From Aureispira sp. CCB-QB1 (lineage in GTDB: Bacteria; Bacteroidota; Bacteroidia; Chitinophagales; Saprospiraceae), in assembly GCF_000724545.1 (NCBI RefSeq), contig NZ_JHBV01000049.1:62001-126000 (forward strand): a DNA stretch of 64,000 nt. Reading direction: 5' to 3'. Numbering within the stretch: position 1 is the first letter of the stretch; each line of letters starts with the position of its first letter. Both the position numbers and the translations under genes were made by a program. The notes beneath the pieces are model-generated. The model worked only from the letters and a program-made list of their open reading frames with translations. It was not told the DNA's origin and did no database searches. This document shows, piece by piece, positions 1 through 64,000 of this stretch.

Positions 1-3000
1 AAATCTAAAGATACATTTCCTGTTGTTGGATTAGGATAAACAGAAATATTGGCTTTATTTTGAATGTTAGAAACAGCAACGCCACAAGAAGAGAAGGCGG
101 TTACATTGATGTAGTCAACGCTAGTCTTGCTATCAAAGGCAAACCCAAATTGATCTCTATATTCTAAGGTAACGGTTTTTAGACCAGGGGTAGCATAAGT
201 AACCGAATGAGGACCATTACCAGTTGCTGTTGCAGGAGATGCTCCTGCTCCAAAGTCCCAAAATGGACTCAAGCCAAAACCTAAATTGGAACTACTGTGA
301 TTGGTGAACACAACAGGATCGCCTTCACAAGGATTGGTTACATCGGCAGCGAAAGCAACATCAGGACAACCAAAGCCATTGCTTAAATCAATGTTTTTAT
401 TAGAAGCTGTACCCGCACCACAATAGTTCGTAGGAACTACGGTAAGTTGAAAATCAACATGGGTACTGTTGAGAGTAATGGTATTGGTACCTTGACCTTG
501 ACTAATTGTTGCAGCACCAGCAGGGCTAATGGTCCATACGTAATAAGTGGCACCATTTACATTGTTAATAGAATACGTTTCACTTTCTCCAAAACACAAA
601 TTACTATATCCTGATATCGTACCAGCCGCAGCAGGTACAGCAACACTAGTTAGGTTGATCGCATTTGATGTATTGATGCAGCCATCGTTGATTTCAAGGG
701 TATAATTACCAGAGCTGCTAGCAGTCCATGTCGTGTCTCCAATTGTAGCTGCGCCTAGAGAGTTGCCATTTAAAAACCATTCGTACGTAGCTCCTGCAAT
801 GTAGTTGGCAGAAATTTCTGTAGAACCTCCGACGCAGAAGCTAGTAGATGCAGCGTTGATTGTTGCAGTCGGCAGCGGTGCTTCTGTAATGGTTAAGGCA
901 TTAGACGTTGCGGTACAGCCCAAAGCATTCGTTACTTCAACAGTATAAATACCACTATTATTAATGCTAATTGTATTGTCTTCTAGCGTTGGAGTAGTAA
1001 TATTATTACCATCTAATATCCAAGTATAGGTCGCTCCTGGATCTAAGTTAGCGTTTAGTGTTAAGTTAGAACCAGCACAATAACTATTACTAGGGGCTGT
1101 AAGATTGATTTGTGGATAAGCAGCGTTGATTGGCGAAAATACGGCTGAAGTATCTAAACATCCATTTGAACTAGTGATAACCAATTGATAATTACCAACA
1201 GTTGTAATGTCTAAAGTAGCTTGCGTTTGTCCCGAAATAGGACTGTTGTTGTTAAGCCAAGTATAACTGCCACCAGCAATAGTATTGGCAGTTAAGGTAA
1301 TGGTGCCCGTTCCTCCACAGAAATTAGCGGCAGAAGTAGCAAAAATAGCTTGCTCTTGAGGGAAGAAAGTAATGCTTTCTGTTGATGATTGCGTAGTACA
1401 ACCATCAGTATTGGTAACCACATTATAATAGTCTCCTGCTTGATGAGCTGCATAGGTACTGCTATTAGCTCCAGGTATTAGTGTATTGTTGTAATACCAA
1501 GCAATTGTTTCTCCATTGGCACTATTCACCGTTCCTGTAAGAAGGGTATTGGTTCCTTGACAGATTTGATTGGAGTTGGCGCTATTGGTGGCAACGGGTG
1601 GAGCAGTGTTGACAAAATTAACAGTTACTTGATCTGTATTAGCACAACCATTATTATCGGTTCCTGTTACAGAATAAGTGGCATTACTAGTAGGAGTAAA
1701 AGAAACCCCATCAACAACACCATTGTCCCAAACATAGTTAGCGGCACCAGAGCCTGTTAAGGTTAATGCTTCTCCTTGACAGATAACGGTAGAGGAGGCA
1801 TTGGCAACTACTGTTGGTAATGGATTGACAACGACTGTTAATTGGCTCGTATTGCTGCACCCATTACTAGCAGTACCTGTAACGCTATAATTATCAGTTG
1901 CACTAGGCGAAAAGGCAACGCCGTCAGAAATATTATTGTTCCAACTGTAACTGATGGCACCTGTGCCAGAAAGCGTGACAGAATCTCCTTGGCAGAGTGT
2001 AGTTGCTGTCGCATTGATGCTAACCGTAGGGCTTGGATTAACGGTAATATTAATGTCAGCGGTATCTGTACATCCATTGCTGGCTGTTCCGATGACAGTG
2101 TAGGTTCCACTGTTGGTGGGAGAAAAGGGAACGCCGTTGTTTATGTTATTATTCCAAGAATAAGTACTTGCCCCATTGGCAGTTAATGTAACCGATTCGC
2201 TAGAACAAATTGTCGTAGCACTAGCATTGATGGTAACCGTAGGAGAGGGATTGGTAATTTGCAGATTATAACCAATAATTTGAACATTAGGAGTAGGACA
2301 AGCACCATCATTTACTGTAATGGTAAATGGATAATTCCCTGAAGGGATGGAAGCGGTTGGTATAATTAGTTGGATGGTAATAGGGTTGGTGCCTGTTACA
2401 GAAGTTGTTGCTCCATTGATTACAGAACTAATGTCGCTCGTGGCTGTAAGAATATCGTTGGCATCTGGATCAGATACGCTAAAGTCAATGACTAAAGGTG
2501 CTCCTCCACAAGATGCAATTAAGTTGCCTGTAACGGTTCCAGAACTTGGAGTAATAGCGCCAGAAACAGGAGGTAAACTAGAGCAATTGGCAGAAATAAT
2601 CATTTGTAAATCTCGAATTAGAGAACCAATTTTAAGCCCATTTCTATACTCATCAATTCTTACTGAAATAACAGCTACTTGACCTAAATTGGTTTGTGGA
2701 GTAAAGGTCATTTGCCCATTAGTACTATTAAACTGAAAGGTAGTTCCCGATTGCAAGCGCAATGGAGTAGTAGCACTTAGACCACTCACAAATGAAATGT
2801 TTGCTCCATTTGTTGTTTTGGGATTGATTAAAGAAAATACTAAAGAATCGCCATCTTGATCAAAAAAACCGTGGTTAAACTGGCTAATTTGACCTTGACA
2901 GCTATAGAGTACAGGTAAATTATTAAATTGTGGAGAGTTATTACAAGGAGCCAAAGCGGTATTGATGACCGTTTCTATATAAATACAAGCATTATTAGCA

Positions 3001-3437
3001 TTTAGATTGGTAATACTTGAATTTCGGTTGCATTCTGTAAAGCTAATTGTATAGCTATCACAACCTGTTGGTAGTTGAATTTGACCTCGATAGATAAACT
3101 CCTGAGTCCCTTGGACAGAACCTCCTGCGCAGGTGGTTTGTGTGCCAGCGCAAACTTGTGAAACTTCTTGTGAACTGACAGAGGAAAGCGTTAGAGATGA
3201 ACTAACAGATGAACATCCTGAATTGCCAGCTATAGTAACTGATGGACTGCTTGGAGCTGCAACGCCTCCGCAGTCTCTATAAAACCTTAAGGTTATTTCG
3301 TAAGTATTGTTGCCAACACAAGTATACGTTAAGTCGGCTCCAACAGCATGAGTTGCTTGGGCCATTTGTCCCATCGTAAGAAGGAACAAACAAAGGAATA
3401 ATAGTTTTTGAAAGCGTAAACAATAATTTGTTTTCAT
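1..3437 (-). CDS. Large secreted PKD/Ig-like surface protein with type IX sorting signal (3' end outside window)
   Basis: About 1,145 codons lie in the window and the frame is still open at base 1. Residues 1-28 are a signal peptide (ending MGQMAQA). The mature N-terminus, HAVGADLTYTC, resembles a domain common in Saprospiria adhesins; that comparison is from memory. Three tandem Ig-like modules of about 70-72 residues follow, each carrying a cysteine, a YSWNNN-like strand and a TASNGC/TDNNGC turn, at roughly 2250-1600. More divergent Ig-like modules come next, then a PKD domain (FWDFGAG) near 250-360. At the edge VYPNPTTGN is the start of a T9SS type A C-terminal signal, so only some tens of residues should be missing. 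The protein is therefore predicted to be exported by T9SS and held at or released from the cell surface, with an adhesive role by inference. Very few charged residues and many Thr, Ser and Asn fit this. Confidence 0.88.
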   Translation of the reverse strand, partial: MKTNYCLRFQKLLFLCLFLLTMGQMAQATHAVGADLTYTCVGNNTYEITLRFYRDCGGVAAPSSPSVTIAGNSGCSSVSSSLTLSSVSSQEVSQVCAGTQTTCAGGSVQGTQEFIYRGQIQLPTGCDSYTISFTECNRNSSITNLNANNACIYIETVINTALAPCNNSPQFNNLPVLYSCQGQISQFNHGFFDQDGDSLVFSLINPKTTNGANISFVSGLSATTPLRLQSGTTFQFNSTNGQMTFTPQTNLGQVAVISVRIDEYRNGLKIGSLIRDLQMIISANCSSLPPVSGAITPSSGTVTGNLIASCGGAPLVIDFSVSDPDANDILTATSDISSVINGATTSVTGTNPITIQLIIPTASIPSGNYPFTITVNDGACPTPNVQIIGYNLQITNPSPTVTINASATTICSSESVTLTANGASTYSWNNNINNGVPFSPTNSGTYTVIGTASNGCTDTADINITVNPSPTVSINATATTLCQGDSVTLSGTGAISYSWNNNISDGVAFSPSATDNYSVTGTASNGCSNTSQLTVVVNPLPTVVANASSTVICQGEALTLTGSGAANYVWDNGVVDGVSFTPTSNATYSVTGTDNNGCANTDQVTVNFVNTAPPVATNSANSNQICQGTNTLLTGTVNSANGETIAWYYNNTLIPGANSSTYAAHQAGDYYNVVTNTDGCTTQSSTESITFFPQEQAIFATSAANFCGGTGTITLTANTIAGGSYTWLNNNSPISGQTQATLDITTVGNYQLVITSSNGCLDTSAVFSPINAAYPQINLTAPSNSYCAGSNLTLNANLDPGATYTWILDGNNITTPTLEDNTISINNSGIYTVEVTNALGCTATSNALTITEAPLPTATINAASTSFCVGGSTEISANYIAGATYEWFLNGNSLGAATIGDTTWTASSSGNYTLEINDGCINTSNAINLTSVAVPAAAGTISGYSNLCFGESETYSINNVNGATYYVWTISPAGAATISQGQGTNTITLNSTHVDFQLTVVPTNYCGAGTASNKNIDLSNGFGCPDVAFAADVTNPCEGDPVVFTNHSSSNLGFGLSPFWDFGAGASPATATGNGPHSVTYATPGLKTVTLEYRDQFGFAFDSKTSVDYINVTAFSSCGVAVSNIQNKANISVYPNPTTGNVSLD
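1600..2250 (-). repeat. Three tandem Ig-like repeat modules inside the adhesin gene
   Basis: Three in-frame units of about 210-216 bases share a phrase of the kind PSPTVTINA near their start, then a cysteine, a VTL strand, a W-N-N core and TYSVTGTASNGC near their end. The borders are approximate. Such modules usually form the stalk of a surface adhesin and vary in number between strains. Confidence 0.6.
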
Positions 3438-4080
3438 AGTATTTTAATTAGTTAGCCCAATGATAAATGCAAGTTCATCTACTGTCAGTTGACAGATAAC
3501 TTTAGTGGACTGTGGTTTGATAAAAAAGAAGTCTGATAGAGCAAGTGATGTGTTCATCTGTTCGGTTTTAAAAGAGGCGAGGGAATACATCGACTTGTGC
3601 TTAACAAGACAACTTATTGAATTTTTAATTGACGTGGAAAGGGATTGCAAATATGAGTCCTCGAAGAGAATAATAGAGGATAAATTAATTTTATATTGTC
3701 CTAAAAAAGGGGCTATATGTAGGCTTTTATAAAATTTTATTTTTTTAAATATTTGATATTTAATCGTTTCTGCTTTTTTTAGTCCAACTCACTTTTTTTG
3801 CACTAAGGAGATAGAAAAACAAAATTATGATTGATATGGGGACAATGCTTTAACACTGTAGGGAAAAAAGGAGCCTTATTGGGAATAAGGTGTACGCCAA
3901 TTAGAAAAGTCTGTCTTAGAAGAATTTTCTAGACAGAATAGACCAAAGAATTTTTTAGATTTTGAACACGTCTGCGTATTCTAAAAAATATAAGTGAAAT
4001 GGATTGTGATAGTTGCATTACTTTGTGGATGTTTTAGTTTTTGGCAAAAAAAATCCACGAAGTACTAATAGTTGTAGACT
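3438..4080. other. Gene-free interval upstream of the adhesin
   Basis: This 643-base gap lies between the stop of the FtsX-like gene and the start of the adhesin, both on the minus strand. It holds one short palindromic element (4019-4064) and AT-rich DNA that probably contains the adhesin promoter. Short open frames exist on both strands around 3444-3732, but neither resembles a known protein or has the composition of its neighbours. No clear TAnnTTTG box was found on the minus strand. Confidence 0.5.
4019..4064. repeat. Short palindromic element, CTTCGTGG-arm class
   Basis: The outer arms TACTTTGTGGAT and ATCCACGAAGTA pair with one G-T mismatch around a 22-base centre containing TTTTAGTTTTT. 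The right arm is the same as the end of the 162 bp element at 31486-31647, so this is a minimal member of the dispersed family. Confidence 0.6.
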
Positions 4081-5934
4081 TTAGCTAAATCGAATGGCTT
4101 TTACAGGATCAATTTTAGAAACCAACCAAGATGGAATAATGAGTACTGCCAATGTAATTAACATGGTGCCAATATTTAAAGCTAAAATAGTTAGCCAATT
4201 AAATTCAATAGGGACAACCGATACATAGTACAAATCTTCGGGAAGTGTCATGATGCCAAATTGCATTTGCAGTAAACAAAGCCCAATACCAATAAGATTC
4301 CCCCAAAATAAACCATAGCCGATGATGTAAGCTGCATTGTAAAGAAAAACTTTTCGGATAGACCAATTAGGAGTTCCCAATGCCTTTAAAATACCAATCA
4401 TATTGGTTCGTTCTAAAATAAGAATCATTAAAGAGGTTGTCATATTAATAATTGAAACCAAGATCATTAATAATAGGATGATTCGCTCGTTCATATCGGT
4501 CAAACTTAGCCAGTCAAAGATATTGGGTTGAATTTCCTTGATGGTATTGGCGTATTGATCTGCGCCCATAAGTACAACGTAATTGGTATAATCGCCGAGT
4601 GCATCCAAATCTTTAATGTTGTCTACAAAGATTTCGAATCCAGAAACTTGTGCAGGGAGTACTTGGTTCAAGTTGTTGATAGATTGCCAATTGACAAAAA
4701 CAGTTTTTTGCACTCTAGCATCTTCGGGACCCTGATAAATACCACTGACTGTATAGTTGAACATGTGCGTGTCACCTCCTGTATCGGTATATTTTAGCTT
4801 CAAGGAATCTCCCACATCAATTCCTTTGAGTCGAGCAACTTCATGAGGAATAACAGCTCCCATAAAATTAGGATCTTCAAAGTTCAATTGATTGCCTTTA
4901 TTCCAGTGCTCTTGGACATACTTCCACCCTAAATCAGTTGGGGCAGTTCCAGCCGTTAAGCCTTTTAGAATAAACTGTTCCTCATCTAAATTTAATTCAA
5001 CAGGATAACTTCGGAAAGGTCGCCAGTTGTTGAGTTGTTGTAATTTTCGAACATCAACCAATGCAAAGCGGCGGTCGTATTCTTCCAATCCAGTTTTGTA
5101 AATGCCCACCACTGTAAACTTTCGCCCAAGGGAATTACCTTCTTGAACAAAATAAATCAAAAACTTATCGCCCAAGTTTAATTTTAGACGATTAGCAGTT
5201 GTTTCAGAAATGAGAATGCCATTGCTAGCATCTTCTGACTGGGTGTCTAAAATATCTCCTTCTTTGATGTATTGTTTTAAAAAATCCCAATCATAGTCGG
5301 CTCCGACTCCTCGTAAAACAATACCCTCAATTTGGTCTTTTGTTTTGATAATGCCTTCTTTATGAATATACAGTTGGATGTGTCGAATACCACCTTCTGT
5401 TTCGTGAATGACATCTTTTTGGACGATTTGATACTCTTGCGTAACCAGCAAGGCTATGCTGGCAAGTGTTAGCAGAAAAGCTACAAATAAACGATAACTT
5501 AGGCGGATTCGCTTTTTTAAGAATTGGGGCGCAAAAGAAAAAAGCAATGCCAGTAGCATGAATGATAACCCAATGTAAAGGTTAGGGTTGTAGCTGTTTA
5601 AGCCAATTGAGTTTATAATATCTGTTTCAGGTACTTTGTGCAATACCTTTCTGATTGTATCGACACTAGGGTAGAAATCTTGATTTTGATTAATAGGGCT
5701 GCTTTCAAACGAATAGCTAGAAGGAGAGTAACTACTAGTAATGTGAATGTGCCCCCAAAAGCCAAATATTTTTTCACTAATTGTATTTTTAAAACCTGAA
5801 ACAATAGCTGTTGCCAAAATCATGACAACCATGCTTAAGGCAATAGCAACAACTGCTAGGCGCAAAATTGCTCTAGAAAAAGATTTTTTTGTTGCAGTTC
5901 CAACTCGTTTGGCAATTAAAAATTCAAGATTCAA
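4081..5934 (-). CDS. FtsX-family ABC transporter permease (LolC/LolE-like) with two extra membrane segments
   Basis: 617 residues. The N-terminus NLEFLIAKR is typical of Bacteroidota lipoprotein-release permeases. One membrane segment lies at about 22-47. A MacB-like periplasmic domain follows, and three C-terminal segments lie at about 483-507, 530-552 and 580-602, with the family's KALGTPNWSIRKVF loop before the second. Unusually, two more hydrophobic stretches (about 117-137 and 146-165) interrupt the periplasmic domain, separated by a basic KKRIR loop. The start codon is TTG: the frame has no ATG between it and the stop at 5953-5955. The family works with a LolD-type ATPase to extract lipoproteins from the inner membrane. 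No ATPase gene adjoins this one; a LolD-like gene lies at 35007. The permease family is sure, the substrate is inferred. Confidence 0.85.
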   Translation of the reverse strand: MNLEFLIAKRVGTATKKSFSRAILRLAVVAIALSMVVMILATAIVSGFKNTISEKIFGFWGHIHITSSYSPSSYSFESSPINQNQDFYPSVDTIRKVLHKVPETDIINSIGLNSYNPNLYIGLSFMLLALLFSFAPQFLKKRIRLSYRLFVAFLLTLASIALLVTQEYQIVQKDVIHETEGGIRHIQLYIHKEGIIKTKDQIEGIVLRGVGADYDWDFLKQYIKEGDILDTQSEDASNGILISETTANRLKLNLGDKFLIYFVQEGNSLGRKFTVVGIYKTGLEEYDRRFALVDVRKLQQLNNWRPFRSYPVELNLDEEQFILKGLTAGTAPTDLGWKYVQEHWNKGNQLNFEDPNFMGAVIPHEVARLKGIDVGDSLKLKYTDTGGDTHMFNYTVSGIYQGPEDARVQKTVFVNWQSINNLNQVLPAQVSGFEIFVDNIKDLDALGDYTNYVVLMGADQYANTIKEIQPNIFDWLSLTDMNERIILLLMILVSIINMTTSLMILILERTNMIGILKALGTPNWSIRKVFLYNAAYIIGYGLFWGNLIGIGLCLLQMQFGIMTLPEDLYYVSVVPIEFNWLTILALNIGTMLITLAVLIIPSWLVSKIDPVKAIRFS

Positions 5935-6243
5935 GGCGTATATTGATTTATTTTAAAAGTAACGTTGCACCAAATAATAGCTAGCAGCGTAGCTAACTAC
6001 TAACCAAAGTGAATTTATTCTTATATTGAACTCAAAACTAAATGCATTGTTGCAAAAGTATCATTTTTTCTGAACGATTGCTTATTTCATATCGCTATTC
6101 ACATACTTTTATTTAGTAGTTTGCTAATTATTTAGCTCCTTTTGACTGAGCTAGGCAAAGCTTGGTATGTCGTTTTTATTGTTTGAATAAAGAACAAGAA
6201 AGCAAGCGAATATGATTCTAGCAACTATTTATTATGATCCAAT
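5935..6243. other. Divergent gap between the FtsX permease and a membrane protein gene
   Basis: This 309-base AT-rich divergent gap carries a minus-strand promoter -7 candidate (6053-6060). The stretch GCTAGCAGCGTAGCTAACTA near 5980 loosely resembles the CAGCGTAACTAACTA phrase of the short repeats elsewhere. Nothing else was recognised. Confidence 0.4.
6053..6060 (-). promoter_or_regulatory. Bacteroidota -7 promoter box TACTTTTG for the FtsX permease gene
   Basis: On the minus strand this reads TACTTTTG, a full match to TAnnTTTG, about 120 bases before the TTG start at 5934. No TTG -33 element is at the expected distance, so the call is tentative. Confidence 0.4.
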
Positions 6244-6912
6244 TTGAAACATCGATTTTACTTAAAAACGGAAAAAGAACAGCAACAAATACAAATAAAA
6301 ATAGCAATTACAGCAATTTTATTCAATTTGGCTTTATTCTTTTTGTTTTGGACACTTAGTTGTCCCTTATTGTCTTTGTTATTTGTAATGATTACATTGT
6401 CCATTATTGCCCCTTTTTTTGACACGCCATCTTTAGTCAAAAAAGGAGTGTTGGTTTATCGTTCCCCTTTGTTTTTGACAGAACGAGAAAAAAATGGAAT
6501 CATTACTATTCATGGAGGCACTTTGTTCGATTACTATTATGTTTTGGATCGAACATTGACTGGGCAACAAAGAACAAAGTTCATTGTCAAATCTTATTTG
6601 GATGGCTTATTAAATTTGATTGAAGAATACGAAAATTTAGGAGAAGGGAATTTAAAAGTTCGAGGAACCAGCTATATTATTAATGAACGAACGGCGAAAA
6701 AAATTGGTCTAAAAAAAGTAAAAACAGATACTTTACAAAGCTTAATTTTGGGATATAATTACCCCAATTTGATTTGTTCCTATTCTCTGTCGAAAGCTAA
6801 GCTAAGTTTTCCTAATTTGAAAAATATTCAAAGTTTTGAAGGGAATATAGAGACACTGGCTCAGCATAAGGCTTATTTATTGCGTTTGAGGCGTTTAATT
6901 CGAATAGCGTAA
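6244..6912 (+). CDS. Hypothetical membrane protein with a two-helix N-terminal anchor
   Basis: 222 residues and no family recognised. A charged N-terminal stretch (KTEKEQQQ) is followed by two hydrophobic segments at about 19-38 and 40-59, then a basic soluble part rich in Leu, Tyr and Lys with a helical C-terminus ending LRRLIRIA. The start is TTG at 6244: an in-frame stop lies at 6235 and the next in-frame ATG would cut into the second membrane segment. An ATG at 6234 is in a different frame. It is transcribed away from the FtsX permease. A membrane-anchored cytoplasmic protein is the most that can be said. Confidence 0.65.
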   Translation: MKHRFYLKTEKEQQQIQIKIAITAILFNLALFFLFWTLSCPLLSLLFVMITLSIIAPFFDTPSLVKKGVLVYRSPLFLTEREKNGIITIHGGTLFDYYYVLDRTLTGQQRTKFIVKSYLDGLLNLIEEYENLGEGNLKVRGTSYIINERTAKKIGLKKVKTDTLQSLILGYNYPNLICSYSLSKAKLSFPNLKNIQSFEGNIETLAQHKAYLLRLRRLIRIA

Positions 6913-7123
6913 GCAAAATACTTATTTGATAAATTGCTTAGATAAAGAAAAGCTCTATTTAATAGTTTGTTTTTTATCTTTTTTCATTTTCAGAATGAAT
7001 GAAATTATATTTTGTGTATTTTGTATTTTTTAAAATTTAACTTGGTTTGGTTTTGTTTGCATAGGTTAATATATGCTCGATCTTGAGCTGGTTTTTTTAG
7101 CAAAATAGCTTTTTAGAATGCAG

Positions 7124-7157
7124 TTGTTTTTTAGTGTGTATTATTTAACTATCTTTG
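7124..7157 (+). promoter_or_regulatory. metK promoter (TTG -33 element and TATCTTTG -7 box)
   Basis: TATCTTTG at 7150-7157 fully matches the Bacteroidota TAnnTTTG box, and TTG at 7124-7126 lies 23 bases upstream, at the edge of the accepted 17-23 spacing. The box ends 38 bases before the metK ATG, leaving a leader too short for a SAM riboswitch. Confidence 0.65.
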
Positions 7158-7195
7158 CTTGGAATTTAAATACAAGACATTAAAAAATCTTAGTT

Positions 7196-8443
7196 ATGCC
7201 ATATTTTTTTACGTCCGAATCAGTTTCGGAAGGACACCCAGACAAAGTAGCTGACCAAATTTCAGATGCTATTATTGACGCTTTTTTAGCTCAAGACCCA
7301 TTATCAAAAGTAGCTTGTGAAACATTTGTCACTACAGGTCAGGTGGTTGTAGGTGGTGAAGTTCGCTCTAAGGCTTATGTTGATGTACAAAAAGTTGTAC
7401 GCGATACAATCCGTAAAATCGGATATACAAAATCAGAATACCAATTTGACGCAAATTCATGTGGAGTACTTTCTGCTATCCATGAGCAATCTGCAGATAT
7501 AGCTCAAGGAGTAGATGTTGGAAAATCAGAAGACGAGCAAGGAGCTGGTGACCAAGGAATGATGTTTGGTTATGCAACAGATGAGACCGATAATTATATG
7601 CCTTTGGCATTAGATTTATCGCATAGATTATTAAGAGAGTTGGCAAAATTGCGTAGAGAAGGGAAGCAAATTCCTTACTTGCGTCCAGATGCTAAATCTC
7701 AAGTAACAATTGAGTATGGTGACGATCACCAACCAATACGTGTTAACACAATTGTATTGTCTACTCAACACGATGATTTTGCAGATGATACAGAGATGTT
7801 GGCAAAAATCAAAGAAGACATTATCAATATATTGATTCCTAATGTTGTGGCTCAACTACCTGCACGTGTACAAGCTTTGTTTGACGACAATATTATTTAC
7901 CATATCAATCCTACTGGTAAGTTCGTTATTGGTGGACCACACGGTGATACTGGTTTGACAGGACGTAAAATTATTGTAGATACTTACGGTGGTAAAGGTG
8001 CTCACGGTGGTGGTGCTTTTTCTGGTAAAGATTCTTCAAAAGTAGACCGTTCTGCTGCTTATGCTACTCGTCATATTGCTAAAAATATTGTTGCGGCTGG
8101 TTTGGCTAAACAATGTTTGGTACAAGTAGCGTATGCAATTGGTGTTGCAGAGCCTGTAGGTTTGTTTGTTGATACTTATGGTACGGCTCAAGTTGATATG
8201 AACGATGGAGAAATTGCTGCAAAAATTGCAAAATTATGGGACTTGCGTCCAGCAGCAATCGTTCGCAACTTGGGATTAAGAAATCCTATCTATTCTGAAA
8301 CAGCTGCGTATGGTCACATGGGACGTACACCAGGTTTGGTTACTGTAAATGGTAAAGAGTTCGAAACATTTACTTGGGAAAAATTGGATCGAGTAGATGA
8401 AGTAAAAGCTACTTTTGGGTTGTTAGAGAACACCAACGCTTAA
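7196..8443 (+). CDS. metK: S-adenosylmethionine synthetase
   Basis: 415 residues, a normal length for the family. It joins methionine and ATP to give S-adenosylmethionine, with release of phosphate and pyrophosphate, in the cytoplasm. The three-domain family signature is complete: [11 protein letters not shown] at 11-21 with the ATP-binding His14, the [12 protein letters not shown] loop at 116-127, the [13 protein letters not shown] segment near 248-260 and the glycine-rich [10 protein letters not shown]-loop-like motif near 272-280. It is a single-gene unit, with its own promoter just upstream and a strong terminator just downstream. Codon use is even and fits a housekeeping gene. Confidence 0.98.
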
Positions 8444-8485
8444 TAAATAGAAGCTGACAAGGTTGTACCTTGACAAAATAATTGG

Positions 8486-8519
8486 AGCCTCTTCTACTAC
8501 TTTTGTAGAAGGGGCTTTT
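8486..8519 (+). terminator. Intrinsic terminator of metK
   Basis: The stem AGCCTCTTCTAC pairs with GTAGAAGGGGCT (one G-U pair) around a 7-base loop and is followed by TTTT. It lies 43 bases after the metK stop. Confidence 0.8.
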
Positions 8520-8593
8520 GTTCGTTTATAGTATATTGTTTCTACTAATCAAAAATATGCTAACATTTTTAAAATGCCGAAGGCAGATGAACT

Positions 8594-9169
8594 ATGGAAT
8601 ATATAAAAGATTTATTGACAACACATTTGAATATATCAGAGCAGGAATGGGCAACTTTTCAGCGTTACTTGGTTTATAAAGAATTTAATGCAAAGTCTTT
8701 GGTTGTGCGAGAGGAAATGGTCGCACAACACATTTATTTTATAGACTCTGGATTGATGCGTTCTTATTACTTGGAAGACGGTAAAGAAATTAATACTTAT
8801 TTTGCCTGTGATGGTGCGTTAATGACGGTATTTTCTAGTTTCTTGCGACAACAACCGTCTTTGGAATGTTTAGAAGCGGTCGAAAATTGTGCAACTTATA
8901 GTTTGTCTTATGAAGCTTTATATCAATTGTATGAGCAATTTCCTAATTTTGAACGATTTGGGCGTATTTTGGCAGAGCAAAACTATCTTTGCATCTTGGA
9001 TAGAACAATGTTGATGCAAACAAAAACGGCCAAACAACGCTATCTAGATTTTATAGAAACAAGCCATCCCAAAATTATCCAAGGCATTCCATTGTATCAA
9101 ATTGCTAGTTTTTTAGGCATTGCTCCTGAGTCATTGAGCAGAATTCGTAGGGAAATTGTTCGTTCCTAA
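8594..9169 (+). CDS. Crp/Fnr-family transcriptional regulator
   Basis: 191 residues. An N-terminal cyclic-nucleotide-binding-like beta-roll covers about 25-115 (VVREEMVAQHIYFIDSGLMR), followed by a dimer helix and a C-terminal winged helix with the recognition motif IASFLGIAPESLSRIRRE at about 170-187. This is the short Bacteroidota subtype, without the cysteines of Fnr and without the full Crp cAMP pocket, so the ligand is unknown. It lies between metK and the SMP-30-like gene on the same strand. A second protein of the same subtype is encoded at 41454-42032. Confidence 0.88.
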   Translation: MEYIKDLLTTHLNISEQEWATFQRYLVYKEFNAKSLVVREEMVAQHIYFIDSGLMRSYYLEDGKEINTYFACDGALMTVFSSFLRQQPSLECLEAVENCATYSLSYEALYQLYEQFPNFERFGRILAEQNYLCILDRTMLMQTKTAKQRYLDFIETSHPKIIQGIPLYQIASFLGIAPESLSRIRREIVRS

Positions 9170-9238
9170 CATTTGTTAAGGTATCTTTTTTCTGATTGCT
9201 GCTCTTTTGTGTTTTATTAAATTATTAAACACAAAAAA

Positions 9239-10333
9239 ATGACAGTTAAAAGGATAACAAAGTACCTAGTTGTAACCGTATTATTAGTTTTTATTGTATC
9301 AACTACCATTAAATCGACTCGTATTGATCCTATTGCTTGGGTGCCTCCGCAAAAACCAAAATTAGAAGGCGTTTTAAAAACCAATGAATTATTACAAAAA
9401 ACAGAATGGATTGATTTAAAGGGATGGTACGGTCCTGAAGATATTGCGATTGATAAAGCAGGTAATTTGTATTGTGGGGTGCACAAAAAAAATGATTTTA
9501 ACCAAGGAGCTATTGTCAAAATTGATAAAAATGGAACCCTTTCTGTTTTTTGTGATACCGAAAAATGGGTGGCAGGTTTGCATTTTGATGCCGAAGGAAA
9601 TTTGATTGCGTGCGATCAAAAAAGAGGATTAATTTCTGTTGATCCTAAAGGAACAATTACGGTATTGGCTCAAGAAGATGAGTATGGTCGCTCGTTCTTA
9701 ATTCCCAATGATGTTGATATTGCTAATGATGGGAAAATTTATTTTTCTAGCACTTCTTCTAAATATTCCTTTAGTATGTCAAATGCACTTAAAATCGTTT
9801 TAGAGGCACGCCCAGATGGTGGTTTATTTTGTTATGACCCAAGAACAAAGGCTGTTGAAACGCTGATTGATAGTTCTTTTTTTGGTAATGGCGTAGCTGT
9901 TTCTAAAAATGATGAATTTGTCTTGATGGTAGATTTGACAAAATATAGGGTATTGCGTTATTGGTTAAAAGGTTCTAAAAAAGGAACAATAGATACCTTT
10001 ATTGACAATTTACCTGGTTTGCCCAATGGCATTTCTAGAAGAGCAGACGGTAGTTTCTGGTTGGGTTTTAGCTCTTGCCGAAATGATGATTTAGACAATT
10101 TGCAGCCTAATGTTTGGTTGAAAAAACTTGTTTTTGGCTTGCCCGACTTTATGAAACCAGCTATGCAGGCTTATGGCATTGTGATGCATTTAAGCCCTAC
10201 GGGAGAAATATTAAAAACCTATTGCGATACTTCTGGCAAACGAGTACCTGAAGCAAGCTCTATTGAAGAACAAGATGGTGTGCTTTATTTGGGTGGAGAT
10301 TTGATTGACCACATAGGCAAGTATATATTATAA
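9239..10333 (+). CDS. SMP-30/gluconolactonase/strictosidine-synthase-like beta-propeller protein
   Basis: 364 residues. One hydrophobic N-terminal segment (about 7-25) acts as a signal anchor. It is followed by a six-bladed propeller with NHL-like strands such as GPEDIAIDKAGNLYCG, FDAEGNLIACD and IPNDVDIANDGKIYF. The C-terminal half (FFGNGVAVSKND, LPGLPNGISRRADGSFW, EASSIEEQDGVLYLGG) most resembles the strictosidine-synthase/APMAP branch, whose usual activity is calcium-dependent hydrolysis of lactones or esters. The substrate cannot be told from sequence. Active domain outside the cytoplasm is inferred from the anchor. A terminator follows. Confidence 0.85.
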   Translation: MTVKRITKYLVVTVLLVFIVSTTIKSTRIDPIAWVPPQKPKLEGVLKTNELLQKTEWIDLKGWYGPEDIAIDKAGNLYCGVHKKNDFNQGAIVKIDKNGTLSVFCDTEKWVAGLHFDAEGNLIACDQKRGLISVDPKGTITVLAQEDEYGRSFLIPNDVDIANDGKIYFSSTSSKYSFSMSNALKIVLEARPDGGLFCYDPRTKAVETLIDSSFFGNGVAVSKNDEFVLMVDLTKYRVLRYWLKGSKKGTIDTFIDNLPGLPNGISRRADGSFWLGFSSCRNDDLDNLQPNVWLKKLVFGLPDFMKPAMQAYGIVMHLSPTGEILKTYCDTSGKRVPEASSIEEQDGVLYLGGDLIDHIGKYIL

Positions 10334-10364
10334 TAGTTGCAACTTAAGATCTTATTTAAATGAG

Positions 10365-10419
10365 AATAGAAATTTAGCTATGGAAGCAATGCCTAGCTGG
10401 GTTTCTATTTTTTTTTTTT
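10365..10419 (+). terminator. Intrinsic terminator after the beta-propeller gene
   Basis: AATAGAAA...AGCTA pairs with TAGCT...TTTCTATT (10365-10380 with 10394-10409) with a 3-base internal bulge, and an unbroken run of T follows to 10419. Confidence 0.75.
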
Positions 10420-10498
10420 GAAAAATTTTCACCTTCTGCGAACCTTTGATTTTGGGCGGGGTATAACGGATAAATATAAAAACTAAAAATGCAGAAAA

Positions 10499-11653
10499 AT
10501 GAAAAATAGAATTCTTGTAATGACCTTATGTTTAAGCTTTATCATATTTGCGGAAGCTCAAACCGTTCAACCCCAAAAAGTACATTCTATTGTTAAGGTG
10601 CAATATGAATACGATTGGTATGTTGAACAACATGAATTGTGGAAAAAAGAACTAACGAAAAATCCGAAACATGCAGATGGTTGGTTGAGTTATTACACAG
10701 CAGCGCGAATGGCTAAGATATTAGCACCCGATCAAGGAACAAGAGAAAAGTGGATTCAAAGAATGAAGGCAATTGTAACCGAAATGAAAGTGCCGATAAA
10801 AGGAACCTATGAGTATCATTACATTCAAGGTTATGATGAAATGGATAAATCGAAGGGAATTGAGCATATTTTCGAAGCTTATAAATTAGATGCTACTCGT
10901 CCTGATGTATATGATGAATTGGTTACGTATTATGAAACCAATCGAAATAAAGAGAAGTTAGAAGAAGTATGCAAAAATTGGAAAGCTAGTAGCGATTTGT
11001 CGCCAACACTCTTAAATTGGAATTATAATATGTTAATGAGTACTCAAAAGAATGCTATTTTAATTACGTTTGGAGATAATGATACGTACCCCTCGTTAGT
11101 CTTGCAGTATGCAGAAGGAGTACGAAAAGATGTGACGGTTATCAATAGTAGTTTGATTTTTTTAGAGAATTATCGAAAAGCTTTGTTTAAAGAGTTGAGT
11201 ATTCCTGAAATTGAAGAAGAAATTACAGGAATAAAGATGATTGTAGATCACATTATTGAGCATAAAGGAGAACGTCCTCTTTATACGGGTATCGCTGGGA
11301 ATCATGCTGCTTTAGGTCTGAGTGATAAGTTATTTAATGTAGGATTGGCAATGTTTTATTGCGATGAGGAAATTAGCACAACTTCTTATTTGATTAATAA
11401 TTTTGAGAACCATATTTTATTAGATTATCTAGTTTGTACCTTCCACAATGAAGTTTTTCCTAGTGCTGTAGATCGTTATAATTTGCTCTATGTTCCAGGA
11501 TTAATGTTATTATACAAACATTATATTTTAGTAGAGGATGTTCGCAAGCAAGCTAAAATTAAAAAGATTGTTTTGAGTATAAGCAAAGGGTGTCAGCAAG
11601 AAGAAGCCATAAAAAAACAGTTGAACTATTATGAAAAACTAGCCCAAAAATAA
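10499..11653 (+). CDS. Hypothetical secreted protein with helical (TPR-like) N-terminal half
   Basis: 384 residues. A signal peptide of about 20 residues ends FAEA. Residues 25-170 look like irregular TPR helices (WKKELTKNPKHADGWLSYYTAARMAK). The centre, ILITFGDNDTYPSLVLQYAEGVRKDV, recalls the GDNDTYP motif at the C-terminal end of DUF2723 membrane proteins, but no membrane segments are present here. The gene is followed within 20 bases by a terminator and then by an ECF sigma factor. The function is unknown; a periplasmic or outer-membrane location is inferred from the signal peptide. Confidence 0.75.
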   Translation: MKNRILVMTLCLSFIIFAEAQTVQPQKVHSIVKVQYEYDWYVEQHELWKKELTKNPKHADGWLSYYTAARMAKILAPDQGTREKWIQRMKAIVTEMKVPIKGTYEYHYIQGYDEMDKSKGIEHIFEAYKLDATRPDVYDELVTYYETNRNKEKLEEVCKNWKASSDLSPTLLNWNYNMLMSTQKNAILITFGDNDTYPSLVLQYAEGVRKDVTVINSSLIFLENYRKALFKELSIPEIEEEITGIKMIVDHIIEHKGERPLYTGIAGNHAALGLSDKLFNVGLAMFYCDEEISTTSYLINNFENHILLDYLVCTFHNEVFPSAVDRYNLLYVPGLMLLYKHYILVEDVRKQAKIKKIVLSISKGCQQEEAIKKQLNYYEKLAQK

Positions 11654-11670
11654 TGAATTCGCTTTAATTT

Positions 11671-11709
11671 AGGTTGTTCTTTAACGAACCAGAACAGCCT
11701 ATTTTTTTT
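11671..11709 (+). terminator. Terminator/attenuator ending 3 bases before the sigma-factor start
   Basis: AGGTTGTTCT (11671-11680) pairs with AGAACAGCCT (11691-11700) and is followed by a T run to 11709. The ATG of the sigma factor is at 11713. An alternative small stem GTTC/GAAC uses part of the same left arm, so two mutually exclusive folds are possible. It would terminate transcripts from the upstream gene or attenuate entry into the sigma operon. Confidence 0.7.
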
Positions 11710-11712
11710 ATT

Positions 11713-12282
11713 ATGGAAAGAATAAAAAACAAATCGGACGAGGATTTAATGCGACATGTTCAAGAAGGGGCAGAATGGGCGTTTAATGAACTGTATCAGC
11801 GATACAGTCAGCGAATTTTGTATTTTATGTACAAGATGTTGCGGCAAGATGAGGCAAAAGCACAGGACTTATTGCAAGATGTGTTCTTAAAAATAGTGGA
11901 AACTCCCGAAAAATTTGATGTAACACGAAATTTTAAAACTTGGATTTTTACTGTAGCTGCGAATAGTTGTAAGAATTATTTTAGAGCGCAAAAAGGAGGC
12001 TTTTTAGAGTTAGAAAAGGCACCCAAATTGACAACGACTCAAGCGTCTGTGGAGTTGAATACGGGAATTTTTCAAGCGCAATTAAACGTAGCATTAGACG
12101 AGTTGGCTTATGTATACAAAGAAGCGTTTGTTTTAAAATACAGAGAAGGCTTGAGTCTTCAAGAAATTGCACTGGTGATGAATTGTCCTTTGGGGACGGT
12201 TAAATCTAGATTGAGTAGTGCCACAAAATTATTAGGAAAGAGATTGGCTCCATTTAGAGCAAGCCTTTTGACAAAAGATTAA
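11713..12282 (+). CDS. ECF-type RNA polymerase sigma factor
   Basis: 189 residues from the ATG at 11713. A TTG 39 bases upstream is in frame but falls inside the terminator hairpin and is rejected. Region 2 spans about 17-85 (FNELYQRYSQRILYFMYKML, DLLQDVFLKI, TWIFTVAANSCKNYFR). Region 4 spans about 125-180 (REGLSLQEIALVMNCPLGTVKSRL). The long region 3 and the anti-sigma domains of larger sigma factors are absent. The next gene begins 6 bases after the stop and encodes a membrane protein that looks like its anti-sigma partner, so the pair probably senses an envelope signal. Confidence 0.92.
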   Translation: MERIKNKSDEDLMRHVQEGAEWAFNELYQRYSQRILYFMYKMLRQDEAKAQDLLQDVFLKIVETPEKFDVTRNFKTWIFTVAANSCKNYFRAQKGGFLELEKAPKLTTTQASVELNTGIFQAQLNVALDELAYVYKEAFVLKYREGLSLQEIALVMNCPLGTVKSRLSSATKLLGKRLAPFRASLLTKD

Positions 12283-12288
12283 ATAAAA

Positions 12289-12948
12289 ATGGAAATATAT
12301 AATTTATTAGAACAAAAAGCATTTGATGAATTAAATGCAGCAGAACAAGCTTTTGTATTGGAGCAAATGTCTTCGGAAGCCTATGATTATGAGCGAAGCA
12401 TTATTTTGGCTAGCCAAGATTTTTGGGAACAAGAATCGACTCAAATTCAACCTGCCCCTCCTCTTCCTAACAGGGCTTTGGCGGCTTTGAAAGCTAAAAA
12501 ATCTAAAGAAACGCAACCTCCCAAAGGAATCATAGCTGCTTTGTTAGCGTACAAAATACCTGCGTGGCAGGCTGCTGCTGCTTTGATTTTTGTTTTTTTC
12601 TTTGTACGAGGCTTGGGAACAGCCCAACAAAACCAAACTATTATTGTTGCAGAGGAACATTTGCGAGATACCGTTTTTGTTAAAGAATATATTACAAAAG
12701 TCAAAGAGTTACCAGCAGACACATTAATCAAAGTCGTCTACAAAGAGGCTCGTCCAAAAGAGAATCGCAATGAAAATGTATTGGCTTCCAATAAGCAAAG
12801 TCCTGCTCCTAACAAGAATGTGAAGCCCCAAGGGCAAGCCATTGTTCAGGAATTTGATGATGTGCTACAATATTGCAATACTGCTTCTAGTTCTCCTGCC
12901 AGTAAAGATACATTTTTGCAAATACTCAGTAATGAAGTTTTCTTTTAA
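12289..12948 (+). CDS. Probable membrane-anchored anti-sigma factor
   Basis: 219 residues. The acidic N-terminus (FDELNAAEQAFVLEQMSSEAYDYER) has the pattern seen in the cytoplasmic part of Bacteroidota anti-sigma proteins. One membrane segment lies at about 93-111 (WQAAAALIFVFFFV), followed by a periplasmic tail with a Pro/Asn/Gln-rich linker (KQSPAPNKNVKPQGQ). No zinc-binding ZAS motif and no FecR domain are present. The assignment rests on the topology, the N-terminal pattern and the 6-base gap to the ECF sigma gene. The predicted role is to hold the sigma factor at the inner membrane. Confidence 0.75.
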   Translation: MEIYNLLEQKAFDELNAAEQAFVLEQMSSEAYDYERSIILASQDFWEQESTQIQPAPPLPNRALAALKAKKSKETQPPKGIIAALLAYKIPAWQAAAALIFVFFFVRGLGTAQQNQTIIVAEEHLRDTVFVKEYITKVKELPADTLIKVVYKEARPKENRNENVLASNKQSPAPNKNVKPQGQAIVQEFDDVLQYCNTASSSPASKDTFLQILSNEVFF

Positions 12949-13146
12949 AAAATGCTTGTAAAAATATTCTACTTATTAGTTTTAGTTTGTTGATAATTAG
13001 TTTCTTAGGTCGTTTGTTTGTTGGGTAAATATCTTAAAGGCAAACAAACTTTACCTTTCTTTTGAAAGAAGGGGCGTTTAACTTTAGAGTATTCAAATAC
13101 ATTAATTTTAACACAAAGAAAACATTATTAAAAAAAACTAAAGTAA

Positions 13147-14457
13147 ATGAAGATTACTATTATCATTGGCGTTCTATTGTTAAGTTGTACCAATTACTCT
13201 TTTGCCCAATTTGGGAAAATAAAAATCAAAAAACCTAAAATAACGGCTCCTTCAAAATCCAAACCCTCCAACTCTAACTCAACGTCTTCCGAATCAAATA
13301 AAAAATCGTCCACAACTCAAAGCACCACTTCTAGTTCTAATACAGGGAGGACTTCTGAAGGTGCTCCAACACGTCGCTCAGAACTACCGAGCTATGAAAC
13401 GTATAGCAAGGTAAGGGATAATATAAGATATGCCAAAAGTGCAATGGAGGATGCTTCTTGGAAAATAAGTCCCGATGAGAAATCACAAAGTAAAATATTA
13501 AATTACTTGAGTAAAGCGAAAGAGAATTTAGATATCTTAAACCAAGATCCTGCAGAAAAAGATAGAGCTTATTTAAAACAATTTAATGAAGACTATCCTC
13601 TTTTGAAAAAGCAATGTATGGACGACCTTGCCAATTATTCTAATAAATCTCAATACATTGACCGTTTAGAAGAGTACAATAGATGGGTTGCTTTAGGTTC
13701 GGATTATAGTAATGACAATTTTACTCCTAACTATAAAGATTATGAAGCCTTGCTAGCAGGTTATGAAAAAGAGCAACCAGAGCATTTTAAAAATAGCAGT
13801 CGTACTCAAAAGATAGTGGCTACCGTTAACAATCATTTTGAAGTAGATGTTTACAAAAAAGTAGATGACTTGGAGCAGGACGTAAATGCGCTTATCAAAA
13901 ATATTCACCGTTTAAATAGCCGTCAAGAAGAAACTTACCTTTTAAATGCAGATAATTATTTAAAAAAGTTTGAGAAACCTACTAAGTTGTTAGAAGAATA
14001 TAAGCAAAACTTGTTAAAAGATCATACGTCAGCAAATGCCTTGACCGCAAAAATGGACAAAGAAAAAAGTATGTTAGAAGAATATATCAATAGTGGCAAG
14101 TTAGCAGCACATCAAGCTAAGTACGCACAAGAAATTATTGATAGTAAGCGTTTGAGAAAAGGAATGTCAGATAGTAAAATTGAGTCGTATGCCAAAGATG
14201 AGCTTCCTGCTAAATATGGAAAAATACTTAGAGTAACCATTGCTTCACCAGGGTGGTATGTCAATAAAAATGCTTATATACCTCTTAATAAAAATGTACA
14301 AGTTGAATTCGCAACTCAAAAAGAAGATGGTAAGTGTTATTATGTTGGGGCAATTATAAGAAGAAATTATGAAGGGGGTGGCGTCTATAGCGACACTTGG
14401 TATATGACAGGGATTTGGAACGATGGGGAAATGAACTGTAAGAATGTTAATAAGTAA
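13147..14457 (+). CDS. Hypothetical secreted coiled-coil protein with Ser/Thr-rich linker
   Basis: 436 residues, no family recognised. A signal peptide of about 20 residues (ending NYSFA) is followed by a basic stretch (KIKIKKPKITAPSKSK), a Ser/Thr/Asn-rich low-complexity linker at about 35-75, and a long charged helical part (100-370). A C-terminal region of mixed beta character ends in WYMTGIWNDGEMNCKNVNK. The linker suggests a surface or periplasmic protein whose helical body stands off from the membrane. It follows the anti-sigma gene by about 200 bases on the same strand and could belong to its regulon, which is only a guess. Confidence 0.72.
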   Translation: MKITIIIGVLLLSCTNYSFAQFGKIKIKKPKITAPSKSKPSNSNSTSSESNKKSSTTQSTTSSSNTGRTSEGAPTRRSELPSYETYSKVRDNIRYAKSAMEDASWKISPDEKSQSKILNYLSKAKENLDILNQDPAEKDRAYLKQFNEDYPLLKKQCMDDLANYSNKSQYIDRLEEYNRWVALGSDYSNDNFTPNYKDYEALLAGYEKEQPEHFKNSSRTQKIVATVNNHFEVDVYKKVDDLEQDVNALIKNIHRLNSRQEETYLLNADNYLKKFEKPTKLLEEYKQNLLKDHTSANALTAKMDKEKSMLEEYINSGKLAAHQAKYAQEIIDSKRLRKGMSDSKIESYAKDELPAKYGKILRVTIASPGWYVNKNAYIPLNKNVQVEFATQKEDGKCYYVGAIIRRNYEGGGVYSDTWYMTGIWNDGEMNCKNVNK

Positions 14458-14490
14458 TTAAGAGAATAATATCTAATAAGTGGTTGTTAA

Positions 14491-14529
14491 AGAGGCTGTC
14501 TGAAATATTGAATCAGGCAGCCTCTCTTT
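14491..14529 (+). terminator. Terminator between the coiled-coil protein gene and tgt
   Basis: AGAGGCTGTCTGA (14491-14503) pairs with TCAGGCAGCCTCT (14513-14525) with one mismatch and a 9-base loop, then CTTTG. The genes on either side converge, so it may serve both, though the T tract is short. Confidence 0.7.
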
Positions 14530-14550
14530 GATATAAAAAGCGATTTTGTA

Positions 14551-15693
14551 CTACAAACGACGACTTAATTTAGGAACCATTTCATTTTTCCAAGCAGTAA
14601 AGTCGCCTGCTATAATATGCTTGCGAGCTTCACCAACCAACCAAAGATAAAAAGCAAGGTTGTGAATAGAGGCAATTTGTGGTCCTAACAACTCTCCCGA
14701 AGCAAATAAGTGTCGTACATAGGCTTTGGTATAAAAGCGAGAGGTTGGATTAGGAGCATCAGGATCTAATGGAGAAAAATCTGCTTTCCATTTGGCATTT
14801 TTCATATTCATAGCCCCCTCTTTGGTGTAAATAAGTGCATGACGAGCATTTCGAGTGGGCAATACACAGTCAAACATATCTACTCCCAACGCAATACACT
14901 CCAATAAATTGGCAGGTGTGCCAACACCCATCAAATAACGAGGTTTTTCTTTGGGCAAAATGCTACAAACTAAATCGGTCATCTCATACAAATCTTCGTG
15001 AGGTTCTCCAACAGATAATCCCCCAATTGCATTACCAACACTATCATAGTTGGCAATAGTTTCTGCCGATTGTTTGCGCAAATCTTTGTATACAGAACCC
15101 TGTACAATAGGAAAGAGCGCTTGTTCATAACCATACAAGGGATCTGTTTCATTGAACCTTGTCCAACAACGTTTTAACCAACGATGAGTCATGTGCATGG
15201 AGCGTTTGGCGTATTTGTACTCACAAGGATAAGGTGTACATTCGTCAAACGCCATGATAATATCTGCTCCAATTTTGCGCTGAATATCCATCACATTTTC
15301 AGGAGTAAACAAGTGCTTCGATCCATCAATATGGGAAGCAAAAGTTGCCCCTTCTTCTTTTATTTTTCGGCGGTGAGCCAATGAAAAAACCTGATATCCT
15401 CCACTATCTGTTAAGATGGGTTTGTCCCAACCATTAAATTTATGCAAGCCACCTGCCTGCTCCAAAATATCTGTTCCTGGGCGCAAGTATAAGTGATAGG
15501 TATTGCCCAATATAATTTGAGCGTTGATGTCATTGGTCAATTCGTGTTGGTGAACACCTTTTACAGTAGCAACGGTTCCTACAGGCATAAAAATAGGCGT
15601 TTGGATATCCCCATGAGCGGTATGCAAACAGCCTGCTCTTGCACTCGAATTGACATCATTGGCCTCTAAATCAAATTTCATCTTCATAGACAT
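14551..15693 (-). CDS. tgt: Queuine/preQ1 tRNA-ribosyltransferase, zinc-ligand-less form
   Basis: 380 residues. It exchanges the wobble guanine of GU(N) tRNAs for preQ1 (bacterial substrate). The catalytic acids are present: Asp96 in TDSGGYQVF and Asp275 in MFDCVLPTRNARH. Substrate-pocket motifs FDECTPYP (149-156) and QGSVYKDLR are also conserved. The zinc site is not: where E. coli-type enzymes have CxCxxC after LDP, this one reads LDPDAPNPTSRF (309-320) with no cysteine, though the His of IHNL is kept. I believe other non-Bacteroides members of the phylum share this loss, but that is from memory. It faces the divergently transcribed glycosyltransferase gene. Confidence 0.95.
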   Translation of the reverse strand: MSMKMKFDLEANDVNSSARAGCLHTAHGDIQTPIFMPVGTVATVKGVHQHELTNDINAQIILGNTYHLYLRPGTDILEQAGGLHKFNGWDKPILTDSGGYQVFSLAHRRKIKEEGATFASHIDGSKHLFTPENVMDIQRKIGADIIMAFDECTPYPCEYKYAKRSMHMTHRWLKRCWTRFNETDPLYGYEQALFPIVQGSVYKDLRKQSAETIANYDSVGNAIGGLSVGEPHEDLYEMTDLVCSILPKEKPRYLMGVGTPANLLECIALGVDMFDCVLPTRNARHALIYTKEGAMNMKNAKWKADFSPLDPDAPNPTSRFYTKAYVRHLFASGELLGPQIASIHNLAFYLWLVGEARKHIIAGDFTAWKNEMVPKLSRRL

Positions 15694-15762
15694 TTTTTTA
15701 GTTTAAATTGTGTGCTTTGGATTGGGAGTTCTATTTTCGGTGTTCAAAAAAAGAAAATCACC

Positions 15763-16866
15763 ATGGATGTTTTTTTTATAATGTGGTATAGTATCGCTAT
15801 CCTTCAATTAGGCTATTGGGGGATTGTTTTTCAACGATTAGTTTGGTATCGCCCCTTGCAAAATCATACCATTTGTTCGTTTCCAGGAGTATCTATTATA
15901 ATTTGTGCTAGAAACGAAGCTGCAAATCTACAAAAAAACTTAGAATCTATACTACTGCAAGATTATCCAATATTTGAAGTTATTGTTGTTAACGACGACT
16001 CTAGTGATGAAAGCTTAGATGTATTAAGAACCTATGAAGGACAATTTACACATTTAAAAGTGGTACATCTACGTAATAAGCAACGTCAAGGAAAGAAAGA
16101 AGCCTTAACAAAAGGTATTGCTCAAGCGAAGTACCCTTGGATTTTGCTAACAGACGCAGATTGTAAGGCAGCTTCTAGCAATTGGATACGACAAATGTAT
16201 CAACAAGCAGAAACGTCAAAAAGTGCTATTGTGTTAGGGTATGGTCCCTACACACGTGCCAAAACTTGGTTAAATCGTTGGGTGCAATTTGAAACAATCT
16301 ATGTTGCCATTCAGTATCTCTCTTTTGCCTTGTGGAAAATTCCTTATATGGGAGTGGGGCGAAATTTGATGTATCGGAAGTCTCTTTTTATACAAGAAAA
16401 TGGATTTGAACGGCATCAGCACATTGCTTCGGGAGATGATGATTTGTTTATCAATGCGGTTGCGAATAATCACAACACAGCTATTTGCTTGCATGAAGAT
16501 AGTTTTATGTATTCGAATCCTCCTAACTCATGGAAGGCTTTGTATCGACAAAAACAGCGACATTACTCGACTAGTACGACTTACAAATTCAAACATAAAA
16601 TATTACTCGGATTACTTTCTGTTTCTCATTTTTGTTTTTATCTAGGATTGTGTATCTTTATTATAACAAATAATTGGACGAACTCAATAGTAGGAATCAT
16701 TTTATTAAGAACTTTATTGATGCATCTCGTGTTTGGGAAATATCTAAGGAAAGTCAAACAACGATCGTTTTTGAAGTATGTTTTGATCTTAGATGCCTTA
16801 CTTCCTATATATTATATTATTTTTGCTTCGTCTTTGATGGGGCAGCAAAACAAAACTTGGAAATAG
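15763..16866 (+). CDS. Family 2 glycosyltransferase, membrane-bound
   Basis: 367 residues from the ATG at 15763; an in-frame GTG at 15712 is rejected because the hydrophobic anchor begins right after the ATG. An N-terminal membrane segment (about 3-20) precedes a GT-A domain with the nucleotide-sugar motifs VSIIICARNEA, VVNDDSSD and LLTDADC (DxD). GDDDLFINAV carries the acceptor-site acids, and RQKQRHYS stands in for the processive Q-x-x-R-W motif. Two or three C-terminal membrane segments follow. This layout is that of membrane synthases making polysaccharide or glycolipid chains. The sugar is unknown. The sigma-factor gene begins 14 bases after the stop, so the two are probably one operon. 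Confidence 0.9.
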   Translation: MDVFFIMWYSIAILQLGYWGIVFQRLVWYRPLQNHTICSFPGVSIIICARNEAANLQKNLESILLQDYPIFEVIVVNDDSSDESLDVLRTYEGQFTHLKVVHLRNKQRQGKKEALTKGIAQAKYPWILLTDADCKAASSNWIRQMYQQAETSKSAIVLGYGPYTRAKTWLNRWVQFETIYVAIQYLSFALWKIPYMGVGRNLMYRKSLFIQENGFERHQHIASGDDDLFINAVANNHNTAICLHEDSFMYSNPPNSWKALYRQKQRHYSTSTTYKFKHKILLGLLSVSHFCFYLGLCIFIITNNWTNSIVGIILLRTLLMHLVFGKYLRKVKQRSFLKYVLILDALLPIYYIIFASSLMGQQNKTWK

Positions 16867-16880
16867 AAATAGCATAACCA

Positions 16881-17489
16881 ATGAATAAAAACTTATCAGA
16901 TAGAGCATTAGAAGATTTTGAATTGGTTCGCAAGGCCGTAGAGGGGAATAATCAATTGGCTTATGCAGAGTTAATGGAACGTTATCGAGATTCGATTTAT
17001 CATACGATGTTTAAGATGGTACACAATCACGATGATGCAGAGGATTTGACCATAGAGGCTTTTGGGAAGGCATTTAGAAAATTAGCTACTTATACACCCA
17101 ATTATGCTTTTAGTACTTGGTTGTTTAAGATTGCGACCAATAATGGTATTGATTTTTTGCGTAAAAAACGCTTAAAATTATTATCCATAGACGATACTTT
17201 AGAAAAGGATGGCGAGCAAGATTTTTCTAATAACCTAAAGTCAACGGCTTTAGATCCAGAAGAACGCTACATTCGCCAACAGCGTAAATTAATTATGCGC
17301 GATTTATTGAATAAGTTGAGTGATAAATATCGAGTGATGATTGAACTACGATTTTTTGAAGAGCTTTCTTATCAAGAAATATCTGAGCAGCTTGATTTGC
17401 CTATTGGAACTGTAAAAGCACAACTATTTCGTGCCAAAGAGTTGCTTTACGATATCTTGAGCAAAAGCAAGGCAGGGAACTCGTTGTAA
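16881..17489 (+). CDS. RNA polymerase sigma-70 family factor (ECF type)
   Basis: 202 residues. Region 2 covers about 25-100 (LAYAELMERYRDSIYHTMFKM, DAEDLTIEAFGKAF, FSTWLFKIATNNGIDFLRKKR). A linker includes the acidic stretch DDTLEKDGEQD, and region 4 covers about 138-190 (FEELSYQEISEQLDLPIGTVKAQLFRAKELL). No anti-sigma gene follows; the next gene is convergent. Being 14 bases behind the glycosyltransferase suggests co-transcription. Homologues in the phylum often serve as general stress or housekeeping-like ECF factors, which is an inference here. Confidence 0.9.
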   Translation: MNKNLSDRALEDFELVRKAVEGNNQLAYAELMERYRDSIYHTMFKMVHNHDDAEDLTIEAFGKAFRKLATYTPNYAFSTWLFKIATNNGIDFLRKKRLKLLSIDDTLEKDGEQDFSNNLKSTALDPEERYIRQQRKLIMRDLLNKLSDKYRVMIELRFFEELSYQEISEQLDLPIGTVKAQLFRAKELLYDILSKSKAGNSL

Positions 17490-17561
17490 GCACAAATATT
17501 TGCTGCCTTAAGAAGATAAATAAAGAATAACGATCAGTTCTAAGGAGTCCTATTGATCTGA

Positions 17562-18497
17562 TTAGTCATTTTCCATTTCATTGTCTTGAATAACAGTTAC
17601 TTCTACTGTCGTGTCATTGGTCGTATCCAAATTGTATAAATCTCTTTCTTTGGCTTCTTCCAATGCTCCCTTTAGTTGCACTGGTTTTCCTTGTTGGCGG
17701 ACTTTGATGTTTAGCAATTCTACTGTTAAGGAAAAGAAAATAGCAAAATACATATACCCTTTGGGGACTTCTACATTGCTTGGCATTAGGTGAGCGCTAT
17801 GAGCACCTTCTACAACCAACATAAATCCAATCAAAATTAAAAAGGAGAGTCCTAGTACTTGAATAGAAGGGTGCTTGTTGACAAAACGACCAATTGGTCC
17901 TGCAAAAGCCATCATGATAATCATGGAAATTACCACCCCTAAGATCATAATAGACAATGGGTCATAGAAACGAGTAGGGTCAGAAGCCATTGGTGTTCGC
18001 GCGACATCTTGTGTGAGTCCGACGGCTGTTAAAATGGAATCAAATGAGAAGACAATATTTAACAAGCAGATTTGAAGAATGATACTGCCTAATGTGTTTT
18101 TAGGGTTGTGATCTCCTGTGTTTTCTTCATTAACACCCTCTAATTTATGATGAATTTCAGAGACGGACTTGTACAATAAAAACAAACCTCCAAACATCAA
18201 GATTAGACTTTGCCCCGTCACTTTTGCATGCATGCCCCAAATATGTGGCTCCCATAAGGGATCTTGCATAGCAATGATAATCGTTATTCCAAAAAGTAAA
18301 ACAATTCTCAATAACATTGCTAAAAACAAACCAATATTACGAGCTTTGGGTTGTTGTTGTTGAGGGAGTTTGTTCGCAACAATAGAAATAAAAATAATAT
18401 TATCAATACCCAAAACGATTTCCATTAACGTTAGCATACCTAAAGAAATCCATGCTTGACTGGTACTGAATAATTCTAAAATTGCTGTGAAATCCAT
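17562..18497 (-). CDS. TerC-family integral membrane protein
   Basis: 311 residues with about seven to eight membrane segments. The family motifs are clear: LMEIVLGIDNIIFISIV (about 24-40), with the conserved acids in E-x-x-x-G-x-D-N, and the mirror motif LLNIVFSFDSILTAVGL (about 144-160). TerC proteins are linked to metal (manganese) export and tellurium resistance, and help metalate exported proteins in other bacteria. The C-terminus is a charged cytoplasmic tail with a Thr/Asp-rich end. It is a single-gene unit, convergent with the sigma-factor gene. Confidence 0.93.
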   Translation of the reverse strand: MDFTAILELFSTSQAWISLGMLTLMEIVLGIDNIIFISIVANKLPQQQQPKARNIGLFLAMLLRIVLLFGITIIIAMQDPLWEPHIWGMHAKVTGQSLILMFGGLFLLYKSVSEIHHKLEGVNEENTGDHNPKNTLGSIILQICLLNIVFSFDSILTAVGLTQDVARTPMASDPTRFYDPLSIMILGVVISMIIMMAFAGPIGRFVNKHPSIQVLGLSFLILIGFMLVVEGAHSAHLMPSNVEVPKGYMYFAIFFSLTVELLNIKVRQQGKPVQLKGALEEAKERDLYNLDTTNDTTVEVTVIQDNEMEND

Positions 18498-18847
18498 TGC
18501 TGTAATATCTGATTTGGTGTACGGTGTATTATAATAGAATAAGGAACACCAAATGTAATTCTTTTTTAGGAAGGAATAAAAAAAATGGAGGAATTGTCAT
18601 CAAGAAATCCCTCCAGTAACTTTGTTTCGTATTGGTTAATAATACTTAGTTGCGTTGCTACGCTGTGGTCGTGGATTGGTTCGTTTTGCCATTTCTTACA
18701 GTCATGAACTTACGATACTGGGTTTACTTATAAGTTTTAACTTTTGTCCTTGATAATCGAATTAATGCGACTATATACAAAGTAATGTGTCTATCAATGA
18801 ACTACTAAAATAAATAGTATTGATAATGAACTAGGTAGCCGCAAGGC
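18498..18847. other. Gene-free interval between terC and a lipoprotein gene
   Basis: This interval is 350 bases long. A minus-strand terminator hairpin lies at 18578-18615. The 230 bases between it and the lipoprotein stop contain no open frame worth calling and no copy of the palindromic repeat. They may be a long 3' untranslated region or a small RNA. Confidence 0.4.
18578..18615 (-). terminator. Minus-strand intrinsic terminator
   Basis: Read on the minus strand, TGGAGGGATT pairs with AATTCCTCCA around a loop and runs into eight T (18578-18585). It lies 230 bases past the stop of the lipoprotein gene at 18848 and just upstream of terC. Confidence 0.65.
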
Positions 18848-19774
18848 TTATTGGAAGCTTGGTTTTAAACCACGAAGCCCCATGTCTACAACCGCTTCGG
18901 TTGTTCCTGCACTAGCATCAATATCCAACTCACCATTACCATTAGAATCAACCCACTCAAAGCTCTGATTGGTAGAAAAAGATAACGTTACAACAATATC
19001 TTCTGTCTCATTTCCCGTTATTTCTAATGGATTGCCATCAAAACTACCCGTAACTAAGCAAGAACCTGGAGGAGTAGGAGTAGTGGCATTTAGAGGGTTC
19101 ACAACAGTTGTAGCCTGTGCATCGCCACTATAAATAGAATTGGCACTGGAATAAGGATTACTTAAATTGGTCTCAAATGCCCAGAAGCCTTGTAGCTTGT
19201 TTGAGTTGATTGACTTGGTTCTATTTTTAGGTGTCAAATCTTTGATATAACTATTAAACCCAACAAAAGAAGCAATCGTACCTTTTTCATTATTTAGATC
19301 TGTGGTGCCAGAAGGCCAAGTAGGGACATTTTTGACATTGTAAACAATATCATAATTTTGGTAACTAACGGATACCCGAATGTGTGGATATGTTCCTGGT
19401 GTTACATCTGTCAATGGAATTTCATAAAATGTTTCACCTTCTGTTTTTACAACTGCTTTATCAAAATCAATGGCATTGTCTCCGCCAGAAGTGGTTTCTG
19501 CACCATGATAAACAATAGCCCCACCATTGACAGGAGTCAAAGCACTAGGCACTAGCTCTATTTTGTGAGCACTCATGCCATTAAATTGAGGATTTTGAGC
19601 AGCATTACCATTAGGAACACTTGAGGGTTGGGCAAAAGCATCTAATCGATCTTGTGTTGGGTCAAATTTTAACTTAAAAACAAGTTTGGCATCATTTTTC
19701 GGTGGGGTCACATTGGGTTCGCAAGCACTAAGAAAAATAGCACAGAGTATACAGAAAAGGAATGTGGTTCTCAT
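18848..19774 (-). CDS. Hypothetical lipoprotein
   Basis: 308 residues from the ATG at 19774. The signal peptide MRTTFLFCILCAIFLSAC ends in a lipobox (LSAC), so the mature protein is anchored by lipid at Cys18. The remainder is beta-rich with many Asn, Gly and Pro. A C-terminal VTLSFSTNQSFEW strand and the calcium-loop-like DSNGNGELDID stand out. An in-frame TTG 54 bases upstream is rejected because it would bury the lipobox and lies against the promoter. I recognise no family with confidence. Its own promoter is visible upstream. Confidence 0.8.
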   Translation of the reverse strand: MRTTFLFCILCAIFLSACEPNVTPPKNDAKLVFKLKFDPTQDRLDAFAQPSSVPNGNAAQNPQFNGMSAHKIELVPSALTPVNGGAIVYHGAETTSGGDNAIDFDKAVVKTEGETFYEIPLTDVTPGTYPHIRVSVSYQNYDIVYNVKNVPTWPSGTTDLNNEKGTIASFVGFNSYIKDLTPKNRTKSINSNKLQGFWAFETNLSNPYSSANSIYSGDAQATTVVNPLNATTPTPPGSCLVTGSFDGNPLEITGNETEDIVVTLSFSTNQSFEWVDSNGNGELDIDASAGTTEAVVDMGLRGLKPSFQ

Positions 19775-19832
19775 AAGAATTGTATTTAAATAATCAATAA
19801 ATTGGCAATGTTGATTTGTATTTACCAAGTAC

Positions 19833-19863
19833 CAAAAATAACACCATAAATTTGATTTTTCAA
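19833..19863 (-). promoter_or_regulatory. Promoter of the lipoprotein gene
   Basis: On the minus strand TTG (19863-19861), a spacer of 20 and TATTTTTG (19840-19833) match the Bacteroidota consensus. The -7 box lies about 58 bases before the ATG at 19774 and only 4 bases before the rejected TTG start at 19828, which supports the downstream start. Confidence 0.65.
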
Positions 19864-19979
19864 GAAAAGATACCTATCTATAATTAGGGGAAGTAGATAT
19901 AAAACTATACTTTCGATGCTGAAACCTTTTACTATATTTATTTACATCTTATTTTTTACCCCCTTAAATCTTTAGTAAA

Positions 19980-20822
19980 ATGAATACATATTTATTATTA
20001 GCAGACTTTGATTTAATGGCTTTTTTGCAAGGAGAAAGCTTTATTAATGCATTAAAATCGTTGGGCTTAGCTATTCTGGTTTGGATTGTTGGTACGATTG
20101 TTATCAACCAAGTTGTAAAAGTAATCACGAATGCTATGCAAAGAGCTAAAATGGATGCTTCTCTACGCCCATTTTTAATATCAATGATTGGTACATTGCT
20201 CAAAGTCCTATTGATGCTGGCGGTTGCAAGTACATTGGGGATGGAAGTGACATCTTTTGTAGCTATTTTAAGTGCCGCTGCTTTTGCAGTAGGAATGGCT
20301 TTACAAGGTGGTTTGGCTAATTTTGCAGGAGGAGTAATGATTTTGGTTTTCAAGCCATTTAAAATTGGTGATGTCATTATTTCGCAAGGCTTCACAGGAA
20401 AAGTGAGAGAAATTCAAATCTTTAATACCATTTTAGTAACTCCAGATAATCAAGTTATTATTTTGCCTAATGGTCCTGTTTCTAATGGGCCTATTCAAAA
20501 TATAACTATGGAACCAACTCGTCGAGTAGACATGACGTTTGGAATTGGATATGGAGATGACATTCAAAAAGCAAAAGAAGTAATTGACCAAGTCTTAAAA
20601 AGTTGTCCACATATTACTGATCATTCTAAGACGGCTGTGTTTGTATCAAGTTTGGGCGATAGCTCTGTTAATTTTGCCGTTCGTCCTTGGGCAGCTACAG
20701 CTGATTATTGGGCAGTACATTCTTATATGCAAGAGAATATTAAGTTAGAATTTGATCGAAATAATATAGGAATACCTTATCCAACCATGGATGTTAATGT
20801 ATTAAAACAAGACGAGAACTAG
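19980..20822 (+). CDS. Small-conductance mechanosensitive channel, MscS family (copy 1)
   Basis: 280 residues, the short MscS form. Three membrane helices lie at about 22-45, 62-82 and 88-118. The last is the pore helix, with the Gly/Ala pattern AAAFAVGMALQGGLANFAGGV, and runs into the FKPFKIGDVI beta domain and the C-terminal alpha/beta cage (IPYPTMDVNV). The channel opens under membrane tension and releases solutes on osmotic downshock. It is followed by a perfect terminator, then by a close paralogue; both the coding regions and the 60-base leaders are similar, so the pair arose by tandem duplication. Confidence 0.95.
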   Translation: MNTYLLLADFDLMAFLQGESFINALKSLGLAILVWIVGTIVINQVVKVITNAMQRAKMDASLRPFLISMIGTLLKVLLMLAVASTLGMEVTSFVAILSAAAFAVGMALQGGLANFAGGVMILVFKPFKIGDVIISQGFTGKVREIQIFNTILVTPDNQVIILPNGPVSNGPIQNITMEPTRRVDMTFGIGYGDDIQKAKEVIDQVLKSCPHITDHSKTAVFVSSLGDSSVNFAVRPWAATADYWAVHSYMQENIKLEFDRNNIGIPYPTMDVNVLKQDEN

Positions 20823-20848
20823 TAATAATTTTAAACAACTTCTTTGAT

Positions 20849-20884
20849 AAAAGACTATTTGAGGGACGCTCAAATAGTCTTTTT
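20849..20884 (+). terminator. Intrinsic terminator between the two MscS genes
   Basis: AAAAGACTATTTGAG and CTCAAATAGTCTTTT form a perfect 15-bp stem with a 5-base loop, followed by more T. It separates the two paralogues into independent units. Confidence 0.85.
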
Positions 20885-21046
20885 ATTTCGAATCTTCTAC
20901 AGCTTAAACATACGTTTATACAAAGTGTAAAAAATACTATTTGTCGAAAAAAAATTATGTAGATAGATAAAAAAGTGTAATTTAAGGATCAGAAACCTTT
21001 TACGAATCATTTTATTTAATCAAACCCCCATTAAATTTTTAATCAA

Positions 21047-21883
21047 ATGAATGCATTTTTATTTTTGGCTGATACCGATTTTGATATCATTGCCTTTTTG
21101 CAAGGAGAGAGTTTTTTGGATGCGCTTAAATCTTTGGGATTAGCAATTGTCGTTTGGATTGTAGGATCTATCGTTATTAATAAGGTGGTAGATATTATCA
21201 GAGCGAGCATGAAGAAAGCAAATTTTGATGTCTCCTTACGCCCTTTCTTAGTATCCATGATTAATGTACTACTGAAAGTCTTATTAATGTTGGCGGTTGC
21301 GAGTACATTGGGAATGGAAGTTACATCGTTTGTTGCCATTTTGAGTGCTGCTGCATTTGCCATTGGTATGGCGTTGCAGGGAGGTTTGGGTAACTTTGCA
21401 GGAGGAGTAATGATTTTACTATTTAAGCCTTTCAAGGTTGGTGATTTGTTAACAGCACAAGGTTTTACAGGAACCGTAAAAGAAATTCAAATCTTTAATA
21501 CAATTCTGTTAACCTTAGATAATGAAGTGATTATTATTCCTAATGGTCCATTATCTAATGGAACTATGACCAATCATTCTATGCAAGGAAAGCGAGGCGT
21601 AGCATTTACATTTGGAATTAGTTATGATGCAGATATTGATACTGCCAAAAGAGTCATCATGGAAGTAGCAGCAACTTGTGAGCATGTTATTGACTTGGAT
21701 AAATCAGGCGTTGTCGTAGCAGAGTTAGGAGATAGTTCTGTGAATTTAGCAGTGCGTCTTTGGACAGATCCTAACAATTGGTGGGATGTTTTCTTTTACA
21801 TGAATGAGCATGTTAAGAAGGCATTTGATAAAAATAATATAGGAATACCTTACCCAACTATGGATGTTAATATAACTAAGTAA
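21047..21883 (+). CDS. Small-conductance mechanosensitive channel, MscS family (copy 2)
   Basis: 278 residues, collinear with copy 1. The pore region (SFVAILSAAAFAIGMALQGG) is almost identical. The cage domain is more diverged: copy 1 has RRVDMTFGIGYGDDIQ where this has RGVAFTFGISYDADID. The N-terminus repeats the phrase FLQGES. Its leader repeats the GAAACCTTTTAC and CCCCC-TTAAAT phrases found before copy 1. Divergence concentrated in the cytoplasmic cage, the part that sets selectivity and inactivation, suggests the two channels are tuned differently (inference). Confidence 0.95.
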   Translation: MNAFLFLADTDFDIIAFLQGESFLDALKSLGLAIVVWIVGSIVINKVVDIIRASMKKANFDVSLRPFLVSMINVLLKVLLMLAVASTLGMEVTSFVAILSAAAFAIGMALQGGLGNFAGGVMILLFKPFKVGDLLTAQGFTGTVKEIQIFNTILLTLDNEVIIIPNGPLSNGTMTNHSMQGKRGVAFTFGISYDADIDTAKRVIMEVAATCEHVIDLDKSGVVVAELGDSSVNLAVRLWTDPNNWWDVFFYMNEHVKKAFDKNNIGIPYPTMDVNITK

Positions 21884-21895
21884 ACATCTTAATAT

Positions 21896-21937
21896 TACTT
21901 CGTGGAGAAATTGTATTAATTTGATTGCCACGAAGTA
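21896..21937. repeat. Short palindromic element, CTTCGTGG-arm class
   Basis: TACTTCGTGG and CCACGAAGTA are perfect 10-bp outer arms around 22 bases that include AATTTGATT, part of the core of the 140-162 bp elements. Confidence 0.65.
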
Positions 21938-21971
21938 TTAATTTAATAGTGTTATAAAATGGTAGTTAGCT

Positions 21972-22026
21972 TTGTTATTCCCTTCGGTCGTGAGCTCGCA
22001 TAGCTCGGTTCGCTGCTACTTCGTGA
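21972..22026. repeat. Dispersed repeat phrase shared with 29205-29250
   Basis: The reverse complement of this stretch (GTAGCAGCGAACC...GCTCA-GACC...GGAATAA) matches 29210-29250 with scattered differences, read by eye. Here it ends in ACTTCGTGAG, the arm motif of the palindromic family. Confidence 0.5.
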
Positions 22027-22126
22027 GTGCTGTGCAGTTGATAATCAAAGGCTTAATGTAAAATGTAATAAGTTTTTAACTTGTTGATTATCAGGGTGGT
22101 AAGATTTTTTTTAACAAACTATTGAT

Positions 22127-22172
22127 AAAAACGATGAGAGGACCAAAAAATATTATCTTCTCATCGTTTTTT
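22127..22172. terminator. Bidirectional terminator between MscS copy 2 and the VWA protein gene
   Basis: AAAAACGATGAGA (22127-22139) and TCTCATCGTTTTT (22159-22171) form a long stem with A and T tracts on either side, fitting use from both directions between convergent genes. Confidence 0.75.
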
Positions 22173-22187
22173 ATTTATTCTTAGACC

Positions 22188-23498
22188 TTAGGCTAATTGT
22201 TTGGTCATCTTAACCTTTCTTCCAGGCAAGAAATCCCAAGTGTCTTTGTCAATACCTTGGCTCGTTACCATCCATAAAATGGGTTTTCTAGAAACGACAA
22301 CAGGAGCAGGTGCATAGCCATCCGTAAAATAGACAATGGCATCAGGTAGGTGTTTTTCATTAGCAAATTCAATTGGAGCATTAAAGTCCGTTCCTCCACG
22401 ACCACTAATAAGTTCAGGCGGTCTTCCTGTGTAAGTATATTGGTTGTGAATATGTGTATCGCACTCCACAACATAAATTTCTGCTCCTTGTTTCCAAATG
22501 TGATACAACTCACCAAAAAATTCTCTTAACTCATCCTCATTGACCGAACCAGAAGTATCAATAGCTACCAAAATCTTTTGTTTTGACTGTATTTTAATTC
22601 CAGGGTTTGTACCATAACGTTTAGAAGGTCTTCGTATCGTGTTTTTTAAACGAGTACGGCTACTACTAGCTGTAAAAATACGCAAAACTCTTCGCCAGTT
22701 GACATTAGGTTTTAAAGATTCTACTAGTAAGTTGATATATTCTTGAAGACCGCCAGGCAACTTGCCATAGTCTTTGGATTTGACCCTAGAAACCGAGTTA
22801 ACAATAGATTCATTGATGGCAGCATTAATCATTTTTTGTTCGGCGCTAGACAATCTTTCAAATTCATCCCAAAACTTATGCTGATTCAACTGTTCGTTGT
22901 CTTCATTTTCCATCAACTCCTTTAAGCGATTTTGAGCTTGATTCAAACCGTTAGCCGCCTTATCGTCACTTTGAGCACTATCCTCCTCATCATCATCTCC
23001 ACAACCACTACCACCGTCTTGTTGCATATCTTGCAGTTCTTCAGATAAGCGTTTGTAGTAATAATCAATTCCTTGCCCTCTATTCAATTTGAATTCAGGA
23101 AAGTCTTCCATTCGAATGGCATCTTCTGTTAATTGGTCGGAACGAATGTATTGATTGGCAGCTAAGTCCGAAGCAATACCAAACAGCTTCTTATTGCCAA
23201 ATTCAGGAAAACGTAGCGCATGTTTGAAAACGATGTGCAGAATTTGATGTTTGATGGCGCCATAACGCAGTGCTTTGGTAGCCTCTTCGTCGCCAGGTAT
23301 TTTTAATGTGTTATCCCAATAATCTGGGTTGACAATCAATTTGATCATCTGATTGCTGCTAATGGTTGTAGCAATCGAACTCGTTCTTTCTGAAACATCT
23401 TTCAGAATACTTGTGAAAAAGTGACCATAGAAGGTCTCTTGAAGCATTAATTGAATACTTGTTTTAGCGACCTCATCTAGTATGCGTTGGTGACTCAT
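22188..23498 (-). CDS. VWA-like protein with putative metallopeptidase-fold N-terminus (DUF2201 type)
   Basis: 436 residues. Residues 1-150 match the putative metallopeptidase domain that precedes the DUF2201 VWA-like domain. The usual HExxH is here His84-Gln-Ile-Leu-His88, with the downstream DLAANQYI helix kept, so the catalytic Glu is replaced by Gln. An acidic Gln/Asp/Glu linker (about 155-205) follows. The VWA-like domain begins near 305 and keeps MIDAS residues: DTSGSV (314-319), GRGGTDF and TDGYAP. Relatives usually lie next to a MoxR-type AAA ATPase and act with it in remodelling of target proteins. No such ATPase adjoins it here. Confidence 0.88.
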   Translation of the reverse strand: MSHQRILDEVAKTSIQLMLQETFYGHFFTSILKDVSERTSSIATTISSNQMIKLIVNPDYWDNTLKIPGDEEATKALRYGAIKHQILHIVFKHALRFPEFGNKKLFGIASDLAANQYIRSDQLTEDAIRMEDFPEFKLNRGQGIDYYYKRLSEELQDMQQDGGSGCGDDDEEDSAQSDDKAANGLNQAQNRLKELMENEDNEQLNQHKFWDEFERLSSAEQKMINAAINESIVNSVSRVKSKDYGKLPGGLQEYINLLVESLKPNVNWRRVLRIFTASSSRTRLKNTIRRPSKRYGTNPGIKIQSKQKILVAIDTSGSVNEDELREFFGELYHIWKQGAEIYVVECDTHIHNQYTYTGRPPELISGRGGTDFNAPIEFANEKHLPDAIVYFTDGYAPAPVVVSRKPILWMVTSQGIDKDTWDFLPGRKVKMTKQLA

Positions 23499-23668
23499 CT
23501 TTTTAGTTACAGCGTGATTTAATATAGGCTTATTGCCTTATCATAGAAAAATGTATCCGTGTGATATATTTTTTTACTTTGTAGATACATGTCTATAAAC
23601 AGACAAAAAACACAAAATATTATCATATAGTTCAAACTATAAAATTAATAGATTTTTGTTAAAAACGT

Positions 23669-25090
23669 TCAAGCTGTTATGGTTTTTCTAGCAATTTCTT
23701 GAATCTGTTGCCAAGCATGTTTAATATGATGTGCTTTAACAAAGGTTTGTCCTATGACTAGTCTTATAGCATATTGCCCCTTGATCTTTGTGTGTGTCAA
23801 GTACAGAAGACCAGTTTTGTTGAGGTGTTGCAAAATAGTTTCATTAATATTGTTTAGTGTTGCTGCATCGTTGATAGGAGTAGGGTGATAACGAAAGCAA
23901 ACAAGATTTAAACTGGTAGGAGCTAAGATCTCAAAATCAGTACTTGTCTGAATCCAACTAGTAAGTTCTTGTGCTAAATCAATGTGTGTTCGCAACTGTT
24001 TTTGCAAACCTTTGACACCATAGGAGCGGAGCACAAACCATAATTTAAGGGCTCTAAAACGTCTTCCTAAAGGTACTCCCCAGTCTCTATAATCGTTGAC
24101 AATACCTCTATTGGTTGTTTTTAAATATTCGGGTAATATTTCAAAGGTTCTCAAGAGGCATTCTTGGTCTTTTATAAAATAAACAGAGCAATCAAAATTA
24201 GTCAACAGCCATTTGTGAGGATTAAAAACAAAACTATCAACTTGCTCTATACCCTGAATCATCCACTGAAACTCAGGCAAAATTAAAGCAGAACCAGCAT
24301 AAGCTGCATCGACATGTAGCCATATAGCATATTTTTGACTAATAGCAGCAATCTCTTGTAGTGGATCAATGGCAGTGGTTCCCGTGGTTCCAATTGCAGC
24401 AACAATACAGGTTGGATGAAGTCCATTGTTGATATCTTCCTGAATGGCTTGTTCTAGGGCATCTCCTCGCATAAGGAGTTGATCATCAACAGGTATTTTA
24501 ACTAAGTTTTTTTTACCCAAACCTGCAATTTTTACAGCTTTTTCAATTGATGAGTGTGTTTCTGTTGAACAGTATACTCTAAGGTTATTGGCTGTGATAC
24601 CGTTTTGATTGCTATCAAAATTCGTTGCTTTTTCTCGAGCAGATAAAATTGCAGTTAAGGTAGCTGTAGAGGCGGTATCTTGAATAACCCCTTCAAAATT
24701 ATCAGGAATACCCATTAAATCTCTTAGCCAATTCATGACACGTTCTTCCAATTCTGCAGCAGCAGGAGAGGTATCCCAAATCATACATTGTGCGCCTAAA
24801 GTAGCAGTAAGCATTTCACCCAAAATAGAGGGAAAAGAGGTGTTGGCTGGAAAATAAGCAAAAAAGTTAGGGTGCTGCCAATGGGTAATGCCAGGTAAAA
24901 TAATGTCTTGAAAATCTTTAAATATTGCAGACATTGCTTCTCCTTCAATCGGTGCTTGAGCAGGTAGTTGATTATAGATTTCCCTAGGTTGAACTTGTGC
25001 TTTGACAGGATAGTCTTCGATTTGCTCAAAATAATCTGCCATCCAATCTACCATTAGGTGAGCATAGTGGCGAAATTCTTTATTTTTCAT
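23669..25090 (-). CDS. Pyridoxal-phosphate-dependent aromatic-L-amino-acid decarboxylase
   Basis: 473 residues, group II decarboxylase of the AADC/TDC branch. The PLP lysine is Lys293 in FNPHKWLLTNFDCS. Asp261 in HVDAAYAGSA pairs with the pyridinium, THSSIEKA (179-186) holds the cofactor-stacking His, and WQHPNFFAYFPA (71-82) is the substrate-pocket segment shared with animal AADC. The expected reaction is decarboxylation of Trp, Phe, Tyr or L-DOPA to the amine; which one is used cannot be told by eye. The gene's leader holds a perfect 22-bp inverted repeat just before the ATG. The PEBP gene lies upstream on the same strand. Confidence 0.93.
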   Translation of the reverse strand: MKNKEFRHYAHLMVDWMADYFEQIEDYPVKAQVQPREIYNQLPAQAPIEGEAMSAIFKDFQDIILPGITHWQHPNFFAYFPANTSFPSILGEMLTATLGAQCMIWDTSPAAAELEERVMNWLRDLMGIPDNFEGVIQDTASTATLTAILSAREKATNFDSNQNGITANNLRVYCSTETHSSIEKAVKIAGLGKKNLVKIPVDDQLLMRGDALEQAIQEDINNGLHPTCIVAAIGTTGTTAIDPLQEIAAISQKYAIWLHVDAAYAGSALILPEFQWMIQGIEQVDSFVFNPHKWLLTNFDCSVYFIKDQECLLRTFEILPEYLKTTNRGIVNDYRDWGVPLGRRFRALKLWFVLRSYGVKGLQKQLRTHIDLAQELTSWIQTSTDFEILAPTSLNLVCFRYHPTPINDAATLNNINETILQHLNKTGLLYLTHTKIKGQYAIRLVIGQTFVKAHHIKHAWQQIQEIARKTITA

Positions 25091-25091
25091 A

Positions 25092-25179
25092 ATTTGATTT
25101 TTATTTAATTTGAACTTAATGCGCTATCGTACGATTTTTCCACGAAGTAATGTAAACTCAAATTAAATAAAAATCAAAT
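25092..25179. repeat. Perfect 22-bp inverted repeat in the decarboxylase leader, flanking a palindrome-family remnant
   Basis: The stretches 25092-25113 and 25158-25179 are exact reverse complements (ATTTGATTTTTATTTAATTT...). The 44 bases between contain CGATTTTTCCACGAAGTA, the same as the right end of the 140/162 bp palindromic elements. The left arm ends one base before the ATG codon at 25088-25090, so the hairpin would sit on the ribosome-binding region of the mRNA. Confidence 0.7.
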
Positions 25180-25202
25180 CTTATACAAGTTGTTAAAAAG
25201 AA

Positions 25203-25745
25203 CTATCGTTTATAATAGACAACAATAGAAGCTTTCTCAATGGTTTTGGAATTGATCATATAACCCACTAACGCAGGATTCGCCTTTTCGTCTACGCCTA
25301 ATTTATCTGTATTAAGGGCATAAACAGTAAGAATATAGGTGTGAAAACCGTGACCTTCTGGCGGGCAAGGACCTCCGTAACCAATAGTTCCATAGTCTGT
25401 TAAGCTTTGAATTACTCCTGTTGGCAGCAGGTCGCTTTGAGCTTTTCCTGCTCCACTTTTTAGCTCTTTAGTCGTACTAGGAATATCAAAAGCTAGCCAA
25501 TGCCACCAGCCACTACCTGTTGGCGCATCAGGATCGTACATTGTAATGGCAAAACTTTTGGTGCCTTTAGGGGCATTTTTCCATGATAATTGTGGTGAAA
25601 TATTTTCTCCTGTGCAGCCAAAGCCGTTAAAAACTTGTTGGAGGGTAGCTTGTCCTCCTAAGTCGTTGCTTTCCAAAGTAAATGTTTGAGCTTTTAGATT
25701 GAATGAAAATAAAAAGATAGAGATGAATACTAAAAATTGATACAT
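25203..25745 (-). CDS. PEBP family protein (YbhB/YbcL-like, Raf kinase inhibitor-like)
   Basis: 180 residues with a signal peptide (ending NLKA), so secreted or periplasmic. PEBP motifs are complete: GENISPQLSW, the anion-pocket YDPDAPTGSGWWHW and YGGPCPPEGHGFHTY. The bacterial members bind small anions or phospholipid head groups, and their function is largely unknown. The gene lies upstream of the decarboxylase on the same strand, 112 bases away, and has a -7 promoter candidate of its own. Confidence 0.92.
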   Translation of the reverse strand: MYQFLVFISIFLFSFNLKAQTFTLESNDLGGQATLQQVFNGFGCTGENISPQLSWKNAPKGTKSFAITMYDPDAPTGSGWWHWLAFDIPSTTKELKSGAGKAQSDLLPTGVIQSLTDYGTIGYGGPCPPEGHGFHTYILTVYALNTDKLGVDEKANPALVGYMINSKTIEKASIVVYYKR

Positions 25746-25830
25746 AAGATAAAAGTTTTAATGGTGCAACGTTTTGCAAACAGCATACAAGAGGTCTACA
25801 ATGTTTGTTGCTAAATATTTTAACTAAGTA

Positions 25831-25838
25831 CAAAAGTA
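25831..25838 (-). promoter_or_regulatory. -7 promoter box TACTTTTG for the PEBP gene
   Basis: The minus strand reads TACTTTTG, 86 bases before the start at 25745. A TTG at 25866-25864 is 25 bases upstream, slightly beyond the usual spacing. Confidence 0.4.
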
Positions 25839-25883
25839 TTCTATAAGAAGATACTAAAAAGGTCAACAGGTATGCTAAAAAGC

Positions 25884-26732
25884 TCATTTGTTGGAAATAC
25901 TCCTAGAAGGGAGCTGTTCACTGGGTAGTTGACCAAAATGTTTTTTGTAAGCTCTAGTGAAACTAGAAAGGGTTTTGTATCCCAAGTCAGTAAAAATTTC
26001 AGAAGGCCGTTTGCCTTGTTGCAACAATTGCAAGGCATTATTCATCCGTTGGTTTGTCATCCATTTGTGGGGTGAAGTGCGATAAAATTTGGCAAAATAA
26101 CGCTTAAAAGTAGAGGTACTCATGTTGCATAAAAATGCCAATTCATCCAAACTCAAGTTGGAGTAAATATTGTTTTCAACACTATATCTAAAATGTGTTT
26201 CTATGTTTGTATGTCGTTGAGAAAGAAAAGAATCTAAGATTTGGGGCTCTCTGTGCAACAAATAGAGCATGATCTCTTGAAATTTGATGGTTAGAATTTC
26301 TTGAGATAATTGTTGATGGGGTAAAATTTCTAAAGAACGACGAAAATTTTGAGTGTAATTGTCATAGCTAAATTTTAAGACATTTTTGCAAAGCTTCTCA
26401 GAAGGAAGAGGTGTAATGGCATATTTTTGTTGAAAATCGTGCAAAATCTTGTCATTAAATGTCAACAAACAGCTTTCATAACTATTAGAATCCAGTCCCT
26501 TTTTTTCTGTCATCAAACAAACTGGGTTCGTAATGAGCGTAAATTCGTTGTTATTGATGGATAAAATCCCATCGGTGTTGTGGATTTGTTTTTGACCCTC
26601 AATTAGAAAACTAAATACATATTGAGAGAAAGCTACTTTACTTTTTATTAACTCTGTCTTACTTTTGTAATGGATTAAATTAATATCCTGTGTATTGGTA
26701 AGTATGTCATTGGGAACAGATACTTGTTTCAT
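25884..26732 (-). CDS. AraC-family transcriptional regulator
   Basis: 282 residues. The N-terminal half is a cupin-like sensory domain (SFLIEGQKQIHNTDGILSINNNEFTLI). The C-terminal 100 residues carry two helix-turn-helix units (LDELAFLCNMSTSTFKRYFAKFY; the second with ALQLLQQGKRPSEIFTDLGY) and the AraC end motif SSFTRAYKKHFGQLPS. It is transcribed away from the helical-repeat protein gene, with a 140-bp palindromic element in the divergent gap, and lies upstream of the PEBP and decarboxylase genes, which it might control. Confidence 0.9.
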   Translation of the reverse strand: MKQVSVPNDILTNTQDINLIHYKSKTELIKSKVAFSQYVFSFLIEGQKQIHNTDGILSINNNEFTLITNPVCLMTEKKGLDSNSYESCLLTFNDKILHDFQQKYAITPLPSEKLCKNVLKFSYDNYTQNFRRSLEILPHQQLSQEILTIKFQEIMLYLLHREPQILDSFLSQRHTNIETHFRYSVENNIYSNLSLDELAFLCNMSTSTFKRYFAKFYRTSPHKWMTNQRMNNALQLLQQGKRPSEIFTDLGYKTLSSFTRAYKKHFGQLPSEQLPSRSISNK

Positions 26733-26869
26733 CTGGTTGTAATCTTGTAAAGTTGATAAAAGGAAGCGGCAGACGACGGATTTTTAATAGCTAGAAAGAT
26801 AATTGAAAATTGAGTGTTTTACAAAATGACCAACTAAAAAAGCTTTTTTAGATTAATCTTTTTTAATAA

Positions 26870-27009
26870 TACTCCGTTGATTTTTTAGTTTTTCTACGAA
26901 AAACGTAAAAAAGCATCTTGCATTAGTTTGATTATCAGCCTTTTAGCACAAAAGCCAACAAAAGTACATCTTACTGATAATCAAACTAATACGATTTTTC
27001 AACGGAGTA
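26870..27009. repeat. 140-bp palindromic element, copy A (CTCCGTTG-arm class)
   Basis: The outer arms TACTCCGTTGA and TCAACGGAGTA are perfect, and the inner arms TTAGTTTGATTATCAG and CTGATAATCAAACTAA are also perfect. The left half carries an extra stretch with CTACGAAAAACGTAAAAAAGC that is missing from the right half. Both ends carry TA, compatible with a TA target duplication. It ends 18 bases before the ATG of the helical-repeat protein gene. Confidence 0.85.
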
Positions 27010-27027
27010 ATGTTTTAAGAAAACTTT

Positions 27028-28491
27028 ATGAAGACAGATTTATTGCAAGAATTGATACAGAGTTTGTCTAGTGCCGAGAAGCGGTATTTCACCCTGTATG
27101 CTACTCGACATATTACAGAAGAACCGAATCCGTATGTTTTGCTATTTCGTTTATTGGACAAGCGGAAAGCGATTAATCAAGCAGACTTTGAGAAAGAATA
27201 TCAAGCAAAGGTTGGACTAAAAAAGTTCAAGAACATAAAAAGCTATTTGGGGAAATTGGTATTAGAGAGCTTAGAGGGGTTTTACAAAGAAAACGATATT
27301 GAGATCAAATTGGGTTCTTATTATAACCAAGCTAAGATAATGATCAAAAAAGGCTTGTACAACCAGTCAAGTACGTTGATCCAAAAAGGGAGTACATTGG
27401 CACAAAAACATGGCTACAATAATTATGTTGCTATGTTCCAATTTTTGCAGCTGAAGTATTTTTCACTCATTAAAATCAATTTTAACAAAAACAAGTTAAT
27501 TGAAAATACAGAAAAATTATACGAAAGTATTCATCAATATTTAGACATTCAAAAAGAAGAGATAGATGTGTATGTTTGGTTGAACAAACTCTACCATTAT
27601 GCTAGAAGCAAACCAAAGATTAGGGCGCAACTAGACTTTCCAACATTGACAGAACTCCAAAATAAGTTTGACCGTTTTGAATGTTATACAGTTGCAGGAC
27701 AGATTGTTCACAGTGAGCTATTGGCTATTAGAAATAATCAAGAGGGGCGTATTGAAGATGGTTATAAGATTCGAGAACAAATGCATCAAAAATTAAAGCC
27801 ATTAAAAATAAAAGGAGATGATAAAAATACATACTGTAATTTCTTACTCAATTTCGCTGCTGCTGCATTAATGTTGCAGCAATATCAACGATTTAATGAG
27901 TTATTGGATGAACTCTATGTTTTTTTTCAAGCAAATTACACCTCTGATTTAAGTATTTCAAAAGATATATTACTAAGGTTTTTTATTCTAAAGCTAGAAC
28001 ATTTAATCGTTATAGAAAAATTGATAGAACTAGAAAAATTACTTCAAGAAGCGGTTGACTATACGAGTAAATATATTGCGGCATTAAACCCTGTACTCTT
28101 AAAGGTGGTTCAGCTCTCAATAATAGAATCCTATCTAAAACTCAAAGATTACAATGCTTGTTTGAATAGCATCAGTGCTTATTGGGATTGTTACAAAGAT
28201 GATGCTAATATAGCAAGTCGGATTAAAGTAGATTTTATGATGATTACTTGTCATTATGAACTAGAAAACTTTCAATTCTTAGAAAATTATATCAAGACAT
28301 TGAAACGAAAAAAATACAATGATGCTAATTTCTCAACCTTTTTAAATGCGATTCAGAAAGCATGCAAAAGTCCTAGTCGAACGGAGCGAAAACAGGTTTT
28401 TATCAATCTTAGAGCACATTTTATAGAGGCCTATAAGAATAGCCCATACGAACTCAACAAGCTTTTGGCTTGGGTGGATAAGTATACCTAA
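27028..28491 (+). CDS. Hypothetical helical-repeat (TPR-like) protein, paralogue 1
   Basis: 487 residues, no signal peptide and no membrane segments. The N-terminus (LLQELIQSLSSAEKRYFTLYA) and the domain at 50-110 (KFKNIKSYLGKLVLESLEGFY) are shared with the 505-residue protein at 60073, where they read DLIQSLSKSEKRYFTLMA and FGVAKSDLYKLILKSLRQY. The remainder is a chain of helical hairpins, including the shared KKGLYNQSSTLIQKG / QKGLYEQCQGVIQKG repeat at about 105-120. I take it for a Bacteroidota-specific alpha-solenoid family with an N-terminal helical domain of unknown function. Cytoplasmic scaffold or regulator is a guess. Confidence 0.8.
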   Translation: MKTDLLQELIQSLSSAEKRYFTLYATRHITEEPNPYVLLFRLLDKRKAINQADFEKEYQAKVGLKKFKNIKSYLGKLVLESLEGFYKENDIEIKLGSYYNQAKIMIKKGLYNQSSTLIQKGSTLAQKHGYNNYVAMFQFLQLKYFSLIKINFNKNKLIENTEKLYESIHQYLDIQKEEIDVYVWLNKLYHYARSKPKIRAQLDFPTLTELQNKFDRFECYTVAGQIVHSELLAIRNNQEGRIEDGYKIREQMHQKLKPLKIKGDDKNTYCNFLLNFAAAALMLQQYQRFNELLDELYVFFQANYTSDLSISKDILLRFFILKLEHLIVIEKLIELEKLLQEAVDYTSKYIAALNPVLLKVVQLSIIESYLKLKDYNACLNSISAYWDCYKDDANIASRIKVDFMMITCHYELENFQFLENYIKTLKRKKYNDANFSTFLNAIQKACKSPSRTERKQVFINLRAHFIEAYKNSPYELNKLLAWVDKYT

Positions 28492-28508
28492 AGTAGGGAT
28501 TATCACTT

Positions 28509-29144
28509 TTACCGAATTTCGATTTGTTTCCCTAGATATTTAGGTTGAACCCCAAACAAAACGTCAATCAAAACTTTGACTCGGGCTAGTTTTTCTCGAA
28601 TTTGAACTTTCAAACCTGCTCGAATGGAAACATCTTTGGCTTCGAAGCCAATCGCATTGATGTGTTTGTGGTTGGCAATGAAGACCGCACGCTCATTGTG
28701 AAATTTTTGGGAAATAATGGTAATGTTTTTTTGTCCAAATATAGCGTTGCTACGAACGACAGAATCTAAAGTTCTAAAACCTGCATAATCTAGAAAAATC
28801 TTGTGCTCAGGAATGCCTTTTTTTATTAAGTCTTCTTTCATGTCCGTAGGCTCATCATATCCTTTTCGGCTGTTGTCACCACTAACTAAAATAAAGTCAA
28901 TTTTCCCAGCTTTGAATAGTGCTGCCGCAGCTTCTATCCGATATTTGTAATAGCGATTCAAATTTCCATTTTGAAGCAACTTTACAGTGCCAAGGACTAG
29001 CCCTACTTTATTGTAAGGAATGGTCTCAATATTCTTGTATAATTTGTTTTGAACAGAGGATTGAACATAATAATCTGCTCCAAGAATAAGTACAACAAGG
29101 AAAAAGAATGAAGAAAGTAGAATGGACATTAATTTTTTTTTCAT
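28509..29144 (-). CDS. SanA/YdcF-like DUF218 protein
   Basis: 211 residues. An N-terminal membrane anchor (about 5-24) precedes a DUF218 domain with the SanA pattern: VGLVLGT (48-54), YKYRIEAAAALFKAGKIDFILVSGDN, EPTDMKEDLIKKGIP and the LDYAGFRTLDSVVR / SQKFHNERA block. E. coli SanA is an inner-membrane protein that supports the envelope permeability barrier to vancomycin at high temperature. The catalytic role of the domain is unsettled. Its stop is 17 bases from that of the convergent helical-repeat gene. Confidence 0.9.
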   Translation of the reverse strand: MKKKLMSILLSSFFFLVVLILGADYYVQSSVQNKLYKNIETIPYNKVGLVLGTVKLLQNGNLNRYYKYRIEAAAALFKAGKIDFILVSGDNSRKGYDEPTDMKEDLIKKGIPEHKIFLDYAGFRTLDSVVRSNAIFGQKNITIISQKFHNERAVFIANHKHINAIGFEAKDVSIRAGLKVQIREKLARVKVLIDVLFGVQPKYLGKQIEIR

Positions 29145-29253
29145 AAGGTTTTAGTGTTCTTTTAAAATCTGCCTTCATCTATAGTATTAATTTATTGAAA
29201 CGACACCGTAGCAGCGAACCTAGTTTGCTGGCTCATGACCACAAGGAATAATA

Positions 29254-29310
29254 AAATTAACTAAAAACAAAGCGCTCACGGAGTACGACACAGCGTAGTA
29301 AAACTAATCA
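29254..29310. repeat. Dispersed repeat phrase (AACTAAAAACAAAGCGCTCACGGAGTA)
   Basis: The phrase AACTAAAAACAAAGCGCTCACGGAGTA, followed by ACAGCGTAG, recurs with changes at 48962-49013 (inverted) and 52988-53020. The stretch just before it, 29205-29250, matches 21972-22026 in inverted orientation. The mixture looks like a decayed composite of two repeat phrases. Confidence 0.5.
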
Positions 29311-29397
29311 ATGAATTACTACTATAATAGACAATATATTACGAATACTTATATTCAGAGCGTAGTAGAAGAAAAGAGTTTTAGTGTTTGGTTGATT

Positions 29398-29934
29398 TTA
29401 TGATTGATTGGCTTTGTACAAAACATGTAGGGCTAATGGACTATCTTTTTCGAGAAGTGGATGGAGAAATGTATCGACTTTTTTGAGACCAATTTTCTGC
29501 ATAACTCGTTCTGACGGTTTGTTAATTTCGGCGGTAAACGAATAGATTTCTTGAAAGCCTAAGGTGCCAAAACCATACTCTAAACAAGCCAATGCGCCCT
29601 CTGTTGCCAAGCCTTGATTCCAAACACTAGGATCCAACCGCCAACCTATTTCAACACAAGGAGTAAAATAACTCTCAAAACTAGGGCGCATAAAACCAAT
29701 ATACCCAATGAATCGTTTGTCTTTTAATAAATCCACAGCATAAACCGAAAAACCGTAATCGGCATATTGTTGCTGAATACGAGCAAGCATTTTTTTGGTA
29801 GCAGCTTTATCTAATGTGTTTGGGTAGAATTGCATTGCTTGAGAATCAGCATTAATTTTTGCAAAAGGTTCTAAATCAATTTCCTGCCAAGTCCTTAAAC
29901 CAAGTCGAGGCGTTTCTAATAGGTATTTGCTCAT
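29398..29934 (-). CDS. GNAT-family N-acetyltransferase (RimJ/RimL-like)
   Basis: 178 residues from the ATG at 29934; an in-frame TTG at 29958 is rejected. The N-terminus LLETPRLGLRTW is the classic opening of the RimJ/RimL branch. FIGYIGF and CVEIGWRLDPSVWNQGLATEGALACLEYGF carry the acetyl-CoA loop (Q/R-x-x-G-x-A pattern, here NQGLAT), and the conserved NKPSERVMQKIGL helix follows. It transfers acetyl from acetyl-CoA to an amino group; the substrate is unknown. It stands alone between gene-free stretches. Confidence 0.92.
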   Translation of the reverse strand: MSKYLLETPRLGLRTWQEIDLEPFAKINADSQAMQFYPNTLDKAATKKMLARIQQQYADYGFSVYAVDLLKDKRFIGYIGFMRPSFESYFTPCVEIGWRLDPSVWNQGLATEGALACLEYGFGTLGFQEIYSFTAEINKPSERVMQKIGLKKVDTFLHPLLEKDSPLALHVLYKANQS

Positions 29935-30339
29935 AATTGAATGTTTTGATATAGCCAAACAACCAAAATAAAGAAAGGAGTGCTAAACAAAAATCTTTTT
30001 ATTGTAATTTTTTAAGAATTTTTATTGTAGAGCAAATCAAAGCACAAAACCTTTTGAACAAATCGTTGTTTTATAGCTTTATTAATATTAAATTTGGTTA
30101 AATTGTATCAAATAGGCACGTATCTTAAACGTAGTTCATGTAACAAGGAATTGGTATAGCTATAGTTTCTTGTCAAGAGGCAACCTTATAGTATAGATGA
30201 TGGACACCATCTAATACGCTGATTGAGTAGATGAATAACATGAATTACAAATAACGTATTGAGGCAAACATTGAAACTGACAAAATAAAATCAATGCCCT
30301 TGTTTTTTTATCAAAAATTTTGTCAAATAACAAGCATAC
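29935..30339. other. Divergent gap between the GNAT and ArsS-like genes
   Basis: This 405-base AT-rich gap contains GATGGTGTCCATCATC-like dyad symmetry (GATGGACACCATC at about 30197-30209) and the leader of the radical SAM gene. No TAnnTTTG box, terminator or family repeat was recognised. Confidence 0.35.
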
Positions 30340-31392
30340 ATGAAATTACAAACGCTAAAAAAACGTGGTAGTAAATTAGCTACTCCAAATGTTCAAATTG
30401 CTATCTTGGAAGAAACAACTCCTAAAATAACAAAGTTTGAACAAAAATTACAAGATATTAACTTGATGCCTTTCAAGCCTACTCAATTAGAAATCTTTCA
30501 GGTGAATATCGGCTATATGTGCAATATGACTTGTGAGCATTGTCATGTCGATGCGGGACCAACTCGTACCGAAATTATGACAAAGGAAACAATGCAATAC
30601 TGCCTAAATGCCATCAAAGCAGCTAATACGACAACAATTGATATAACAGGAGGAGCTCCAGAAATGAATCCTAATTTTAAGTGGTTCATTGAAGAAATTC
30701 GTGCTATTAGTAAAGATATTGAGATTATTGTTCGAAGCAATTTGACCATTTTGGTTTCTAATAAGGAGTACAGAACTTATCCAGAGTTTTTCAAAAAACA
30801 CAAGTTAACAGTTATTGCTTCTTTGCCTTGTTATACAGCAGAAAATACAGACAAACAAAGAGGAGATAAGACTTTTGTGCGCTCTATTGAAGCCTTACGT
30901 GTATTGAATGATTTGGGATATGGAAAAGAAGGAACTGACTTAAAATTGCATTTGGTATTTAATCCTGGAGGCGCTAGTTTGCCAGGCAACCAAATGAGCT
31001 TGGAAGCAGATTATAAGCGTGTTTTAAAAACAGAGTACGATATCGAATTTAATAATTTGTATACCATTACGAATCTACCTATTAGTCGTTTCTTGGACTT
31101 TTTGTTGAAGGAAGATAAATTTGACGACTATATGCAGTTGTTGCTAGAATCGTTTAATCCAGCAGCAGCAGAAGGTGTGATGTGCCGCAATACATTGTCT
31201 GTTTCATGGGATGGATATTTGTATGATTGTGACTTCAACCAAATGTTGCAACTACAGGTAGAAAAATCAGTTCCTCAACACATCGAAGATTTTGATTTGT
31301 CGGCAATGGAACAGCGCAACATTATGCTGGGACAGCATTGTTATGGCTGTACCGCAGGAGCAGGGTCTAGCTGCCAAGGAATTGTAAGCTAA
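30340..31392 (+). CDS. arsS: Radical SAM protein of the ArsS (arsenosugar biosynthesis) type, cysteine form
   Basis: 350 residues. The 4Fe-4S SAM motif is CNMTCEHC (Cys61, Cys65, Cys68) in a context (HCHVDAGPTRTE) typical of the radical SAM/Cys-rich family that includes ArsS. DITGGAPEMNP supplies the SAM-binding GG patch. The C-terminal auxiliary cluster region reads VMCRNTLSVSWDGYLYDCDFNQ and HCYGCTAGAGSSCQG (Cys334, 337, 345). Some relatives carry selenocysteine near this end, but this protein has cysteine. ArsS makes the deoxyadenosyl-arsenic precursor of arsenosugars and usually sits near the methyltransferase arsM. None is near here, so the assignment is by family only. Confidence 0.85.
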   Translation: MKLQTLKKRGSKLATPNVQIAILEETTPKITKFEQKLQDINLMPFKPTQLEIFQVNIGYMCNMTCEHCHVDAGPTRTEIMTKETMQYCLNAIKAANTTTIDITGGAPEMNPNFKWFIEEIRAISKDIEIIVRSNLTILVSNKEYRTYPEFFKKHKLTVIASLPCYTAENTDKQRGDKTFVRSIEALRVLNDLGYGKEGTDLKLHLVFNPGGASLPGNQMSLEADYKRVLKTEYDIEFNNLYTITNLPISRFLDFLLKEDKFDDYMQLLLESFNPAAAEGVMCRNTLSVSWDGYLYDCDFNQMLQLQVEKSVPQHIEDFDLSAMEQRNIMLGQHCYGCTAGAGSSCQGIVS

Positions 31393-31775
31393 ACGATGAA
31401 TGATGGTCACAAAATATAGTTCCTATAATAGTAAAGTTGCATAGCTTGCTGTGTGACTTTTTCTTTATTTGTTTGTTAACAGTAGTACTTCGTGGATTTT
31501 TTAGCTTTTTTGTGAAAAACTAAAAAAGCATCTTTGCATCAATTTACCGTGTGAGGGCTTCGCCGTTGATTATCAACCCTTTAAGGAATCAAGCAGCAAA
31601 AGTATACTCTATTGATAATCAAACTGATGCGATTTTCCCACGAAGTAATGTAACAGGCAAGTCGTATGTTGTTGAGTGATCGGTTAAGACGAATCACTTC
31701 ATCTTATAGTCAATACAAGTGTAAGCAATGTTATCGTTGAAAATGCTGAGCGATTACTTAGATTCAATTAAAATT
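31393..31775. other. Gap between arsS and a membrane protein gene
   Basis: Most of this gap is the 162-bp palindromic element at 31486-31647. The rest shows no promoter or terminator that I can identify. Confidence 0.4.
31486..31647. repeat. 162-bp palindromic element, copy C (CTTCGTGG-arm class)
   Basis: The outer arms TACTTCGTGG and CCACGAAGTA are perfect. The internal order follows copy A: GATTTTTTAGCTTTTT, AAAAAAGCATCTT, then TTGATTATCA and TTGATAATCAA arms. There is an insert of about 24 bases in the left half (TACCGTGTGAGGGCTTCG). The arms differ from those of copies A and B at several positions, but both ends changed together so that pairing is kept. Confidence 0.85.
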
Positions 31776-32186
31776 ATGGAAAATATAAAGAAGAAAAATA
31801 TCATGCCTCCAATGGTTCAAGCAGCAATATTTGGAGGAAGTGCCCTTGTAGGAATGTTAGGAGCAGCTATTGTAGCTCAAGAATCGTTGACTGTATGGAT
31901 GATTGGTACTTCTTGTTTGTTGTTGTATTCTATTATGAATAATGGGATGAGTATGTTTGCTGAAGATTATAAGAAATATTTGGTCCATTCTATTTATGGA
32001 TTTATGTTTATTATGATAGGGGTGATTGCATTGGCAACTCTTTTTTCGAAACTTAGTGTTTTTGAGGCAGGAGGGTACCGAATGATTTTGACAATTATTT
32101 TGATTGCGAACTTTATTTTTATAGCCATGATTATTACGGTTAAAGGCTTACTAAGCTTGATAGCAGAAAAAGATAAAAAACTATAA
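31776..32186 (+). CDS. Hypothetical four-helix membrane protein
   Basis: 136 residues from the ATG at 31776 (MENIKKKN); an in-frame ATG at 31728 would add 16 residues of non-hydrophobic sequence and cannot be excluded. Four membrane segments, at about 13-33, 38-55, 70-90 and 99-122, are followed by a lysine-rich tail (AEKDKKL). I recognise no family. It is followed by the TlpA-like gene, which has its own promoter, so the two are separate units. Confidence 0.7.
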   Translation: MENIKKKNIMPPMVQAAIFGGSALVGMLGAAIVAQESLTVWMIGTSCLLLYSIMNNGMSMFAEDYKKYLVHSIYGFMFIMIGVIALATLFSKLSVFEAGGYRMILTIILIANFIFIAMIITVKGLLSLIAEKDKKL

Positions 32187-32305
32187 AAAAAAGATTGTAG
32201 TAATATTTTACGTTCTCTAAATGTCAAAGAAGAAACAGATATTTTTAATAGTTTTAACAACTTCATAAAGTTTTGTTTTCATCCAAGACTTTACCGCAAA
32301 AAATG

Positions 32306-32313
32306 TATCTTTG
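32306..32313 (+). promoter_or_regulatory. -7 promoter box TATCTTTG for the TlpA-like lipoprotein gene
   Basis: TATCTTTG is a full match to TAnnTTTG and lies about 120 bases before the ATG. The nearest TTG-type -33 element (32273-32275) is 30 bases upstream, longer than usual. Confidence 0.5.
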
Positions 32314-32431
32314 AACTCTCAAAGAACCTTATTAAAAAGACTTTAAAAGAGCGCAATAATTGGGGAAAAGTTCCTTTTTATTGACTGGTTCACCAACTCT
32401 ACTAAAAGTATATTTATAATTCCAAAAAGAA

Positions 32432-33832
32432 ATGATGCGTACTTGGACAATTTTAACCTTGGGGTGTATACTAGCTTGGGCTTGTAACGATTCCAAAAAA
32501 ACAACAACAAAATTACCTAAATCAATTACCTTAGAAGTAAAGGTTTCGGATACGACCAATGTAGTAGATAGCCTTCGTGTTTATGCATGGAAAGGCATTC
32601 AAGCAGAAGAAGTAGTCACCAAAGCCGTAACAAAAACAGATGCAGGATTTGGCTGTACTTTCGACTTAGGGCAAGTACCTAGAGGAATGTATTATGTTGG
32701 CGCTAGTTTAAGAGATTTGAAACCTGTTTTGTTGGGAACAGAAAAAGCAGTGATTCTGGAAGGTGTAACACCAAAATTAGCTGACTTGAAGGTTATCAAT
32801 AGTCCCTTGAACAAAGAGTATGATCAACTAATGAAGCGAATTCAAGGTTATAACCAAACTTTTATGACTTTGATGACCGATTATAAAAATGGACAGGGAG
32901 ATAATGCCACCTTGGAAAAGGTTAAGAAAAAAATGGCTAAAGAAGACAAAGAAAAAATGATGTTGCTGGATTCTTTGCGCCAAAAAAACTCTGAATTAGC
33001 TCGTATTATGGCTTTTAATACCTTTCAGAGTTATCAAAATAATGGAAAATCTGGACAAGTAGAAGGAGCTTACTTTGCGGAGTCATTTTTTGATTATGTA
33101 GATTTTGAAGACTCTGTATATGCTAGATTGCCATTTTACTATGAGAATGTAAAAAATTATGCGACAGCACTTTCAACGGTAGGGTTAAAGAGTCCCGAAC
33201 AAAAAGCAGTACTTGATAGTTTATTTGCAAAAGTTCCAGAAACGAGCCAACTACACCAACCTACTTTGGTAGCAGTTACTTTTGGAATGATGGGAAGAAA
33301 CAATGAGGTATTTATGAAGTACAGCAAAGCTTATATGGATAAGTATACTGGAGATTACCCTATGTTAGATAAGTTTATGAAAGAACAATACGCCAAGCTG
33401 AAAGGTGCTGCTGGTGTAGGAGAAGCAGCTGCTAATATTACAGGGGCAACACCTGAAGGTAAAACGCTATCATTGACGGATTTGAGAGGTAAATACGTGT
33501 TGATTGATTTCTGGGCAAGTTGGTGTGGTCCTTGTCGTCGTGAAAATCCGAATGTAGTTCGTTTGTACAATAAATATAAGGACAAAGGTTTTGATATTTT
33601 AGGAGTTTCTTTGGATACTAATAAAGATAAATGGGTCGATGCAATCAAAAAAGATAAATTAACTTGGCATCATGTCAGTGATTTAAAAGGTTGGAGTTCT
33701 CAATTGTCGAAACCTTATGGCGTGCGTGGTATTCCGTATACTGTCTTGGTTGATAAAGAAGGGAATATTGTTGCCAAACGCCTTAGAGGAGCTACGTTGG
33801 AGGCAAAACTAAGAGAGATATTTGGCTCTTAA
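32432..33832 (+). CDS. TlpA-like thioredoxin-fold lipoprotein with DUF4369-type N-terminus
   Basis: 466 residues. The signal peptide with lipobox (LAWAC, Cys18) anchors it to a membrane. Residues 30-120 form a DUF4369-like beta domain. A helical linker rich in Lys and Glu follows (130-330). The thioredoxin domain (about 335-466) has the redox pair Cys365-Gly-Pro-Cys368 in FWASWCGPCRREN and the cis-Pro segment VRGIPYTVLVD. It is expected to reduce disulphides of envelope proteins. This layout is common in Bacteroidota. An internal M-M start leaves a one-residue ambiguity. Confidence 0.92.
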   Translation: MMRTWTILTLGCILAWACNDSKKTTTKLPKSITLEVKVSDTTNVVDSLRVYAWKGIQAEEVVTKAVTKTDAGFGCTFDLGQVPRGMYYVGASLRDLKPVLLGTEKAVILEGVTPKLADLKVINSPLNKEYDQLMKRIQGYNQTFMTLMTDYKNGQGDNATLEKVKKKMAKEDKEKMMLLDSLRQKNSELARIMAFNTFQSYQNNGKSGQVEGAYFAESFFDYVDFEDSVYARLPFYYENVKNYATALSTVGLKSPEQKAVLDSLFAKVPETSQLHQPTLVAVTFGMMGRNNEVFMKYSKAYMDKYTGDYPMLDKFMKEQYAKLKGAAGVGEAAANITGATPEGKTLSLTDLRGKYVLIDFWASWCGPCRRENPNVVRLYNKYKDKGFDILGVSLDTNKDKWVDAIKKDKLTWHHVSDLKGWSSQLSKPYGVRGIPYTVLVDKEGNIVAKRLRGATLEAKLREIFGS

Positions 33833-33861
33833 ATATTAATTGAAGTATAAAATGTTGTAAT

Positions 33862-33899
33862 ACAAGTCATTCAGTTTATGGATGACTTGTGTTTTTTTT
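33862..33899 (+). terminator. Intrinsic terminator after the TlpA-like gene
   Basis: ACAAGTCAT (33862-33870) pairs with ATGACTTGT (33882-33890), then G and eight T. Confidence 0.8.
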
Positions 33900-33940
33900 G
33901 ATCTATGAGTTGTATTGGCAACAACTAACTACAAAATAAA

Positions 33941-34858
33941 ATGAGATACGCAATATTAACACTATTACTTGGGCTATTATGGGGAGATAGTTATGCTGGT
34001 GGACCTTGGGCAAAAAAAAAGGGAGAAGGCTATGTACAATTTGCAGCGTATGCCATTCCACCTATTAATAGACTTTCGATCAATGCGTATAGAACCAAGT
34101 TTTTAAATCGGTCTATTTTTGACGCTACAGCAGAGTTGTATGCAGAATATGGTTTGACAAAACGCTTCACCCTTTCTGCTTCATTACCTCTAAAAATTGT
34201 TTCATCTGGGCAAGAGGTGCAAACTGTTGACCCGAATCAATTGGGAACTAATGCTTTTGGTCCTCCAAGCATGGTATTGGATGCAGGAACTCTAGTCGAC
34301 TTAGGAAATGCTCGATTAGGAGGAAAGTATAATTTTTTTAGTAAAACCATCCATTTAGCAGCTCATGCTTTGATTTCGGCACCAACTGCTATACAAGCTT
34401 ATAATCCTAATACAGGGTTGAGAACAGCTTATCCTTGTTGGGGATTTCAACCTTCTTTATCTATAGGATATGGCAAAGAGAAAATGTATACGTATTTGGA
34501 AAGTGGTATGAATTTTAGAACCCACGACTACAGTCACCAGTGGGTTGCGAATTTTGAAATAGGATGGCGAGTAGGGAAGCGTACCTATTTAGCAGTAGCT
34601 TTGGATGCGATTGTTTGTTTGCCAGGGCAGTCGGATATTCCAAACTCAACCCAAGAAGTACAAACAGGTTTGTATGTTAACAATCAAAATTTTGTAGCAT
34701 TCACTTTGAAGGCGATTGTACCTGTTTCGGATTACGTTGGTATGAATTTTTCTTTGTCAGGTGGTTTATGGGCAAATAATGTACAACAGGGACCCAATAT
34801 TGGTGTTGGGGTTTATTACAAATGGAAGAAAAAGAAAAAGTCAAGCGCTGTTGAGTAG
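33941..34858 (+). CDS. Predicted outer-membrane beta-barrel protein
   Basis: 305 residues. The signal peptide ends DSYA. The mature part alternates hydrophobic and polar residues with many aromatic girdle positions (GEGYVQFAAYAI, LYAEYGLTKRFTLSASLPL, FEIGWRVGKRTYLAVALDA, FVAFTLKAIVPVSDYVGMNFSLSGG). It ends in IGVGVYYKWKKKKKSSAVE. This is the pattern of porin-like or transporter-like barrels with about 10-14 strands. The basic tail after the last strand is unusual, since barrels normally end at an aromatic residue. The cargo is unknown. Confidence 0.78.
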   Translation: MRYAILTLLLGLLWGDSYAGGPWAKKKGEGYVQFAAYAIPPINRLSINAYRTKFLNRSIFDATAELYAEYGLTKRFTLSASLPLKIVSSGQEVQTVDPNQLGTNAFGPPSMVLDAGTLVDLGNARLGGKYNFFSKTIHLAAHALISAPTAIQAYNPNTGLRTAYPCWGFQPSLSIGYGKEKMYTYLESGMNFRTHDYSHQWVANFEIGWRVGKRTYLAVALDAIVCLPGQSDIPNSTQEVQTGLYVNNQNFVAFTLKAIVPVSDYVGMNFSLSGGLWANNVQQGPNIGVGVYYKWKKKKKSSAVE

Positions 34859-35006
34859 TTCTTGGCTCTAACTTTGGCTGAAAATCAGCTTATAAAACTA
34901 AGTGAATCTACGGACTTAATTGTATATTGATGACAGTTGTTTGTTCAATAAGCTAGTTATTGGTGAACACGGCACTACATTTTAATTCTTAAATTATTTT
35001 CTATTC

Positions 35007-35654
35007 ATGTTTTCTTTTAACAACCTAGTTCCTATTCCTTTGAGCGATCAATTAGAAACCTCTGATATTTGGGGGACTACATTTGCTTTTGATGCCGCTA
35101 CTCGATATTTTGTAGAAGCGCCATCTGGTAAAGGAAAAACGACATTTCAACACATTTTGTATGGTTTGAGAAAAGACTATACTGGAGATGTCCGTATCAA
35201 TGCATTGGGAGGGGAGTATGCTTTGACAGAATTGAGTTTGGATCAGTGGGCAGACATTCGCCAACGAGAATTGTCGGTTGTCTTTCAAGATTTACGCTTG
35301 TTTTTGGAATTGACAGCTTTAGAAAATATACAATTGAAAAATAACCTAACCAATCATCAACCCGAGTCGGCTATTGTAGCGATGGCGACAGAGTTGGGAG
35401 TAGAGCATTTGTTGGAGAAAAAATGCGGTCAAATGTCTTATGGGCAACGTCAACGTATTGCTATTATTCGTGCGCTTTGCCAACCGTTTAGATTCTTAAT
35501 TATGGACGAACCTTTTTCGCATTTGGATAAAAATAATATTGAGAAATGTTGCCAATTAATTAGTCGAGAATGTCAAAAACAGGGCGCAGGTTTTGCGATT
35601 GCCTCTTTAGAAGAACGCTACTTTTTTGATTACGATCAAGAAGTTAAAATCTAG
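35007..35654 (+). CDS. ABC transporter ATP-binding protein, LolD-like
   Basis: 215 residues, one nucleotide-binding domain. The Walker A is PSGKGKTT (39-46), with Lys where most ABC proteins have Ser or Cys after the first Gly. Next come VVFQDLRLF (Q-loop), the signature MSYGQRQR (standard LSGGQ, here Ser-Tyr-Gly-Gln) and the Walker B FLIMDEPFSHLD. The D-loop is present, but the H-loop His is hard to place (ASLEERYF). It resembles LolD/MacB-class ATPases. No permease adjoins it. The FtsX-type permease at 4081 is a possible partner. The LRR gene starts 14 bases downstream, suggesting one operon. Confidence 0.88.
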   Translation: MFSFNNLVPIPLSDQLETSDIWGTTFAFDAATRYFVEAPSGKGKTTFQHILYGLRKDYTGDVRINALGGEYALTELSLDQWADIRQRELSVVFQDLRLFLELTALENIQLKNNLTNHQPESAIVAMATELGVEHLLEKKCGQMSYGQRQRIAIIRALCQPFRFLIMDEPFSHLDKNNIEKCCQLISRECQKQGAGFAIASLEERYFFDYDQEVKI

Positions 35655-35668
35655 ATAATGTATTTGAG

Positions 35669-37594
35669 ATGGAAGTATACGACTCTAGCAATATAAAAGG
35701 AAATGAGGCAAAAATTGTTTCTGCACGGTTTAGAAAACTTGACCGTCTTCCTAAAGCAATATTTGCTTGTTCTAAATTAAAGTCGTTAGTTCTTATAAAA
35801 TGCGATGTTAAACGTATTCCTCAAGCAATTACGAACTTTCAGCATTTAGAAACACTAGTCATTCGAGATTGTGGACTAGAACAGTTGCCAGAGTACTTGG
35901 CAGATTTAAAGCAGTTAACTTATCTAGAAATTACAGGCAATGCTTTGGAGGTTGTTCCGAAATCACTAGCATTTGGGGAACGAGATTTACAACTTCATTT
36001 GACAGGAAATAAAATCCAATCTATTTCCAAAGACTTTTTCGCACTCAATACACGTATTACCCAGTTAAGTTTGACGAATAATGCGTTGTCTGAATTGCCT
36101 GAATTGGACGAAGATTGTTTGCATTTAAGGGAATTGAGAATTGCGGGCAATCGACTAGAATCCTTGTCGCCAAATTTTATCAAAAAACTAAAAGCACTCA
36201 CTTTTCTAGATATTAGAAACAATCCTTACAAACAATTGCCCTTAGCCATTCTTAACTTGGATTTAAATTCTAATGGCTGTCGTTTGTATGCCCAAGATTT
36301 GGGTTTGGATGAGGATTGGTTAAAAGCAACTTCCTTTTCTATTTTATTAAAGGCTTTCAAAGTCGTTTCTTTAGATTTTGAAGGTAGAAAAGTGGCTTAT
36401 CAGTTATTAACTCAATCTTCAAAAAGAACATTTGAACAAGACAGCTTACTAAAGTGCTTGACTCTAAAACATCAAGAGATTGGTGAACGAGCATTAGAAC
36501 AGCTATTGCTACAACAGCAAGAAGCATTGGCTAACAATCCACTAGATGAAAAAAGTGAACTGGCAATTTGGGGTAAAACGAATCTACCTAAGAAGTCGCT
36601 CAAAGAAAAAATAAAAGAAAAAGGAATTCAATATGTTACCAAAATAAAAGCTACAACAACGCATGTCGTATTAGCACCACCCATCAAACTACCTTCAATA
36701 AATAATGTTGAGCAATTGGTGTTCATCGACGAAGCAACTTTGTTGAATTTTTTAGAAATTGAAAAAGGAAGATATCTAAAAACAGAGGAAACGAGTCCAA
36801 CAGATATAGAACATTTGACGACCTTGCTTTATCACAAAGATATTGAAAATAGAACCTTGGCATTGGCTATTATGAAGGAAGGAGGGGTGCCGAAAGTCTT
36901 GTTAACAGATTTGTTTTTGATTTGGAGAGATACAAAAAATGATGCCTCTTTTCGAAAAAAGGTATTGAGTTTGTTAAAACAAAACGCAAGCAAAACGCTG
37001 CAATCTAAATTGGCGGCTAAGGTTCGTCCCATTATGCGTGCCACCTTAGATGAGTACACGTTGGAGGATAATTTACAGCATTATACCAAAGGGACGGAGT
37101 TGGATGCTTGGAGGATTGGTCGTTATGTTTTTAGGAATTTTAAGAATGGTTTGCGTTTTTGGTTACAGCATTTGTCAACAGAAGAAAAAAATACCTTAAT
37201 TAATTTCTTGATAGACAAACGACCTGATTTCGTTTTGAAAAATTGTTACTTCCAAGCACTAGAGGAATTGTTTTTGTATAAAAATGCCAAACGAGTGGCT
37301 ATCGAAAAAGCTAATCTAACGTCTTTTCCAAAAAAGTTACTAGATTTTCAGCAAATGTGGTATTTGTCTTTAGGCAACAATGAAATTTGCCAATTGCCAG
37401 ATGATTTGGAGCGTCTACAAGGTTTGCGTACGTTAAATTTAAAAGGAAATAAATTAGAGGAATTTCCTGCCGTATGTAAACGAATGAACCGATTAAAAGT
37501 AATTGTCTTAGCAATGAATCCTTTGGTTTGGAATAAGAAATTTGTGGATACTGCACTGTATTCCTACGATGAGGTTGTAGCCAAACGGAAATAA
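35669..37594 (+). CDS. Leucine-rich-repeat protein with inserted BRCT-like domain
   Basis: 641 residues, no signal peptide, so cytoplasmic. Residues about 15-195 are LRRs of the bacterial type (LKSLVLIKCDVKRIPQAI, LTYLEITGNALEVVP). A second LRR block lies at about 550-625 (YLSLGNNEICQLPDDL, LRTLNLKGNKLEEFP). Between them, about 296-368 has the BRCT pattern: LAIWGKTN, then KIKEKGIQYVTKIKATTTHVVLA, then a conserved hydrophobic strand and FIDEATLLNFLE. The rest of the centre (375-540) is helical and HEAT-like. Both LRR and BRCT bind other proteins, so it may be a scaffold. The LolD-like ATPase gene is 14 bases upstream. Confidence 0.82.
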   Translation: MEVYDSSNIKGNEAKIVSARFRKLDRLPKAIFACSKLKSLVLIKCDVKRIPQAITNFQHLETLVIRDCGLEQLPEYLADLKQLTYLEITGNALEVVPKSLAFGERDLQLHLTGNKIQSISKDFFALNTRITQLSLTNNALSELPELDEDCLHLRELRIAGNRLESLSPNFIKKLKALTFLDIRNNPYKQLPLAILNLDLNSNGCRLYAQDLGLDEDWLKATSFSILLKAFKVVSLDFEGRKVAYQLLTQSSKRTFEQDSLLKCLTLKHQEIGERALEQLLLQQQEALANNPLDEKSELAIWGKTNLPKKSLKEKIKEKGIQYVTKIKATTTHVVLAPPIKLPSINNVEQLVFIDEATLLNFLEIEKGRYLKTEETSPTDIEHLTTLLYHKDIENRTLALAIMKEGGVPKVLLTDLFLIWRDTKNDASFRKKVLSLLKQNASKTLQSKLAAKVRPIMRATLDEYTLEDNLQHYTKGTELDAWRIGRYVFRNFKNGLRFWLQHLSTEEKNTLINFLIDKRPDFVLKNCYFQALEELFLYKNAKRVAIEKANLTSFPKKLLDFQQMWYLSLGNNEICQLPDDLERLQGLRTLNLKGNKLEEFPAVCKRMNRLKVIVLAMNPLVWNKKFVDTALYSYDEVVAKRK

Positions 37595-37790
37595 ATTTTA
37601 ATACTTACCACAACTCATTTTTTAGCCCTTCTACAGAACAAAAATTAGCGAATTATTATTATATTATTGTTTACTATGAAACTTAAGCAAGGAAGACTAA
37701 GGAGCAATATATTTATTTCTCTTATCCTACTTGGTTCATGGTGAGTTGCCTTGAATAAAGAATATCTTATAAAACCTATTTTATTAACGT

Positions 37791-38270
37791 ATGAACAGGA
37801 ATTTAGTAGAAGAAAAACTGCGAGAATTAAAATTAAGTTTACCTAATGTGTCATTGCCAGGAGGGTCTTATGTCTCTGTCAATATACGTGGGGCAATAGC
37901 TTATGTGGCTATCCAATTTCCAATTATTAATCAAGCTCATTTTTATCAAGGTCGTTTAGGCGTAGAAATTTCTACCGAGGACGGTTACAAAGCGATGCAA
38001 TTATGTGCTTTGAATGTCCTAGCTCAAATAAAAGCAAAAGTAGGTTTTGATAAAGTGCTTGGGTTGAACCACATTGATGCGTATTATCAATCTGGAGAAC
38101 ATTGGGACGAAGGACCCTCTATTGTCAATGGAGCCTCTGATTTGTTTGTCAATATTTTAGGTGAAAAAGGAAAACACTCTAGGGCTATTTTTGGAGTGCA
38201 TAAGTTGCCTCGAAATTTTAGTGTAGGGCTAACGGCTACTTTTACATTGATTACGGATATGCCATCTTAA
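37791..38270 (+). CDS. RidA-family protein (YjgF/YER057c/UK114)
   Basis: 159 residues. It resembles the RidA subfamily with an N-terminal extension (NRNLVEEKLRELKLSLP). The core pattern is present: GAIAYVAIQFPI (beta strand before the active site), YQGRLGVEISTEDGYKAMQLCALNVLAQIKAKVG and VNGASDLFVNILGEKGKHSRAIFGVHKLPRN. RidA proteins are trimeric and hydrolyse reactive enamine/imine intermediates. The arginine that binds the imino acid in classical RidA is here in the GKHSR segment, as expected for this subfamily. It is a single gene. Confidence 0.85.
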   Translation: MNRNLVEEKLRELKLSLPNVSLPGGSYVSVNIRGAIAYVAIQFPIINQAHFYQGRLGVEISTEDGYKAMQLCALNVLAQIKAKVGFDKVLGLNHIDAYYQSGEHWDEGPSIVNGASDLFVNILGEKGKHSRAIFGVHKLPRNFSVGLTATFTLITDMPS

Positions 38271-38304
38271 ATAAAGGAAATTTTAAATTGGAAAAATTCA
38301 ATAA

Positions 38305-38388
38305 TGTTATAACAAGTTCCTAATTAAAATTGATTACTTTATGGTACTTTTAGGAATAAAGTAATATGCTTTATGATATGTTATAACA
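38305..38388. promoter_or_regulatory. Nested inverted repeats upstream of the CHAT protease gene
   Basis: The 10-base palindrome TGTTATAACA occurs twice (38305-38314 and 38379-38388). Between the two copies, ATTACTTTAT (38333-38342) and ATAAAGTAAT (38356-38365) are perfect inverted arms. All four elements share nearly one centre (about 38347-38349). This could be a pair of operators around a hairpin; it lies 175-258 bases before the CHAT gene. Confidence 0.4.
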
Positions 38389-38562
38389 CTGCACTCACGC
38401 GCATTTTATTGGGTAGAATGAACTGCTGTTAGAGTCAGTTGAACGAACTATTGTGACAAGCATAAACAGTAGAATGAAAATTAATTAAAAATTAATCGGT
38501 CATCTCATAATAGAGTATATTTTGTTCTACTGTATCTCAATGATAAACTCAGGAACATTCAT

Positions 38563-41409
38563 ATGCCATATTTACTCTACATAATTTTATTTTGGGGATA
38601 CTCAACGCTTACCTTTGGACAAAAAGATTGTGACAAAAGCATCTATCAGGTAGCTGAATCGGGTTGGATTAGCTGCTCGGTAACCTTAGACGCTAAAACC
38701 AATCAAGACTATTCAATTCGCTTTGTAAGTTCGATCAAAGGCTTAACAGCAACAATTACTAGTACATATTCTGGAGCAATCTTATCAAAAGGCGATTATT
38801 GGATTTTTATTACTAATAATGGACTTAAACGAGCTTTTTTGTGTCAAGATAAAACACGTGTTGTTTCTTTAGAAGGTAAGCAACAGTATGTGACAACGAT
38901 TGTTGTCAACTGGAAAGGGTTAGAGTGGCTTGCTCAGCATAAAATTCATAGTTTTGGGGCAATGAATCAAGCTATGAAAAGTAGTCGATTATCAGAGGTG
39001 AAGTTATCTAGCCTTGCGGCACGAACATTTTGGAATCTCTCAAAATGTTTTTATTACTCTGTTGATCAGCAAATGACAACTCTTATAGAAGAACCAATTG
39101 TTGATAACAAAAAATTAGAACAAGTAGAATTATCTGCAACTAGCACGAATTCGGTGGAGTTTAGCAATATAGATATCAATGCGAATAAAAACCCTATTCG
39201 ATATAGTGGCGTTGATCAACCCAATTATGCGAAAGGGTTGAGTCAAATGGCAGAATTATATCAAGCCGCAAACGATCCTGTTAAAGCAGAGCAGTATTAT
39301 CTAGAAGCACAACAGAGTATTGTTCAGTTTTCGGGAATAGACTATGCGGATTATCCAGATTTATTAAATGATTTGGGCGCTTTTTATCAACAGGTAGGAG
39401 ATGTGCAGAAAGCAAAACAGCATTATTTAGATGCTAAGGATTTGATTGAAAAAATATTTGGCAATCACCATCCCCAATATCCAATCACATTGAACAGTTT
39501 AGGAGCACTACATCTGTCGGTTGATGAATTGGAGAACTCTGAAGAGTACCATCAACAAGCTAAGGCATTATTGGAAGATGAATTTAGTGTCAGCCATCCA
39601 GAGTATACAACTACATTAGGCCACTTATCTAATTTTTATTTGGTTAAAAGAGATTATAAAAAAGCACTGGAAGTATTAATGGATTTGGCAAAGAATTTAA
39701 TCCATCAATTATACAGTTATTATCCTAGTTTGAATGAAGCGGAGCGGTTGAAATTTTTAAAGAATTTAAATCAAACAGTTCATCAATTTTACTCCTCAGC
39801 AATACAACTATTGCCCAATATGCCTGAATTGAGTAATGAAATTGCGAACATCAATTTAGCAATAAAAGGTTTGGCTTTGGAGGGCAGTATTGCGACAAGG
39901 GCTAGCTTGTTAACGGCAGGGGATAGTTTATTGAGAAACCAATACTACAATTGGCTGGGAGTACGCCGCCAATTGGCACAAGCGGCGGTAATGCCCAAAT
40001 TGGAGCGAGATATGTTGGGTATAAATTTGGAAGACTTGGATCAACGTGCCTTGGGGTTAGAGAAACAATTGAGTGCTGCTTCTGGAGCTTTATCCAATCA
40101 GTTTAAGTTACGTCGTCAACAGCTGACCGTAGATAGCATACGAGAACGTCTAAAGGCGGGAGAAGTAGCCATAGATTTTATTCATTTTAACTATCATAAT
40201 GGCAAAGATTGGGAAGATTCCATTCTCTACTATGCGATGGTTATCCAAAAAGGAAAAAAGACGACTCAAATGATTTCGTTGAGCAATCATAAGGAGTTGC
40301 AGGCTATATTAAATATTAACATCACTAAAAATAGCCAAAGCTACATCAATAGTTCTTTAACCAATAAGGAACTTTATGAATTGATTTGGAAACCATTAGA
40401 ACCGGAGTTGACCAGAGTTAAGCGAATTTATATATCTCCAACTGGATTGTTACATCAAATAGCATTTGCTGCGCTTCGAGACAAAAATGGAAAATTTCTT
40501 TTAGATTCTTATGAGGTGGTACAATATGGTTCTTTTAGAGACTTTGTATACCCTACCAATACCCAAAATATAAGGAAAGATATTGTCTTGGTTGGGGGGG
40601 CTAAATTTAGCGTAGATTCTGCTAAGTTGGTCAATTTGGTTAAAAAGATAAAAGATTCTACACAGGTTTTAACAACTTATGATTTATATGCTTATGCGAA
40701 TACTGCGTTGCCGTTGAGTCGAGCATTGGCTAATAATTTTTCTAGAGGAAATCTATTTTTTAACTACTTGGTTGGAACGAAAGAAGAAGTAGAAACGATT
40801 GATGTGCTGTTTAATCAGAAGAATTGGCAGACGCATAAGTACGTAGGAGAGGAGGCTTTGGAAGATAAAGTAAAATTGCATTCTAGAAAAGCAGCACCTT
40901 ATATTTTACACATCGCCACACATGGCTATTTTTTCAGACCTTTGACTCCAAGCCCTGTCGGTTCCAAGGAATTTTACAAACAAATCATTTATGCACAAAA
41001 TCCTTTGATGCGCTCTGGTTTGATTTTGACAGGAGCCAACCGAGTGTGGCAAGGCAAACGCCCAATAGAAGGCTTAGATGATGGGGTTTTGACCGCCTAT
41101 GAGATATCAAATTTGGACTTGTATAAAACAGACTTAGTAGTTTTATCTTCTTGTGAGACTGGACTGGGCGATGTATATGATAGCGAAGGTATTTTTGGCT
41201 TACAGAGAGCTTTAAAATCGGCAGGTGTACGCCAAATGTTGGTGACGTTATGGCGAATCCCCGACAAAGAAACAGCAGAATTGATGGGCGTTTTTTATGA
41301 GCATTATTTACAAACAGGCTCTGCTAAACAAGCGTTGAAATTGGCGCAAAAGGAAATGCAAGAAAAGTATAGCCCTTTTTACTGGGCAGGTTTTGTTTTG
41401 ATTGAGTAA
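38563..41409 (+). CDS. Secreted TPR-CHAT protein (caspase-like peptidase)
   Basis: 948 residues. A signal peptide (ending LTFG) sends it across the inner membrane. Residues about 215-380 are TPRs (YAKGLSQMAELYQAANDPVKAEQYYLEA and three more), followed by a long helical region (390-610). The C-terminal CHAT domain (about 625-948) has the catalytic pair His787 in HIATHGYFF and Cys864 in LSSCETGLGD. It also has the family end motif ALKSAGVRQMLVTLWRIPDKET and SPFYWAGFVL. CHAT domains are caspase-fold proteases. In bacteria many act in regulated proteolysis or cell-death systems, but a signal peptide argues here for a periplasmic or surface role. A Crp/Fnr regulator gene follows 44 bases downstream. 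Confidence 0.92.
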   Translation: MPYLLYIILFWGYSTLTFGQKDCDKSIYQVAESGWISCSVTLDAKTNQDYSIRFVSSIKGLTATITSTYSGAILSKGDYWIFITNNGLKRAFLCQDKTRVVSLEGKQQYVTTIVVNWKGLEWLAQHKIHSFGAMNQAMKSSRLSEVKLSSLAARTFWNLSKCFYYSVDQQMTTLIEEPIVDNKKLEQVELSATSTNSVEFSNIDINANKNPIRYSGVDQPNYAKGLSQMAELYQAANDPVKAEQYYLEAQQSIVQFSGIDYADYPDLLNDLGAFYQQVGDVQKAKQHYLDAKDLIEKIFGNHHPQYPITLNSLGALHLSVDELENSEEYHQQAKALLEDEFSVSHPEYTTTLGHLSNFYLVKRDYKKALEVLMDLAKNLIHQLYSYYPSLNEAERLKFLKNLNQTVHQFYSSAIQLLPNMPELSNEIANINLAIKGLALEGSIATRASLLTAGDSLLRNQYYNWLGVRRQLAQAAVMPKLERDMLGINLEDLDQRALGLEKQLSAASGALSNQFKLRRQQLTVDSIRERLKAGEVAIDFIHFNYHNGKDWEDSILYYAMVIQKGKKTTQMISLSNHKELQAILNINITKNSQSYINSSLTNKELYELIWKPLEPELTRVKRIYISPTGLLHQIAFAALRDKNGKFLLDSYEVVQYGSFRDFVYPTNTQNIRKDIVLVGGAKFSVDSAKLVNLVKKIKDSTQVLTTYDLYAYANTALPLSRALANNFSRGNLFFNYLVGTKEEVETIDVLFNQKNWQTHKYVGEEALEDKVKLHSRKAAPYILHIATHGYFFRPLTPSPVGSKEFYKQIIYAQNPLMRSGLILTGANRVWQGKRPIEGLDDGVLTAYEISNLDLYKTDLVVLSSCETGLGDVYDSEGIFGLQRALKSAGVRQMLVTLWRIPDKETAELMGVFYEHYLQTGSAKQALKLAQKEMQEKYSPFYWAGFVLIE

Positions 41410-41453
41410 CTTAGTAAACTGTATCTAGTTGTTTCAACAAAATTCTGGCAAAA

Positions 41454-42032
41454 ATGAAGGAGAAAATTATAGAATACATGGCTCAATTTGAGTTTTTTAC
41501 AACAACAGAAATGGAGGAAATCGCTGCACAACTTCATATAGAGGCTTTCCCTAAAGGCACATTGTTGTTAAAAGAGGGCGAAATTGCAGACAAATGTTTT
41601 TTTGTGTTAGAAGGCTGCATTCGCCAATATTACCTAGTAGATGGGGAAGAAAAGACGACTGCTTTTTATACAGAAAAACAAGCCGCCGTTTCTTTTACAA
41701 GTTACGCAGAACAAAGTCCTTCAACGCATTATTTAGTCTGTGTAGAAGATTGTATCTTACTAGTTGGTAATCCAACACAAGAACAGGCAATGTATCAGCA
41801 ACATCCTAAATTAGAAGCATTTATTCGACTGTTGTTGGAGCAAGGATTTGGTAAAACTCAAGAACAATTTGCAAACTTTATAAGTTCCTCACCCGAAAAA
41901 CGTTACTGCGATTTGTTAAAAAATCAACCAGACTTGTTGCATCGAGTCCCACAGCATCAAATTGCAAGTTATTTGGGGGTGACACCAGAGTCTTTGAGTC
42001 GAATTCGAAAAAGGGTTGCTTCTAAGAAATAG
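41454..42032 (+). CDS. Crp/Fnr-family transcriptional regulator
   Basis: 192 residues, same subtype as the protein at 8594. The cyclic-nucleotide-binding-like domain (GTLLLKEGEIADKCFFVLEGCIRQYYL) is followed by the winged helix IASYLGVTPESLSRIRKR at about 170-187. It lacks Fnr-type cysteines. It lies directly behind the CHAT gene on the same strand and its stop is 5 bases from that of the convergent DUF4386 gene. It could be co-transcribed with the CHAT protease. Confidence 0.88.
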   Translation: MKEKIIEYMAQFEFFTTTEMEEIAAQLHIEAFPKGTLLLKEGEIADKCFFVLEGCIRQYYLVDGEEKTTAFYTEKQAAVSFTSYAEQSPSTHYLVCVEDCILLVGNPTQEQAMYQQHPKLEAFIRLLLEQGFGKTQEQFANFISSSPEKRYCDLLKNQPDLLHRVPQHQIASYLGVTPESLSRIRKRVASKK

Positions 42033-42037
42033 CGCAT

Positions 42038-42727
42038 CTAGCTTTTTTTATTGTTTTGAACAATAAGCCAAATACCGAGCCCAAGCTCCCCAAAAATCAT
42101 TGGTAAACTAAAAATCATTTCTACAATTGGCTTGTAGTGTAGATAATGGTCGCTACTCAAACTGGCAATATTATTAAATAGATAACCAACAGCAGCAATT
42201 AACAAAAGCCAACTGATTGTTTTGGGTACAGGAGTTTCTCGTAGAGCAATAAATCCCAAAAAAAGCAAATGAAGACCAAAGATGATTAACCCAAATGACC
42301 ATATGGTATAGAAGTTCTGAATTTGATTCAAGACTTCAGAAGCCGATAAGGTTGAATTTGGGAGGTGGGGCAGGATTAAAACCAAAGTTGTAATGGCAAT
42401 TCCTAGAATGATCGTATAAACCAATCTAAATCCAGCCATCCACTTGGACCTAGTTTCGTCGAATCGCTTAAAATATCCCCATAGCCCCCAAGAGGCAAGT
42501 AAATCGCAAATGAAGATAAGGATTAATCCTATTATCCCTAATACAAATAGGCTTATGTCTTGTTGAATGTTATTCATGGTCATAATCGCATCTTCCAAGA
42601 TAATTAATTGACCAAAGGCATAACCAATAGAAAAAATAGCAAGGATTGCCATGGTTATAATGGAAAGACCAGCTGTTAAGGCAGCAGAACGTTGTTGGGG
42701 TAAAGGCATTTTTAGTGCAAGTGTCAT
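42038..42727 (-). CDS. DUF4386-family membrane protein
   Basis: 229 residues with six predicted membrane segments. Family landmarks are the early basic turn (PLPQQRSAALTAGLSIITM), LASWGLWGYFKRFDETRSKWMAGFRLVYT, LQ/NFYTIWSFGLIIFGLHLLFLGFIALR and the last segment GELGLGIWLIVQ. The family is common in Bacteroidota and Actinobacteria and has no known function. Its stop is only 5 bases from that of the convergent Crp/Fnr gene. Confidence 0.88.
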   Translation of the reverse strand: MTLALKMPLPQQRSAALTAGLSIITMAILAIFSIGYAFGQLIILEDAIMTMNNIQQDISLFVLGIIGLILIFICDLLASWGLWGYFKRFDETRSKWMAGFRLVYTIILGIAITTLVLILPHLPNSTLSASEVLNQIQNFYTIWSFGLIIFGLHLLFLGFIALRETPVPKTISWLLLIAAVGYLFNNIASLSSDHYLHYKPIVEMIFSLPMIFGELGLGIWLIVQNNKKS

Positions 42728-42772
42728 AATAAGCTTTGTTTGTAGTTTTTGATTGTTTTAAGGTTTATACAA

Positions 42773-42780
42773 CAAAGTTA
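42773..42780 (-). promoter_or_regulatory. -7 promoter box TAACTTTG for the DUF4386 gene
   Basis: The minus strand reads TAACTTTG, a full TAnnTTTG match 46 bases before the start at 42727. No TTG at the expected distance was seen. Confidence 0.45.
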
Positions 42781-42866
42781 AATGACAGGACGGTCTTATT
42801 CATTGACTAAAGATAAGAAATGCTTTCAAGCCTCTTAAAAATGGGTAAGAAATATTTATGACTGTA

Positions 42867-43160
42867 TTATAGACTTTCTGAAGGACCGAACCAAGACCAT
42901 AATTCCCCGTCTTCGCTGAAGGTAGCAGAACAGGTAAAACATTCAAATTTATAAGTAGTTTGCCCTGACCAAACTTTTTGGGAGCTGGGTTTTCCTAAAA
43001 TTCGGAGGACATTTTCTTGTGACATTCCCTTTTCTAAACTTGCCCATTTTTCACTACGAGTCATCTTACTTAGTGCTTCATCACTAGGACCTTGTGGCGA
43101 TAGATCGCAGCTATGAAGGAATAGGAACAATAGAAATATAAAATAGATGGGTTGTTTCAT
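42867..43160 (-). CDS. Small BamE/SmpA-like lipoprotein
   Basis: 97 residues. The signal peptide ends in a lipobox (LHSC, Cys18). The mature 80 residues have the BamE-like pattern WASLEKGMSQENVLRILGKPSSQKVWSG followed by two short strands, one with a CFTC pair that could bind metal or form a disulphide. BamE helps beta-barrel assembly in Proteobacteria. In Bacteroidota this fold appears in many small lipoproteins, so a Bam role is not implied. Confidence 0.75.
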   Translation of the reverse strand: MKQPIYFIFLLFLFLHSCDLSPQGPSDEALSKMTRSEKWASLEKGMSQENVLRILGKPSSQKVWSGQTTYKFECFTCSATFSEDGELWSWFGPSESL

Positions 43161-43217
43161 TTGGTATGAAGTTTAGTTAAAAATAATATTTGGGGATATA
43201 ACACCACAAGGAGGCTT

Positions 43218-44087
43218 TTATAGTTTTTGGATTTCCTCAATTGAGAGACCTGTATATCGGGCTATTTTTTCTAAGGAAAAACCATCTGTTTTCATTTCTT
43301 TGGCTACCTCTATACTTTTTTTGACTTTACCTTCTTTAATACCCTTTTCTCTGCCCTCCTTAATTCCCTCTTCTTTAGAAGAATCAACAACATTTTTCAA
43401 ATCGCGATAATATTTTAAACTTTCCTCGTATTGTTCTTTTTCTTTGGGAGTAAATTTAGCGATTTCAGCTGCTTCAAAGAGTTTTTTAAAAATTCTTTCT
43501 TGAAGCACAACAGGGCGGTTTTGCAGGTTGGCTAGATGTCTAAAAACATACAACCATTTATCAAACTTAGATTGCAACTCGTTATCGGACTTAGTGAATT
43601 TAGGAAGCTCAATATAGATGTAGGTTAGTTTATTATAAAATACATTGTCATTTTGATCTTTTAGTTTAACAGTATGTAATAACTCATTTTGAGTTTTGTG
43701 TTCATCAAAAATAAAGTCTAAGATACCAATTGTATAAACAGCTGCCAATTTAAAATTCCAATCCCCTTTTTTTGCTTGTTCCTGTATGGGGAAAGTAGAG
43801 TAATAGACCGATCTATCTTTAAAGAAATTTTGTTTAGCTTTTTGCACTTCTACAATAAATTTTTCGCCAGATTCACTCTCACAATACAAATCAAAGATGG
43901 CTTTTCTTTCATATTCACTGCTCCCTAAGTGCTCATTTTTAGTATAAGTAAGGTTTTTAATCTGATGGATAGAAGGGAGCAATTGATTGAGAAAATCAAT
44001 TAAAAGCTCTTTATTAGGTTCAACTCCAAAAAGTTTTTTGAAACCAAAATCTGTAAGAGGGTTTATATATTTATCTTTTAAAGTCAT
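43218..44087 (-). CDS. Rpn-family recombination-promoting nuclease/putative transposase (PD-(D/E)XK)
   Basis: 289 residues from the ATG at 44087; the in-frame TTG at 44105 is less likely. The N-terminus YINPLTDFGFKKLFG is diagnostic of the family. The nuclease core is AIFDLYCESESGEKFIVEVQKAKQ, with the Asp and E-x-Q acids of the PD-(D/E)XK fold near 65-85. The C-terminal part has the usual charged repeats (EGIKEGREKGIKEGKVKK) and a short helix-turn-helix-like end. Rpn proteins in E. coli are DNA endonucleases that stimulate RecA-independent recombination and can be toxic. No terminal repeats or partner genes mark it as an insertion sequence here. Confidence 0.92.
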   Translation of the reverse strand: MTLKDKYINPLTDFGFKKLFGVEPNKELLIDFLNQLLPSIHQIKNLTYTKNEHLGSSEYERKAIFDLYCESESGEKFIVEVQKAKQNFFKDRSVYYSTFPIQEQAKKGDWNFKLAAVYTIGILDFIFDEHKTQNELLHTVKLKDQNDNVFYNKLTYIYIELPKFTKSDNELQSKFDKWLYVFRHLANLQNRPVVLQERIFKKLFEAAEIAKFTPKEKEQYEESLKYYRDLKNVVDSSKEEGIKEGREKGIKEGKVKKSIEVAKEMKTDGFSLEKIARYTGLSIEEIQKL

Positions 44088-44255
44088 TTTTAATATTTTA
44101 GGCAATAAAAGCGTATCTTTTTAATAATCAAAATGATGTGATTTGGTCATGCAGCAAAGTATAAATATAACTATTTTTTAGTTCGTATAGTTTCTGAAGT
44201 TTGCTTTTTTTGAATGAGTTGTATTGTTTGAAAAGAAAAATCCAGCCTTAATTTT

Positions 44256-45848
44256 TTAGTCTGAAGACATCAATTCTTTTGCAATATTATCACCAGTAAT
44301 AGTAGAAGCAGTTAACAGACCAGCAAAGGCTGCTCCACCAATGCCCGCTGTAGTGATATCTTGCCCTGTCAAGTAAAAGTTTTTGATAGGCGTTCTTGGG
44401 CGTAGAAACTTTTGTTCAAATCGTTCTGGAGTATGTTCCAAACCATATAACTCACCTTTTTCATAATTGACAAAATGCTTTGTTGTTAATGGACTAGACA
44501 ACTCATAGTAATCCACTTTTCCTTTTAGTTGAGGTTCTTTCTTGTATAGTATCTCTAAGAGGCGTTGTGCAATTTTTTCCTTGCGTGCTTCATAGTCTTC
44601 ACCTCGTTTTTTCCATCGTTTTCCATCCCAATTTTCAAATGTTTCATAAGGAACGAGTGTGATAATATCAATTGTACTTTTACCAGGATAGCGATTGTTC
44701 CAATCAGGATCTTTTGCGGCAGGAAAAGAAATATAAACAACAGGAAAAGGCTCGTTATGATCCTTTAAATAATTCTCAACACATTCATCATGACTCAGTT
44801 TGTCAGGGTAGAGCCAGTAGTTGGCTTTGGGCAACTGCAATTCTTCAGGGCTTCCATCTAAACCAATATAGAGACAAGCATGAGCTACAGAATGTTGTAC
44901 TTTGTTAAGTTGTTGTTGCAAACGATGTTTTTGCACGATAGGAGCAGGAAGCAAAGTTTTGTAAGTAGTGTATAGCCCCGCATTGCTGATAATGTGTTTT
45001 GCTTTGAATACTTTTCCATCTTTCATTCGAACACCAACAGCCGTATTCTTTTCTATAACTACTTGGTCAACTTCAGCACTAATAAGAATAGTAGATCCCA
45101 AACGTTCTAATACGGGAGCAATCGTTTCTACAATTTGAGAAGATCCACCAATAGGAAAAAAGCCCCCTGAAAAATAGTGTCTGACCAAAGAGGCATGCAT
45201 GGCAAAACTACTTTGTTTGGGCGGTAGACCATAGTCTCCATATTGACCTGCCAATACTTTGATTAATTCTTGATTTTGGGTTAGAGAACCGAGTACGTCA
45301 TGGGTGCTTTTTCTAGCATATTCGAGATAGGGCTTTCGCAAGAACCATCCCAATAATTTGCTCCAAATTGGAGACATTGTTTTTTCAACAAAAAAATTGC
45401 GACTGGTAGCACTAACCTTAAAAATTAAATCTACGTATGCTCGAATTGCTTTTTCTTCGTCAGGGAAATAGCCAATCATTTTTTCTGTCCAGTTACCAAC
45501 ACCTTTGACGTAATCATAAGTTTTATCCCCAATGACAATGCGATCGTATACCGCTCCCATATCTGCCCATTTTAGTTGTTGGTCAGTGATAGAGTCAAAT
45601 ATTTTTTTGAGAATGCTAGATTCTTTTTCCATACTACCCACATAATGAATTCCAACATCCCATTCATAACCTTTGCGCTTGAAAATATGGGTAAAACCAC
45701 CTGCTGTATAGTGACGCTCCAACACCAAGACCTTTTGACCTTTCTGAGCTAATAAAACAGCAGTAGTTAAACCACCTATCCCCGAACCTATAATGATAGT
45801 ATCGTACGATGCAGCAAGTTTGTGTTTCTTTTTGTAAGATTGAACCAT
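44256..45848 (-). CDS. FAD-dependent phytoene desaturase/retinol saturase-like oxidoreductase
   Basis: 530 residues. The dinucleotide-binding motif is IIIGSGIGGLTTAVLLAQ (18-35) followed by VLVLERH. The body (GGFTHIFKRKGYEWDVGIHYVG, FAMHASLVRHYFSGGFFPIGGSSQIVE) and the C-terminal FAD motif FYLTGQDITTAGIGGAAFAG are closer to all-trans-retinol 13,14-reductase (RetSat) than to bacterial CrtI. The likely reaction is saturation or desaturation of a polyene lipid, carotenoid or retinoid. No other carotenoid genes are near, so the substrate is open. It is a single-gene unit. Confidence 0.9.
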   Translation of the reverse strand: MVQSYKKKHKLAASYDTIIIGSGIGGLTTAVLLAQKGQKVLVLERHYTAGGFTHIFKRKGYEWDVGIHYVGSMEKESSILKKIFDSITDQQLKWADMGAVYDRIVIGDKTYDYVKGVGNWTEKMIGYFPDEEKAIRAYVDLIFKVSATSRNFFVEKTMSPIWSKLLGWFLRKPYLEYARKSTHDVLGSLTQNQELIKVLAGQYGDYGLPPKQSSFAMHASLVRHYFSGGFFPIGGSSQIVETIAPVLERLGSTILISAEVDQVVIEKNTAVGVRMKDGKVFKAKHIISNAGLYTTYKTLLPAPIVQKHRLQQQLNKVQHSVAHACLYIGLDGSPEELQLPKANYWLYPDKLSHDECVENYLKDHNEPFPVVYISFPAAKDPDWNNRYPGKSTIDIITLVPYETFENWDGKRWKKRGEDYEARKEKIAQRLLEILYKKEPQLKGKVDYYELSSPLTTKHFVNYEKGELYGLEHTPERFEQKFLRPRTPIKNFYLTGQDITTAGIGGAAFAGLLTASTITGDNIAKELMSSD

Positions 45849-46142
45849 AGTAGCGTAGTATTTGAAATAGATTGAATAGTTGTTCTACAATATACAATTT
45901 TAATATAAAAAAATGGCTAAGATTTAACAAAGTTCTATTTGTTGTAAGATCTTTCATGGTTTAGCCTCTTATCTAAGAATGGAAAAATTAGATAGATAAT
46001 GGAGGTGTTATGGGGAATGGCAACAGGAAATATGAGTTAATAAAATGTTAAGTCTTTGTACAAAATAATTTTTCTAGAACCAATTTAAGTTTTGCTTGTT
46101 TCGGAGTATTATAATTTAATCATTAAAGAACAAACAATAAAA

Positions 46143-46775
46143 ATGGAATTATTAGACAAGTTAAATTGGCGTTATGCTACCAAAGCAATGAATGGTAAAA
46201 AGGTACCTCAAGAGAAAATTGATACCATTATAGAGGCTGCCAATTTGGCTCCAACTTCTAGTGGATTACAACCTTTCGAAATTATTGTAGTTACCAACCA
46301 AGAGGTAAAAGAAAAAATCAAGGCAATTGCTTGGAATCAATCTGTTGTATCGGATTGTTCTCACTTATTGGTTTTTGCTGCTTGGGATACGTATACAGAA
46401 GATCGAATTAATAAAATGTTTGACTTGGTCAATGAAGTACGTGGATTTAAGAACGAAGGATGGGAGAATTATCGCCAGCAATTATTAAATATTTATCCTC
46501 AGAGAGATGCTGAAGAAAACTTTAATCATGCTGCAAGACAAGCCTATATTGCATTGATGGCAGCATTGACGGCAGCAGCTTTTGAAGAAGTAGATAGTAC
46601 TCCTATGGAGGGATTTGATCCTGCTAAACTGGATGAAATCTTAGATTTGAGATCCAAAGGGCTTAGAAGCTGTGTGATGATGACAGTTGGATATAGAGAT
46701 ACTGAGAAAGACTGGTTGGTAAACCTAGAAAAAGTGCGCAAGAGCAAAGATGACTTGGTTACGATTGTAGACTAA
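46143..46775 (+). CDS. NAD(P)H-dependent nitroreductase family oxidoreductase
   Basis: 210 residues from the ATG at 46143; an in-frame TTG at 46092 is rejected. The start LLDKLNWRYATKAMN fits the NfsB/Frp group. FMN contacts are in RYATKAMN (10-17), APTSSGLQPFEI (38-49) and the GFDPAKLDEIL and GLRSCVMMTVGYRD segments. The family reduces nitroaromatics, quinones or flavins with FMN. A copy of the 140-bp palindromic element begins 25 bases after the stop. Confidence 0.92.
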   Translation: MELLDKLNWRYATKAMNGKKVPQEKIDTIIEAANLAPTSSGLQPFEIIVVTNQEVKEKIKAIAWNQSVVSDCSHLLVFAAWDTYTEDRINKMFDLVNEVRGFKNEGWENYRQQLLNIYPQRDAEENFNHAARQAYIALMAALTAAAFEEVDSTPMEGFDPAKLDEILDLRSKGLRSCVMMTVGYRDTEKDWLVNLEKVRKSKDDLVTIVD

Positions 46776-46799
46776 TAAAGACTACAAGTAGGATAACAT

Positions 46800-46939
46800 T
46801 ACTCCGTTGAAAAATCGTATTAGTTTGATTATCAGCAAGATGTATTTTTATTAACCTTTGCACTAAAAGACTGGTAATCAAACTAATACAAGATGCTTTT
46901 TTACGTTTTTCGTAGAAAAAATAAAAAATCAACGGAGTA
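46800..46939. repeat. 140-bp palindromic element, copy B (CTCCGTTG-arm class, inverted relative to copy A)
   Basis: This has the same length as copy A and, read as reverse complement, about nine in ten positions agree with it by eye. Outer arms TACTCCGTTGA/TCAACGGAGTA are perfect and inner arms TTAGTTTGATTA/TAATCAAACTAA are kept. Both ends carry TA. It lies between the nitroreductase and TPR genes. Confidence 0.85.
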
Positions 46940-47021
46940 TTAGGATAAAAAATCCAAAAACTATTCTGAGTTTTTGGATTTTTGTCTTATTATAAGGAAT
47001 TATCAAACTAAAACTAAAACA

Positions 47022-47957
47022 ATGAAAACATTACTTTGTCTTTTTTACGTATTGCTTGCCAATATTGCTTTTTCTCAGACGGCAGCCGATTATTTTGAAA
47101 AAGCATTAGAACTTTATGATAAAGAGAACTACAAAGCTGCGTTAACTGAAATTGAACAAGCTCTTAAATTAGATCCTAATCAAGCCGATTATTATGCGGT
47201 TTGGGCAGAGTTAAAAACTCAGTTAAAAGCCTATCAAGAGGCTTATGCAATTTATGGTGTGGCATTAGAAAAATTTCCAGAAGAAGCACTGTTATACAAC
47301 GACCGAGCTAATTTGTTGTTGCATTTGAGAGGCTTTGAAGATGCGATTAAAGATTATACAGAAGCCATTCGACTGGCAAAAACAGAAGAAATGCGAGTTA
47401 GTTATTTGTCGAACCGAGCAGGGGCAAAAACTAGAATTATGAACTATGAAGGGGCTTACCAAGATTTAATGGAAGCTTACGCACTAGATTCTACTAACTT
47501 AGCCGTTTTGACCAATTTGGGAATGGTAGCTGATGAAGTTGGGAAAGGGGAGGAAACCTTAAGGTATCTAATTAAGGTAGTTGAAATTGATAGCTTGTAT
47601 TTTCCTGCATACATTAATATTGGCTTTAAATACCAAGGATTGAACAGACACAAAGAGGCTGTAGAGTACTTTGATCAAGCTCTCAAAATTTCACCCAATG
47701 AGCCTTTAGGGTATAGCAATCGGAGTTTTAGTAAATTAAAATTAGGGCAACTAAATGCAGCTATGAAAGATATTGATAAATCAATTAAACTCTTTCCTGG
47801 CAATCCTTATGCATATAAAATTAGAGCATTGATTTGGATTGAGAAGAAAAAGATCGCTAAGGCTTGTGAGGATTTAGACAATGCGCTCAAACAGGGATAT
47901 ACTGATATGTATGGTGATGAAGTTTTGCAACTGCAAGTAAAACATTGCCAAAAATAA
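47022..47957 (+). CDS. Secreted TPR protein
   Basis: 311 residues from the ATG at 47022; 16 residues further upstream are open from a TTG-type codon but precede the signal peptide. The signal peptide ends IAFS. The rest is about eight TPRs, each with the A-x-x-x-Y/F-D-x-A-L-x-L-x-P-x pattern (YKAALTEIEQALKLDPNQADYYAVWAEL, HKEAVEYFDQALKISPNEPLGYSNRSF). Such proteins scaffold envelope complexes in Bacteroidota. No further domain is visible. Confidence 0.88.
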   Translation: MKTLLCLFYVLLANIAFSQTAADYFEKALELYDKENYKAALTEIEQALKLDPNQADYYAVWAELKTQLKAYQEAYAIYGVALEKFPEEALLYNDRANLLLHLRGFEDAIKDYTEAIRLAKTEEMRVSYLSNRAGAKTRIMNYEGAYQDLMEAYALDSTNLAVLTNLGMVADEVGKGEETLRYLIKVVEIDSLYFPAYINIGFKYQGLNRHKEAVEYFDQALKISPNEPLGYSNRSFSKLKLGQLNAAMKDIDKSIKLFPGNPYAYKIRALIWIEKKKIAKACEDLDNALKQGYTDMYGDEVLQLQVKHCQK

Positions 47958-47997
47958 AAATCAATTGATTACTGGGCAAACAACTTTTGTGAAACGA

Positions 47998-48035
47998 ACA
48001 TTAGATAGAATCTTCTTAAAGACTCTATCTAATGT
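47998..48035. terminator. Hairpin between convergent genes
   Basis: ACATTAGATAGA (47998-48009) and TCTATCTAATGT (48024-48035) are perfect 12-bp arms with a 14-base loop, lying between the convergent TPR and protease-fold genes. It lacks a long T tract, so terminator function is probable rather than certain. Confidence 0.5.
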
Positions 48036-48060
48036 ATAGGCATATAAGGCTTAAGAAGGT

Positions 48061-48942
48061 CTATTGTTCAAATAGATGATTAGGTTTTAAATACACCAAG
48101 CTGTTTTCTATATCTAAGATCATATTATAGTGTTTCAATAACCCATTGCCAAGAACGCTTATTTTTTGCCGTCCAATGGAACCTTCAAAAAAGCTAATTG
48201 GGAGTGCTTTAAACTTAGTACGCCCAATCTTGAATGAGGGTAAGACGGCTTTTTTAGTTGTTAAGGTATTGCCATAAGCATCTTTTAGCGTACTTTCATT
48301 GGTAATCTTTAAGAGACGCCCTAATTGATGTTTTTGAGCAAAGGCATCGTCCAGTAAAATTGTTCCTCCATAGCCTGTGTGAATCATAAATTTTTGTTGC
48401 AACCTTTGTCGCCCAATGTTTAATTTTCCTTCAATAAATAACAAGTCTTTTTCTTGTGTTAATCGAAACTTTTGAAACTGTTTTAAATGTTGTTTTGACG
48501 GGGCACTTTCATAGATAACAAAATTTTTATCATGGTAGTTAATTTCAATCATTTTTCCCTTAAAAAGAAGTGGTCCAAACTTACCATCGGTTAGTTGTCC
48601 TGAATGTTTGTCCACCCATACGACTAGACTATCGAAACGATGATTCCCAATAGAGAATGTGTTGTTTTTAAAAAATTTAGCAGTCCCTTTTCCGCCCCAA
48701 CTATTGGCTTCTGTACTGGTAGCGTTTTTTTTAGTAGCGATCTTGTTAAATACTTCTTCAATGATGGAGACACCACTCTCTCCTGTGTGAAACATCATTT
48801 TTAGACTATCTTTTTGATTTAAAAGAGCAGGAATATAAATATTGTTAAAAGAGGTCAATACAAATGAGATAGTATCTATTTGTTGCGCTTTTAGATGTAA
48901 GCAAGTAGATAGAATAAAACAGGTCAGTGTGAATCGAAACAT
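48061..48942 (-). CDS. Secreted aspartic-protease-fold protein with HTG in place of both DTG motifs
   Basis: 293 residues with a signal peptide (ending HLKA). Two lobes are visible. Lobe 1 has MMFHTGESGVSII at about 50-62, and lobe 2 has KFMIHTGYGGTILLDDAF. In pepsin/retropepsin-like enzymes these positions read DTG or DSG; here both aspartates are histidine (codons CAC at both). The end, SVLGNGLLKHYNMILDIENSLVYLKPN, is the classic closing segment of Bacteroidota aspartyl-protease-family proteins. I recall related sequences with similar substitutions but could not check. It is therefore probably not a classical aspartic protease, and may be a binding protein or a metal-dependent variant. Confidence 0.8.
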   Translation of the reverse strand: MFRFTLTCFILSTCLHLKAQQIDTISFVLTSFNNIYIPALLNQKDSLKMMFHTGESGVSIIEEVFNKIATKKNATSTEANSWGGKGTAKFFKNNTFSIGNHRFDSLVVWVDKHSGQLTDGKFGPLLFKGKMIEINYHDKNFVIYESAPSKQHLKQFQKFRLTQEKDLLFIEGKLNIGRQRLQQKFMIHTGYGGTILLDDAFAQKHQLGRLLKITNESTLKDAYGNTLTTKKAVLPSFKIGRTKFKALPISFFEGSIGRQKISVLGNGLLKHYNMILDIENSLVYLKPNHLFEQ

Positions 48943-48961
48943 GTGTGTTGATATTGTTAGG

Positions 48962-49013
48962 TTACTTCGTGAGCGCTTTGCTTTTAGTTAGTTACGCTGT
49001 TATTCCGAAGTAA
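48962..49013. repeat. 52-bp palindromic element with CTTCG arms
   Basis: TTACTTCG and CGAAGTAA are perfect 8-bp outer arms. The interior read in reverse, CAGCGTAACTAACTAAAAGCAAAGCGCTCAC, matches phrases at 29254-29310 and 52988-53020. Confidence 0.6.
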
Positions 49014-49026
49014 TGATAAAAGTAGT

Positions 49027-49656
49027 TTAATTTTTTAAACAGCGACACGAATAGGCGAAATTCACATTATCTCTATAACGTGCAATTTGCTGTGTGTTAT
49101 GAAAGAAAACTCTAGAGTAAGCAGTATTGGCGCCAGAACCTGTGTGGGACCAAAAACGGGCATTGTCCCCTAAGTTTTGAAAATTACCATTGTTATTAGA
49201 ACCTGCTGGAAAAGCATTAAAACCAAAGTCATTCGTGCCATTCAAATCAGACCATCCAGAAGTAGATTTTAATAAGGCAGCTTCGTTATTGCCTCTATTA
49301 GAACCAACAAAATCAGCTTCTGTCTTAGACATTCCTAAAAAGCGTTCTAAGGCAATCCACTCTTCATCTGAAGGCAAGTGCCAACCATCAGGACAAACAT
49401 TTAAGGCTTGATTGTACGTATACAATCTGCCATATTGGTTTGTCGGATTCATAGGGTTGATTAAGTCGCCCGTCATTTCAAAACGCATATTTTCTGTCAT
49501 CCAACATTGTAGACCGATTATAGCTGTAGTATAAACTTTGCCATCTCTGGGGTCTGTAAAAGAACCAATGCAATCAGGATTGGTACTATTGTCTTTATTG
49601 CACGCCCAGCCCAAGCAACTAAGGAAGAGTAATCCTAAAATTTTAAATTGTTTCAT
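49027..49656 (-). CDS. FISUMP-domain lipoprotein
   Basis: 209 residues from the ATG at 49656; a second ATG three codons upstream is equally possible. The signal peptide ends in a lipobox (LGWAC). The mature protein is a single Fibrobacter succinogenes major paralogous (FISUMP) domain: FTDPRDGKVYTTAIIGLQCWMTENMRF, then GRLYTYNQALNVCPDGWHLPSDEEWIALERFLG, an LKSTSGW segment and the end VNFAYSCRCLKN. Such domains sit on the surface of many Bacteroidota; the function is unknown, and adhesion or structural roles have been suggested. Confidence 0.92.
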   Translation of the reverse strand: MKQFKILGLLFLSCLGWACNKDNSTNPDCIGSFTDPRDGKVYTTAIIGLQCWMTENMRFEMTGDLINPMNPTNQYGRLYTYNQALNVCPDGWHLPSDEEWIALERFLGMSKTEADFVGSNRGNNEAALLKSTSGWSDLNGTNDFGFNAFPAGSNNNGNFQNLGDNARFWSHTGSGANTAYSRVFFHNTQQIARYRDNVNFAYSCRCLKN

Positions 49657-49842
49657 GCTTTTCATTCTTTTTTGATTGTTGATAATGATATGCTTAGGTT
49701 CAAGCACAAGTTTATTAGACTTTTAAAATAGCAACTTTTTTCATTTAGTAAAAGTAAAAACTTAAGTTGTTGAAAATTCGAGAAATTATGAGTTCAAATT
49801 TAAGAAAGTGAAGAGGCGGCAAAACAATAAAATCCAAAATTT

Positions 49843-50808
49843 ATGATGAGTATTACTTGTAAAGGGGGACTACTTTTATTTTTATCAATCTTTATTTTTT
49901 CATGCAATCAGAATTCGGAAAAAAGTACGGAACAAGAGTCCAATTATTCGATAAAAGTAACTCCAAAAGAGGTGATTAAAGAGGAGCGTATTGAAGAAGT
50001 TATGGGGAAAGCTATTTGGGGATATCGTTTTAAAATTAGTGGTGATTTTGATGGAGATGGTAAGATAGATACTCTGACAGAAAAATTCGTCAGTCTTAAA
50101 ACAAGAAAAGAAACCAATAAATTTTACGAAAATATCCCTGTTGGTAGCTATGCTTATTTTAGACATGAAATTGGCGAAAACTATTCATTTTTAGTAGATA
50201 ACGCTTCTTTAGTTGATACCTTAAAAAATATTGGCGATTTTGGTCTTGCTTGGCTAGAAAAAATTGGAGATATAGATGGCAATGGAACTGATGAAATTGG
50301 TTTTGTTTGTTACCATGATGATAATTCTAGTATAAATACTTTTCAAATTTATACTTTCAATAAAAAATGGGAGAAAATGTATTCTTTTGAGGTCAGAGAC
50401 TGGGCTTTGCCTAAACTGCCTCAAGTCAATATCAAAAATAATCTACAAGGAGTCGATGAGGGAGTACCTTTAGATATTATAACGATTGAAAAGCTTGAAA
50501 AAGAAATTGAAAAAACAAGCTTAGTGAAATTACTTCGACAAAAAACTATATCTTATAAGGGAATATACAATGCCCCTTGTAGCGAAAAATATATTGGTCT
50601 GAAAGATCGAAGTGAAAAACAAGAATTTATTTGGGTAAAAAGTATAGGAGGAGGGGAGTCCCCAAAAGTAAGAGATAAGTGGTTAAAAGTTGAATTAAGT
50701 CGTTATCATAAAGAGAAAGCACAACAAGTAATTTCTGATGCCCTAAAAGGAACTCTTGAAATATGTGATCCAGGAATGACCTATGATTATCAGGTAGTTT
50801 TTAAGTAA
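49843..50808 (+). CDS. Lipoprotein with FG-GAP/VCBS-like calcium loops
   Basis: 321 residues. The signal peptide ends in a lipobox (FIFSC). Two D-x-D-x-D-G loops, SGDFDGDGKIDTLTE (about 66-80) and IGDIDGNGTDEIGFV (about 142-156), are of the FG-GAP/VCBS or EF-hand-like type that binds calcium in secreted proteins. Between and after them the sequence is beta-rich, with no recognised domain. It was probably built as a small propeller-like lipoprotein. An M-M start leaves a one-residue ambiguity. Confidence 0.75.
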   Translation: MMSITCKGGLLLFLSIFIFSCNQNSEKSTEQESNYSIKVTPKEVIKEERIEEVMGKAIWGYRFKISGDFDGDGKIDTLTEKFVSLKTRKETNKFYENIPVGSYAYFRHEIGENYSFLVDNASLVDTLKNIGDFGLAWLEKIGDIDGNGTDEIGFVCYHDDNSSINTFQIYTFNKKWEKMYSFEVRDWALPKLPQVNIKNNLQGVDEGVPLDIITIEKLEKEIEKTSLVKLLRQKTISYKGIYNAPCSEKYIGLKDRSEKQEFIWVKSIGGGESPKVRDKWLKVELSRYHKEKAQQVISDALKGTLEICDPGMTYDYQVVFK

Positions 50809-50836
50809 TGCATACTTTGATTTTGTTAAACAAGAA

Positions 50837-50876
50837 AGCCATCCAAGTAAATAATTCCTAGAATGGCTCTTTGTTT
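50837..50876. terminator. Weak hairpin between convergent genes
   Basis: AGCCAT (50837-50842) and ATGGCT (50863-50868), followed by CTTTGTTTTT on the plus strand. The stem is short, but the T-rich tract and the position fit a terminator for the lipoprotein gene. Confidence 0.4.
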
Positions 50877-52451
50877 TTAATGTACTAAAAGAAGTTCGTC
50901 CCCTGTTAGCTTAAATTTTTGATCTCCGATTTTTATAGTGTTGCCTCCTTCTAGTTCGGATAAGGCTTCGAAATCATCGTTCATCGTATAAATGGCACCT
51001 TTGGTTTTTATGGCAATTTTTAGATAATCCGCATGAATTCGACCTCCAGAGCGTTCCACACCACAAAGAATAATTTGGATAGGAATATCAATTTTGGATA
51101 ATAATTTAATATCTTTTACAGGCGCAAAATTGTCTGCAATCATAACAATGCCTTCATTGTCAGGGTATTTTTTTAAAGCCTTAATCACAGCTTCTAAATT
51201 GTTTTCTGGCGCATCTCGACCAGAACCTTTGCGCATGGTACTATAACAAACTTCTTCAACAACTTCGATACTATCGTCTTGAATATCGTAAATGCCTTTA
51301 ATATTACCAATGTGTTCATAACCATTAGGACCAGTGTCCCCATCGTTAAAAAAGACAAATGGGGGAGCGTTTAAACGCTCAAAGTTGTTGCGTCTCCAAA
51401 TAAAAGTTTGTGCAATATAAGGATACATACTCCCTGTAACATCTTCCACAATAATATGATTTTCCCAACGAGTTTTTCGCTTTTCTAAAACCCTTAGTAC
51501 AACAGTATCTTGCAAATGTTGGCGATAACTACTTCTGCCGGGGGACCAGCCACCAGAATATCCGCTTTTAGAAAGAGTACTAATTATAGACCGTGTTGTA
51601 GAGCCTTCTTCATAAATCTCTGATTCTGTAAAGGTAGTATCATAAACAGTTTTATCCAAAGCAGGATCTGGATCTAAAGACTCTTTTTTTCGAAGCTTGA
51701 ATAGACCAGGTCTTTTAAATCGTTTGCCTTTTTCTAGCAAACGTTTATTTCTAGGGAGATAAAGCCCTGTGAAACGTCGAGTTGTATTTTTAATAACACG
51801 TTTACTAATAAGGGTATCTATTTTGATAATGGTTTTGGGAGCTTCATATGTTCCCCCTCCACCAGATAGCGGCGACTCACTTGCAAAAGTACCACTAGAG
51901 GAGCCAAAAGCTTCTTCGAGTATCTTCTTAATAATGACAATTTCTTCTTCTGTAGAAAGTTTCGAGCGACCATTGCTAGATTCAGAGATGGTTGATGAAT
52001 TGGGTGCTGAAACTTCAGCAGGTTCAGTAGTATACACCATAAATCCATGAAATAAATCTTCTGCCATTTGATAATCGGTCGTTTGTTGTTCGATAAAATT
52101 CCACTGAATTAGGTTGTTATCAAATACAATAGGAAAGTGGCGCTTTAAGGTTTGAATTCTTTGCCGATTAAGGGAGTGTTGTTCAAACTTATTGGAACGT
52201 TTGTAGGCAGTGTAAATTAAATCAATTCTTGTAATGGTTTTTCGCTTAAGTTTTGTGATGATGTCAAGATTTTTAATCTGAGCACTTCCATAATGCATCG
52301 AAATGGGATACTGGTTTTGGGCTAGTGGAGTATTGGAAATAGGAGCAACCAGTTGGGGGACTGTCTCCATAAGGTAGTCTATACGTACTATTTGAGCATG
52401 GGGTTTTTCTAAAAATAGAAAGAAAATCAGGAGGCATAGGATGTATTTCAT
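50877..52451 (-). CDS. Secreted VWA-like protein
   Basis: 524 residues with a signal peptide (ending KPHA). The N-terminal third (about 20-150) has no recognised family. A Ser/Glu/Gly linker (about 150-200) and a basic stretch (RRFTGLYLPRNKRLLEKGKRFKRPG) follow. The C-terminal 190 residues look like a VWA domain: IVEDVTGSMYPYI gives the MIDAS D-x-T-G-S, APPFVFFNDGD follows, GRDAPENNLEAVIKAL supplies the threonine/glycine loop region, and GIVMIADN the later Asp strand. VWA domains bind metal and partner proteins. The gene is a single unit on the minus strand. Confidence 0.8.
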   Translation of the reverse strand: MKYILCLLIFFLFLEKPHAQIVRIDYLMETVPQLVAPISNTPLAQNQYPISMHYGSAQIKNLDIITKLKRKTITRIDLIYTAYKRSNKFEQHSLNRQRIQTLKRHFPIVFDNNLIQWNFIEQQTTDYQMAEDLFHGFMVYTTEPAEVSAPNSSTISESSNGRSKLSTEEEIVIIKKILEEAFGSSSGTFASESPLSGGGGTYEAPKTIIKIDTLISKRVIKNTTRRFTGLYLPRNKRLLEKGKRFKRPGLFKLRKKESLDPDPALDKTVYDTTFTESEIYEEGSTTRSIISTLSKSGYSGGWSPGRSSYRQHLQDTVVLRVLEKRKTRWENHIIVEDVTGSMYPYIAQTFIWRRNNFERLNAPPFVFFNDGDTGPNGYEHIGNIKGIYDIQDDSIEVVEEVCYSTMRKGSGRDAPENNLEAVIKALKKYPDNEGIVMIADNFAPVKDIKLLSKIDIPIQIILCGVERSGGRIHADYLKIAIKTKGAIYTMNDDFEALSELEGGNTIKIGDQKFKLTGDELLLVH

Positions 52452-52478
52452 AAATTAAAGTGGGTTAATTTGTTCATC

Positions 52479-52523
52479 ACTCCGTTGAAACTACGAAGTA
52501 GCACCGTAGGTAGTCAACGGAAT
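52479..52523. repeat. 45-bp palindromic element, CTCCGTTG-arm class
   Basis: ACTCCGTTGA and TCAACGGAAT are arms with one mismatch. The centre, CTACGAAGTAGCACCGTAGGTAG, is itself a hairpin-like phrase, and its ACGAAGTAGCACCG part recurs at 52751-52774. Confidence 0.6.
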
Positions 52524-52750
52524 ATTATTTGTTATAGAAATTTAATTATTCTTCCTGTTAATGCCTTAGGAGTAAAAAAGTAACCTTTTAATATTTGAAG
52601 AAATGATTAGAATGGGGATTGGCTTTTGAAAAATCATCAATTGGATTTAAAGGTTTTTTACAAACAATAAATAATCGTTTATAAAAATTTATAGGCAAAA
52701 TAGAATCCTTTTTGCACTGTTCTTCATCAAAAAATCTCGTTTTAGCCCGC

Positions 52751-52774
52751 TACCACGAAGTAGCACCGCAGGTA
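52751..52774. repeat. Repeat phrase ACGAAGTAGCACCG-CAGGTA
   Basis: TACCACGAAGTAGCACCGCA shares all but a few positions with the centre of the element at 52479-52523, without the outer arms. Confidence 0.45.
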
Positions 52775-52987
52775 AAACTTCAATTCTTTTCTTTGAACAG
52801 CACTAAAAACAATTACATTTTTAACTATATTTTTTCCTGTCCACTTACTTATAATTTATTAAACAGTATACCTAGTTGTTTTGATAATTTGGAGAAAGGT
52901 TATATATTAATCCTTGTTAAGGATAGCGTTGTATTATTCACGATAAGTAATCGTTTAAAAAAAATAACAAGTACATGTAGTAGTAGC

Positions 52988-53020
52988 ACAGCTAACTAAA
53001 CAAAGCGATCTCACGAAGTA
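52988..53020. repeat. Repeat phrase ending TCACGAAGTAA
   Basis: ACAGCTAACTAAACAAAGCG followed by ATCTCACGAAGTAA matches the interior and right arm of the 52-bp element at 48962-49013 (inverted) and the phrase at 29254-29286. Confidence 0.5.
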
Positions 53021-53147
53021 AACAGCCTTTTGTACTCTTTATCAGAAAAGCTTGTTTTAACCTGCTTGATTACTTAATTGTATTATTGAAATAGCAACAA
53101 CATTTATTGAAGAGACTTATTATATTCATAACCATAAAATTAAAGAT

Positions 53148-53684
53148 ATGCTAGAGCCTATTGATCCCAACACTGAATTTATCGGGCAATCTGCATTTAA
53201 TCCTATTTTCGCCAAACCTAATTTTATTAAGAAAAACCTCCTAAAAATGCTCGAAGAGGAGGGGATTGCGGACCCTAAACTAGAGGAGTGGTATAAGCTA
53301 GATATTTTAATTCGATTTTATAAAAGAATTGAAAGAGAGTATGGTGTAAATACCATTTTTGAGCTAGGCAAATCTGCGGCAGATGAAATTGTAACGCCCG
53401 AAGGCTTGGAGACATTGGATAAGTTTTTAGAGGTATTAGGTCCAATGTATGATATGAATCATAGAAATGGATACGCAGGTTATTTCAAATGTATAGAACA
53501 CAACAAAGAAGAGAAAAAAGTAATTATAGAAACCTATACGCCTTATGTCAATGATGGTCTTAGAGGGCTTTTTATATCATTTATTCGTTTGTATAAAACT
53601 GGGGTAAGAGTGGTTCGCGATGAAGAAAAATCTACGATTGTGAATGGAGTGGAAAATAACTGGTATATTGTCTCTTACCATTAA
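53148..53684 (+). CDS. Hypothetical protein encoded with an ankyrin protein
   Basis: 178 residues, no signal peptide. The sequence is a mixed alpha/beta protein: a charged helical start (FIKKNLLKMLEEEGIADPKLEEWYKLDIL), then FYKRIEREYGVNTIFELGKSAADE, a predicted beta part (YAGYFKCIEHNKEEKKVIIETYTPY) and a helix GLRGLFISFIRLYK. I do not recognise it; it faintly recalls sensor-like domains of the 4-vinyl-reductase/heme-NO type. The ankyrin gene starts 11 bases after its stop, so the two are surely co-transcribed. Confidence 0.72.
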   Translation: MLEPIDPNTEFIGQSAFNPIFAKPNFIKKNLLKMLEEEGIADPKLEEWYKLDILIRFYKRIEREYGVNTIFELGKSAADEIVTPEGLETLDKFLEVLGPMYDMNHRNGYAGYFKCIEHNKEEKKVIIETYTPYVNDGLRGLFISFIRLYKTGVRVVRDEEKSTIVNGVENNWYIVSYH

Positions 53685-53695
53685 CGAATCACAAT

Positions 53696-54745
53696 ATGGC
53701 AAGAAAAAGAAAAACGCTTCCTAAAAATTTTGAGACACTCTTAAAAGAAGCAAGTATAGAGGAGTTAATCAAGGTATTTGATAAATGTGAATTGGACGCA
53801 TATGGAGGTTATGGCAAAAAAACAGCACTGGCGTTTGACCAATGTCCACATGAGTTAGCGAAGTGGTTGGTCGAGCATGGTGCGAATTTAAAAGCAAGAG
53901 ATACTTGGGGAAATACGCCACTTCATAATAGAGCTAAAAGTCGTTTAGGAAATATTGAAAGTTTATTAGAACTTGGGGCAGATATTCATGATAATGGAAG
54001 TTCAATAGGGACTCCTTTGCACGCAGCAGTTTCTTCACACCATGTAAAAAATACCCAAATATTAGTAGAAAGGGGAGCTTCAATTGATGCTTTGAATAGA
54101 GATAACTTAACTCCTTTAGAGTTGACCTTAAGGTTTTGTCAGAATGTTACTATCATTCGTGTACTTGAAATTGCTAAAATTCTGATCAATGCAAAAGCAA
54201 CATTAAGCCCATTGACTAAAAAATTGGTTAGAGAAATCGGAGAACAATTTGAGTTTCACAGAAATAACTTTAATCAAGATCTTGTTGATGAGGTAAGCAA
54301 TGCTCTAGACGAGCTATATATTTTATTTGATGTTACTCCTGTAAAAAGAAGAAGAATACATGACGGAAAATCACCTATTTCTGTACAAGCAACAACCTGG
54401 CAGCAACAACATCAAGAGCTTTGGAATTTCTTAGTTCCCTCTAGTGGACCAGCTCAAACAATTCAAGGAGAAGTAATTCGAATTTCTGGTCGAATTGCCA
54501 ATGAATTGGATGGAAATGGTGGCATAAATTGGGATAGTGATTACAAAAGAATGGCAGATGCTTTCTACGAGTTTGTTCAGTTTGGGCAAGAAATTGAACA
54601 AGATATTTTGAAAGAACTTACAGGACTGATTAAAGAGATTAAACGAAAATCGGGGAGCACAGCAAGGTTGTGTGAAATTGCTGTGAAGTGGATTCGTTTA
54701 AATCCTACTCCAATTCAGCTGGAAACCATCAATTACGACCGATAG
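53696..54745 (+). CDS. Ankyrin-repeat protein
   Basis: 349 residues. A very basic N-terminus (ARKRKTLPK) precedes about four ankyrin repeats at about 25-165 (CPHELAKWLVEHGANLKARDTWGNTPLHNRAKS, IGTPLHAAVSSHHVKNTQILVERGASIDALNRDNLTPLEL). The second half is helical with no recognised domain (WQQQHQELWNFLVPSSGPAQTIQGEVIRIS, then several amphipathic helices). The lack of a signal peptide puts it in the cytoplasm. Bacterial ankyrin proteins next to small unknown proteins are at times immunity or anti-toxin partners; nothing here proves that. Confidence 0.85.
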   Translation: MARKRKTLPKNFETLLKEASIEELIKVFDKCELDAYGGYGKKTALAFDQCPHELAKWLVEHGANLKARDTWGNTPLHNRAKSRLGNIESLLELGADIHDNGSSIGTPLHAAVSSHHVKNTQILVERGASIDALNRDNLTPLELTLRFCQNVTIIRVLEIAKILINAKATLSPLTKKLVREIGEQFEFHRNNFNQDLVDEVSNALDELYILFDVTPVKRRRIHDGKSPISVQATTWQQQHQELWNFLVPSSGPAQTIQGEVIRISGRIANELDGNGGINWDSDYKRMADAFYEFVQFGQEIEQDILKELTGLIKEIKRKSGSTARLCEIAVKWIRLNPTPIQLETINYDR

Positions 54746-54832
54746 AACCCTTATAAAAGGATTAAGAGAGATATTGTAAATTCTTATTGGCGATAACATA
54801 TTAATATCGAATGATCAAAGAATCATGATTTT

Positions 54833-55312
54833 ATGAACGCAATTATAAAAAAAACTAGTTACGAAATAGATATAGTAGTAGAACGAACGCTAGCAGATGT
54901 TTTTAGTTTTTTTAGTGATTTGCAAAATCATGTGCATTTGCACCCTTTGCTCAAAAGTGTAAGAATTGCACAACAGTTTCGGGATGAAGAAGGGCAAAAT
55001 GTGACGATATTTGAAATTCAAGAACGGGTAAAAGTATGGAAATCTATTTTTATCCCTAAAACTTATTTGGCACATCGCGTTTTATTAGAAGAAGAAAATA
55101 CATGCATTTTTACAGTAAGAAGCTTTCCTAGTATTTCCCTATCTTGCACTTATCAATTCACAGCAAGTAATACTAATCATACTCATATCTTAGAACAAGT
55201 AACGATAAACGCCCCCTTAGGTCTATCAAGTTTTGTTACCAAAACCGCACGAAACGCTCATCTCACCTTGTTAAGACAATTAAAACAATACCTAGAAAAA
55301 AAGAATAACTGA
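54833..55312 (+). CDS. SRPBCC (START-like) domain protein
   Basis: 159 residues, a single SRPBCC fold with the polyketide-cyclase pattern: VVERTLADVFSFFSDLQNHVHLHPLLKSVR at the N-terminus, alternating strands in the middle (FEIQERVKVWKSIFIPKTYLA) and a long C-terminal helix (TARNAHLTLLRQLKQYL). The fold makes a deep hydrophobic pocket for lipids or polycyclic ligands. The ligand is unknown. It lies 42 bases ahead of the ORF region of a membrane protein gene on the same strand, with which it may be co-transcribed. Confidence 0.82.
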   Translation: MNAIIKKTSYEIDIVVERTLADVFSFFSDLQNHVHLHPLLKSVRIAQQFRDEEGQNVTIFEIQERVKVWKSIFIPKTYLAHRVLLEEENTCIFTVRSFPSISLSCTYQFTASNTNHTHILEQVTINAPLGLSSFVTKTARNAHLTLLRQLKQYLEKKNN

Positions 55313-55389
55313 TCATCTCTTAAGGAGGTTTTCAGCTTTTTAAAACTAAGCTTGTGTTCACTAAGAGTCAAGCTACTAAAAAGTATTGT

Positions 55390-55803
55390 ATGAAACGCAG
55401 AACTTGTTCTTATCAGCAATCTCGTATTGCTATGGCTGTATTTGGTGGTATGGCATTTATATTAGGCATAACAACGATATTTCACCCTAGTTATATGGTA
55501 GAGCGTTTGAACCTATTTTCGGTTGATACAACTGAGTTGAGATCAATTATTGTTTTGAGTGGTATTGCTTCAACAAATATGGGAGCTTACTATTTATACA
55601 TGGCTTACCATAGAGTGATTATTTTTTTTAAGATAACCATTGTTTTTAGGTTATTGATCACAGTACCTGTATTGGTCTATTGGTGTGTCGTTCAGGATCA
55701 AGATGCACTTTTGTTAATCGCTTTGTGGGAAGGATTTGGGGCTTTATGGGTTTTATTGGCTTTGATTTATGATAACAATCGTCTGTTAACAAAAGGGAGC
55801 TAA
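55390..55803 (+). CDS. Hypothetical four-helix membrane protein
   Basis: 137 residues from the ATG at 55390; an in-frame GTG at 55354 is less likely. Four membrane segments lie at about 14-31, 47-66, 74-94 and 102-122 (AVFGGMAFILGITTIF, IIVLSGIASTNMGAYYLYMAY, FFKITIVFRLLITVPVLVYW, LLIALWEGFGALWVLLALI). The pattern resembles small bacterial DoxX- or DUF-type proteins but is not specific. It lies just behind the SRPBCC gene. Confidence 0.7.
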   Translation: MKRRTCSYQQSRIAMAVFGGMAFILGITTIFHPSYMVERLNLFSVDTTELRSIIVLSGIASTNMGAYYLYMAYHRVIIFFKITIVFRLLITVPVLVYWCVVQDQDALLLIALWEGFGALWVLLALIYDNNRLLTKGS

Positions 55804-55843
55804 GTGCCAATCGTTTCAAGAAGCAGGCTAAATACATATTTTG

Positions 55844-55876
55844 TTGATAAATTAAAGGGCATAATTATTATCTTTG
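55844..55876 (+). promoter_or_regulatory. Promoter of the MORN/TonB lipoprotein gene
   Basis: TTG (55844-55846), spacer 22, TATCTTTG (55869-55876) is a full match to the Bacteroidota consensus. The box overlaps an apparent in-frame TTG at 55874, which shows that the upstream open frame is untranslated and that the ATG at 55949 is the start. Confidence 0.7.
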
Positions 55877-55948
55877 TCACTTTGTACTGACTTGTTGTCG
55901 GCACAAAACGATCTCTATTTTACTGAAACCAAAACTAAATCAAACAAC

Positions 55949-56899
55949 ATGAAACAATTAATGGCATTAATTGCTCTTTCTATTTTAGTTGTCAATTGTA
56001 ATTCGACTCAGAAAGCAACTAAAACAACTGCTGAAAAAAATCCCTATGAAAATGCTTACGACGACTTTTTAGAACCAACGGAGACAAAAGTATATGCGTG
56101 GTATTTGGGGATAAATTCTGTCAGGGGAGAAGAAGCGTATATTGTAAGAAGTATTTACCCTGAAAAAAGGCAAATTACCTCCTTAAGTACATATAAATAT
56201 GAGGATAGGGACGTTTTGCATGGTTCGTATATGAGTTGGTCAGATGATGGACTTAAAACTTCGGAAGGGAATTATAAGAACAATTACAAAGAAGGTATCT
56301 GGAAATTCTACAGTTATGGAAAGCTTTATTCTGAAGGAATATATACCAAAGGAGAAAAACAAGGACTTTGGAAGTATTATTACCAAAATGGAAAGGTGGA
56401 AAGTGAACTTTATTGGAAGGATGATTTGCGAGAAGGTGCTTTTGTGGAATACGATACGTTGGGGATGGTAGTGAATGAAGGTATGTATAAAGCAGACTCT
56501 ATCATTCAACAAACATTGGAAGTAGAGGAAGCAGAATTGAGTGAGAATGATGTTATTGTAGATGAAATGCCACGATTCCCTGGTTGTGAAGCAGAAGAGG
56601 GCGACCATAAGGCTAAGAAAAAGTGTGCCGATCAAAAGCTATTGAAGTTTATTTATAGCAATATTCAATATCCTTCATTTGCTCGTGAAAATGCTGCGGA
56701 GGGTATGGTTGTGATTAGTTTTACGGTTATGGAGGATGGAAGGATTGTCGATGTTCGTGCGATTAGGGGAATCTGTGAACCATTGGAAAAAGAGTGTCTT
56801 CGGTTAGTTCGTCTGATGCCGCAATGGATTCCTGGGCGACAGAATGGGAAAGAGGTTCGTGTCAAGTATAATTTGCCTGTTCGCTTTAAGCTAAATTAG
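55949..56899 (+). CDS. Lipoprotein with MORN-type repeats and TonB C-terminal domain
   Basis: 316 residues from the ATG at 55949. The signal peptide ends in a lipobox (VVNC, Cys16). Four MORN_2/YwqK-like repeats (about 85-175) are of the kind GIWKFYSYGKLYSEGIYTKGEKQ and GLWKYYYQNGKVESELYWKDD. A short linker with the pattern DEMPRFPGCE follows, then a TonB C-terminal domain (about 230-316: YPSFARENAAEGMVVISFTVMEDGRIVDV, ending VKYNLPVRFKLN). This combination is widespread in Bacteroidota as a periplasmic TonB-like energy-transfer or stress protein. It is a lipoprotein rather than an anchored TonB, so the energising partner is unclear. Confidence 0.92.
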   Translation: MKQLMALIALSILVVNCNSTQKATKTTAEKNPYENAYDDFLEPTETKVYAWYLGINSVRGEEAYIVRSIYPEKRQITSLSTYKYEDRDVLHGSYMSWSDDGLKTSEGNYKNNYKEGIWKFYSYGKLYSEGIYTKGEKQGLWKYYYQNGKVESELYWKDDLREGAFVEYDTLGMVVNEGMYKADSIIQQTLEVEEAELSENDVIVDEMPRFPGCEAEEGDHKAKKKCADQKLLKFIYSNIQYPSFARENAAEGMVVISFTVMEDGRIVDVRAIRGICEPLEKECLRLVRLMPQWIPGRQNGKEVRVKYNLPVRFKLN

Positions 56900-56923
56900 T
56901 CTTAAAATGTAACTAAGAGAATT

Positions 56924-57247
56924 ATGAATATAGAACTGTTATATGTTCTTATTGCCATACTAATCTGGACTGTTGGCTATTGTCACACAGGACGATTTGT
57001 ACGCCCCAAATGGAAGATACCTGGAAAGTTTATTTTTTATGTAAGTATTTCTTTTCTTCTGGCAAATTGGATTGGACACTGGAGTTTTTTATTTATCATA
57101 GGACATCCTTTGATTGGATTGTTGTTTCACATTAAAGTATGCAAAGCGAATAACATTGATTGGGTAACTTGTCATCCTCAAGAAAAATATCTTCAATTGC
57201 AAGAGCAATGGGCAAAAGGAGATTTTAGTAAATCGAAAAAACAATAG
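56924..57247 (+). CDS. Small hypothetical membrane protein
   Basis: 107 residues with two to three membrane segments at about 3-20, 35-50 and 55-72 (YVLIAILIWTVGYC, FIFYVSISFLLANWIGHW, FLFIIGHPLIGLLFHI), then a polar C-terminal tail (EKYLQLQEQWAKGDFSKSKKQ). No family recognised. It starts 24 bases after the MORN/TonB gene and is probably in the same transcript. Confidence 0.65.
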   Translation: MNIELLYVLIAILIWTVGYCHTGRFVRPKWKIPGKFIFYVSISFLLANWIGHWSFLFIIGHPLIGLLFHIKVCKANNIDWVTCHPQEKYLQLQEQWAKGDFSKSKKQ

Positions 57248-57411
57248 AATTCGTCGTAAATATATATATAGATAGTTGTTTTGTTCCTGTTGAAACAGAA
57301 AAGTTACTACATTTAGTCATAGCTAGAATAGCTTAAAAAATGAAGCCAAATTGGCTTTGTTAGAATAAATTGTCAACATCTAATTGCACATTGGAATAAA
57401 ATAGTTAATCA

Positions 57412-58149
57412 ATGAAATACACATTCTACGTTTGGCTAATCGTGATAGGCGCTTGTAGCCCTGCCTTTAGTCAAAAAACTCCTTTAAGTCCTTTGTATAA
57501 TCCTGCCAAAAAGAACTTGATACAATCTGAGACATCTGAAATGGATTGGTTTATGCTCAATGATTCTCTAAAAATACCGATAGGAAACATTCAAACTAAA
57601 ATTCAAAGAGACAAAGAAAAGATACAGATTATCAAAACAATAAGCATGAAGCAATCCCCTGTACAATGGATCGATAGTACGGTTGTTGGGGTATTGAACT
57701 TTGAGCCCATTTATCATTCTTCTTTTAATGCTCAAAGAGATATGGTTTTGAATTTTGGAGAAAAGGTAACAGGGTATTATTTAGACAAAAAAACAGCCAT
57801 TAAAACTCCTATTTCTGAGAAAACAAACGCCTCTTTTTTTGATAGTAATTTTTATCCTGAACTCGTAAGATTGTTGCCACTTAAAAACGGTTATTCTAAT
57901 ACCATATCGATTTTTGATTATAACCCTACTGCAAAAATTGGGGTTGTTAGAGCTACAATTAGAAGTGTGAAAAAAATGACGATTTCTTTTAAAGGAAAGA
58001 AAAAACAAGTTTGGGTCGTAGAAACAACAGATGATATTTCTAATAACTCAACAGTAAGCACGTATTATATCGATAGAACTTCAAGAAAAATACTGAAACA
58101 AGAAATAGATTTAGGGGATAGAAAAATGGTCATGGAATCAGTTGAATAA
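57412..58149 (+). CDS. Hypothetical secreted protein (DUF3108-like)
   Basis: 245 residues. The signal peptide ends PAFS. The mature part is beta-rich: repeated strands such as KIQIIKTISMKQSPVQWIDSTVV, MTISFKGKKKQVWVVETTDD and STVSTYYIDRTSRKILKQEID suggest a lipocalin-like barrel. The closing pattern, in which residues convert to a YID-(R/K)-x-(S/T)-x-x-I-L-K strand, recalls DUF3108 proteins of Bacteroidota; this is tentative. A strong terminator follows immediately. Confidence 0.72.
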   Translation: MKYTFYVWLIVIGACSPAFSQKTPLSPLYNPAKKNLIQSETSEMDWFMLNDSLKIPIGNIQTKIQRDKEKIQIIKTISMKQSPVQWIDSTVVGVLNFEPIYHSSFNAQRDMVLNFGEKVTGYYLDKKTAIKTPISEKTNASFFDSNFYPELVRLLPLKNGYSNTISIFDYNPTAKIGVVRATIRSVKKMTISFKGKKKQVWVVETTDDISNNSTVSTYYIDRTSRKILKQEIDLGDRKMVMESVE

Positions 58150-58150
58150 G

Positions 58151-58180
58151 AAAATAGGGAGCATTGCTCCCTATTTTCTT
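58151..58180. terminator. Strong terminator between convergent genes
   Basis: AAAATAGGGAGC (58151-58162) and GCTCCCTATTTT (58166-58177) are a perfect 12-bp stem with an ATT loop. The T tract is on the plus strand and the A tract allows use from the other side too. Confidence 0.8.
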
Positions 58181-58215
58181 ACTATGAATTTGTTATAGAT
58201 GCCAAAAGACAAGCA

Positions 58216-58717
58216 TTACTTCTTTAGAGCAACTGGACAACCAACATCTAGAATAACTAATCGGTCTTTTTCTAATTTTAAGATAACCATTCTATCGGGT
58301 CTCGGACGGCCATGCTCCAAAATACTTAGTTCAATGTAATAACCTTGTTTTAGGATCGTGTCAAAGTCTGAGTGTTGTTTGAATTGTTCTAGCTTTTCGG
58401 GAGGAAGGTCTTTTTTCTTCAGACTCCAAGAAAATTTATTTTTCGTAGTTTTTTTTGCTAGAAGGGTCTGTTTCCCAGGTAATTAGAATGTTATTTTTTC
58501 TAAATTTGAATATGGTGTTCCATTTTTTGAGTGTTTTAATATAGCTTGCATTTTTCTTTTGACTACATAGACTTAGTGCTTGAGTTGCTTCGTAGTCAAC
58601 AACCCATTTGCCAAGTATTGAATGAGCAATCTTACTAAGATCTTGCGCTTTGGAGGAATAAGAACCGATTAAAAGTAGTGTTAAAAATAGGAGGGAACGT
58701 GCAAAAAAAGTATTCAT
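58216..58717 (-). pseudogene. Small secreted protein gene interrupted by a frameshift at an A8 run
   Basis: The frame from the ATG at 58717 (MNTFFARS..., a signal peptide ending SSKA) stops at 58436 after 93 codons. A second open frame continues from the same place to a stop at 58216-58218 with the same composition (NKFSWSLKKKDLPPEKLEQF, then YIELSILEHGRP and ILDVGCPVALKK). The switch is at a run of eight A on the minus strand (58449-58456). Removing one A joins them into a protein of 166 residues with a lipocalin-like strand pattern. It could be a true mutation, a phase-variable homopolymer, transcriptional slippage or a sequencing error. The product has no recognised family. Confidence 0.6.
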
Positions 58718-58781
58718 TAGAATTGATTTGTGAGAATAAAATGAGTGATTAATAATATCTATTATGGATTGCTTATGATTG

Positions 58782-59219
58782 CTATTTTGAGTCCATTAAA
58801 AAATCATCTAGAAGATCATTGTCTGGCAGAGCTTGTGTTTCAATATAAGAGGGGGAACGGATGATTTTTATGGTTTGATAATACGTGTAAATTCCAGCCA
58901 AAATATAAGGATATCCAACAAAAACAGCTCCTTCTTCTGGGAGAATTGCGGTGGTTAATATAGTTGTTCCTATAATTAAGCCTCCATTGACTAAAAACAA
59001 AAAAAACTTAAGGATTGTCCAAACAATATTGGGAGATCGAAGTGATGCCGAAGCAATGATATAGCCCATCGTTATTGGAACTGCTGCTATTAGGGCGAGT
59101 GTAAGAATAATGATAATGGCTTCTCCTTGAATACGTCTTGTAGTACTTGTATATGCAATGCCCGAAATAGCAAGTGCGACTAAAGTTAGTATAAAGGTAT
59201 TGATTAATACTTTTCTCAT
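58782..59219 (-). CDS. Hypothetical four-helix membrane protein
   Basis: 145 residues from the ATG at 59219; an in-frame GTG at 59324 would add a further hydrophobic segment and is possible. Membrane segments lie at about 5-25, 37-60, 68-90 and 95-115 (INTFILTLVALAISGIAY, AIIIILTLALIAAVPITMGYIIA, TILKFFLFLVNGGLIIGTTIL). A soluble acidic tail ends DNDLLDDFLMDSK. No family was recognised. It sits next to the frameshifted gene on the same strand. Confidence 0.65.
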   Translation of the reverse strand: MRKVLINTFILTLVALAISGIAYTSTTRRIQGEAIIIILTLALIAAVPITMGYIIASASLRSPNIVWTILKFFLFLVNGGLIIGTTILTTAILPEEGAVFVGYPYILAGIYTYYQTIKIIRSPSYIETQALPDNDLLDDFLMDSK

Positions 59220-59454
59220 AGAGTTCTTAAAATTTGAATGCCCTGTAGCAAAAATTAAAAGTAAGTAAGCAAGAAAAATGATAATAAAAATAAGTCTATT
59301 TTTAGCTATATTTTTTCTAAACACTTGCTTCTTAAAAAACTATTTATAATCAATGTTGTCAGAGTATAACATTTTTACATGTACAGTTCAAAGAGGAAAT
59401 AAAGGATTATAATAGTAATTTAGAAAATAACCATCAATTGTAGTATTTAATAAT

Positions 59455-59583
59455 GAAGTTGTTTAAAACTGCGTCTTTTTTAATATGAGTATACCCCTAA
59501 AGGTAGCTATTTGACAAAATCCAACGCAAAGTAGGACAAAAAGTGATTTCATATTTGATTATTACTTAATTTTAAACAACTTC
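59455..59583. repeat. 14-bp perfect inverted repeat 129 bp apart
   Basis: GAAGTTGTTTAAAA (59455-59468) and TTTTAAACAACTTC (59570-59583) are exact reverse complements flanking AT-rich DNA with no open frame. This could be the ends of a small non-autonomous element unrelated to the main palindrome family. Confidence 0.5.
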
Positions 59584-59649
59584 AAAACGAAAGACGTTCT
59601 ATACTATTGCTAAGAAAGTATGTAAGGTTGATATCACCCATAGAATAAT

Positions 59650-59677
59650 GGTTCAACCTTGTGGGGAAGGTTGAACC
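59650..59677. other. Perfect 11-bp hairpin without T tract
   Basis: GGTTCAACCTT (59650-59660) and AAGGTTGAACC (59667-59677) with loop GTGGGG. It is the only GC-rich structure in this gene-free interval, and no T run follows on either strand, so it is more like a structured RNA element or protein site than a terminator. Confidence 0.5.
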
Positions 59678-60072
59678 AGAGAAGAACTCACTCAATAATA
59701 TTTGGAGGTTGATATATTTTAATGATTTTGCTAAAAAACAAAATTTTGAGGAATTTGCTTTGTCTTGGATAGTGGCACTATCAACATAATAAAGATGAAA
59801 TGAGCAGCACGGATAAAAGGCTCACTTAAAAATTATTAGATAATAATTTCACAGAGCACTAAGGTCGATATTTAGAAATATAGAAACAAATCTCTATTTG
59901 TATTTAATAAGTTTTCTTTTAAAGGTTATTTTTTATTAATTAATTGACTATTATTTAGTTAAAAGCATATTTTTTAGTTTCTTAACATGATAATTGAACA
60001 TGTTACTACTTCGTAATTTGGACGAACTATATTAGTAAAGAGGTTTTCGTAAAAAAGCATAGTATAAAATAT

Positions 60073-61590
60073 ATGAAGAAACTAGTTGACTTGATTCAAT
60101 CTTTGTCTAAATCCGAAAAACGCTATTTCACACTAATGGCGGGCTTGCAAAAAGGAGAAAAAAATTACTTGGAATTGATGAATGCTATTTCAAAACAATC
60201 AATTTATAACGAAGCTCAGTTAATAAAAAAATTTAAAGGGAGGGCTTTTATGAAGAATTTTGGAGTGGCAAAAAGTGATCTATATAAGTTGATTCTGAAA
60301 AGTTTACGTCAATATCATAGTCAAAACTCTACCACAAGCCAGTTGGCAGATATGTTAAAAGATATTGAAATATTGTATCAAAAAGGGTTGTATGAACAAT
60401 GTCAGGGAGTTATTCAAAAAGGAATTAACTTAGCACATAAATCCGACAAGTTTTTATTTAAATCGTTGTTTATTTTTTGGGAACGAACCTTGAATCAAAC
60501 ACATTATTATAGTTTTGATGAAAAAATCATTGAACAAAGTTGGGCAGAAGTAGAAGGAGCGTTGCAACAAGCTGCTAGTTATAACAATTATTGGAGAGTA
60601 TCTAGCCTTTGTTTTCTGTATTATAAGAAATATAGTTTGTCTGGAGATAAATTATCAAAAAGAAAACTGGAACAGATGCAGTTGAATCCTTTGCTTCAAA
60701 AAGAGCAAGCAACTTCTTTTTTGGCTAGACAGCTTTTTTATAATACGCATATTTTTTTTTCACAAGTAGAAGGAAACTTAGATGACTCTTTGGTTTTTGC
60801 CAAGCAAATTGTCGACTTATTTGAGGCCAACCCAATTATTCTAAAAGACAATCTAAAATCCTATATTATTGTTTATCACAATTACATCAGTATCTTAATT
60901 GATGTAGGAGCATACCAAGAAGCAGAAGAAAAAATTGATTGGTTACCACAGATCTTTCAAAAATACGCCAAGCAAGCACCGAAAACCATTAAAATGTTAG
61001 TGTTTCGGTATGAGGCTTATTTAGAATTGACAATTGCCAACCGAACTTGCCAATTTGGTCGAGTCAAAGAGAAATTAGCTCGATTTCATGAGCAGTTAGA
61101 AGTATTTCGTGACGATATTGGTGCATTTGGCATTATGAAGATATACTATCAACTTTCTTATCTATATTTTTTGATGGAAGACTACAACAAATCACAAGAT
61201 TGTTGTTATAAAATTCTTCAGAATCAAAACTTAGATTGGAACAAAGAATCGTTTCATATCAACTTACTTTATTTATTAGCCCATTATGAATTAGGGAATG
61301 TTGATTTACAAGAAAGCATCGCAAGACGATTGCATCGGATGTTGCGGACGGAGAAAAATTTTTCAGAATTTGAAGCAATTCTATCGAATTTCGTGCGAAA
61401 GTTGCCACTAGTTTACAAGGATCAAGCACTAGAAAAACTATACAAAGAAACGTACGAACAACTTGATCAACTACCAGAAGAAGCTCGGAATAAAATCACG
61501 TTGGACAACTTCAATATTTTAATTTGGCTCCAAAGTAAAATAGAGCAAAAAAGCTTTGCACAGATGATACAACAGAATACAGAATTGTAA
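60073..61590 (+). CDS. Hypothetical helical-repeat (TPR-like) protein, paralogue 2
   Basis: 505 residues, no signal peptide. It shares the domain order of the 487-residue protein at 27028: the N-terminal motif LIQSLSKSEKRYFTLMA, the AFMKNFGVAKSDLYKLILKSLRQY helix region and the IEILYQKGLYEQCQGVIQKGINLAHK repeat. The rest is diverged helical hairpins (YHNYISILIDVGAYQEAEEKIDWLP, YKILQNQNLDWNKESFHINLLYLLAHYELGN). Only about one position in four agrees overall by eye, so these are old paralogues. The function is unknown. Confidence 0.8.
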   Translation: MKKLVDLIQSLSKSEKRYFTLMAGLQKGEKNYLELMNAISKQSIYNEAQLIKKFKGRAFMKNFGVAKSDLYKLILKSLRQYHSQNSTTSQLADMLKDIEILYQKGLYEQCQGVIQKGINLAHKSDKFLFKSLFIFWERTLNQTHYYSFDEKIIEQSWAEVEGALQQAASYNNYWRVSSLCFLYYKKYSLSGDKLSKRKLEQMQLNPLLQKEQATSFLARQLFYNTHIFFSQVEGNLDDSLVFAKQIVDLFEANPIILKDNLKSYIIVYHNYISILIDVGAYQEAEEKIDWLPQIFQKYAKQAPKTIKMLVFRYEAYLELTIANRTCQFGRVKEKLARFHEQLEVFRDDIGAFGIMKIYYQLSYLYFLMEDYNKSQDCCYKILQNQNLDWNKESFHINLLYLLAHYELGNVDLQESIARRLHRMLRTEKNFSEFEAILSNFVRKLPLVYKDQALEKLYKETYEQLDQLPEEARNKITLDNFNILIWLQSKIEQKSFAQMIQQNTEL

Positions 61591-61641
61591 TCAGAGGATA
61601 TACTTATTCGATTGTTTAGAAAGCAACAAGTATCGTAACGT

Positions 61642-61675
61642 AAAAAGCGACAGCCCAAAGGGGTGCCGCTTTTTG
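61642..61675. terminator. Terminator between convergent genes
   Basis: AAAAAGCG (61642-61649) and CGCTTTTT (61667-61674) with an inner CCC/GGG pairing; A and T tracts on both sides allow use from both strands. Confidence 0.75.
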
Positions 61676-61697
61676 TATCCGTTTGCAATGATTGCAA

Positions 61698-62006
61698 TTA
61701 AATTTTTGAAAGAAAAACACTGATGTCTCCTACAATATTATTAATGTAATCATAATTAACACTGTAAAAAATTTGTTTTCCTTTTCTTTCGTGTGTTACG
61801 ATATTGGCTAGACGCAAAATACGCAAGTGTTGCGAAGTAATTGACTGTTCTAAACCAAGAGTATTGTAAATTTTATTAACGTTGATATTCTTATTCTTGT
61901 CAATAAAAGAAAGGATTTGTAATCTTAAATCATGCGTTAAGGCGCGCATAACTTCAGCTGCGAATTCCAGCTTATCCTCGTCTATGATAACGGTTTGTGA
62001 CTCCAT
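61698..62006 (-). CDS. ArsR-family winged-helix regulator (copy 1)
   Basis: 102 residues. The winged helix is complete: MRALTHDLRLQILSFID, then NVNKIYNTLGLEQSITSQHLRILRLANIV and the wing ERKGKQIFYSVN. The ELCVCDL metal-binding segment of the classical ArsR/SmtB metal sensors is absent, so metal sensing is unlikely. The gene is 78 bases downstream of a paralogue on the same strand. Confidence 0.9.
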   Translation of the reverse strand: MESQTVIIDEDKLEFAAEVMRALTHDLRLQILSFIDKNKNINVNKIYNTLGLEQSITSQHLRILRLANIVTHERKGKQIFYSVNYDYINNIVGDISVFLSKI

Positions 62007-62084
62007 TGTAAGGGGATATGTTTTGATAAAATTAAAAAAAAATTGTTTAATGCTGTTATAATAAATTTGTGGGACAACAAATTT

Positions 62085-62423
62085 CTAGGCAGCAAGTTGT
62101 TCTACTAAGACAGATACCTCAGCCAAACGCTCATTGTTTAGCGTATAGTAAATGAATTTTCCGTTGCGCTTGGTTAGGACGATACCAGCTTTTCGTAAAA
62201 TAGCCAAATGTTGAGAAGCAACAGATTGTTCGATACGTAGTTTTACATAAATATCGGTAACATTCATTGTTTCGTTCTCACGAAGAAGATCAACGATTTT
62301 CTTGCGCAAGTCATGACCAATTGCGCGAAGTATCAATACCACTTTGCGTAATTCAGGGTAAATAAGTTTGATTTCTTGTTTACCATTTTTGAGGGTAAAA
62401 ACCTCCATTTTTGATTTTGCCAT
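62085..62423 (-). CDS. ArsR-family winged-helix regulator (copy 2)
   Basis: 112 residues. It has the same domain as copy 1: LRAIGHDLRKKIVDLLRENETMNVTDIYVKL, then EQSVASQHLAILRKAGIV and the wing KRNGKFIYYTLN. The N-terminus is longer, with KNGKQEIKLIYPELRK. Metal-binding cysteines are missing here as well. The shared EQS(V/I)(A/T)SQHL recognition helix suggests that both bind the same or related operators. Confidence 0.9.
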   Translation of the reverse strand: MAKSKMEVFTLKNGKQEIKLIYPELRKVVLILRAIGHDLRKKIVDLLRENETMNVTDIYVKLRIEQSVASQHLAILRKAGIVLTKRNGKFIYYTLNNERLAEVSVLVEQLAA

Positions 62424-62862
62424 ACGGTAAAGTATTTAAATAAGGTTAACAACTAAAACGTTCATTCACAATAATAAAAAGTAAATAAAACTGTTCAAAT
62501 ATAAATAAAATATTTTCAATTATCAATCAAGGATAATTTAAATGAGGGGATTCGCTGTTCCATTTGGGATTGTTATAGGACGTTAATCTATTTTGGGATG
62601 GGTGTTTCTCAGAATTAAAAAAAGGGAAATTATTTTAATAATTCCTAAAATATAATGCCAAAATTAATTTATGGTTAAGTATCAAGAATACTTTCATTAA
62701 CATGGTATATATTTGAAGCTCTAAGATATGAAAAAAAACTGACTAAGTATAAAAATTATGTTTTATTTTTATACATTTTTTTTGCTGAATGTTAGATTCA
62801 AAACGCAATAAATTTAACTATATATATCAAAAAGCTCGAAAAATTGGAGGATACAAAAACAA
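62424..62862. other. AT-rich gap upstream of the ArsR pair
   Basis: Besides the ArsR promoter (62496-62526) and the downstream end of the trigger factor transcript, I see nothing definite in this stretch. No palindrome-family arm is present. Confidence 0.4.
62496..62526 (-). promoter_or_regulatory. Promoter of the ArsR pair
   Basis: On the minus strand TTG (62526-62524), spacer 20, TATATTTG (62503-62496) is a full match to the consensus, about 73 bases before the ATG at 62423. Confidence 0.65.
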
Positions 62863-62895
62863 AAAGGCGTTTCACAATTAACGTGAAACGCCTTT
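62863..62895 (-). terminator. Terminator of the trigger factor gene
   Basis: AAAGGCGTTTCAC (62863-62875) and GTGAAACGCCTTT (62883-62895) are a perfect 13-bp stem with a 7-base loop; on the minus strand it runs into TTTTTG. It lies 40 bases beyond the stop. Confidence 0.85.
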
Positions 62896-62934
62896 ATAAT
62901 ATTTTAACATTGAGAAAATCTTTTATAAGATTTT

Positions 62935-64000
62935 TTATGCTTCAACTTCTGTTTCTGTATTTTCTTCTACAGGAGCGGGATTTTTGCTTGCTTGATAATC
63001 TTTCAAGATTTGCTCAAACTCTTCTCTAGAAACATCTTTCATCTCTTTACCCATATCCTCAGACGTTTTTTCTAGGATTCTTTCATCCATAATCGCCTCG
63101 AAACGACGATTAACCTCTTTTCTATCCGACAATATTTTTTGTAACATACTGTCCATCATTTCGCCATAAGGAGGGATTTGATAGTTGAAATAGCGCAAGA
63201 TTTCGCCACGAGTAGCATCTTCTACATCTTGGTAATTCACCTCAACCTTATATTTTTCGGCTAGTTTATCGCGCAACAACGACCAGTTTGTATTCTTGAT
63301 AAATGCCTCAAATTCTTTTCCTTCAAAGAATTCATCTGTAATACCTTCATTGGTTTCTTTCAACCATTTTTTCAAGAACTCAACAGGCAAGTCTAACTTG
63401 TTTTCTTCCAATAAAAAGTCAAAAACTAAGTTGCTAAAGTGATTTAAAGAGCTTTGTTTGTACCCTTTGTAGATTTCTGATTTTACTTTTTCTCTAAAGG
63501 CTTCTTCAGAATCAATTTCCTCGTTAGGGAATAACTGTTTGAAGAATTCTTCGTTCAATTCAGCTTTGTCAACACGTTTGATTTCTTTGATCGTCAAACG
63601 GAACATTTTATTGATTTCTTGATCTTCTTCAATCCCCAATACATGTTTGCGGATGTAAGTTTCATCTTTGTCCTCAATAGTGAAAACATCGATATCAAAA
63701 GAATCACTTAGAGTAGCACTCAACAAGTTATCTTTAAGTTCCTCATTGGCAATATCTCTCAAAGCCAAGAATGTTTCTTCTTTTACAACACCACCTTCTT
63801 TGATGTCACCGTTCTCGTTCAATTCTTCTAAGCTGATGGCCAACATGTCATCTTCTTGTACATCATTAATTCCTTCTTGGAATCCTTTGCTGTATTTTTT
63901 GCGAACGTTGTCAATTTCAGCCTCTAATTCTTCTTCGCTAACGCTAAGGTCGTAGAATGGAAGCTGATTATCAGTAGAAAGACCTTTGATCTCAAACTCA
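62935..64000 (-). CDS. tig: Trigger factor, ribosome-associated chaperone (5' end outside window)
   Basis: 355 codons are inside the window; the frame is open at base 64000 and the N-terminal ribosome-binding domain (about 90-100 residues) lies beyond it. The first residues in the window (LPFYDLSVSEEELEAEIDNVRKKYS) continue into the domain that in E. coli is a peptidyl-prolyl isomerase of FKBP type. Here it has diverged and shows no clear FKBP active site. The C-terminal helical cradle follows (LPVEFLKKWLKETNE, IPPYGEMMDSMLQKILSDRKEVNRRFEAIMDERILEK, SREEFEQILKDYQ), with an acidic tail (ENTETEVEA). It binds emerging chains at the ribosome exit. Confidence 0.93.
   Translation of the reverse strand, partial: EFEIKGLSTDNQLPFYDLSVSEEELEAEIDNVRKKYSKGFQEGINDVQEDDMLAISLEELNENGDIKEGGVVKEETFLALRDIANEELKDNLLSATLSDSFDIDVFTIEDKDETYIRKHVLGIEEDQEINKMFRLTIKEIKRVDKAELNEEFFKQLFPNEEIDSEEAFREKVKSEIYKGYKQSSLNHFSNLVFDFLLEENKLDLPVEFLKKWLKETNEGITDEFFEGKEFEAFIKNTNWSLLRDKLAEKYKVEVNYQDVEDATRGEILRYFNYQIPPYGEMMDSMLQKILSDRKEVNRRFEAIMDERILEKTSEDMGKEMKDVSREEFEQILKDYQASKNPAPVEENTETEVEA

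Follow-up and report, generated by a model that had tools for sequence, protein, structure and literature searches.

Three long palindromes, here called copies A, B, and C, lie in a 64,000-nucleotide stretch of the Aureispira sp. CCB-QB1 genome (contig NZ_JHBV01000049.1, positions 62,001 to 126,000; hereafter the window), and base changes in one outer arm are matched by complementary changes in the other. A preliminary description took this matching as the trace of selection on a folded DNA or RNA form. What kind of element are these palindromes, and what keeps their arms paired? We propose, with a probability of about 85%, that they are copies of an Aureispira MITE (a DNA transposon that is short and non-autonomous) in which the fold is retained and the apical loop changes fast.

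Palindromic copies of the window and their family

The coordinates, orientations, and arms of copies A (26870-27009), B (46800-46939, in the opposite orientation), and C (31486-31647) were as first described, and all three copies sit between open reading frames (ORFs) of at least 100 amino acids, in agreement with the intergenic position assigned to them. Their lengths of 140 bp (A and B) and 162 bp (C) were also reproduced, but the full element extends 3 bases more on each side. Copy A as a full element occupies 146 bp of the forward strand (26867-27012), with terminal TAA and ATG, between two target-site duplications TTTTAA (26861-26866 and 27013-27018). Read along that strand, it is composed of a left outer arm (terminal inverted repeat; 26870-26880), a side hairpin (element positions 12-43; 26881-26912), the 5' arm of an inner stem (positions 53-69; 26922-26938), an apical loop that is the hypervariable part (positions 70-104; 26939-26973), the 3' arm of the inner stem (positions 105-121; 26974-26990), and a right outer arm (terminal inverted repeat; 26999-27009). 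Copy B (46797-46942, reverse strand) is flanked by GGATAA on its left (46791-46796) and right (46943-46948) in the window. Copy C (31483-31650, forward strand), which lies between two TAACAG duplications (left, 31477-31482; right, 31651-31656), represents a second subfamily with TACTTCGTGG arms. All three are palindromes, but the internal plan said to be common to them does not cover the 22 extra bases of copy C, which are a nested insertion in the inner stem.

Several copies (copy C, at 31546-31567, and L028, L030, and L068) have sequence-related hairpin modules of ~22 bases within the inner stem; the module of L068 is present in CCB-QB1 and missing in G040, a second strain of the same species. 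The small dispersed repeats of Nostoc likewise include modules of 20 to 30 bases inside other repeats, a likeness of general description between different organisms and different sequences. The window also contains a short relative of ~42 bp with TACTTCGTGG/CCACGAAGTA arms (21896-21937, forward strand), a weak match to the covariance model introduced below (E 0.1). Other short repeats, which start with TACTTCGTG or end with ACGRAGTA (at 22017, 29278, 48963, 52493, 52755, and 53013), apparently constitute a second dispersed palindromic family. A direct repeat of ~430 bases with 74-77% identity (20004-20435 and 21077-21508) likely corresponds to adjoining paralogous genes.

The three long copies first reported are members of a family with dozens of copies; 61 distinct near-full-length ones were examined in CCB-QB1. 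The covariance-model search proposed at the outset (47 copies in the model; 150 candidates scored per genome) recovered the family in 5 of 9 Aureispira genomes, with at least 150 matches each in CCB-QB1 and G040, 149 each in G001 and G006, and 104 in G003; these figures are matches rather than copies, and the palindrome matches on the opposite strand too, as it does in the window. The same search gave no match in the remaining four Aureispira genomes. BLAST with copy A, scoring no more than 21 candidates in each genome, was run on 40 genomes (CCB-QB1 and 39 relatives) and detected the family in 4 of them, all of one genus, and a scan for the pattern in named genome contigs gave at least 75 stretches, all of them from Aureispira among the matches listed. 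There were no exact pattern matches in viral contigs, and spread of the element by phages was rejected on this ground. No description of the family appeared among the literature matches listed, which included PMC2229807 and PMC10969869, each available in part.

Terminal repeats, duplicated target sites, and a candidate partner IS

A 6-bp direct repeat adjoins the ends TAR-TACTYCGT...ACGRAGTA-ATG in 43 of 59 copies, including all three copies of the window; when left and right flanks were shuffled against each other, 1.6 copies on average, and never more than 5, had one (small offsets were allowed in real and shuffled flanks alike). At the site of copy A, G040 has one TTTTAA and no element. The reverse is seen at window positions 53122-53127, where CCB-QB1 has an empty site with a single ATATTC and G040 has an element, L275, between two copies of ATATTC. 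L275 is identical at 140 of 140 bases to the G040 copy L272 and to the CCB-QB1 copy L012, and this identity makes L272 a possible parent copy. Both flanks were included in the fetched G040 stretches for 41 of the 60 CCB-QB1 copies with usable ends, and the element was present in 36 and absent in 5; as the comparison is undirected, each difference may be a gain or a loss in either strain.

The elements thus combine terminal inverted repeats (TAATACTCCGTTGA/CATTACTCCGTTGA), a target-site duplication of fixed length (6 bp), and many non-coding copies, as expected for a MITE. Copies inside coding regions at a random rate had been named as an observation that would count against a constrained structure; none of 56 copies has more than half its length inside an ORF of at least 80 amino acids, in a window that is 82% coding. 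MITEs also have ends in common with an autonomous element, and a DDE_Tnp_1 search of CCB-QB1 and G003, which yielded five loci, revealed a candidate. This locus, L239, is an intact IS of the CCB-QB1 genome. It spans 1365 bp and has a terminal repeat that is perfect over 22 bp (CAATACTTCGTTGAAGTATTAA; ends CAATACTTCGTTGA), a 6-bp duplication (TTATGC), and an ORF of 429 amino acids whose product is nearest to IS701/IS4-type models. Its best score, 92.4 bits with transpos_IS701_3, is below the NCBIfam cut-off of 170 for the IS701 family, and DDE_Tnp_1 is the only Pfam model above its cut-off (30.5 versus 23). In each of the two main MITE ends (TAATACTCCGTTGA and CATTACTCCGTTGA), 12 of 14 bases are the same as at the terminus of this IS, the likeness shown being that of the ends. 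Three other loci (L235, L236, and L237) were rejected as partners for having none of the searched end motifs, as was L238, which has one site only, resembling the other repeat family.

Because the ends are similar and both elements make a 6-bp duplication, a DDE transposase of the L239 type likely mobilizes the MITE. The case for this partner is good but incomplete: neither G040 nor G001, both of which are rich in MITE copies, yielded the transposase, and G040 holds a MITE copy that is missing in CCB-QB1, although the empty result of the search for the L239 IS in G040 says little. Relatives of the transposase in G003 and G006 contain an internal stop, none was detected in G001 or in the four MITE-free genomes of the genus that were searched, and weak matches came from G008 and G035, both outside the genus. 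At L239 1034-1251, the IS adjoins another family element with TAGTTCGT arms and nested modules, and the broken IS of G003 (L241) has one TAGTTCGT-type end.

The 6-bp duplications, the empty sites, and the existence of an IS with similar ends lead us to interpret the outer arms as terminal inverted repeats. REP and REPIN elements are short palindromes that bear a tag such as GTAG, are moved by a Y1 transposase, and make no duplication; this class was rejected for the Aureispira element, which has a 6-bp duplication and a likely partner of the DDE type. A closer counterpart is RUP of Streptococcus pneumoniae, a MITE with IS630-Spn1 as its proposed mover, according to the available part of PMC2229807. 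RUP is also short (107 bp) and intergenic, has about a hundred copies and ends like those of a resident IS, and folds into a stem-loop, but it inserts at TA, whereas the Aureispira element has a 6-bp duplication, a DDE_Tnp_1-type partner, and another sequence. The Correia/NEMIS elements of Neisseria, as presented in the same part of that source, are likewise short mobile repeats that have terminal inverted repeats and fold into a stable stem-loop; they differ in their TA termini and proposed RNase III processing, and no hypervariable loop is mentioned for them there. The CIR elements of Caulobacter (same source and part) resemble the Aureispira element in that their structure is branched and includes a linker instead of being a single simple hairpin, but a terminal loop of theirs has a conserved GANTC motif, whereas no part of the Aureispira element is less conserved than its terminal loop.

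Covariation of outer arms and internal stems

The covariation reported for the outer arms is real and wider than was stated, as it reaches the internal stems as well. Folding as single-stranded DNA gave z scores of -10.3 for copy A and -6.4 for copy B, with none of 200 shuffles as good, and folding as RNA gave -7.5 for copy A and -3.6 for copy C. In an alignment of 47 copies, picked for diversity out of 99 usable ones, pairing was intact in 92.9% of cells, and 19 of 44 pairs had two-sided changes (outer arms, 6 of 11; side hairpin, 3 of 14; inner stem, 9 of 18; top pair of the inner stem, 1 of 1). The count of compensatory changes, suggested earlier as a check, amounted to 126 two-sided cells, compared with 43 +/- 5 in shuffles, which lose the relatedness of the copies, and 10-22 in slid structures, which keep it. 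RNAalifold, unaided, predicted 30 pairs, of which 14 had changes on both sides. To look for a sign of an RNA strand, G.T and A.C mismatches were compared in 97 of the 99 copies; they comprised 62 and 170 cells, respectively, but 68 of the A.C cells belong to the single pair 52-122, and counted by pair position the numbers were 26 and 27. Within the apical loop, 351 column pairs were examined for Watson-Crick covariation, and no convincing stem emerged, the strongest signals looking like shared ancestry.

The outer-arm matching needs no fold, because it is expected from recognition by one transposase. A transposon has no such need of matching inner-stem arms, and the covariation of the internal stem and side hairpin therefore points to either a folded form or palindrome correction. 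The original claim of selection on a folded form is thus supported in part, insofar as the internal stem and side hairpin covary; it does not carry over to the outer arms, which are transposon ends, and a function for the host at the place of each copy is unsupported.

Two sets of copies compared between CCB-QB1 and G040 bear on whether the stems are constrained in place. In the first (17 pairs, selected by similarity to copy A), 1 of 1495 paired positions had changed, versus 15.1 expected. In the second (18 further pairs), which mixes synteny-placed and similarity-fetched copies, several with nested insertions, and is less surely aligned, 22 of 1537 had changed, versus 15.6 expected. Eight of these 22 changes are in L017, next to an insertion of 33 bases, and seem to be due to misalignment, given that the arm is unchanged in another alignment. 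In-place constraint on the stems, found in the 17 pairs, failed in the 18 further pairs and is not claimed here.

These comparisons also help to weigh two other readings. The arms could be matched without selection if one arm templates repair of the other, a quasi-palindrome correction by intrastrand template switching. Such correction would account for paired changes in stems other than the transposon ends and for the few changes at paired positions in the first strain set, with the untemplated loop spared from it, but no pair changed on both sides was seen among the strain differences in 25 aligned strain pairs inspected, so that no correction was caught in progress, and paired positions had no protection in the second set. 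We consider this reading unlikely, if far from negligible. Alternatively, the copies could be host regulatory RNA or DNA structures (e.g., a terminator, attenuator, or processing site) selected at each place, to which the real covariation, the position outside ORFs, and the near absence of paired changes in the first set would conform. The copies, however, are present or absent depending on the strain, the second set does not repeat the constraint, and a gathering-score search of the window returned no Rfam match. Nor is there a clear orientation bias, with 13 copies in tandem gene pairs lying in the element's direction and 15 in the opposite one. Convergent gene pairs hold 4 of 49 copies (versus 9 of 53 in the window), and a terminator role was rejected for this absence of enrichment; divergent pairs are a frequent setting and hold 17 of 49 (versus 9 of 53 in the window). 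Selection of a host structure at each place is, on balance, quite improbable. Since only one of the two sets of copies showed in-place constraint on the stems, the fold of the proposed MITE was probably kept during its spread, in transposing lineages, rather than for a host function.

Fast change in the apical loop

Variation among copies of one genome is concentrated in the loop. In 31 similar CCB-QB1 copies, mean heterozygosity was 0.224 in the loop and 0.028-0.062 elsewhere, with 172 transition and 10 transversion cells in the loop. The same regional contrast was observed in G006 (20 copies; 79 transition and 10 transversion cells) and in G001 (19 copies; 80 and 30, i.e., more transversions), all of these within-genome copies having been chosen by similarity. 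A set defined by the left-end pattern only (39 of 67 copies, from more than one species) gave 0.290 for the loop versus 0.020 and 0.044 for the inner-stem arms; the value of 0.157 for the right outer arm in this set is probably due to insertions in some copies.

The loop also differs when the same copy is compared between CCB-QB1 and G040. The single difference in copy B and the three differences in copy C all lie inside the apical loop. In 18 simple pairs, changes were found at 30 of 628 loop sites, 48 of 14394 flanking sites, and 5 of 1887 sites in the rest of the element, and 70 of 6936 four-fold synonymous sites differ between the strains. One of these pairs, L010, with 8 of 35 loop sites changed, looks like a whole-loop replacement and was left out of the comparison with expectation, which was computed by base composition. 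The remaining 17 pairs had 22 of 594 loop sites changed (6.0 expected) and the 18 further pairs 33 of 590 (6.0 expected). Together, 55 of 1184 sites of the 35-nt loop had changed, versus 12.0 expected at synonymous rates, with 49 transitions and 6 transversions. The apical loop is thus an unexpected hotspot of change between the strains.

Such changes could be due to ectopic gene conversion between copies instead of point mutation. L010 and L030 have the same loop, although 8 loop sites separate L010 from the corresponding copy in G040, and among 15 pairs with at least two loop differences, a sampled paralogue (of 39 CCB-QB1 and 34 G040 copies) matched the changed span in 8 and the whole loop in 1. 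Two G040 copies also have identical modules at one and the same position: L283 and L292 carry, where the side hairpin has its tip (element position 29), a module of 20 bases that is missing from their CCB-QB1 counterparts L004 and L014, and by exact pattern this module is found in 10 of 61 CCB-QB1 copies and in none of 62 copies of three other species. In 7 of the 15 pairs, on the other hand, no sampled paralogue matched the changed span, most changed pairs differ at only one to three scattered loop sites, and 43 of 44 loops extracted from CCB-QB1 are distinct. Gene conversion may account for the loop common to L010 and L030, and other loops may partly have changed in this way, but as the general source of the loop changes conversion is improbable. 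An assembly mix-up would exchange entire loops, unlike the one to three scattered changes of most changed pairs.

Strain differences in presence with 6-bp duplications, covariation, and an excess of loop changes between strains are observed directly. For the proposed MITE, we infer the identity of the transposase, the requirement for the fold, and single-strand exposure as the cause of loop change, as follows. Most likely, a DDE transposase like that of L239 works at the outer arms, which in the main subfamily read TAATACTYCGTTGA/CATTACTYCGTTGA, and makes the duplications. The side hairpin and the 17-19 bp inner stem, which covary between subfamilies, would reflect a fold retained in transposing lineages, either because movement needs the fold or because one arm templates correction of the other. 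The inner palindrome would then extrude, or make a hairpin at replication, probably leaving the 35-nt loop single-stranded, and the exposed loop would gain changes fast, most of them transitions. We suggest, tentatively, that the element extrudes in living cells and that its tip is a mutation hotspot, which would write a separate, mostly transition-only barcode into the loop of each of the dozens of nearly identical stems.

If this is true, the family would naturally record the formation of cruciforms and which copy descends from which in transposition. MITEs are common, and the fast loop is the unexpected part here. The availability of two strains of one species separates in-place change from change during spread, and the covarying internal stems make the need of a DDE transposon for internal structure testable. 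The combination of conserved stems with a fast loop provides dozens of natural replicates in which to ask if palindromes of bacterial chromosomes extrude and if loops exposed in this way have a higher mutation rate.
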